Part shown: in pieces, positions 1-64,000 of the stretch | How positions within the stretch are numbered: position 1 is the stretch's first letter | How the letters are laid out: every line of letters starts with the position of its first letter | DNA from: Marisa cornuarietis | Lineage: Eukaryota; Mollusca; Gastropoda; Architaenioglossa; Ampullariidae | Direction: 5' to 3' | Assembly (NCBI GenBank): GCA_004794655.1 | Contig: SMMW01000585.1 | Coordinates: 11,247,501-11,311,500, forward strand | DNA length: 64,000 nt | The notes under the pieces: model-generated | Database searches by the model: none | What the model was told of the DNA's origin: nothing | What the model saw: the letters and a program-made list of their open reading frames with translations, nothing else | Program-made: the position numbers and the translations under genes

Positions 1-826
1 GACATATGCTACAGGTGCGCAATGGGTCACGTGATCACTTCCCGCACGTTTGGCATAGGGTTAGGAGCGGTTGGGGATGGTGGGGGTAGGTGTCGGTTGA
101 GTGTGGGATATGACTGTGCGCAGGTAGCACAGGTGGCAGAGGAAGCTGTTACTCGTCCTTTCTCCGTCCCGTAGTTCTGTCGATGAACTATCTCCACTAA
201 TTTAAATTTGCTTTATCGCTTGCATGGCGGTGAGTGTCGAGACGTTCTATTACTACTTGTAACATTATCCTAGTAGAATTTATAAAATACATTTTTATTA
301 ATTCTTTAAAAAAAATCGTTGTCTGCCTACAGTAACATTAAGGCATCATAAAACATGGCACTCCATAAAAGAATATAAAATGTTGACATCCCAATTCTGA
401 CATCTTTTCATGTATGTATGTTTGTTTTCGAAGATGAGAAATGCATCTTTATTGAAAGAGTTTAAATAGCCTGTCTGCGTGTGATCAGTGCTGGACTGTA
501 AGATAATGAAGAATGTTGCTAAGCTGCATGTACCTGTATGAAGTGCCTTGAGTCTGGCTGATGCCGGAAAAAGGCACTATACAAATGTGCTATTTATTTA
601 GCCTAGCATGTGTTTGTTTATTTATTTATTGTAAGGCGCTGTGAGCATTCCTGGTATTAGAACACAAATGAAATACCGTTGTTAGTCTGGATAAATTACA
701 TGCAAAATGCAAATTGTACGCTTCCCACGCATGACAATTTAACAACAAATTAAATCAGCTAAAGATAGCCACTGCAATAATTGATTACACAATAGAAATT
801 ATGGCAAGCGAGTCGTTACACAGCTG
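1..826. other. Upstream non-coding region of ST1
   Basis: No coding region is recognised here. The stretch is AT-rich from about 240 onward. It contains a short retroposon 3' tail near 538-600. The ST1 promoter presumably lies here, but I see no convincing core element. Confidence 0.5.
538..605 (+). repeat. Retroposon 3' tail (LINE/SINE type)
   Basis: The block reads roughly CTGGCTGATGCCGGAAAAAG followed by a CACTATACAAATGTGCT-like end and T/A-rich repeats. A closely matching copy lies in reverse orientation at about 56968-57040. This form is typical of 3' ends of CR1/L2-type LINEs and the SINEs that borrow them. Only the tail is recognisable. Confidence 0.5.
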
Positions 827-2911
827 ATGTCCTCAAGACTGCGACGACGACGTGCTGCTGTGGCCTTGCTGGTCATCGCCACAGCGATTCCAGTCCTTCT
901 GCTGCTGACCCGCATGAACAGTCTGCCGAGTGGTGAGCAACCATCAGTTGGACCATTGAGAAAGATTTTCGCTTTAAGGACCTGACCATATTAACCGAGT
1001 ACAGATATGTGACTTTGTTGATCATGACATTCGACAATTGCGCTCGCGCATGCAGAGAAAGAGAGGGACAGAAAGAGATGGGAGGGGGCAGTAGGGCGGG
1101 GGTTGTATGTCTGTGTGCTTGGGTTTCTGCGTGCATGTCTATTATTTTTGCGTGTCTTTGTGTTTACATGTTTGGGTTTATGATGGTCTGTATGCATATC
1201 TGTGTGAGTGTGCTAATATATGACTATCTGGGCTTGTGCAAAAGACGATCTAACGTGAACCAGCTTAACTCATTGCATCACGTACACGTATTCTTTTCTA
1301 CAGTAACTGATGTTTCTAGTTTAGTTTTTTAAGAAAGCATGTACGAACAATATGTCTAGCGATTGATAAATCAATGTCACAAAAATTAATGTCTCTATCT
1401 GTGCTATTAATGAAAAAAAACAAGCCTTTGACCTCAAGGACTCGTTCTCCACTCTGCTTGTTTGCCCCGCCCGCTGTTGCACCTGAAGAAATGAAAGTCC
1501 CGTTGTGATAATAACCCGCCATTAGTGACAAATGTATCATGGCTACAGATGGTTCGATCGGCATGAGAGAAACAGTCCCGAAACCGAAACAGCTTTAAGC
1601 GATATGTAGACTGGACCTTAACCCGCCTACCATACGACAAGCCCAACTATTTTCTTCGTGTATCTCTGTGTGTATACCCACCTTTCTGTGCTTTGTTAAC
1701 TCTTTCGCCCTTTCTCCATCTTCATAACAGAATTCTTCATGTCAAAACCTGAAAATATTTTTCATTCCCAATGTGCAATACTCTCGTACTGAACACGAAA
1801 TACTTTAAACGCTGCTGTCCCTGTGTCTGGCTAAATGACAATATTATTCGGGACATCAGCTTGAGCATATTGATTGTTATTGTTTATCTTCAAAGTAGTG
1901 ACTCCAACTGACTGAGTTAAGCTCCACGTTTTATTTGAGCTATTGAGAGACTGAGAACTGAAATAAAATTCTAATATGGGCATTCTGTTACTTTTCATTC
2001 ACTGACCGTGTTTTATTTTAATGGCTCTGCGGCATCAGCTGTAAACAAATTTAGTAGAGTTTCATACAGTAAACTCCTTCCTTGATCAACGCGCTTACGC
2101 ACTCTGATATCTTTACAGAAAAAACTCCGAGGACCCTTCAGCAGACTGACTACAATCTGGAGAAAGAGTCTGAGAGAGCAGCTACAGTGCACATGATGCT
2201 AGACCATCCCACCAACATGGAGGTTTTCCGACAGCGCAAGTCAAGGTTGCAGCAAGCATGCGCCATCAGCCCTCCTGCCTCTTCACTGATGCCACCCTTC
2301 CAGTACGGGGTCATGACAGCTGGCAGGATGGCCTACTGTCCAATGCCCAAGTCTGGCAGCACAGTCTGGAAGCGAATCCTCTACTACATCGACCAGAGGC
2401 TGAACGTTTCTTTTCTCGATGTGGTGTATGGCGACATTCACGCGAAAACCATGTACATGTTTGATACGACTTACAGGTGAGTGAGCGGACCCTACGTTGC
2501 ATATGTGTACAGATACCAATAGATGCAAGAATAATTTTATCTCTGTGCACACACACACATATATATATATACAGTATGTGTGTGCATATACAATAAATAT
2601 TTGAGTAGAGTGAGTGAATCATTCGTTTTCTAAATTGATATCTACATTTTTTTTACAACGTCTGATGGACTTACATACAAACGTTTTAGTCAACATTTTT
2701 CTGTTTGTCTTCGGGAAATACATGAGATACCATTTCTGCTCTTCCTTAACGACGTACGAAGCATAGTACAAGAAAAGAAGAAAAGGATTTCTTAAGCAAA
2801 TAAATTTATGCAAAATACATACATAAACCAATCTGGCTCGTCTACAAGTGGTCCCAGTACTAACCGTACTTTCAAGCTACAGTGCTGTTATTCCATAACA
2901 GCCACCATCTA

Positions 2912-2985
<74 letters not shown>

Positions 2986-5972
2986 AATTGACAGTTGTTA
3001 CTGCTTCCCTTGTACTGCGAGTACTACATACTACACCTATTTACGCATCTATATGCCACTTAGCTTTGACACCGTGCTCTCCTTTGGCGCGTGGAGTAGA
3101 ACTGTCCCTTGCTGCACAGAACGGAATTGTTCCTTGCTGCACGGAGGGTCCTCTCAATGTTTCGAAGAATACTTGGCCCACTTCCACAGCAGAACACCTC
3201 TTGGCAAGTCCTACTGTAGCAGTCACTGTACTACCTCCCTTGTCTAGTACTTGGCCCAGCTCTGTTCATCCTGTATACTAAGCCCCTTTCATCATGCATC
3301 CGGTCTCACCAGGTTTCTCATCAATCCTATGCTGATGACACGCAGCTTTAGAAGCTTGTATCAGTGATGTCAAGGGCTGGATGCTAAAAAACAAGCTTAA
3401 ACTAAATGATGATAAAACGGAAGCCCTCTTGTGCCATAGAAGAAGACATCAACCTTCACTCGTCAGTCTGCCCAATCACATCAAGGTGGGCGACAGCAAC
3501 ATCACCTTCACGTCATCTGTTAGGAATCTGGGATTTATTGTCACTGATGACATGACACTCGATAGACATGTAGCAGCTGTCTGTCGGTCTGCCTATTATG
3601 AGCTCCGTAAGATCAGTGCTATCCGTCACTTTCTCTCTACACGCGCTACCAACACTCTTGTCTGTGCGTTTGTTCTTTCTCGACTTGACTACTGCAACTC
3701 CTTGCTGGCAGGCTGCCCTGACTACCTCATTGAGAGACTCCAGAGAGTACAGAACTCTGCTGCACGTCTGGTGCTTAGAGCAAGGAAACGGGACCATGTC
3801 ACTCCCCTCCTTCGTTTTCTACACTGGCTACCCATCCGTTCTCGCATTCAGTACAAACTGTCTGTGCTGTGTTTTAATTTCTTTGCTGGCTCCTGTCCTG
3901 ACTATTTCTCTAAACTTCTCATCCCTTACTCTCCGTCCAGACAACTACGCTCTTCGTCTGACGACCGTATCCTAACTGTTCCTGTCACCAGAACATTAAC
4001 ATATGGTCACAGGACTTCTGGCTACTGTGCTGCAAAACAATGGAACTCTCTTCCTTTCCATATCCGCCACCTTTCTACAACTGAATCTTTCAAATCTGCA
4101 CTGAAAACGCACCTCTTCCTTGAGCATTTCTCCTAACACAGTCCACACAATGCTCGTCCTTCTTAACCCCCCCTTCCCTCTTGCTACTTTAGCCATCTTT
4201 CTCGCAGAATCACTATATTTTTCTGTTCCTGTTACTTGATGCCTTTTGTTTTCTGTTTCGTCAGTACTGTCGTTTTCTTTCGTTCCCTTTGTTCTGTGTC
4301 TACTTAGTCCACGTCTCTTCCCTGTTTTAAGCGCTAAGAGCATGCTCTCTATGAGTGTGAATATGCGCTATAAAAATCTTCACTATTATTATTATTAGTG
4401 AAGCTGACTCTATACTCACTGCAGAAACTTGACTTCAATCAGCCTTGTCTAAATCTTTCTCTGGGACATTTATCTTCCACGTCTGGTTCAAAGTGGGCAC
4501 AATGTTAAATCAGCGGTTTCAGAACCTTTGTGGCATCCGATTAGTCATTCTTACTCACATCCATACTCAACTATTTACTTAGAGTTAGCTAATCGCATCG
4601 CGGCTAGAACAAGACAATTAAAGCTGCCCATCCTTATCTCTTAGTTACCTGAGCTCACCTTAACTGATCCTTTTATCAGCGCCGTCACTTCAATTACTAA
4701 AGTGCGGCGAAACCGTGGACCTGTTACCTGCCAAATGCCCAATGCTGATGGATGTGAGATGCGCATAGCCACACTCACTCGAAGTCAAATCATAGCCATC
4801 GCTAACGCGTCCTTTCACATGCGATTATCAAAGAATTTCACTTTTGACCCTTTCACCTTTTTTCTAACATTGTCTTCATTTAATTTAGAATTAGCAATGG
4901 AAGAAGACACCATGCAGATATTTGCATCTAAATGTGGAGTGACCTTCCTTTCAAATAGGACACACGCTCACACTTCTAGACGTTCATACGGATCTGCTAA
5001 CTATGCGATACAAAAATAGATATAAGTTTTTGGTTTCCTTTTGATTAAGTTTTATTTCAAGCTCGGTTTCGTTGCAGACATCCCATGTCAGATGGTGACG
5101 TCAAGAGTGTGGTGTTTGTTCGAGAACCCTACTCCAGACTGTTCGCCGGCTACCTGGACAAGCTCTTCACGCCACGACGAGCCAATTGGATCCGGTACGC
5201 GCAACCGGTGCAACGTTACACCCGGAAGTACGCCACGGCGCATGAGTTGGCCTGCGCACACGATGTGGAGTTCGCGGAGTTTGTGGAGTACTATGTGGCG
5301 CTGGAGACTGGCGACCTGCGCGAGCCCCGCGACGAACATTTCGTGCCGCTGACACAGCTGTGCGGCTTCTGCCACCGAGACTACGATTTTGTTGGCCACC
5401 AGGAGACGTTCGCGTCTGACACGCTGGGTATCCTGGAACAGCTGAACGCCTCCGGCCTCCTGACCCCAGCCGACTTCGCCCACGAGTACGCCCGCTACGA
5501 GATGGAGGCACTGGTCCGCTACACCTTCGCGAATGAACTGGAAGACGTGGCCATGGTCGGCGCCTGCATGTCCCGCGAGGAGGCTCTGCGGCGCCTGTGG
5601 AAGGTCCTGCAAGTGCGAGGCTGCCTCAGCGCCCGGGAGTTCTTTCCCTTTACAGAGGAAGACTGCCAGGAGGTGACGGCGGATGTCTTCATGAAGCTGG
5701 CCACGGAAGCCTTTCAACGATCGCTCAACGATCCACACCGGAAGTCGAACTACCGGGCGGCCATGATGGAAGCTTATAGCACCGTATCGTTTTACCTGCG
5801 GAACGCCCTGCGAGGCGTCTTATGGAAAGATTTTATGTTTTTCGGCTACGACGCCAGCAACCCAATCGTATTTCCTCCCGAGGACAACTTTCTTTTGCCG
5901 GACTATCGCTATTTTGACATCTTTGATACGTTCTTATTTGACACCGTTGACGAGTTTAACGTCAAAGTTTGA
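827..5972 (+). CDS. Carbohydrate sulfotransferase, HNK-1ST/CHST8-14-like (ST1), 3 exons
   Basis: Exons 827-932, 2119-2476 and 5078-5972 join in frame to 452 aa. Junctions are GTGAGC donor, TTTACAG acceptor, GTGAGT donor and GTTGCAG acceptor. The start gives a short Arg-rich N terminus (LRRRR) followed by a hydrophobic stretch at about residues 10-27, a type II signal anchor as expected for a Golgi enzyme. Residues 109-120 carry the 5'-phosphosulfate-binding loop (CPMPKSGSTVWK). Residues 168-183 carry the 3'-phosphate-binding motif (FVREPYSRLFAGYLDK). A later LCGFC plus YDFVG segment matches the family. The family moves sulfate from PAPS to sugar hydroxyls; the acceptor cannot be told. An AATAAA lies at 6076-6081. 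The 2.6 kb second intron holds a (CA)n tract and a LINE fragment. The last exon is GC-rich compared with its surroundings. Confidence 0.88.
2916..2985. repeat. (CA)n microsatellite
   Basis: About 35 nearly perfect CA units in intron 2 of ST1. The His/Thr open frames across it are artefacts. Confidence 0.97.
3240..4400 (+). mobile_element. 5'-truncated LINE (CR1/L2 group) fragment, RT C-terminal half plus 3' tail
   Basis: From about 3240 the conceptual protein reads LGPALFILYT, then YADDTQL (the RT catalytic box). After a short internal loss it continues as an open frame at 3381-4136. That frame has typical LINE C-terminal RT features such as LDYCNSLLAG, LQRVQNSAARLV and AAKQWNSLP. The 3' end has the CTCTATGAGTGTGAATATGC block followed by (ATT)n at about 4384-4399. 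The copy sits in ST1 intron 2 in the sense orientation. It is defective: it lacks the endonuclease and most of the RT. Confidence 0.85.
4401..5077 (+). other. 3' part of ST1 intron 2
   Basis: No recognisable gene. It ends in a pyrimidine-rich acceptor (GTTTCGTTGCAG) at 5077. Confidence 0.5.
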
Positions 5973-6654
5973 TGTTCTGTTTTGGGAGCTGGATCGGAAA
6001 TTATGTAGGTCTCTCACACTCATTAAACATGTTGGCCAATTTTATTTGAACTTTTAAAGACATGGAAGAGACTGTAATAAAGTGAATGAAGGGGACAAAG
6101 CGAAAGAAAGAGTTTATGCGTGTGTGCAATGTACTGTAATTGGCAAGTGCCTTGACCTTTGTGCCCGTGTAGACACTAATACTGAATAATATTATAGAAT
6201 GTGCAGCATCATTATTGCGTGCGCTCGTCCATTTTGCAAGTAAAAACTCAATGTTTTCGCCATATAGAGTTGAGACTATAGTTTTTCACAGATTTTTATC
6301 TAAGGTCTAGTGATTGATAGGACCACGTAGTCTTCAGGCATTCTAAAACACATTTCAGACTTAATTTCAAAATTACAGAAGAAAAAAAATCATTTCATTC
6401 GTTGGTTTTCACGTACCATCAATAGTTTCAACTCAGTTTTCGTTCTATAGTTTATTTCTGAAAATAGACGCTGATTTATTGTTTCCTACTTTAAAAGAAA
6501 TTCATATTATTTTCAGGACTTGTAGTTGACATATTTTTTTCCCTAGCTACCTCGAATCGCCCTTTGGGACAAATAAAGTCTTATCTTATATCGTAAGAAG
6601 CTGCAGCCAGAAATTTGATATAGCTGTCTACAACCATGCACCACTTCTGTCTTT

Positions 6655-6782
6655 ATTTTTTTTTAATTTCTGTTGTTTTATTTTTTCTTCTCTTCTGTTT
6701 TTGTGCGCAATGAACATTTTTCTGAAGGGATAGCTGTGCATTATAAATGGACATCATCAACATCATCATACAGAAATTAGTG
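6655..6782 (+). repeat. Dispersed retroposon end with (ATC)n-type tail, copy 1
   Basis: T-rich tract, then a GCGCAATGAACATTTTTCTG block and an ATGGACATCATCAACATCATC tail. Closely similar copies lie at about 18870-19026 (+) and 48104-48290 (-). This shows a dispersed family that seeds ATC microsatellites. Confidence 0.6.
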
Positions 6783-7315
6783 CATCTTCAAAATGTAAAC
6801 GAAAGAGTATGACGTTAATTAACAAATAAAAGAAAATTACATTAATCCACAAGAATTTTTATGCAGCTGCTTTACATATTGGTTTTGCAGATTACTTTCC
6901 TTCCCGCGTCCTTAAAATCCTCTGCTAGTCACGTATCTAATACTTTAGCGACTATTTACATACTGTATTTACATCGTTGTTGTCAAGGAAACGTCTTGAG
7001 AGGTTAATCTGACATCATTCAAGCCACGACGACAAAGTTAGCGCATCTCTTACGTAGACACGCCAAATGACGTCATAATCTGTTCTGTCAGTGAGACTCC
7101 ATGTGAAGCTTGCAACATGTTTCTCGCCTCACGATTTTCGCTCAACTCAAACAGATTGGTAAGCTCGTGTCAAGTCTAACAGAGTATGAAACTAAAGAAA
7201 AACAAACTTTCGACGCTTGCTTAAAAGGAATATTTAGGAAGGATGTGAAAGCAAATAAAAAATATCGACTAGCTGTTAACGGAAAATGTCTGGACATGCT
7301 TTTTAATGGATTTGT

Positions 7316-7318
<3 letters not shown>

Positions 7319-7373
<55 letters not shown>

Positions 7374-7386
7374 TGTGTGCGTGTGT
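7319..7386. repeat. (GT)n microsatellite
   Basis: Near-perfect GT run, slightly interrupted after 7370. Confidence 0.95.
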
Positions 7387-7909
7387 GATAGTGATAGAAA
7401 TGGTGGTAGCGGTCGTGGTTGGAGTGCATCTTTATTATCACATCACTTACCCCTGCCATTAGTAGCATTACTAATAGTAATAGAGTGATGATCATAGTTA
7501 TTAATATAATTTTAATTTAGTAAACATAAAGATATTAATCAAGTGGAGTACAATTAATTCGATGCCTCTTTTCATGGGCCCTGACATTTTCACTCTTTCC
7601 TCTCCTAGCTCCGTTTTTACCGTGGGAGAAGGAGAAAACTGCTTATTCTGTTTTTCCTTGGCATGTTTTCCTTTATCCTGCAAGTCAGTTTCTTTGTGTA
7701 CACATCAGGTAAGATATAATCTCAAATGTAAGTCTGCTTCTATAAAGGGCTTCAGTTGCAAATTCACCCGACAATCTGCTCAGTTAAATATTTATACTTT
7801 CTTCCTCAAAAGTTTGTCTCAATAAATTTTTCTGCGTAAAAGTAAAAAGAAATTTGGCCCAGTCAGTTGATTTCCTAAAGCATTTTATTTTGAAGGAGAA
7901 AGAGAGCTT

Positions 7910-7912
7910 GTG

Positions 7913-7944
<32 letters not shown>

Positions 7945-7960
7945 TTTGCGTGGGTGTGTG
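7910..7960. repeat. (TG)n/(TGCG)n simple repeat
   Basis: TG units passing into CGTG units. Non-coding. Confidence 0.85.
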
Positions 7961-8697
7961 CGTTTGCAGGTAGCACTCACATACATACAAACAAACACGA
8001 TTTAAAGCAAATATTGAAAGAGGACATTATTTGTTTTGGTTTGTTTAGTTTTGTTTTTGGTGGACCGGTCAAACTTTTCAACCAGACGCATATTTTTTTC
8101 GTAAGACAAATAAATATATTATTCAACAAATCAATGACTTGTTCATAACCAGAGCAGAATGGTTTTATTTAAGCCAAATGACTTACAAAAGTGATTGAAC
8201 AAATACTGTAAGATGGTGATAACAAAACAGTCATTTTGCTTAAAAAATAAAAATGATGACTATGAGGTAGAGGATGAGGAGACTGCTACTATTCACTAAA
8301 CATTTGATAACAGCTCTATCAGTTGCCAAAAAAAAAAATCACACGGGATGGGAAATTTGCATCTGTAAGGTTACCTCTTTTTTCTGAGCCATTTTATTAA
8401 CTCAGTTCTGACAAACTGTATCTGGGCCTATTTTAACCGAACAAATGACGAACTTTCAAACTAGGTTTGACAAAGCTCTGTCTTAAGTTCACATGAAACC
8501 ACTGATTTTTTTTTTGTTAGTGGGATGGGGGGGGGGCGAAAGTTCGGAACATTAGACTTTTGGTCATCCTGCGTTGTTTACTAATACATTGCACGCACTT
8601 TGAGGCATTTTCGGAGGTTTTACGCGTCGACACGTTGCCCTGAAGAACGGCCTTTATAATACAGCACGATACATGATGCAGAATACATGTATAATAC

Positions 8698-8772
8698 ATG
8701 AACAGATGTTTCTTGGTGCTGATTTCAGTGAACATCAGTGAGGTTACCGTGTTAAAGGGCACGCTGAGCCCG
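8698..8772 (+). CDS. Possible first exon of ST2 (weak)
   Basis: An ATG at 8698 opens a frame with a short hydrophobic run (CFLVLISV). It ends at a strong donor (CCG then GTGAGT) at 8772 in phase 0, the phase required by the next ST2 exon at 9482. If used, the joined ST2 product would be 473 aa. Against it: the hydrophobic run is short for a signal anchor, and the same GTGAGT...GTTACC segment recurs nearby as a degenerate repeat, so the donor may be chance. Confidence 0.25.
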
Positions 8773-9059
8773 GTGAGTGAAGTTACCAGTCACAAACCAA
8801 CATACACACCGAACCCAGTGAGTATAGTTACCGTCCACCATCCGACACACACGCAGCACGTTCACATGTACACAAGAATTCGGCTATGTTTCAATGATTC
8901 TAAAACTAACTCATGCAACTGTAAGCACATCCATGTCATTGGTGGGTGGCCTCATAAGAAAATAATAGTGATGTGTTCAATGTGTAAGTTATGATCAGCC
9001 TGAAAAATAGGAAAACACTTGTTCTCGTAGGTCCTCGATTCCAGAGTTGACGACTGTAG

Positions 9060-9175
9060 GCCGCTAGCATTTATCATGTATGTGTGGTGTTCTTTGTGTA
9101 AAGCACTTTGAGTTCATCTTAATGGTGGAGAAAGGTGCTATAGAAATCATCATCATCATTATTATTATTATTATT
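9060..9175 (+). repeat. Retroposon 3' tail with (ATC)/(ATT)n
   Basis: Contains AAGCACTTTGAGTTCATCTT and a GGTGCTATAGAAATCAT block followed by ATC and ATT units. This is typical of a CR1/L2-like 3' terminus. Only the tail is present. Confidence 0.6.
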
Positions 9176-9481
9176 ACACGCGGCCGCTAACGAACGGAAA
9201 TATCGACGACGTACCTTTACAATCAAATATATATATATATATATTGAGAAAAAAACCTAGTAGTTCTATGGACGGAATGAAGAAAAAAGACTTCAGTCTG
9301 TAGAACGGACAAAAACAATAATTTATGAACGGATGGATGAAAAGAGACGGAAATCAGAAGTATAGACTGAGGGAAGAGAAGAGATTGTCATTTGCACGAT
9401 TGGAAGAGAATGACGATACGGACGGACAGTAGAACGGAAGGTCAACCGCCAGTAAGCAGCAGACCTTTCTTTTTCCTTCAG

Positions 9482-12400
9482 CTGCCACGAGTGAAGGTAA
9501 CGCCTATGGAAATCTTTTATGAGCGACAGCAGCGGCTTGTCGTTGCCTGCGCAGGGCAACGGAAGCACATCCAAGACCACATGCCCACCAAAGCTCCGCG
9601 GAAACTCTTTCGGGTCGGCGACCTCGCCATATGTCCCATCCCAAAAAGCGGGTCGACTTTCTGGAAGCAAGTTCTGTTGTACATTCACGACAACAAAGTG
9701 AATCAATTTGTATACATGGATTTTGTAATCTCCCTTTGTTAGCTCGAGTAATTCGTGAAAAGCACGTAAGAGTGTGTGAAAGAAGGAAATACGCCTGCTA
9801 AAAACTAGGTATATATATATTTATATTAATTATAGTGGTTCACGATTATATATTATATATTATTATATGCTGGGTCATTGAAGGTGTCTATGTAAAAAAT
9901 GGCGGATGTGGTCACAGTATTATATAAATTGATTTATATCATCTTGCTCCAGTCTTAAGTATCAATCTTTTCCAGGATGACGTCGACTGTTCGTTTAGCT
10001 TGCAGGAGGGATGCCTAAAAAAATTGCTGTAATAATCAACAATCATGAGAAAACTTTTTGCCCTCGTATTGGAATAGGTCCGCGGCAAGCTTTTTCCATG
10101 GTAAAGATGGCATCTCGTTAAGGGCATTAAGGGCTCCCTTTGTTGACTGTTCTGAAACTGCTTTTAGATAGTGCATCTAGTAACCAGGCTGATGATTTGA
10201 GTCGTCATTCCAATCCAGAAAAAGACTTCTCTGGCCTTTGCTAGGCAGTTATCACTGCCCGTGTGTTTTTGGTGCAATCTCTGTAGCATATCATGTTGCA
10301 GTGTCTGTGGAACTATCAGTTGTTCACCTTTAGACAGTTGACCATCTTTCTCGCACAACTCATCCTGAAAACTTTGTATGGTCTTATTTCTTCAGGAATG
10401 TCTTTCTTCTCTTGTGGTCATCCTGACATGATAAATATTTTCAGTGGCTGTAGCACTGGGTCTTTGATCAATTCTTTTTTTTAATAGGTCCAGAATTTCA
10501 TTGGAAATCGGCAGACTGTTGATAATAGTGAAGATTTTTATAGCGCATATTCACACTCATAGAGAGCATGCTCTTAGCGCTTAAAACGAGGAAGAGACGT
10601 GGACTAAGTAGACACAGAACAAAGGGGACGAAAGAAAACGACAGTACTGACGAAACAGAAAACATTAAAAGGCATCAAGTAACAGGAACAGAAAAATATA
10701 GTGATTCTGCGAGAAAGATGGGTAAAGTAGCAAGAGGGAAGGGGGCGGGGTTAAGAAGGACGAGCATTGTGCGGACTGTGTTAGGAGAAATGCTTAAGGA
10801 AGAGGTGCGTTTTCAGTGCAGATTTGAAAGATTCAGTTGTAGGAAGGTGGCGGATATGGAAAGGAAGAGAGTTCCATTGTTTTGCAGCACAGTAGCCAAA
10901 AGTCCTGTGACCATATGTTGTTGTTCTGGTGACAGGAACAGTTAGGATACGGTCGTCAGACGAAGAGCGTAGTTGTCTGGCCGGAGAGTAAGGGATGAGA
11001 AGTTCAGAGAAATAGTCAGGACAGGAGCCAGCAAAGAAATTAAAACACAGCACAGACAGTGCTGATAATAAGGTGAATGAGCCTGGGAGTCATCGCTTGC
11101 CGGTGACTGTGAAGGAAGCGCAGCCATGGATAAAGTTTGTGATATGCACATTTCTTTTCCTGCTTTGTAGACCATCTCGATATACAATCTTCACCAGACG
11201 CAGCAGCATTCTTTAAAGCCTTGGAGGTGATGCTGACAATGGCTTCTTGAGGATTGATTCCAGATGCCTATGGTCATTCTTTACTGTTACTGGGCGCCCG
11301 TAAACATAGCATTGGAAGTTTTTCATGGCGAAAACTACCGCCAACATTTCTTTTTCTGTTTGAGTGTATTTCTTCTCATAATCACTCAGGGATCTTGCGG
11401 CAAAGTCTACAGGTCTCACTTCTTGCATCAGCACCGCGCCGAGTCCTTCTGGTTCTGACAGAACAACGAGCTTACTTGCATCATAGAAGGCTAGAACTAG
11501 AAACTGAATAACTAATTTTTTGAACTCGTTGATGGCTCTATCATGTTGTTGTAGCCACTAAAAATTAGTTTCCTGCTTGAGAAAATCCCGAAAAGGTGCG
11601 GCTGGATGGAGACGGTATATCTTGACTAGATTGAATTTTACTAGAATCTGGCTTTATGTGAAATCTGCCTGTTTACACGTACCTGGCCTTTTTTTATCAG
11701 TGCAACCTTCAAAATTACACTCATTTCAAAAGTTAATTCTTCGAGTGAGAGACATCAGTAAACGAAAGAGCACATCCCTTACCTAAACAAATGTCTTTGT
11801 AAATAGCATATATATACTATATTTGATTTCTGTTGAGGTCAGTTTGACAGCTCATTAATAAGAGACAGCTCATATTTCGAATATCAGATTAATCGGAAAT
11901 AATACTTGGTACAGTTGTGTGGTACGATAGCTGGCAATGCTACTATATAAGTAAGTAAATAAAATATTAGAGATTTCAGTGCATTTCGGTCTCTATCAGC
12001 TATCTTGTTAAACATTTTGAACTATGAAACCTGTTATAGTGAATCGAGCTAATGTTTTACCAAATCTTGTATAATTAAAGATGTAATAATAAGTTAAATT
12101 GTCTGAAATAAAATCATGCTTAATGGGAACAGATTAATTATTGTTATTTATTATTATTAATTAAGCCAATACTTAGGTTTTCCCCTGGTACTCTGGTTCG
12201 GTCCCACCGCCCCTAAATTATACTTTTGGTGTGCGGGGGTGAGTCTGTGTACCGATCTGGGTTTATTGTTTTATTACTTCACGTGTTGCTTACTAGGTCG
12301 CACATGTTTGTGACTCTTGACCTTTACACTGACAAACTCTCACGAGCTCTTGTCCTGCATGTTGTCAGACAGGCCCGTTCTTTGAAGCCGACTATGGGGA

Positions 12401-13898
12401 CGTGCACAAGCGGGCATTCAGGCACGAGAAGCCGGCCAGTGACGTCATCGATGGGGACACAATAACCGCTGTGTTCGTGCGCGAACCTTACGCCCGCCTC
12501 TTTTCAGGCTACATGGACAAGATCTTCCAGCCTCGCCTCGACAACTGGCGAAGGCAAGTTATTCAATGTGAGTGAGTGAGTGAGTGAGTGAGTGAAGAAA
12601 AAGATTGCGTAAAAGTAAAAAAGTTCGCAAGAAAAAAAAAACTAAAAAAAACCAAGCAAAAAACAACAAAGAGTTGAGATAGATAGCTGTGTTTGCAGTG
12701 GGCTTGAATGTTTACATGTGATGTGCAAATAGATTTTCGTCTCTTCGCCGGATTTCGATTGCAGTTAATAATTTTGTTTTTAGGAAACGTTTTTAAGTGG
12801 GTCTTTAGTGGTACAGGTGGGACTATGTGAAAAAAAATAATATTCGTCGAAGAGCTGCAGTAGTCTCAGAAACCGTGTTTATTCTCTCCTTACCACCACC
12901 ACCACCACCACCACCCCTTACTATTACTTGCATTTATTTATTTCTTTTTCAGGTTCGCTCGCCCTGTGGCAGATTTTCTCTTGACTGGAGTTCAAGCGCG
13001 ACATGCAGTACACAACATGTGTCCCGCAAACATCACATTCGCCCAGTTCGTCAGCTACTTCATCGCCGCCGAGAACGCGGTGAACGACACGGGCAGGCCG
13101 AGGAACCCCCACTTCGTCCCTCAGTCCTTCCTGTGCGGCTTCTGCAGCGACGCCGTTGAGCCGGCCGCAATGCACGCGCGGCGCCAGTGGCTTCTCCGGA
13201 AACTGCTGCACGCTCGGGACCGGAAGCTGCCGACGCCAAGCGGAAATCGTCGAAACACGAGCTCGGACACCAACCTCACACCTCGAGACATTGAGACAGC
13301 CGACACAGCGTCTCACGTCCAATCGTTATACGACTTCGTTGGCAAGACGGAGAGTCTCCTAGACGACGCGGCGGCCATTTTGAAAGCTGAGCAACTGGCT
13401 GGCAGGTTACCTTCTTTCGAAGACGCGGACCGCAGGGCCAAGCGTCAGTTCATCCGACTAACCCTCCACCGTCTGTGGAACACGCATCTTGTCAACGTCC
13501 TGGCCCACGAGTGTCAGCACAAGGAGGAGGCTCTGCGGCGGGTGTGGAAGAACCTGCAAGTCAAGGGCATCATCAGCAAGCGAGAGTTATTTCCCGTGCT
13601 GCCTGGCGACGTCTTGGCGATCAAGGGCCCGGCTTTTGTCAACATCACAATGGCGGCGTTTCAGCGCTCGGCGCGGGATCCGACGCTGCGGCGAAATACG
13701 AAGGAAGCCATGCTGGAAGCATACAGTACTGTCCCTTATGCGGACAGAGCGGCGCTGCAGAAAATATTTGACACAGATTTTCGTTTGTTCGGTTATCATT
13801 CTTCCGTCCCGGAAGTGTTTCCTGAAAATGATGTATTTGTCCTCGGAGACTACAGTTACTTCGACTTGTTTGACACAACAAACAAAGAGGGACCTTAA
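9482..13898 (+). CDS. Carbohydrate sulfotransferase, HNK-1ST/CHST8-14-like (ST2), paralogue of ST1; 5' exon uncertain
   Basis: Three exons are supported: 9482-9697, 12369-12553 and 12953-13898. They join in phases 0 and 2 to 449 codons including the stop. The first carries the 5'-PSB loop (CPIPKSGSTFWK). The second carries FEADYGDVH and the 3'-PSB motif (VFVREPYARLFSGYMDK). The third carries HFVPQSFLCGFC, YDFVGK and a C-terminal region parallel to ST1. The second junction uses a GC donor (AAG then GCAAGT at 12554). Relative to ST1 there is an in-frame insertion of about 40-45 residues after CGFC. The N-terminal signal anchor exon is not firmly found (see 8698-8772). AATAAA lies at 13937-13942. 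Role: PAPS-dependent glycan sulfation in the Golgi, acceptor unknown. The 2.7 kb intron 9698-12368 is full of retroelement debris. Confidence 0.82.
9935..11660 (-). mobile_element. Degenerate Ty3/Gypsy LTR-retrotransposon fragment, split by a LINE
   Basis: On the minus strand from high to low coordinates one reads three parts in Gypsy order. An RT-to-RNase H region lies at about 11640-11210, with LAFYDASK, DFAARSLSDYEKKYTQTEKE and YVYGRPVTV. The RNase H end follows (MVYKAGKEM). After the LINE insertion comes an integrase zinc-binding segment at about 10358-10164 (HQKHTG spacing) and then the start of the integrase core (MIVDYYSNFF) to about 9939. There are stops and frame breaks. No LTRs were seen. 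It lies antisense in the ST2 intron. Confidence 0.82.
10527..11064 (-). mobile_element. LINE (CR1/L2 group) 3' fragment nested in the Gypsy fragment
   Basis: This is the reverse complement of the 3' half of the element at 3240-4400. The minus-strand frame at 11053-10781 reads LCFNFFAGSCPDYFS and ends with the same FKSALKTHLFL segment. The 3' end (reverse of CTCTATGAGTGTGAATATGC) lies at about 10540-10570. The identity is high, so both copies come from one recently active family. It interrupts the Gypsy fragment between RNase H and integrase. Confidence 0.88.
12570..12593. repeat. (GTGA)n short repeat in ST2 intron
   Basis: Five to six GTGA units just after the GC donor region. They resemble donor sites but give no open frame. 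Confidence 0.8.
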
Positions 13899-14829
13899 TC
13901 ATGGCACTAAAGCACGTCGTTACGGAAGAAAATTAAAATAAATGAATTGAAACTTTCTTTGGAGGGAGAGGGAAACCCTTTAAAAGACCCTATCAAAAAA
14001 TAAAGATAAACTTAAGGTGTTTTAGAGGAGAAGCAAGCAGATGAGTGTTTAGAATAATGGCATTCAAACGCGAAATCATTCTAATTATTGTCTAGAAAAG
14101 GATGAGAAGCGAAAATTCTGGAGACTGAGAGGGAGGGAGAAACGAAGAGATGGTCATTGATCTTGGGTGGGGGGAGCGAATCGCTGCTAACTCATTGTTT
14201 TTCCCGTGTACATATTCTTGCCGTTCTATATGTAACAATAAATAGCTGATTTTGCATTAATCAGCATTACTTGCATTTTCTTGCTTTTAGTTACAATTCA
14301 GAAAAAAAATTACGTGGGCATACACTCATGACATGCATATACGTGCTCATCTAAGTGTGTAGTTGCGCAAAAGTAAGGACAAAATAAGTGGCAAATCCTT
14401 GTTGTCATCGCGAGAAGTGAATCATAACTGATTTATTAAGAAACTACTTCCTAAATCGTGTGAATCGCGCCCCTGCTCAAAAGCGTGTTAGTAATGTGCA
14501 CAGTGCAGCCACTCCGCCGGATATGACGATCGCGTGACCATGAATGTCTCTAGGGTCATAGGTCAACACCCAATCTTCTCGAGACAGGCTCTTTTGGGTA
14601 CAGGCCAAGTGCAAGTAATTAAGCTGTACGCCCATTCCAGGCACTCAAATTTCAAAAGGGAAATTTAGTCAAATTTGAAAAAAGATAAAAATGACTACCT
14701 CCACCATGACCGGCGTGTTTACAAGCGTGGAGTGTAACAGCAACCAGGCAACTTACAGCAGAGAGGGAGAACAGGTTCTGTGAGGGATGTGGCCTGCCTC
14801 TCACTGACAAGAGTTAGACACAAATCAAA
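13899..14829. other. ST2 3' UTR and region upstream of MR-A
   Basis: Contains the ST2 poly(A) signal at 13937-13942. No further gene was seen. The MR-A promoter is presumably in the right half; no defined motif is claimed. Confidence 0.45.
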
Positions 14830-17800
14830 ATGAGGGTTTTAAGAAGATGCGGGGCTCTGTTTATTGTTTTATTTCTTGTCATCGGACGCATGGGAGGATC
14901 AAGGTAAGAAGAGCACATAATGTAGTTCCATGTAATGTTTAGTCTCAGACTGTTGCTGTTGTCTATGTTCCTATATGAGAAAAAAAAAAACTAAAGCAAA
15001 TTGTTTTCTTCTCGTGTAAGGAGTTATTAAGTTAGCTGTTTTGTTTTTCATAAGGCAAACCAAACGCAGACGTAATCAAGATTTGTGCTTTCTTGAATGT
15101 CCAGTAAGAAAACGACCATCTAAAAATGAAGATCGCCTTGACACAGCAGGCTGTTAGTTTTGTACTGCACTATGCTTTGAAACATACTGTGAAGGGAAAT
15201 TAAATACTAAGTACATGTAATGATAATTTTATTTTTTAGATCCCTATCATGCTTATCAGATTGGGGAGCTGCTAAAAATGGAGGTAACTTTTCTATTATT
15301 TCTGCATGCTTCGGTATAACCATGCTTACACATTTGTTCTATGTACCTCTAGTCAGCATTCAGCATGTAAATAACAACAATATAGTCTTGTTCTTGTCAA
15401 TAATGTAATGAAAAGGAACGTTGAAGAGTTCGCATTAACGAGGCGTCTATCTTCTGAGGATCGTTTGTGGTCAGCACTGATGGTCTTAACAGGGGGCGGG
15501 TGGGAATGGCGGGGAGGGGTTGTGTTTTGTGGGCTGCAAGCAGAAGTAGTATGGATAGGAAAGATTCGGAAAATTGTATTCAGTCGATCCGTGCGATGAC
15601 ATTCGATGGCGGCTACTTGAATATCCAGATCGGTACCACAAAGCGAAGTCATTGTTGGATGTAATGCTTGTGACGGATTTGCTAGGGTCAGATGTTATAA
15701 AATGGTGTCATGAAATTTCTTTTTAACGACTCTTGGAAACGGACTACTTAATGCACTACATTTTCTATTACTTTTAAATATATATATATATATGGATAGG
15801 TATGTACGTGTACATAACACACACACACACACACACACAGGAGGAGGATGTTGTATGTTGTAGCTTTAGTGGTTAGTGCGCCTGTAAAGTCAAAGGTTGC
15901 TGTCTGTGTGTGTGAAGGGGGATGGGGTGGTGGTTTACTTTTATTTTTCCACCGATATAATATTCTCACAGAAAAACATGATATAGATGACAAACTTAAT
16001 TTGTATGTCTTATTTTTTGTTGTTTTTACAAGGCAACTGCACATTTGATGTAAGTCTCTGCGGCTGGATTAGTGACTACAGCAAAGTCTGGGAATGGACC
16101 GCGAAAGGTATGCATCTATAGATGCATGTATGCAAATATAATTCCCTTTAAAGCAATACAAAATCTTACTGTATTATCTGTTAACTACAGCTGTTCTTCA
16201 GCAAGCGCGAAGAGCAGTTGATAGTACATAAAGAGTTTCTGTTTAATTAATAAGCTTATAATCCTCGCTGGTGTTACAAAGGACGGGGGTTATTTTGTCC
16301 TCTAGAGTCAGTTGCTGTAATGAAGAAGATTTCAGTCTTGGGCAACAAGGCCTCGATGACGAGCCCACAACTGTGTGAGACGTCATCAGGACCAGTGTGC
16401 CTGCGAATGCGGTATAAAATGAATTCAAGTAGAAGCAGAGGCAGTGGCCGGAAGCTGTCCATAGAACGCTGCACCACTTCATGTGTGACGCTGTGGTCAA
16501 CTACTAAAGTGACCGCTAATCAATGGCAGGCCATCAACGTATCTGTTGAGACGAGCGGCCCTTTCACAGTAAGTTCAAAGTGATGTGAGCCGACACTAGA
16601 GTGTCACGCGCACATGAAGACAATCACGCACATGCACACGCACACTCAAACAAACATACGCACGCAAGCACGCAAAAAGTCACATTATCAGTGGTTGAGA
16701 GAGTGATGAGACGCAAAAGAGCAATACCATAGTAGAAAGACAAAAAATCTGCCTTGCATAAATGCCCATATGATTCTGAGATAAAACAAAAAACGTGTTC
16801 ACATAACGCATTTCATGTTATTTGTTACATTTTGATACTGTAACTTCCTCCCTGTCTATCAATGGAGAGAAGCAGTTCTTTAATCTAAGAGTTGCTAATG
16901 CTTCTGCACACTTAAATTTCATCAGTAATTAGACAGTGACTTTTGCTTAGTTGCGATCAAAAACTTATTTTTCTGTTTTTTTATCTCTAGTGTGGTCAAA
17001 ATGATTAAATCGCGGCTTAAGTTTTTTTCAGTCAACTCCTCGTTTCTCTATTTTACAAATACAATTATACTGTAGTTAAGTTTCATTGGAGCATGTGTTC
17101 TTTGAGTCTTTCTGGGTAATGTTTGATTCTGCTCCTCCTAAACAAATCTTTTAGTCAGTTGCATGAGGATCAGTTGGATGTAAAACCTAAGAAGACTATA
17201 TTGTGCTTTAATAGAAGGTAGAAAAAAAGCGACAAAGAGAAACAAAATATTTCACACTTTCTTTTTTTAGTAAAATTGTATTCGAACCAGGACCACGAGA
17301 CCCTTTTTATATGTCAACAGATTCGTATCACTGGAGAAACAAGCTTTTTTCCCGGAGATCCTCAAATTTACCTTGACGATGTTACTTACACGAATACGCC
17401 ATGTAACCAGACAAGGAATACTCGATCTCTGAACGGTACTACAACTATAGATATCAGCACTGACAGGTCCACTCTTTCTGGCCCCGTGACAAGCATCACA
17501 TCTACGTCTCAAGGACCGACACAAGGCATGTTTGGGAATGTCAATAAAATAACATTGACTTTCGGACTTTTGCTTTTCTCTCAGCATGCGTATATATGCA
17601 AAATGGAATACAATATGTGGAAAAGAAAGTAAGTGTCAGAAAATGAGTAGGGCAGGCGTGCAGGTGGACAGACAAAATAGCAGGTAGACAACGAATGGTG
17701 GCAAGAAGGAATCGATGACACAAGCAGCGCGAACACAACAGAAGAACGATGCTTTTGATTTTGAAATGTTCTCCTGTGGTATGTTGCCATCGAGGTTTGT

Positions 17801-18964
17801 TGTGTACGTTCTATAGTCCCTCTGCCGGCCATTTAAAAAAAAAATTACACAATACACTTTTTAAATGTTGCTGTACATGACTTTGTTAAAAAGTGTAGAG
17901 GTTTCTTACTGGTTCTTGTTTATTATAAACAGTATGTAAGCACCAGTTTAATGGCTGAGAAAGTTTTGACTGGTTCATTTTTCCTTCTGGAGGCAAAGCA
18001 AAAAAAAAAGTGCGCGTGCAAAATATGACTGATTTGAAATGTATCCAAACTGAGATCTGTGTAGGACGCATGATAAAGAAATATACTGAAAACTTGTGAG
18101 ACGGCCATTGACGTAAATTCTTTTTGCAAAATTGTAGAAACTGCCCTGGGGGTCGAGAGTTCTCACGAAGTAGTGGACACCGCGGTGTCGACCGGTACTG
18201 CTGCTGCTGTTGTCGCCATCGCCATGGTCATTGCTGCCGTCGTCGTAGTCGCTCGATACTACATCAGTAAAGGCTGTTGCAACAGGAGTCTGCTTCAGTA
18301 AGATTTTTAGAATCTTCCATTTTCGTACTTTATTTTTTCAGTGATTTTATATTTGTTTGCTCGTTTGTTCGTATTTGTTTTGGTTTTTTTTTTTACTTGC
18401 GTTTTTTGTGCATATATTTTTTTCGTACCTTTTGTTTTTGCGTTTTTGTTTTGTTTTTGTGTCATGTAACTTTTCCAGTTTTGATTTTGTTTTTCTATCG
18501 TCTATATCTTTTTGTGCGTGCGTTATGTTACATTCTGTGGCATTCTTAAGTGGACGTTGATAATGGATAATGATAGAGAGAGAGAGATGATGGCAGACAC
18601 AAATAGACGGTCAAATCTTTCTCTGTCAGCTCTGTCATCCTCACTCGGTTCTGTCAGTTCTTTATTGAAAGTCTCATCACTTTTTCTTTCATCTCCTGGT
18701 TCCACAACCTCTGCCTAGGGAACAGGAATAGTCTGGTCTCACTTGTTAATATCTGTTCCAAGATCACCGGAATCAGGCAGAGGGCTTTGGCAGCTTTCTC
18801 TCATCAACAAATCCTTAGGAAAGCATCCAGTATTATCTTTACTTCTGATCATGTGTTGACACGTGAATTCTCACTCTTTCCTGTTGTTTTATTTTTTTCT
18901 TCTCTTCTCTTTTTGCTGCGCAATGAGCATTCTTTTGAATGGATACCTGCGCATTACCAATGGA

Positions 18965-19026
<62 letters not shown>

Positions 19027-19103
19027 ACTTGTACTAGCCTGAAGTGACCTAAGGTTGCCACCATATCTACTGTTGCTAGGAATGTATGTGTGTATGCGCG
19101 CGC

Positions 19104-19139
<36 letters not shown>

Positions 19140-20405
19140 AAATAATTATTTCAATATGTATACATTGTCTCCTTTATATCATGTGTATGTTTTTATTATC
19201 TCCTTTTATATCATGTATGTATTATCTCTTTATATCATTTAGTACGAGCACTATTTGGAATTTCCCGTGGGAATAAATAAAGTGGTATTGTATTGTGTTG
19301 TAAACACGGGTTGCCATTAGTATGGGTCACAACGATCAAAACGAAAAAAAAATTGTTAAAGAGCGGACTCGACCCTTTGAAAGTTCAGGTCTAAGGACCG
19401 ATAAACTATAAAGAAGACGAAAAATCTTTACTGACGCTCTCAGTTTTATACAATCTCGTCATCATAAATCTCACTTTAAACAATCTCATCTTCATGCAAT
19501 CTCATCTTTATGGACTGCCATCTTCAAACAATTATGCCGTCAAACAATCAAAGTTATACAATCTCGCCTTCACAAAAATTCTCATCTTTAAACAATTTTG
19601 ATGCAGGAAGAAACGTTCAATTCGAAAGCAAGCTGAAAAAAATCCTCCAAACACAGCCTTTAATCAACTCTACAACATGATTGGTGAGTACAGTTTACAC
19701 AGCCACCAAAAATGTTCCAGATGGTCGCCAACGTCAAAGTTAGCCAATGAGATCTCTTTTTTTTTCTTTCCTTTTCCATGCATTCATCCAACTGTCACAA
19801 CCTCCAGTTATTCGTCTTATTTTTTCTCTTCCTCATTTTATTTTCTTAATTTTTATCAAGTTCTTCTCCCATAATCATTTACCAAATTTATTTACGCTAA
19901 CCCATCTGGTGTTTTACTGCAGTAATTCTTTTTAAAATAATAAAAAGAGCAAGTCCTGCAGCATGCAAGATGTAAAACAACTAAGTACAGCAAATGTGGG
20001 CTTCAATTATAATCATCTGAACTGTCTACGATTTCAGGTTTTAACCGCAACAGCAGCTGTCGTTCCCAGGAAATAAATAGTATACGACATTTGCCAGAGG
20101 ATGAACCGGAAGTGAATATCTACTCCGACATCGAGTACATCGACACGACCTTTCCGAGACGTAACCAAGTTTCAGTAATGGACAGCGCCAGGTCCTACTG
20201 GGTCAGTGAACGTGTGCAAACCTCCAGCCTGGTGGCCATGGCGTCGTCGATCCAATCTGAGGCGACAGGGGAGACTATCTATCAAAACGAAGACACTAAG
20301 GAGCACTTGGCGAAGGAGTTTGGTCAAGACTCGAGTGATCTGACGCCTTGTGCAGCAGAAATGAAAAGGGAGAGGGTGTACCAGAATGTAGATACGAGTC
20401 TGTGA
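14830..20405 (+). CDS. MAM-domain type I transmembrane receptor MR-A (8 exons, 421 aa)
   Basis: Exons 14830-14903, 15240-15283, 16033-16107, 16306-16568, 17321-17525, 18138-18297, 19607-19683 and 20038-20405 join in frame. The order is: signal peptide (core LFIVLFLVIG), Cys linker (SLSCLSDWG), MAM-like domain at about residues 40-180 (CTFDVSLCGW to IYLDDVTYTNTPC), Ser/Thr-rich stalk, and TM helix at about 241-259 (AVVAIAMVIAAVVVVA). The cytoplasmic tail has Tyr motifs YNMI, YSDIEYI, YQNED and YQNVDTSL at the C terminus. YxN sites are the general Grb2-SH2 type if phosphorylated. Intron 5 uses a GC donor at 17526. The MAM part is the most divergent of the array, while exons 6-8 nearly match MR-B. 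AATAAA lies at 20545-20550. Receptor function is inferred from architecture; the ligand is unknown. Confidence 0.82.
15779..15839. repeat. (AT)n and (CA)n microsatellites in MR-A intron 2
   Basis: AT run at 15779-15793 and CA run at about 15817-15839. Confidence 0.9.
18870..19026 (+). repeat. Dispersed retroposon end with (ATC)n tail, copy 2
   Basis: T-rich run, then GCGCAATGAGCATTCTTTTG and a GCGCATTACCAATGGAC block leading directly into about 21 ATC units (18964-19026). Same family as 6655-6782 and 48104-48290. Lies in MR-A intron 6. Confidence 0.75.
19107..19134. repeat. (GA)n microsatellite
   Basis: About 13 GA units in MR-A intron 6. Confidence 0.9.
19250..19305 (+). repeat. Retroposon 3' tail (AATAAATAAAG-type)
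   Basis: The segment CCCGTGGGAATAAATAAAGT followed by GTATTGTATTGTG units looks like the 3' end of a non-LTR element. Only the tail is visible. Confidence 0.4.
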
Positions 20406-22277
20406 AGACACGGCGCTTGTATCAAATCTTGACGCGATTTTCAGAGTCAGGGTTCTTGCTTTGTAGGATAAATAAGACCACGCAGTCAAAAGTTGTGTTG
20501 ACATTCTGGCATCGGGTGCTGAGCACCCCGCTAGTTTCTAGCTGAATAAATAACTAGTTCAACAAGCGGTTAGCAGGGAGGGAGAGGAAACCGGAGTAAC
20601 CGGAGTAACCGGAGAAAATCCCCGACGCCCAGCCCTACGGACAGGTTTCACATACCGAGAGTGTCCCGAAACGAGATCTGAACCCTGATCGAGTTTTTTT
20701 CACTGCAGCAGTGACAAGATAAGCGAGGCTTGCGTCAGTTCTTTCTTTCAACACAAAACAAACGATCTGTCTGTGGGTTTTCCAACTATTAATCCAAGAA
20801 TTAACAACTAAATAGACAAAAGCTTTAACGAACCAAATCGTAGGGGAGACAACCAAAGGTAATCAACACTCTCTTTTAAACAATCCCTCTCGAACGCGAA
20901 CTCCTAGATTTATGCAGTCTTGTAATGACTTTCTTGGCACGGCGATTTCTTGACATCACGGTAATTGTCTCCCTTTCCCTCAAAATGTTATTATTTCCAT
21001 GAAAAAAGTTTCGTCTGATTCTGTCCAAGGATATCCAGACACTGTCTTACAGATAAAGAAATAAGGAAAGATCACTCACGTCACTCAAATAATACTCAAT
21101 GGAGCAACAGTTTTTTTAAAAATTCATCATCGGTACTGTTGTTTAAACTTCCGTAGATCATATGTTTGTTTGTACTTCTGTCCCTCGTATGTTGCTAATG
21201 TCTCGTTCTTAAGCGCTAAATCATGCTTCTTAGACCTGTGAGTAGGCATTATACAAATTTTGCGTTTATTATTATTATTACAGTGAAAGAGAATTTTATA
21301 TAAACATGAAGAAAAAAAAGAACCCACTCTGTTATTGACATGCATTAGTTAGTGGTGACTTAGCAGTAAGTAATCATTTTACTTCGTGTTTTGCAATTTT
21401 GAAGACAGACATCATTCTGCAACCGCTTTTTTCTCGGTGAACACCGCGAATATAGAAGCAAGAAAAAAACATTTTAAATATGGTGTGTATTTTAAACGCT
21501 TGGGAGACCAAGAAAATGTACTTTTTTCTTCATAGTTTCCAAAATAAGAATATAATTGAGTTTTAAAAAACTGGTCTCATGGCGTTTTGTTTTTTATTTT
21601 CCTGTGTTTATTTTACGATGTGTACACTGGAATTAGAAAGTAAATGATGGTGAATGGACGATTCTGCTTGACGTGTTATTGGTATAAAAGATTTAAAAAA
21701 TACGACTTAAAGTGTGGAGTTGTCCGTGAAGACTTATAAATATAAATTTCTTGATACTAACAGCCAGTCACTTTATTTGATTAAAGTTATTAAACAATAA
21801 CACATCAGAGTTTTTTAGTATACTGATGTATGTGTGTCTATTTATGTACGTGTATCATGTGTATATGCATAGGCGCATTAACACTTCAATTTGAAAAATT
21901 AACTTTGATGAAATGAATGGGCAAGAGAGTTGATAAGTTTAATATTAACAAAACTGAAAAGAATGTACCCAAAGAAGGAGTTTAATTTCCCACCGAAAAT
22001 CTAGCGAAAATCCTCTTTCTGTGGCTGTAAGCGGGTAGATTCTGTTGTTGCATTATTTTAACTGTAGTGGCGCAGAAATACTCAGAGCTTCAGTCTCGAC
22101 GACTGCTGGAAAAAGCCTGTGGCCTCCATTATTCCATTTTAATTTCAGGACATGAAGAGTCACGTTGCTAAAGTTTTTGCCCGTCTTCACGATGAATCAT
22201 TAGGTTGACTCAAAGTATGCGGACTGTTGGTGTCACTTCACATAACATTTCACTTCCTTCATCAGAGTTCAGTGACG
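20406..22277. other. MR-A to MR-B intergenic region (copy 1 of the duplicated spacer)
   Basis: Holds the MR-A 3' UTR, a LINE-type tail with (ATT)n at about 21205-21285, and a long segment (about 21320-22277) that matches the MR-B to MR-C spacer. No coding region. Confidence 0.6.
21205..21285 (+). repeat. Retroposon 3' tail with (ATT)n
   Basis: AAGCGCTAAATCATGC, then a GGCATTATACAAATTTTGCG-like end and ATT units. Similar layout to other LINE/SINE tails in the window. Confidence 0.5.
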
Positions 22278-29523
<7,246 letters not shown>

Positions 29524-31259
29524 AGAGATGGCGCCTGTATCAAATCTCGACATAATCTCCACAATCAGGGGCGGGGTTCCTGCTTTGTATGATGAATGAC
29601 CTGACGCTGTCCCAAGTTGTTTTGACATTCTGGCATCCAGTGATAGCAACCCACTAGTCTCTAACTGAATGAACAACAAGTTCAACTAGCGGTTAGCAAG
29701 GTCCAATGAAGTTACCCTCTGTTGTGCCAAAGTAGTCTTCTCCGGAAAGAAGATTGAATATAAGGAAAAGAGAAAACCACTCTGTTCTTGACATGCATTA
29801 ATCAACGGTAACCTAGCAGTAAGTCATCATTTCCCTCCGTGTGTTGCAATTTTCAAGACATAGACTTAATTCTTCTACCCCGTTTTTCTCGGTGAATTCT
29901 GCAATTAAAGAAGAAAGAAGAAAACATTTAAGAAACGGCGTGTATTTATAAACGCTTGGGAGGCCAAGAAAAAAGTACCCTATTTTTCTCATACTTGACA
30001 AAATAAAATTATGATTGATGGACTTTAAAAATGGTACCATGAGGTTTTGGTTTTGATTTGTGTATGTTTCTTTTATGATGTGTATGCTGAAGTTAGAAAG
30101 TAAGTGATTGATTGATGATTGAACGATTCTGCTTGACTTAATCTGTTGTTCAGACAAATGGTATTGGTATCAAAGATTAAATACTACTTAAACTGGTGTG
30201 GAGTTGGGGCGTGAAGACGGCAAAACATAAAACTTCTTGATACTAACAGTCACTTTATGCTACTAATATTATTACTAAACAATAACCCTTAAACTGATGA
30301 TGGGTGTATAATGAATTAATAATGCCAAACAGTGAAAACATGCACATTTAAAAGAACACAGAAAACCCGCTGACCCAGAGAGTAAAGATAAGAGTAATGT
30401 AGCTATCATGAAAAGAGAAATAATTCTCGAAGTGTAGAAGAGAAGGGAAGAGGAGACAATATCAATCCTTACTTGGAGCAGTGTTCACTAACTTGCATAT
30501 CACGAATACTTGTTCACAGGCACCTATACATGCATGCATGATTTCTTAAGTGTACAGGTGTATTTTTGTCTATTTATGTACGTGCATTACGGGAGCATAT
30601 TAGCTATTTAATTATTCAAATATTAAACATCGATGAATGGACAAGAGAGTTGAATAACATTAACAATACTGAAAAGAAAGTACCGCAAAGGTACGTGTTG
30701 AAGTTTCTGTACAATATCTTGCAAAAATCCTGTTTCTGTGTCTGTAAGTGCGTAGATTCTGTTGCTGCACCATGAACTGTGCGGGTGCAGAAATATTCAG
30801 AGTTTCAGTCTAGACGGCTGCAGGAAGTCTGTGGCCTCCATTACTCCGTTTAATCTATGGGAGGCGGATGGCCGAGTGGTTAGAGCGTTGGCGTCCGAAC
30901 CGAGAGCGCGCTGGTTCAATTCCCGATAAGTGCAGCAAACTTCCCCCAGCTGACGGAAATGGGTACCTGACTCCATAGAGGGTTGAGGAAGGTAAGGCAG
31001 CGAGGAGGAGGAGATTGGCACCACCCTCATGTAAAAGCTGGCCCCGAGAAAAGTGGGGTCTCTAACACCTCACTCCCCAACGACCTGAAAAGGTAATGGG
31101 ATGACCTTTACCTTTACCTTTAATTTATGACATGAACAGCCATGTTGATAAAGCTTTTGTTCGTCTTCGTGATGAATCATTAGGTTGGATCTCACAATAT
31201 ACTGACTGTTGGTGTCACTTCAGATAACATTTAACTTTCCTCATCAAAGTTCAGAGACA
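29524..31259. other. MR-B to MR-C intergenic region (copy 2 of the duplicated spacer)
   Basis: About 29780-30250 matches the MR-A to MR-B spacer (for example the CTCTGTT...TTGACATGCATTA and AAACGCTTGGGAG blocks). It also contains the SINE at 30860-31118, which the other spacer copy lacks. No gene. Confidence 0.65.
30860..31118 (+). mobile_element. tRNA-derived SINE, copy 1
   Basis: The 5' end is tRNA-like, with an A-box (TGGCCGAGTGGTTAGAGCG) and a B-box (GGTTCAATTCC). The body then reads CTTCCCCCAGCTGACGG...AAAGCTGGCCCCGAGAAAAG and ends in CTTTACC repeats. It is flanked by near-identical 11-bp duplications (TTTAATCTATG at 30849-30859 and TTTAATTTATG at 31119-31129). Other copies lie at 39166-39442 (+) and about 54460-54686 (-). 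It is not a functional tRNA gene: there is no closing acceptor stem. Confidence 0.9.
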
Positions 31260-31862
31260 ATGGCTGCCTTTAGTCTGTTGTCACTTGTGTGTCTGAACCT
31301 GTGGGAAGTCACGTTGTTCGGAAATTGTGCTGCAATGAATAAGAGGTTAGGGATTGTTACTATAAAACTACTCATACGCACTTCCAGTATTCTGTCGATA
31401 AAACACGTGATTTACTCGATCTCTTTAACCTTCAGAAAGGGAGACATGGTAAGACTGTACTGTTTATGTGAGTCTTGTTTGAAAGACACCGACAGCGTCC
31501 AGCGAGGGTTTTACAAGTTTTCTTGTTGTTTATGTTACACCAGCACCGTAGTTGTTACGAAGGTTTCACCACTGATCAGCAAGTATATCAACTAATGGGC
31601 GGTTGAAAGAAGAGCTCTCAAACTCTTTTGGCTCTGAGCTTTGCAATTTATAAGCTGTTAAGAAAGCCAAGTGTGTGTAAAATATGTCTCCTTGTCCCTG
31701 TTTCCTACGATGCTGTCTGTAGGCGTAATCCTGTGTGCAACCAAGTACGCAGTGTAGATGTGAAAAGGTTCAAGGTTATTTATTCTTTATTCCGTGTTAC
31801 AATATAAAACATATGTAACGAAATTATACCTATAATAAAGAATATATTCTCTCTCTCTCTTT

Positions 31863-31922
<60 letters not shown>

Positions 31923-32721
31923 GTCCTATTCTCATATGCAGTCTCTCTCTCTCTCCCTCCTTCACTCACACACTCTCAAACACACACACACTCTCTCTCT
32001 CTCTCACTCACTCACACTCTCACACACTCACTCACTCACTCAAATTGGGTAGGACATGTATTCAACTGTTCGCTTATTCCAAAATTTCATGCTCTGTCAT
32101 CTTATTCTAAAAGTCTACAGTGTTTGTTTCCTTTTCTGTGATGGAACTGACGGAAAAATATACATTGTTCTTACGTGTAATATAAATCTTTTTTTCTGTG
32201 GAACCGCTTAGGGAAACCTGCTATCAGGGTTACACTCGCGCCGACAGCGGAGGTAGGTGACGTGGCCTCAAAAGCTGTTGAATTCCCTAATGTCCTCTAT
32301 TATGATGATGTAGTGACTTCTGTCTTTTTCATGTGTCATTTTTGTTGTATATTGTTTTCTGTGCAGGTTACACATAAGTAAAGCATTTTATACACGTCTG
32401 TCCGGAGACTATTTTCATATCAGAGACACAATGTAAAAAAAACCACGTGGAATGTATACAAACTAACCAAATGAGATTTATGGACAGACACTGATTTTAA
32501 AAAAACGATTAAAACTAATTTAATTTCATGGTGATTGAAATCACCATGTTTTGTGCTGAGTTTTAATTGTAAGCAAGTAGAAAGGGATCGTTGTAACAGT
32601 CACTACGTAAAATAACGAAGTATGTTCTCCTGTTTGCAGGGAGTTGCTCATTATTTTAATAAAGGTCATTATTGTGACTGGGAAAGCACTGGCCTCAAAA
32701 CAAAATCGTGAGTCAACAAAA
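31260..32721 (+). pseudogene. Truncated, frameshifted MAM-receptor copy MR-C (exons 1-3 only)
   Basis: Exon 1 at 31260-31345 (MAAFSLLSLVCLNLWE) and exon 2 at 32212-32252 (ETCYQGYTRADSG) are intact and nearly equal to MR-B. Exon 3 at 32640-32721 is 82 nt, not a frame-preserving length. In the required phase it reads GSCSLF and then hits two stops. The usual TKWEVN end is also changed to a stop-containing form. Homology to MR-B continues into intron 3 until about 32888 (matching about 24357) and then ends. No MAM exon 4, TM or tail exon follows before MR-D. Confidence 0.8.
31850..32045. repeat. (CT)n/(CA)n/(CTCA)n low-complexity region
   Basis: A CA run at about 31866-31917 is flanked by CT-rich and CTCACA-type repeats. 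Lies in MR-C intron 1. Confidence 0.9.
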
Positions 32722-33904
32722 GTAAATTATTTGTCTTGAATAGTTGTATAATTCTTAACCTTTTAATGTGTTGAACGTGATGACATCTGCCTCATCAACT
32801 TCATCATCATCGTTGTCATTATCATGAGACCCACCGTCGCCACCGTGGAATTTACCAGAACATCACTGTTGATTTCTGTGACATCGTCTGAGTATTTAGT
32901 TAAATTATGAAAACCGTATTTTTGTTTTATATCGTATATTATGCTTTGTTTTGTTTCGATGAAAGCTGTGGACACATTTTGCTTACCATTACCCACACTG
33001 GAGTTAGTGCTGAGATGGAATGATCTACAGGTTTTGCGGCCTAACTTTAAAGTTTGGTTAGAGTTTTGAATCCCAGTTATATCCTACGAGGAAAACGACA
33101 AGATAAACACTCTAAACAACAGGGACTCAGTATTGTGGAGTCTGCGGTTTACACTTGAGTCAGCAGCAGACGACTGTCAGCTGGACACACGGTGTGGATG
33201 ACTTGGTGTTGGACTGAGTTGCAGCCGATGAAGACGAACATCATGTTCGAGGTCTTCCCTGGCGCTGGGCAAAAACCTTTCACATTGTTTGCCAGATGTT
33301 GAGAGGGTTTGCCTGAGATCTTCACCATTTTTGAGTCTCTACAAAGCTGTGCGAGCCAACATAAACTGTAATATGATGCGTTAACACAGCAAGTTTAGGC
33401 CATTGAAAGTAAAGGTTCGCTGCCTCCTTGGTTCACGTCGATTGACCCATTGTTGTATCTGCTTTTGTTGATGTGGTTATCGTTCATGCTGTTGTTGATG
33501 TCACTGCAACTATTGCTGTAATAGGACAGATGACGATTATTAAGACGATTCCCAGAGATTGTGTGTCTGGCTTCATTAATTTTTATCCTTTGTTATTTTT
33601 ACAGAAAAATCAAGTCTTATTCTTAAATCGTGTGTCGGTATTTCGAGATTGTAATTTACGTTTAGTACAGTACCTGCTTCAACAGTAGAGACACATCTTC
33701 CTCAAATTAACACTTAGCCTAAAGCTACTCAAGAACTAACATATTAACGTTTGTACGAAATTAAAGTAAGTCACATAATTCAATACCAAAATGAAGAAAA
33801 TGTAATGAGGATTTGTCAAGACGAAAAACATACAGTACTAGACGATTTAAATGTTACTTTTTAAAAAAGTGATGAATGACAGATATTGCTATCGAGACAC
33901 TTTG

Positions 33905-33965
33905 CATGCTCTCTATGAGTGTGAATATGCGCTATACAAATCTTCATTTATTATTATTATTATTG
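33905..33965 (+). mobile_element. Very short 5'-truncated LINE 3' tail
   Basis: GCATGCTCTCTATGAGTGTG and the following GAATATGCGCTATACAAATC block plus (ATT)n match the 3' ends of the LINE copies at 3240-4400 and 10527-11064. About 60 bp of the element is left. Confidence 0.8.
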
Positions 33966-34715
33966 TTGTTGGCACAGTGGATAGTGATGCAAATTTCAGA
34001 TATTTGTGAACTGGTGTAAGGAGTATGATCACAGAACTGTCAATTATCATGACCACAAATTACTGTCTTTTTAATCTTATTTTGTCGAGAAAATTCGAAG
34101 CAGTGTAAGATTATAGTTACATTAAAGCATCATTATTGTCACTGAGAATACTAAATGCAGTAATCAAATAACAATGTATAATGTAAATAGTATATTGTAA
34201 AGCGGGGAGAGCCAGAGGAGGTTAAGAGTCTTCGCTATAGTAGCATAATCTATTATTAATAACAAAATGTTTAATTCAAATTGTTTAATTGACTAGCAAA
34301 AGCACCCCACTTACTCAGCCTTGCATTCATTTTGTTGTCTTCCATCAAATCAAATTATTGCCAGTTGGACAAGAGGCTGCTCGACAAGAAGCCATGTTTG
34401 TCTAGGGCGACCCTTGTGGTACCACGTAAGTCCGTTGGGAGGAGCAGGAGGTGAGGGTTACTAGCGGTGTATAGAAATACAGTGTTTGCATCAAGTCTAG
34501 CAACTGTTACAGGTTTGCACGCTGTATTCTTATTGTCAAACGCCATAGCCAGGATCTGAGTAGATACTGTTAGTAGTTGGAGTTGATGGTCACTATCGCC
34601 ATTTTGTTGATTTTGTGGTCGTTACTTGAAGTAGCATTGTGTGCGTGGGGTTCGATGACTGATTTTGTGTCTGGACATTGATGTAAAAATAATGAGAGTT
34701 ATTTAGTTGAGGAAG

Positions 34716-34718
<3 letters not shown>

Positions 34719-34794
<76 letters not shown>

Positions 34795-34835
34795 AGTGTG
34801 TGCGTGCGTGCGTGCGTGCGTGTGTGTGTGTGCCG
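34719..34835. repeat. (TG)n with TGCG units
   Basis: Long GT-rich simple repeat with CGTG variants near the right end. Confidence 0.93.
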
Positions 34836-35509
34836 CTCTCTCGTTGCACATACACTCTATGTAACAAGAATTTACAATTTGATGGATAGCACGCAGACTC
34901 TCAAGAAAAGCACCACGGCACTGAGCAGACTCACATCCGGCTCTTTCGCAGCTTACAATGGATCAGCATGAGACACTTTTCCTGATTCCCGATGTCACAT
35001 GATCATCGTATCGAAGATGCTGCTGATATCGTACCAGGCATCGCCTGTAGTTTGACAACAGCTGAAACAGTGTTCTCCAGATTTCACTTCGACAGTTTTT
35101 TCTTCACTTCCTTGTGAGTCTTTAAAATTTGTGTTGGGTAAATTTACCATATGTTAATCATTAACAACACATTAGAAAATGAAGATACACGAAAGTTGTT
35201 ATATAGGATTTTTGTCTGGCTGCATCGTTAACAAGATTCTCTATGGTTTTGTAGATTTTTTTGACTCATCTGTCTCTCTTTCTTCTCCTATTTCGTTCTG
35301 TGTTGTATCACTTCACCCAAATACTCTCTCGATGTGACGGCTTAATTAGACAAATCCCTAGATTAATGGTTTTTGAGTTTTATTTGCTTTCTCCCAGACA
35401 CTAATTTCTTTACCGTTTGCAACCTCAGACCTCGTTGTAGAGTTGTGTGTTTTTAAATGCCGAAGGAAGAACAACAGATAACTTACTTCCCCATCAAAGT
35501 TAGACGATA

Positions 35510-45943
<10,434 letters not shown>

Positions 45944-46164
45944 CACTGAACTTTAGGAAGATAATCACTATGGTAGTTGCCCCTAAGTAAACTTACACGT
46001 CATCTGAAACATGATTTCATTTATTTAAAAATATGATCCAGCAGACTATTTCACAATATAAAGACTTGGTTGTGTTTGTGGTAGAGAACAAAGTGTTGAA
46101 AAAGATTAATTTAGCAATCATCATGGCTATTGTAAATTCTTTACCTTCTAATAGCTCAGCAACT

Positions 46165-46167
<3 letters not shown>

Positions 46168-46197
<30 letters not shown>

Positions 46198-46260
46198 TGT
46201 TTATTTACATAGCGCTTTATCTTACCATCAAAGCCTGGCTCAAAACACTGAATAAAAAAG
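46168..46260 (-). repeat. Retroposon 3' tail with (AAT)n, reverse orientation
   Basis: (AAT)n at 46168-46197 followed by TTTACATAGCGCTTTATCTTACC. This is the reversed form of a LINE/SINE 3' end. Confidence 0.55.
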
Positions 46261-47763
46261 AAGAACACACAGGCAGAATATTTATAATATTAACTGAAGC
46301 TGGTTCTAAAGCAGAGTATGTTGCCTGCCCGATTAGTGTAGCTACTCTTATTGAGAAGAAGGTGAATACCATCACATTAAATGAGATCTTTAGCCTTGCA
46401 GTTCCGTGGAATCTTTGAGAAGTCAATAAAATTCTGCTTCGAAAAATAGTTGAAAGTTATCATGGCGTTTGTAATTATGGATCCTGGAGATGCACAAGGT
46501 CAGTCGCATCAGACCAGCCTTTCATGTGGACGAAACTTGCTGTGACAGCTCAGTATCAAAATGAATAAGAAAATCATCTGATTTCGCAGAGAAAAATGAC
46601 TAGCCCGGGTGTTCTTATTCCTGATTAGATCACACATGTGTATCTGATTCCTGATGATTATTTATCTTTCTTTTTTTACATCGCCGGTTACTATTACGTA
46701 GCCTTAATAACATTAAGGAAATAATCCTTTTTCAGCTTTGTTACTTTTTCCTGATAGCTGTATCAGTGCTTTTTGTATTAACATGGTGTGTATGCTCTTT
46801 ACTCATCGCTGTGAGTCATCACTTGATGTGTTTGTCTCCTCTGGAAATCGGTGATTATTTCTCACCTCAATAGACTTTCACCACGCAGCAATGCTTACCC
46901 TGCCGTGATGACTTCGGCAATGGTGACCACCACTCATGGTTACTGATATTGTCTCTCGGTATCCACAGCTAGCGTGGTTTGTGTAGAGCAAGATTTATTT
47001 ACTTACTATGCAAAGCTGACGTAAACCACACCCTGTGCCTGAACATGTGTATATCCGGCAGCCAACTGGCGCATCGCTAGTTAGGAAGTGGCTGGGCGTG
47101 GTCTTAAGGTACAAGTGGGATGCACATTTTTTTATAATGGTTGTGTAAAGCTTAATACAGAACAATATTACCCAAAGTCTACGTGAATAAACCTCTTCAG
47201 TTCTCAAGATACATTAAATGGAAACATTAGCAAGCACAGACAATCTCCAAATAGTGACGTCACGTTTGTACACAGAGAAGCCCAATCAATAGATTACCTG
47301 AGGCATTGTAATCAAATCCATGTACAATTCTGACGTATTTGTATTGTTCACCTCTTGGCGATATTGATGATGTGTATTTCGAGAACAGAAGGGATGTATT
47401 CACCCAGTTTTGGACAAATAGTACCTTGCACTGAGCTTTAAACAAGCTTCAGAAAAAAATCACTACACTAGTTCCTTGTGTGAGACATTTAGACAGCCAC
47501 ATTAGCTTAGCTCGATGTGTTCTTTAAGTTATTGCACCAGATAGAGCAAAAATTCACTTCGTTTAATTAAAACAAATTATAAAGATTGCTGAGGAAAGTA
47601 TAGACTGAAAAAAAGTTTAAGACCACGCTGTCACGTCAAGACGACATGTCAACGGACTAAACTGTGGCGGTCCCGTGGCAGTGAGGTTTGCACTTAACAT
47701 GTGAGGTGCACCTCACAAGAGGGTTGGCCGCCGACCCGCGCACTTGAGCTGCCTACATCCTCA

Positions 47764-47800
47764 TGATGTCACTGTGTCACAGGTCAAAGTGCGTCTGAAC
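47764..47800 (+). promoter_or_regulatory. Candidate shared upstream element of MR-E
   Basis: ATGTCACTGTGTCACAGGTCAA and the following bases resemble 61410-61448 upstream of MR-F (about 30 of 37 positions by eye). It lies about 740 bp upstream of the MR-E start codon. It has nuclear-receptor-like AGGTCA and CRE-like cores. Function is inference. Confidence 0.3.
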
Positions 47801-48103
47801 TTAACTGTTTGCCAGGCCTCGTCTGTCGCTAACAACCCGTCATCACACTGAGTTGCTAGTGAATGTGATCTACATTTCCTTGTGCTTCTTCAACGGTTTT
47901 AGTCCAGGGCAACTGCAACATTGTAATTGTTAACAATCCTGATTTCAAATATAAGGTATGTGACTTAATTTTTGTAGCTGCTTCGTTTACATCCGCACAC
48001 ACAATGGTGGTGGTGCTGTGATAGATGGGGCTACTTGTTCCTGCTGCACGTAACGCTGTAAGCACGCGCAGCTACTGATGTTACTGTGGTTTTGCTGTAA
48101 CTG

Positions 48104-48104
48104 T

Positions 48105-48179
<75 letters not shown>

Positions 48180-48290
48180 TCCATTCGTAATGCGCAGGGA
48201 TCCATTCAGAAGAATGCTCATTGCGCAGCAAAACCAAAGAAATAAAGAAATAGAATAAAAAAGTAAATAAATAGATAAAACACCAGGAAA
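48104..48290 (-). repeat. Dispersed retroposon end with (ATC)n tail, copy 3 (reverse)
   Basis: (ATG)n at 48105-48179 followed by GTCCATTCGTAATGCGCAGG and GAATGCTCATTGCGCAGCAA. This is the reverse complement of the 18870-19026 copy. Confidence 0.78.
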
Positions 48291-48537
48291 GTAAAAAATA
48301 AAGACAGAAGTGTTGCTTGGTTGTTTAAGTTTAAGTCCGTCTTAAATAAACAGATGGGTCTTCAGTCTTTTTCGGAACGCGGAACAAAGGACAATGGTAA
48401 GGACGATCAGTGTTTGCTTTTCTCGGGGCTCGTTTGTGTTTGTCTTGGATTTGTTTCCATTTTATTACGTTTTGTGATCTTTCTGGATTAGGTAGCGACA
48501 AATTTGAAGATTTATTTTCTGACAGATTCAGACCTCA

Positions 48538-51500
48538 ATGGCATTAAGACTGCCTTTCTTCATCGTTACCGTCACTGTCTGGGTCCGCCTCATCCTGTCA
48601 GGAAATGTTACAAGCGGTGGCAGGTTGGTGTGTATTAGTACAAACTCATCTGTCATGACACACTTTATGCTCTATGCAGAGAGTATGTCATAGTACGTGT
48701 ACTTTCATTTAAGTCAAAAACTCTGCCCATAGGCTTTGTGGGATGAGCCCTAAACTAAGTCAGTAAATTTCTCTCAGTTTCTCTTCTTCATTTTCTCTCC
48801 ATTAATGTTGGTTAAACACACACTGAGCATGGATCCTTTTAGAAGACCCAAGACAATATAATTATTACAGTGGTAGGGAAAATCATGCAACTCTGTTCCA
48901 AATAAGAAATAGCAGGCTCTAATTACAAGACTGAATTAAATAACTTCCCTGTAAAAACTGTCAAAACAATACCACACTGTTTCTCTAAAGTAGGGTTCAG
49001 GGGCCAGTTGCACATTTCTAATTTTAAACACTGTTAGGCCTTAACTCTATTTAGATAATTAGTTTAAAGTAAACACCACAATTTTAGAATTTTTAAAACT
49101 AAAACGTCTTTATGTATGATAAAGTTGTTTAAGTCTGACTTTCCGTCCTGTCAGTACAATTTTGTGTATGTTTTCCTGCAAAGAATGAAAATGGCTTAGA
49201 AGAGATTTTGCCTCGTTAGAACAGTTTTAAGGTTTAGAAACGTGTTGTGCAACTGGCTGCTGTCCCTTTTAGAAGTGTTCATGGTATCAAGCATCAAGCA
49301 TGTTACCGAGGCCTGATCACATCAAACATTACCCACGTCCAATGACAGCATCAAACATAATTAACAATGACAATTTTATGATCTCAGTTATTTCGAGTCT
49401 GCTGGCAGGTATTGGTCTGTCTTTCTGAGAAATGAAGCAATAATTACGAACACTTAAACCGAATTACTGCGGTCGGGTGTCTAGGCGCCGAGCTGACGGG
49501 TGAGGGTGGTAATCTATGTTGAGGTAGGACATAACACAATCACTTATTTTAACTAGACTAAAAATCGTCGTAAGAAGGGAATGATAATAATACAGACGGG
49601 GTGCTAAACCCACAAAAACAGCGGAAAATGTAATACTTTTTATATACCAATAAATAATAATTAAAAATAGTCATGCAGACTATAGACAATTCAAATATAG
49701 CGCAGTGAGCATGAACTTCCAGTGATTTTCTTGAGGTTTTTTCCCCGGATATTTTCAAACCGAGTTTAACAAAAATAAGTCAGTGAAATTACATAAAGAA
49801 TTGCATTGGAAGAATGACTATAATTTCTGGATGGTTCTGTTTTACCAAAGCCTTGTAGCGAGGTGAGTTGTAATCTGTGTTGTAACTTTTGTGTTAGGTA
49901 TGTGTCGCCGTTACCCAAAGACCTTCACTAAGGTTGAATGGTCTATGTTCGATGCACCTTACAGAGAGAATGTTCTTCTTCAAGGACTGAGTGGACTGAA
50001 GGGCTGACACTTGTGGACTAAATGACCCACAAGCCATTCACGTCATCATAGGCTTAATGAGTTACAAGAAACCTTTACACAGTTTAGAGCCGACCTTGAT
50101 TCTGAAATAAATCAGTCTGTTTTCTTCATGCACCAGATTAGTTGTACTTCACATGCATGCCTCAGTTTTTTAACATCCTGGAAAAAAGTTTCTGAAAGGA
50201 AAGAAGATATTACTGTAGATCTAAGACATCGTGCGAAAATTAAAGATTGTGGATTATGGATTAGAAATAAGAGATTAAAATCACTTCAAGCGTTATTTTG
50301 TTTATGCCAGAAAATTTCAAGAAAAAACATAAATTATAAATTTAAAATTAAATATTTTGTGAAGGAAATAATTTAATTTTACACCGAAAACACTGACCCA
50401 ATACAAACCCATTTAAGAAAATCATGTGTGGCGACCAAATCCGAAGCTAGAATTTTATAGGACTATTATTTTAAACGTTCATATTTTTATTTCTAAAATG
50501 ATCATTTTAATTAGATCATACGAAGCTTGGCATGACGATGAGTACATTATCAGCTTTCCTTATAACACTACAAGCGTTTTGTACTACCACCACGCTTAAT
50601 CATAGTACATACTGTGGAATTTTCACACAACAGGAAGCGGAAGTTGATTGGTGCTAACAAGAACCAATAGGAACGCTCGACATGTTACTTAAAAGAACTC
50701 ACGTAAGAGAGAAACTGGGTAAAGATACATTCATGCTTTCTCGTAACAGTTTATAACTACCGGTAATCGCTTCTTTTACGTATCTAATCTACAAAAATCT
50801 ATTTTTTTCTGTTGAATTCTTTAGTGAAAAAATGTGTTATCAAGGGAACACTGGATCTGACAACGGAGGTAGGTGTTTTGTCCTGAAAATTGAATAGTAT
50901 CTTAATTTTGTTGTTACTGCTACCATAATCATTGCTATGATTTTTGTGTCATTGATATATATATATATACAGAGATTGGATGGAATAGTTTTGTGTAATA
51001 TTTTAATACTTGTGTTCAGCTTGAATGAACTGATTCCTGTGATAACAAGTTTATAACAGAAGAATTTTCAATGCTATCAAAACTAGTTTACGATTACTAA
51101 ACTGCGGTACAGTTGGAGGCAGACTAACTAACCGACTATAGACATTTATTTATAGATCCAGCATGGCACATAGAAAAATAGACAGGAATTTTGCTTCAGA
51201 TAAAAATGATTTCCATTGCAGGTAGTTGTACTTTTAGTACGGGACTGTGTGACTGGAAAGAGACCGGAGTCAATACAAAATGGGAAGTCAAAGGTAACTG
51301 ATTGTTCCTGCATTTTAACATCTCACCTAAAACTTAGGCATGCTAGATACAAGACGGAAATATAATTATCATTGCCGACATGGCTGTCTTTCTTAACATC
51401 TTTGCAGACTTCATCGTCAGACTTATCGTCACTACAATCATTGTCACTGTCATCCCCATTTTATTAAAGACCACAAACCAAACACTGATCTCTGTATCAT

Positions 51501-52118
51501 TCATCAATCTACCTGCTTTATAACGGTGTATCATCACTTAGCGTCAGACCAGGCAGACCTTTACGAGATCGTTTTCTCGTCCTCTTTTTTCTCTTGAATG
51601 GAGTACTCCACACTTGTCTTTGTGAGACCGCTTCCGTGTAGAAGACTTCTTCTCGATATAGTTTGTTTGTTAACCTCTTAATCTATGGTTTGTTTCTAGA
51701 CCAAGAAGCGTATGCCAGCACGTTTGGGAAGTCTGAGGGAGCCAAAGCAATTCTCACCAGTCCGTGGATGTGTGAGGACAACGTCGTCACTATCTGCATC
51801 CAGTTTTATTACAAGTTTGATCACAATGACGGGGGACAACTGACACTCCGACTGTGTAACTCAACCCCAAGCTGTGACGATCTGTGGTCCGAGAAATCTC
51901 GTAACAAAAATGAATGGTCCTTATTCCAAGTCAACCGTAATCTCACCCTTACTAAGAGTGATTTTTTTCAGGTAAACTACTTTTGTAGCTTATTCGTCTC
52001 CTGTACCTCGATTCGTTTCTCATCAATAATTTTTGTCATGTTCTCTAATAGATAAAAGTGGATCTTACGTCGCGTGATCATACGGCTTGTGGCTTAAAAC
52101 ATAATAGTGATTCCACAG

Positions 52119-52194
<76 letters not shown>

Positions 52195-54022
52195 TTTAGA
52201 GGAGATTTTTTCTCTCCCCCCCCCGCTTTTGTTTTGTCTCCCTCACCCTATCGCTCGATATCTCCCTATTCATCTCATCTTATCTTTAACTTTTATTTGT
52301 GTCTCACTTGCATGATTCTGGTACCCAAATCGGCAGAAAGTGCCACACTTTACTACTAATAACCATATTCAGCTAAACTAACTTCGTCTGCAGAGAGAGA
52401 CTGAGAAAGCAAAGGAATATATTATCGGAGTGACCGTTCACTCGTAACCCGTGCTGACGAATAAACTTACGTTGAATTTCGTTTACTGGAATTTTACTTA
52501 TCTCCAACCACAACAGGCAAAGTGAAATATTTCTGTTATTGTTACATCGTACAAAGTGCTATATTTTTAGTGAGCAGCAGTTGGCTTGTCCCCAGCGACT
52601 ACGAGCAGGACTAGCTGGAATATTTTTTTTGAGTGCGTGGGTGTGCAATCAAGCAGTCCCGTTTGCTATATGTGTCTGTGTGTTGAAACATTTTATTTCA
52701 TCTGCACTAGTCATGAAACGTCAATTTCAGATACAGATTGAAGCCGAGAAGATACAAGATACGTGGGGTCGAGACACAAACTTCTACCTCAACGACATCG
52801 TCTACAAGAACACTTCTTGCACCAGCGAGCCTTCGGTGACACTCTCTACAAGACACCCCTTCTTGACGACCGGTGAGATGTTAACAACAGAAACTGATGC
52901 TGACTTTTTGACAACAAAATTGAGTAAGATACCATTGCCTCACTGGTACTTGCTACAATAGACAATCAGTTTTTGAGAGAGTGCAGCTTAAATCTTATAT
53001 TAATAATTAATACTTATATCGATATATCTCTTACTGATAATGTTCACAGCTCACCTATATTTTGTGTAACCGGTCATGCTTGTACAGCTTTGTGAGAAAA
53101 TGAGAAAACCAAGAAATTATTCGTTTCAGGCTGCAAAAGAGTCCCAGACAAAAAGAAGCCTGCATATCTGTAGGTAGAATGTTTAAATTTAAAGTAAGGC
53201 ATTTGAGATTTCAACTTCGTCCCTAGTCCGGCTTCTGATATTTACGATTTGGCTAAGTCACTGGTCCGGCTTGTTAAAGATAAGTTTTTTTTATGCCTCT
53301 TCACTGATTTGTTAAATCCTTCTACATCCTGCGAGTGTAGGCAGTAGCCTGTTAGGTGTAAATCTCATAACACAGACTAGTCAGGCCGGTGCCAAGACAT
53401 GTAAAGGATGATTCTTATTTTTAGCCCACTTTTCAGCTGACAGAGACGATGAACAAGGAAACAGTGATGCTAGCAGCAACGCCACAAGTGAGGAAGATTC
53501 ATCAAGGCTGTTAATGATCGCTGCAATCGTCGCAGTGCTCATGCTGACGGCAGCTGTCGTGGTTGTTGTTATATACTTCAGACGCCAGAGGGCAGACCGT
53601 GACGCTGGAAGCAAGTGAGCTGACGTTGAAATGTTTGCTGTTTGACTGGACGTTGCTTTGTTTTTTTGTTTTTTTTTAAAGCCTGAACATTATAAAGCTA
53701 GGTCGGGAAATATTTTTTCTATTTCATATCGACTTTTAAAAATTTAGAAGAAATCGACTATTAGACATACATAAAGCTATATCACTTACAGGTGTGCCTA
53801 TTTACACCTGTACATTTGTACGTTCCGACTTGCGCTGTATTAAAGCACAGGCTTGTGGCTAATGCCGTGAGAATCACAGGGTCCTCGACTGAGATCTTGC
53901 CTTAAGAAACATTCTCATTGTATGGTAGCAACGGCTTTATTATTCAGATAATAATGGATAAAATTTTGTATTGCTATTAAGTCGATATTGTGGCATTAAA
54001 AGCATAGTGTGAAACACCAGTG

Positions 54023-54082
<60 letters not shown>

Positions 54083-55493
54083 TTGATAATGGCAGTGCTG
54101 ATTGATAATAGTAAGATTTTTCTGTCCCATGTCGTATTTTTTAACACTTCCTGCCTACAGAAAAAGCTCCATTAGCAAAGATCCTCGGAGTTCTATAACC
54201 ATGATTACCAACGATCTCTACTTCATGACAGGTAAGTAACTGACAAAAAGATCGTTGACAGATGACATGTCTGTCCACTTAAACAAAATCTTTGAGAAGA
54301 AGAGTTATAAATTAACAGAAATTACCTAGACAGTCCGAATATATGCGTCCTAGGTGAAGCGCGTTTGCATTTCTATTGTTAATCATTTTAAATCAGGAAT
54401 AAACCTACACATAGCATTAACGTGAACAAACAGTCGTAAGAGAAGCCACATACAGGGTTAGGGAGTGAAGTGTTAGAGACCTCACTTTTCTCGGGGCCAG
54501 CTTTTACATGAGGGTGGTGCCAATCTCCTCTCCCTCTCTGCCTTACCTTCCCCAACCCTCTATGGAGTCAGGTACCCATTCCCGTCGGCTGGGTCGACTG
54601 GGGGAAGTATGCTGCGCTTATCGGGAATTGAACCAGCGCGCTCTCGGTTCGGACGCCAGCGCTCTAACCACTCGGCCACCCGCTTCCCCCCCCCCCCCAT
54701 GTCGCCGGGGAAGCAGTCGTCGCTCTGGGGTGGTTTGTAGACCGAGAGGAAAATTGATAACTAAGAGTGGGACGGGGGACTGGAGAGTGGAGAGTCCAAG
54801 GTATGCTGCGACTGTCATCTTGAGACCTGCTACTCATCCACAACCATAGACAGCGTAGACAGACTAAGACTTACGAAGCACTCACAGTACAATGGCAGTA
54901 TTAACAAATACCATAGCTAGGTTTGTGTGCATGTGTATGCGAGAGTGTCTGGAGGTTTCAGCGAGAGATGACAGCACTGTATGACAGCAGTGTGGCGAGA
55001 TTTTAAGTGACTGACCTCAGGTACCTGTAAACGTTGTGCGTTCGTAACGTTCCCTGCAACGTCTGTGTTAAGGTGGAGAGTAAGAGTTACTCATAATTGT
55101 CACCAACCTGCCCAGTTCCCCGGGGGGCCAGTGTTTCGCGTTTGACGAGAAAATATGGTATTTGTAACAGCCTTCGTAAATGTGCTGACAGGTGGTAATC
55201 AGTACACTGAGGACGGCATCCCTTTACAAGACCTGGACACTCCACAGGACCACGACACCTACTACTGTATGGTTCAGGACACGAACAGATGTCACGAGGT
55301 GTACACACAGTCAGACCCGGGTGGTCTCCAGCAACAGGGATGTGCTAACCTCGATGGGAGAGACACTTATGAGAATGTAAATCTTGACAACATTCACCCA
55401 CAATCTCGACAGCCACCAACCCTGGATATTTCCTCTCAGGACTGTAACGACCAACTACAGGAGGCTAATACTTATTGTAGTTATTGTCCCTGA
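48538..55493 (+). CDS. MAM-domain type I transmembrane receptor MR-E (8 exons, 405 aa)
   Basis: Exons 48538-48623, 50825-50868, 51222-51293, 51700-51971, 52731-52923, 53437-53614, 54161-54231 and 55192-55493 join in frame. The signal peptide core is PFFIVTVTVWVRLIL. The linker is CYQGNTGSDNG. The MAM-like domain runs from SCTFSTGLCDWKETG through LTSPWMCEDNVVTICIQ to FYLNDIVYKNTSC (about residues 44-188). A Thr-rich stalk with a possible NAT glycosylation site precedes the TM at about 247-270 (LLMIAAIVAVLMLTAAVVVVVI) and YFRRQR. The tail is of D/E class: NDLYFMT, TYYCMV (fits TxYxxV), EVYTQ, DTYENV and a Tyr/Cys-rich end. Exon 6 has a second in-frame acceptor 12 nt upstream (53424). AATAAA lies at 55590-55595. 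Intron 1 holds a short MITE and intron 7 a SINE. Confidence 0.85.
49000..49257. mobile_element. MITE with terminal inverted repeats, short form
   Basis: Starts GGGGCCAGTTGCA and ends TGCAACTGGC. 258 bp, no coding capacity. It matches the right-hand end of the long element at 43027-44453 in opposite orientation. It lies in MR-E intron 1. Confidence 0.8.
52121..52193. repeat. (ATG)n microsatellite
   Basis: About 24 units in MR-E intron 4. Confidence 0.97.
54022..54080. repeat. (AAT)n microsatellite
   Basis: About 20 units in MR-E intron 6. Confidence 0.95.
54460..54686 (-). mobile_element. tRNA-derived SINE, copy 3 (reverse)
   Basis: Reverse complement of the family at 30860-31118. The B-box complement GGAATTGAACC and the A-box complement CGCTCTAACCACTCGGCCAC are both present near the right end. 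A run of C follows at 54687-54698. It lies in MR-E intron 7. Not a functional tRNA gene. Confidence 0.88.
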
Positions 55494-57800
55494 GGCGGTG
55501 TAAGGGTCTTTTGAAAAGTGTTTGTCTTTGATGTATGAGTATTGTGGCTGAGAGTATGTGTGTTGCTGTTAATATTTTATCGTCATAATAATAAATGCTT
55601 CCTATTTTAAGCCACCCTAGCTGAAAATTGTATCACAAGAAACTATAATTCGAAATAACAAAATTAAGTCCATGTCTTGTTTGTAGATAAAAATACGTGT
55701 GCTTTAAACTAATAAAAGATTGTCACTGAAATTCATTCTATATGACATCCATATATTTGCTTATCCACAATAACAAACTGTTGAAGTTGTTTCAATAATC
55801 AAGCAGTTTGTGAATATCCACATGCGTATTTATAGAACTTTTTAAAATAATTACGCAAGACACTTGTTTTGTTTGAATATGTAAAGTTAAATCATGTTTT
55901 TACACGAAACAGTATATTAAATCACCCAATCTCTTGGATTAACTGAGGTGCAAAAGGTAATCCTGCTCTCAGCCGCATGTGGTGATCTCCTCTGTCTCCA
56001 TATTATTGCTTTGTCAGATTGGTATCTGCTTAGAATGGATTTTGCTGTTCTATACTGTAAAGTATGAGTATGATATGTACAGACAAAATCTGAGCTAATT
56101 AGCAAAACAGAAACTCGAAGGACGATCTTAAGCTTACAGCATCTTGCAAAGTGGAATAAACATTTTTCCAAAGTTTGAAATGGAAAAATAGATTTAGAGA
56201 AAAAATGAACTATACATGTGTAAATGTGGGGGTGTATGTGTGGTGCATGTATGCATGATAATTGAAAATCGAGATGCAGATCATGCTGTCAGATTGTGAG
56301 CGTTCTGGATACTATTATTAATCATTGTGTTTCTTCCTTAGACTCTCTTTTAGGAGGTCGAGAGAATATCGCTTGAAATATAGGAAAAGTTAATTATTTT
56401 ATATATTTTTATATCTCTGCACGTGTAAATATTAAATACATGTTTTAGTGTACAGCAAAAATAGATCATACAAGAATATATTTCTATGTGTGATATACAT
56501 ATAACCATAAATATAAATCGAAAGATTGAGAGTGCGGGCTTGAGTGGCTGAGTGTCGCGATGATAGAAATGACGACTATTAGAGGAAAGTGGTGAAGGAC
56601 ACGGCAATGACTGATACGGAGGTGAAGATGCTGGAGGTGGTGGTGGAGCCTGGACGACGTCAACGATGATGGGGCTCATGGTTGTAGTGATGATAACAGA
56701 TAACAACGAAGATATTGACAGACGCCAGGAGTCGGTGATCCCATAAACTTACTTTTCTGGATATCTAACTGTGACAATAAAAACAAGCTTGAGGAAAAAT
56801 TTAGTTAAGGAAAAAAATGGATTTTACTTAGGTTTATGTACATAGAAAAACAAGAACCATTGTTTTACCTTACACTGCTTTTATGGCAATTCTTTGCAAA
56901 TGATAAAAATATTCGATCAGAAACTCCTGTACCCAAGGGGTGAGATTCTGGTGAGTTATATGCCGTATAATAATAAGCACATTTATATAGTGTTTTTTCC
57001 AGCATCAGCCGGAATCAGGACGCTTTATAATAATTAGAGTTCAGTTGTGTAGTATGCTTCCCCGTAACGAAGAAGAGCTTAGTGTGCTGTATAAAGCTAA
57101 AACATTCGAAACATGCATCAGCGACAAATAACAGCACGAATAAAGTTCTCTAACAAACGACAGCAAGAATAGAGCACATGACCAATCAATTACAGGCCCT
57201 CAACCAGCGGATTTCATCGTCAAGTCTGCCCCTGATGATGTTGAACCAAATGAAGCTTTCCATTGTGCAGGCATTACAACTCCATTGGGTACCCGTGCTT
57301 TATTTAGTGTCACCAGCTACAGACAGTGGCCCAGCTCCGGTACAACCTCACACTTCCCTCATAACACATTTTCTAGGGTCGTCCTGGTGTTCCCCGATGA
57401 CGTCACGGGAAGATCCCTCTTTTGACAAAGACATTGGACCAGACTCGATCCCTGGTGAGCAGTCTTGAGGGAACGAACTACCCGTGGAAATAGCACCCAG
57501 GCCAGCTGGGTGACTACATGCAGAGTTTCAGCAGTGATAACTAGTGTAGACAAAAGTACGCAGGTACAGTTCCTTTAGCCTGATGACTTGTGTAATACTC
57601 GTTCTACGCTTACGAGTAATGGAAGAATCCCAAAGAAGCCCACAGCCAAAGCTAGAAAAGCGAGCTACCTTTTGCGGTCGCAAAAGTAGACAGTTTACTC
57701 CGAAAAGATCCCTCAAACTGGTAAGAAATCGAGGAAGTGACATACAGGCTTGTCCATTAATGTATCTCACTCAGGCAGTGAATAATGTGAGACCTCGCAC
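55494..57800. other. MR-E 3' UTR and start of the MR-E to MR-F spacer
   Basis: AATAAA at 55590-55595. Then AT-rich sequence with no recognised gene. A reversed retroposon tail lies at about 56968-57040. The stretch 57040-57800 may be 3' debris of the LINE to its right. Confidence 0.5.
56968..57040 (-). repeat. Retroposon 3' tail, reverse orientation
   Basis: (ATA)n, then AAGCACATTTATATAGTG and CCAGCATCAGCCGGAATCAG. This is the reverse complement of the 538-605 tail with small differences. Confidence 0.6.
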
Positions 57801-60030
57801 TCGTTTTTACGGTGCTGACTCTTTGACCAGCGGTCCCTTAGCCGACGAAGCGCTCATCTTTGAGGCATTCAAGACAAGGAAGTGATCGTCACACCAGCGA
57901 ACAAAGTCAGGAAGAGCGCCACTGTGAACATGTTCATTATCATACAGAAGAGACAGGAGGGCAGAATCATCAGTAAATTTTATCAGAATTCTCCTGTCAG
58001 TAGTGCTTCTACAACTGTTAGTATAGAGTATGAACACCAGTGGAGACAAACAGCAGCCTTGAGGGGAACCTGTACAGGTGACAACAGGGTCTGAGAGAAG
58101 ACCGTTAACAGAAACTCTCTGCTGTCTGTTTGTTAAAAGTCCAGAATCCACACAGTTAGTTGGTGGGAGAGATGGAAGTCTGAGACTAACAAATGAGGTT
58201 GCACAGTGTTAAAAGCAGAAGAAAAATCAGCAAAGTGAAGCCTGCCATGAGATTTAAGTTTCTCCAGATGTTTGTACAGCGTGTTAAGTGTAAACAGTTT
58301 AGCATCATCGACACCTCTTCCAGGTCTGTAGGCAAACTGCAGCTGGTCAAGATGTTGATCAACAGCAGTCATAACCTCGCTCCTTACGATTTTCTCAAGT
58401 GATTTCATGATGAGTGAGGTAAGAGCGACTGGTCTGAAGTCGTTAGGTTGACTGGGCCTAGTGATTTTCGGGACAGGCACAATGTGCGAAAGTTTCCAAA
58501 TATCAGGAATATGACCAGACTCTACAGACAGCTGGAATATATGTCGTAAAACTCCGCTAAGTTGTTCGGCGCTGTGATGGAGGGTGCGTCCGCAGATCCA
58601 ATCTGGACCCGGACGGAGCCTTGTTAACATTTACTCGCCTCAAGAGATCTTTGACAGGGGACTGGGCAATCACCAACCCACCCTCAGGGACCAGAGACTG
58701 TTTTAGTGTGGAAACATTGAGAGAGAAGTCATGTTTCTCAAAGCGGGCATAAAAAGAAGTAAGCACTTTGGGAAAATCACACTCATCGACGTCTGCAAGT
58801 GCCACTGATTTTTAAGAGCATTTTCCTTGCGGTTAACAGAGGACATGTTCTTAAAACCATACCATGCTGCCTTTAGGTCACCACAACTAAATTGCAGCTC
58901 AACTTTATCCTTGTACCTTATCTTAGCCTCTCTAATGGCATCCCGCACCTTCCTGTTCGCTACTTTTTTGTCATGAACAGTTCCAGCATAAAATAGACGC
59001 TTCTTATTATTTAGAACAGATTTGAGTTCCTTTGTCACCCAGGGTTTATTATTAGGAAAGATGACATTTTCCTTAGATGGTATGACTGTGTCAACACAGA
59101 AAGTGATGTAGGAAGACACAACATCAGCCACGTTATCTAGATTGTCACTGGAATTATAAAAAAAACTTGCCAGACTGTTTTACACACCGGCGCCTGTTGT
59201 GGTACGACGCTCCAAGCGATGGTAGGCGTCGAGCTTTGTACGCGCCGGGGACACTGCCGTACCAAAGGTCAATAGTCGAATTCGTCTGTGTGGTGGAGCA
59301 CGATACATATTGCTCATAGCCTTTAAGTATCCCAGTGAGCTGGCAATGATTATTAAAATCACCAAGGACAAACTTAGGTGCGTCCGGACAGATGGCGTCC
59401 AGTCTGTGTATCACGTCGGCAATCTGGTGAGTGGCGGACTTTGGGTTGGCCCGAGGGTGTATATACACAAGTGTGTAGAACAGCTGAGGGAATTCTCTGG
59501 GGAGGTAGTAAGGACGGAGGGAAATGGACTGCAGTTCAAGATCGGTGGTACACAGTCGTTCCCTGACCACAGCATTTCATTCATTTAAGTAAAAACACAC
59601 GCCCCCGCCGGTCCAGTTGTTGGTAATAGTAGGACATCTGTCCATACGAATGGGATGACCAAACCCGCTGGCATGTAAATCATTGTCGTTGTCGGGATCC
59701 CTCAGCCACGTCTCGGTGAAAGCAAGGAGACACGTTTCTTTGAACTCCCGCAGGCATCTTACATTTGCCTCGAGCTCGTCGACTTTGGATTGAACATTGG
59801 AAAGAATAACAGACGGTATTGGTGGAGATTTATGTCTGTCATTGAAATCGAACTTTCTCAGCCAACGCTGAACTCCTCCTCTCCTTCCTCTCTTTCGCTT
59901 TCTCTTATAAAGTACAACCGAGTCTTGAGGTACGATATCAGTTGGAAAGTTGGAAGTGTCAAGGTGGAGGGTAGCCGAAGACGGGAAGAGTGCGAGAAGG
60001 TTCTCATGACTGTTCAACATAGTGGAGGCC
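57800..60030 (-). mobile_element. Degenerate CR1/Rex1-type LINE with endonuclease and RT regions
   Basis: Read on the minus strand from 60020 downward. The endonuclease N-terminal part (LLAFTETWL, GGGVCFYLNE) and its C-terminal part (VLGDFNNH, then GAYKARRLPSLGAS) are in one frame, broken by a single TGA near 59575. A linker with NKPWVTKELK follows. RT boxes are WKLSHIVPVPK, NDFRPVALTS, QFAYRPGRGVDD, DFSSAFNTV, TGSPQGCCLSPL and FTDDSALL. Several frame changes show it is inactive. It lies antisense between MR-E and MR-F and belongs to a different family from the 3240-4400 element. Confidence 0.88.
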
Positions 60031-60475
60031 CGCCATCTTGTAGCCAGTTGTTCTCGAAGTCAGGGAAAATGTACAAAAGCATCACAAACAAGCACACTGC
60101 ATGACGTTTACATGTGTTCATGTGTCCAAGATTTAGAGTTCAGTGCCAGTTAAGCATCCCTGGAAGAAAAACTCAACATCCGTCTCAGTTTCGTTTCTTT
60201 GCCTTATTTGCAAGTAATTCTACAAAATCAATTCAAAATGTAAATGTTGCTTGATTTCTCTACATAACATTACAGATGAAAGACAATAAATGATTTTACT
60301 GATGATTGTCAATAACAATATATAATTTGGCGCTATCAATGTACATTGTAATTAGGATTATCATTGTAACTAATTTCACCTTGTATTCTTTTTCCCCTTC
60401 ACCCCAACACTAACATTAGTTATGGCCACTGGTCTACCGAAAAAAGTTGTTGTCATTTTCTTTCTCTCTCTCTCT

Positions 60476-60476
<1 letters not shown>

Positions 60477-60516
<40 letters not shown>
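60477..60516. repeat. (CA)n microsatellite
   Basis: About 19 CA units. Confidence 0.95.
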
Positions 60517-60520
<4 letters not shown>

Positions 60521-60979
60521 GATATACATATTGAAGTTTTAAAGAGTTTCTTTGTACCACAATAAAAAATTTATTCCTACAAAAGGACAGTTATTAAAAT
60601 AGCAATGTTTCTACATTATACAATATAAAGACAAGAAAAATTAGTTATTTTGTTGTGAATGGGCCGTGTAAAGAGTTCTGATTTTTGTTGTGCTGTTATT
60701 TGTAGAACTATGTACCTATGGTTATAAACATGCATATCAATTCGATCTTCTCATTATCCTCTCTCTTCTCAATAACTCTGCGTTATGACTAACAGATGAA
60801 GATCCTAGTACCACCAATTCAACACGTGACCACGAGCTGAGCTAACTATGGCCGCCTTGGGTTAAGGATGTGGCTTGGTGGGACACCTTGTACAAACTCA
60901 CCTTCCACTCTTATTTGATGTTATCTCATGTTTATTACTAATTATTTTGCATTCTTTTAATTATTTGTTTATTCTTTCC

Positions 60980-61068
60980 CCGTAGGGGGCGAGGGCTAAA
61001 TGAAAAAAGCACCTCTTCGCTTATTTACCTCTCGTTAATAAAGAATTGTCATTGTCATTGTCATTGTC
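60980..61068 (+). repeat. Non-LTR retrotransposon 3' tail with (TTGTCA)n
   Basis: GTAGGGGGCGAGGGCTAAATG, then TCGTTAATAAAGAATTGTC and TTGTCA hexamer units. This is a typical A/T-rich tail with a terminal microsatellite. The upstream body was not recognised. Confidence 0.55.
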
Positions 61069-61409
61069 ACTTTCCTGCTTAACTGTCAAAGTCACAACAT
61101 CCAACATGCACTTGAAAGCGGCATTTTCTCCTAATCATAAAGTTACTTTGCCTACTCGTTCGAAAGATAGAAACTGCCTCCTGCTTCGTCAGGTTGAATT
61201 TATTTCTGTGCAAAGCGCGCTGAGTAACAAATGGAGAACGAAAGTAAAGACCAAAGAGCGTGTTCGAATTCCTCTGTCCCGCCTAGTCAGCAAGTGGACG
61301 GAGGAAACTGTCACGACAGAAACAAGTCCTGCGGCACAGATCCTGTGTACTTGGCACTCAAACTGTACAACAGACGACTATCACGCGAGCTCGCACTCGG
61401 AACTTCCTC

Positions 61410-61448
61410 GTGACGTCACTGTGTCAGAGGTCAAGCTGCATCTGACGA
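61410..61448 (+). promoter_or_regulatory. Candidate shared upstream element of MR-F
   Basis: GTGACGTCACTGTGTCAGAG and following bases match 47764-47800 upstream of MR-E. It includes a perfect CRE-like TGACGTCA. It lies about 1.1 kb upstream of the MR-F start codon. Confidence 0.3.
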
Positions 61449-62454
61449 ACCCCAGACATTGTCTTTCATTCGGCAGATGATTGTGAGATATCCACATTTT
61501 TGTAAGCTGCCTGCACTTTCTTGGAAATCTTAAGCTGTAAGTCATGTTAAACTTACTCTTGGTAAACCATCTTTATTTCAAAATTAGGGCATGACTTAAA
61601 TATTTATTTCCTCTTACTATTTTGTTTACTTCGCCACATGAGGATTTACACAGTAAGTTGTTATTTTTGTTGACTAAAGGTTGCTTCTGCTGCTCATCAT
61701 TCTGTAAACACGCTGATACTTGGTTTGTGACGCCTTTTACTGTAACTTGTCATATGACATTGTAAAATTTAATATTAATTTTATTATTACTTAATATTTC
61801 ATATAGTATTTTACTCAGTTTATTAATGTATATATTCGTTTTGTATTATAATTATTTATTTAGAATCATTTATTATTATTGTGATTTTCGGAGCTGGTCT
61901 TGAGCGTCATCACTTTCTCAACCAATGTTTCTTTTGTTTTCATGACATACATCTAATGTGGATCATAACCGTTTGTCGGTCATCCTCGTTAGGAAACTTC
62001 TTTTTTTTCAAATCGACAGTAGAGAGCCAGCACAGATGTAGTCTGATAGTGTCTACGGTCTACGCCCTAATGTTCGGATGATTCATCTTTCATTTGACTA
62101 TCTTTGCTGACATTGCACATCTGTGTGAAACTAATCTTACTGTGGCCGTTAACATGATGCTCTAACAAGAGTTGTGATTATGGAACCAGGTTTCTGTCTG
62201 CGAAAGTTAAGCCACTGAACCCGAGATCTAGAGTTGATATTCTATTCAAACATCATAATAACTTTTTGCTACTTTTAAAAACAGAACTTTATTGACTTAC
62301 CGAAGATTTCATGCAATGGCAAGGTTACTGACTGCATCTGTGTTGATGGGGTTCACCTACTTAACATGAGTGGCTGCTTTATGGAGTCACACAATAATCT
62401 CATTGCTTTTTTAGATCAACGCCCATTATTTTATGTTTCTGTGTTTTACCTTTT

Positions 62455-62530
62455 TGGTCAAGTGCTTTGAGACTGCCTTTGATGGTGGGGTAAACGCTAT
62501 ATAAATATACATTATTATTATTTATTATTA
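62455..62530 (+). repeat. Retroposon 3' tail with (ATT)n
   Basis: CAAGTGCTTTGAGACTGCCT, then AAACGCTATATAAATATAC and ATT units. CR1/L2-type 3' terminus. It lies within about 40 bp of the MR-F start codon and so may form part of its promoter or 5' UTR. Confidence 0.6.
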
Positions 62531-62569
62531 GAGACCTCAGAAAATTTACTTGCATTCAGATTAACATCA

Positions 62570-64000
62570 ATGGCGGCGATTGTACCTTTCATCAACGTTG
62601 CCATGACATTTTGGTGCACCCAACTGTTTGGATATTTGAGAAGTGATGACAGGTGAGCGTGTATTACTACAAACTATTATAACCACCAATATTTCGTGGC
62701 TTCATTTAATGCACAAAAAATCCTTTGTTCAGATTATTTCTCGTTCGTTGAGGAGAATAGCAAATCATTCATAAACAACTTACAGAGGACCGCAGGTGAA
62801 TGAGTTTGGGGTAGGGCGTGCAGAAGGATAACAATTGTGCAAAAATGTAGAAAGGTATTGTTAAGTGCTTCTTTAATACAAAATGTGCTTTTCTATTTAG
62901 AATCTCTTGTTTGATTCCTTTACCTCGAATGATCTTAATCTGTTAATTGTTTTAGTGAAGTCTGTTATCAAGGAAACACTGGGCAGGACAGTGGAGGTAG
63001 GTGTTGTCTTTTTAATATTGTGTTGCGTCATCATGATGCTCCTTCTATTTATACAGATTGTATAGATTAATAGCATGTGTAGCATTATAATGCTTCTGAT
63101 TATATTTATACAGATCGTATGGATTAATATTATTTTATAGTTTGGTGCTGTTTTCATATAGACATGTACTGCTTCTGTAACAATATGCTGGATTTAAACT
63201 GCTGTATAAACTGAATGGTATAGGATAGCTGACTAAACAACAGGCAGAAAAATGACAAATTGATGTCTAGATTAACAGAAAGACAGTGAAACAAAGAAAT
63301 AGGTAGACATTTTATTTGACAACAATGTTCTCTTTTGCAGGCAGCTGCACATTTGACAAAGGTCATTGTTGTGACTGGGAGAGTACTGGATGGGTAGTCA
63401 ACGAAAGTAATTGCTTTACTTTTTTTGCATTTTAGAGTGTTTTCCGTATGATCCTTATTTGTGCTGGATATCAAGCATCGCTATCTTTGTCATCGCCACT
63501 GACATCATCTTAATCTTCTTACAGTGGTACCCTACACAAAAGTCTTCGTGATATCACACGAGTACATGCCACCTCTGTCTCAGTTTCGTGGCTGTAGTTT
63601 TCTCGGTCTAACGTCTTTTAACTGTTTTTCCCAACTTCACTTACAATGCGCTGCGGATTTCACAAGATCGCTTAAATAGAGGACACAGTCTTTTATGTCG
63701 GTAAATTGGATGACAGTTGTTAAATGACTCGCGACAGAACAACACGAGAAACACAACTAGTGGAATGACGCTTTACCGTCGACCATTGCAGGATCTGACA
63801 ATCAGTTGACAATCAGTTGCTGTGGAGTAGTAAGAAACTATTAAATGTCTGGAACGTGCTAGTGATGTTGCCCGCTTATCTTGTTTTTATTTTCAGACAG
63901 AGAAGCTTTTGCTGACATGCAGTGGAGGTATCAGGGAGCCACAGCTGTTCTCACCAGTCCCTGGATGTGTGAAGACAACGTCACGACGATCTGTGTCCAG
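62570..64000 (+). CDS. MAM-domain type I transmembrane receptor MR-F (5' part; runs off the window)
   Basis: Exons 62570-62652, 62956-62996, 63341-63406 and 63897 to beyond 64000 join in frame with the array's phases. The signal peptide core is VPFINVAMTFW. The Cys linker is CYQGNTGQDSG. The MAM-like start is SCTFDKGHCCDWEST, which has one extra Cys. The next exon opens NREAFADM and reaches LTSPWMCEDNVTTICVQ at the edge. No stop or frame break is seen so far. The rest of the MAM domain, TM and tail lie outside, so the tail class is unknown. It is closest to MR-B in this region. Confidence 0.8.

Follow-up and report, generated by a model that had tools for sequence, protein, structure and literature searches.

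Marisa cornuarietis probably carries a single tandem array of type I single-pass receptors in which a lone MAM domain would serve recognition and two kinds of tail would mediate tyrosine signalling. The array was studied in a 64,000-nucleotide window (11247501-11311500 of contig SMMW01000585.1), in whose numbering positions are given below unless the contig is named, together with eight extra 10 kb stretches past the window edge; the genome searched comprises 534 Mb in 572 contigs. Comparison of the window's translated frames with themselves revealed repeated exon types, ordered along the + strand. The units in the window lie head to tail on that strand, as the first-pass annotation had described, and genes A, B, D and E span 14830-55493. 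The six genes that it counted are too few, as 12 units emerge once the DNA past the window edge is included. Seven of the 12 (A, B, D, E, F, H and L) are open over eight exons, and five (C, G, I, J and K) are broken or fragmentary. The array can be followed to about 109,000 in window numbering, with no further members found from there to 143,200. Searched against the whole genome at E 0.01, exon 4 of B gave eight matches and exon 4 of A gave five; combined, these represent nine exon-4 copies, all inside the array.

The models of A, B, D and E encode proteins of 421, 418, 359 and 388 residues. A hydrophobic N-terminus and a second hydrophobic segment occur in every model, as does a Ser/Thr stalk (Ser plus Thr 26-41% across the seven open genes), in agreement with the single-pass layout of signal peptide, stalk and transmembrane segment (TM) proposed earlier. 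The intron phases 2-1-1-0-1-2-1 are common to A, B, D and E, and the pattern is identical in all seven open genes. Splice junctions in the four models are GT-AG, with the sole exception of the GC donor of A intron 5; the exon 5-6 join made through this donor also occurs in the Pomacea canaliculata model P0007. When the exon geometry of each gene was slid round the array, no gene kept an open frame in more than 3 of 20,000 trials, some of these maybe being near-zero shifts, which rules out chance open frames. An origin of the exons from different genes was ruled out by the identical phases in seven genes and by Pomacea models joining the same exons. Intron phases and these independent gene models thereby agree with the original reading of one gene per unit.

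Gene A opens with a signal-peptide exon (14830-14903; KD peak 1.81). Its exon 2, a Cys linker of 44 nt (15240-15283), lies outside the coverage of every Pomacea model and was chosen by length, phase and one Cys, the phase and Cys position matching E exon 2. The MAM domain is divided among exons 3 (16033-16107), 4 (16306-16568) and 5 (17321-17525), the last also encoding stalk and ending in the GC donor. PF00629 spans residues 42-181 of the A protein, exon 4 is further marked by the array exon-4 matches, and the junctions of exon 5 and of exon 6 (stalk end and TM of tail type 1; 18138-18297) are as in P0007. Exon 7 (juxtamembrane; 19607-19683) follows from the spliced frame, and exon 8 (tail type 1; 20038-20405) is 84% identical to the B tail and 71% to the P0004 tail.

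In gene B, the spliced frame defines exons 1 (signal peptide, 22278-22363, also placed by hydrophobicity), 2 (Cys linker, 23629-23669), 5 (MAM part 3 and stalk, 26859-27054), 7 (28473-28549) and 8 (tail type 1, 29156-29523). PF00629 and the array exon-4 matches identify exon 4 (MAM part 2, 24656-24927), and exon 6 (TM, tail type 1; 27780-27939) has a dS of 0.22 against A exon 6. Exon 3 (MAM part 1, 24070-24126) is shorter than those of the paralogues, and the frame is kept only if splicing uses an acceptor lying 4 nt downstream of the paralogue-aligned one. The resulting protein is missing the first MAM strand and one Cys, and gene B may be decaying. The four genes initially called complete, A, B, D and E, do each form one open eight-exon frame, but for B this is conditional on the shifted acceptor. 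The unit that follows, annotated as a pseudogene, is indeed a remnant, but it consists only of exon 1 (31260-31345), exon 2 (32212-32252) and a frame-broken exon 3 (approximately 32640-32707) and so is without the TM and tail ascribed to it; no exon after exon 3 was found before gene D.

Gene D has exons 1 (signal peptide, 35510-35592), 2 (Cys linker, 36163-36203), 3 (MAM part 1, 36611-36685), 5 (MAM part 3 and stalk, 41768-41906), 6 (stalk and TM of tail type 2, 42803-42962), 7 (45281-45351) and 8 (tail type 2, 45705-45943), all from the spliced frame, with exon 8 also entering the tail motif analysis, and exon 4 (MAM part 2, 37185-37456) from PF00629. Gene E likewise owes exons 1 (signal peptide, 48538-48623), 2 (Cys linker, 50825-50868), 5 (MAM part 3 and stalk, 52731-52872), 6 (stalk and TM of tail type 2, 53437-53614), 7 (54161-54231) and 8 (tail type 2, 55192-55493, again with tail motif analysis) to the spliced frame, and exons 3 (MAM part 1, 51222-51293) and 4 (MAM part 2, 51700-51971) to PF00629. 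A reverse transcriptase fragment (PF00078; 58133-58630, - strand) lies between E and F, and long intronic simple repeats (25967-26357 and elsewhere) produce spurious long ORFs. Gene F is cut by the window edge, as annotated, yet is complete in the DNA beyond. Its exons 1 (signal peptide, 62570-62652), 2 (Cys linker, 62956-62996) and 3 (MAM part 1, 63341-63406) follow from the spliced frame, and exon 4 (start of MAM part 2, 63897-64000) continues to about 64168 past the edge. Also past the edge, H and L are complete genes. In unit G a stop interrupts exon 5, and exons 6-8 were not found in the sequence there; unit I comprises only a tail, its exon 7 containing a stop, the TM exon of unit J is broken, and unit K is an exon 2 fragment.

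The MAM assignment made from the letters alone holds up against Pfam, with PF00629 scores of 51.1 (A), 36.3 (B), 28.9 (D) and 41.7 (E) bits against a cut-off of 26.4. Six of the seven open genes (A, B, D, E, F and H) exceed the curated cut-off, and gene L has no PF00629 match at E 0.001. Fold comparison agrees with a MAM jelly-roll. No other Pfam family rises above cut-off in A, B, D and E, in line with the proposal that the recognition module consists of a single MAM domain and nothing else. TMEM154 matches on the stalk and TM fell under the cut-off of that family and were taken as compositional. No Ig, FN3, phosphatase, CUB, discoidin, astacin/protease or MATH domain appears in the Pfam matches (A, B, D and E to E 10; F, H and L to E 0.001), and neither CCP nor somatomedin B appears in those of A, B, D and E to E 10. 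The array genes differ in this respect from type IIB receptor phosphatases (PTPRM, PTPRK), with their Ig, FN3 and phosphatase domains, and from meprins and neuropilins, with their protease, MATH, CUB or discoidin domains. They also differ from insect scavenger receptor class C (Drosophila SR-CI, Spodoptera SR-C), which, according to PMC6191154, adds CCP and somatomedin B. A separate cluster of multi-MAM genes lies on the same contig about 8 Mb from the window (contig positions 2138110-3060238, - strand), where many single open frames of 1369-1858 aa contain several MAM repeats each. At least 155 PF00629 matches were obtained from the 150 of 749 genome candidates that were scored, and all listed matches fall within this interval, so that this search is uninformative about the receptor array.

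The open genes fall into two groups whose TM/tail types are unrelated, A and B having type 1 and the other five (D, E, F, H and L) type 2. The tails had been described as tyrosine-rich and SH2-type; tyrosine is present, but its content is modest (3.9-6.5%). In the type 2 (D/E-type) tail, conservation of four Tyr columns exceeds that of the other columns (permutation p 0.014, in a test picked after the tails were seen and with six related rows), but ITAMs are lacking, and the numbers of YxN and ITIM motifs are for the most part what chance would give. Motifs were analysed in eight tails (A, B, D, E, F, H, L and Pomacea P0002), with consensus forms for ITIM ([SIVL]xYxx[IVL]) and ITSM, and YxN being a Grb2-type SH2 site. 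None of the eight contains an ITAM (YxxL/I x6-12 YxxL/I), and all seven open genes have TM cores that are uncharged as judged by eye; these two observations rule out ITAM-type adaptor pairing. A strict ITIM occurs in one tail only, that of F, and an ITSM-like TxYxx[VI] in three (E, H and P0002; shuffle p 0.043-0.054), with neither motif in the tails of A, B, D and L. YxN is found in every tail except that of D (7/8), with individual p values of 0.057-0.47 that are not significant. Phosphotyrosine docking by the tails is plausible on these motifs.

The two halves of the receptors have different histories. On the MAM-domain tree, A stands apart with P0007 and B groups with the remaining genes; on the TM/tail tree, B groups with the A side, where A joins Pomacea P0004 (90/90) and not B. 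These trees establish gene B, at the level of sequence, as the MAM domain of one clade fused to the tail of the other. P0004 has a B-like MAM part (80% across exon 4) and a type 1 tail; the chimera would therefore either predate the species split or have arisen twice. The DNA alignment of A and B starts in intron 5, takes in the 3' flank and extends to the following unit (B vs C), the A/B/C match comprising eight pieces (17720-24357 vs 27314-32890), and the 5' halves of A and B have no DNA match at E 1e-8. This is the pattern expected from a tandem duplication with its breakpoint in intron 5. Within-species homogenisation was discarded for the A and B tails because the tail tree puts A with P0004 instead of B. 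For H and L, such homogenisation of the tails may have occurred: dS is 0.043 in the tail versus 0.232 in the MAM domain, and DNA identity rises from 75% to 80% and then 85% along three long pieces (5' to 3'), although a 113-base upstream piece is at 86% as well.

Protein homologues came solely from Pomacea canaliculata, in searches that require exact 5-residue words in common (one search scored 7,997 candidates) and that distant relatives elsewhere may escape. The family proteins are P0001 (LOC112560623), P0002 (LOC112560025), P0003 (LOC112560621), P0004 (C0Q70_04882), P0006 (C0Q70_04876) and P0007 (LOC112558824), all uncharacterised models and several of them partial. For A, B, E, F, H and L, the best Pomacea match is about 67-74% identical across part or most of the protein, and gene D is 44% identical to P0002 over its whole length. 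Alignments of P0002 with D, E, H and L span almost the full proteins, and P0002 has a 60-residue N-terminal extension. A further model, P0005 (automatically named cell wall integrity and stress response component 2-like), is 79% identical to P0002 over its first 207 residues and, unlike P0002, has a long Thr-rich stalk and a third TM/tail type; a local search found no such tail in the 143 kb stretch. P0007 is the likely orthologue of gene A. It starts with a 26-residue piece matching the sulfotransferase ORF upstream of A (13650-13727, 96%), so gene order beside A is probably shared by both snails. Sulfotransfer_2 (PF03567) gene pieces occur upstream of the array at 5052-5972 and 12867-13898 (+ strand), and it is a piece of the second that is fused to the A orthologue in P0007. 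Two mutually similar ORFs also lie upstream, at about 3342-4136 (+) and 10781-11089 (-); both seem to be retroelement-derived, and the former has no Pfam match at E 0.01. Database names of the homologues are uncharacterised or hypothetical, with one stating only "MAM domain-containing" and one being an unrelated automatic name. No published description of this receptor family was found in the literature searched, in which few subscription papers were included. The first-pass statement that no named family uses a lone MAM domain as its whole recognition module is uncontradicted by Pfam, database names or literature, and the receptor family is real and seems to be undescribed.

Substitution rates in the array were estimated by NG86. 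For pairs other than A/B and H/L, dS is 0.7-1.0 and the ratios are hence rough: MAM dN/dS is 0.36-0.46 in five pairs (D/E, E/F, F/L, E/L and B/F), and tail dN/dS is 0.44 for E/F and F/L, 0.59 for E/L and 0.68 for D/E, with B/F saturated. The A/B tail gives 0.34, its MAM ratio not being computable, and the H/L MAM domain gives 0.60. These values point to amino-acid constraint in most comparisons. It is very improbable that the array is a decaying set of duplicates with little function remaining, even though five of its 12 units are broken or fragmentary, a MAM exon of B is damaged, and H/L dN/dS is as high as 1.05 for the TM exon and 1.77 for the tail, where dS is just 0.043. Against such decay stand the seven open eight-exon frames, ratios well below 1 in most comparisons other than H/L, and Pomacea counterparts of A, E and H/L at about 69-74% identity.

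The receptors could instead be cell-adhesion molecules, homophilic or heterophilic, that serve tissue or gamete recognition, with adhesion through the MAM domain and a tail acting mainly in trafficking or as a scaffold. We regard this as unlikely: MAM adhesion receptors add Ig and FN3 domains, which Pfam does not find in A, B, D and E, and the presence of two different tails on related MAM domains suggests that the tail matters. An endocytic or scavenger function, with tail YxxPhi motifs recruiting AP-2 and the MAM domain binding cargo, is judged quite improbable. It has a precedent in insect scavenger receptor-C, which, as described in PMC6191154, binds a protein via its MAM domain and then internalises that protein. 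All eight tails have two to three YxxPhi sites each (expected 0.9-1.5; p 0.035-0.46), but these counts are non-discriminating because YxxPhi overlaps the SH2 consensus, and the CCP and somatomedin B domains of SR-C are absent from the Pfam matches of A, B, D and E.

For the preferred reading of a lone-MAM receptor array signalling through tyrosines, the following mechanism may be envisaged. A single MAM jelly-roll, raised off the membrane by a short Ser/Thr stalk, would bind a protein or cell-surface ligand on another cell, on self or on a microbe. Receptor clustering would then allow a cytoplasmic tyrosine kinase to phosphorylate the conserved tail tyrosines, and the phosphotyrosines would recruit SH2 adaptors, of the Grb2 type at YxN and at TxYxxV sites in some tails, with the two tail types leading to different outputs. 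Unequal crossover would drive the array, intron 5 forming the seam between recognition and signalling modules, so that MAM variants could be recombined with tails across it. A recognition role, immune or allorecognition, seems most likely for these receptors; the immune label, which would fit their clustering and turnover, is a guess.

Vertebrate paired receptors (KIR, PIR, LILR) are characterised by tandem arrangement, ectodomains that have diversified, two or more tail types and a chimeric gene, and the Marisa array resembles them in all four features. It differs from them in that MAM replaces the Ig or C-type lectin domain, ITAMs are absent and the TM core is uncharged. To our knowledge, MAM has not been the basis of paired-immune-receptor-like systems. 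It is possible, although doubtful, that ampullariids possess a lone-MAM recognition repertoire, its modules recombined with at least two tails across a fixed intron, as an independent counterpart of the vertebrate paired immune receptors.

If the proposed reading is true, a lone MAM domain would make up the entire recognition unit in a small family of receptors, known to date from apple snails only. The array would display, within one DNA stretch, the swapping of ectodomains and signalling tails via unequal crossover at intron 5, and it would offer a testable case of a gastropod paired-receptor-like system built on a domain that has neither an Ig nor a lectin fold. Its seven open genes, two tail types and one chimera would form a defined set for direct expression, mutation and assay.
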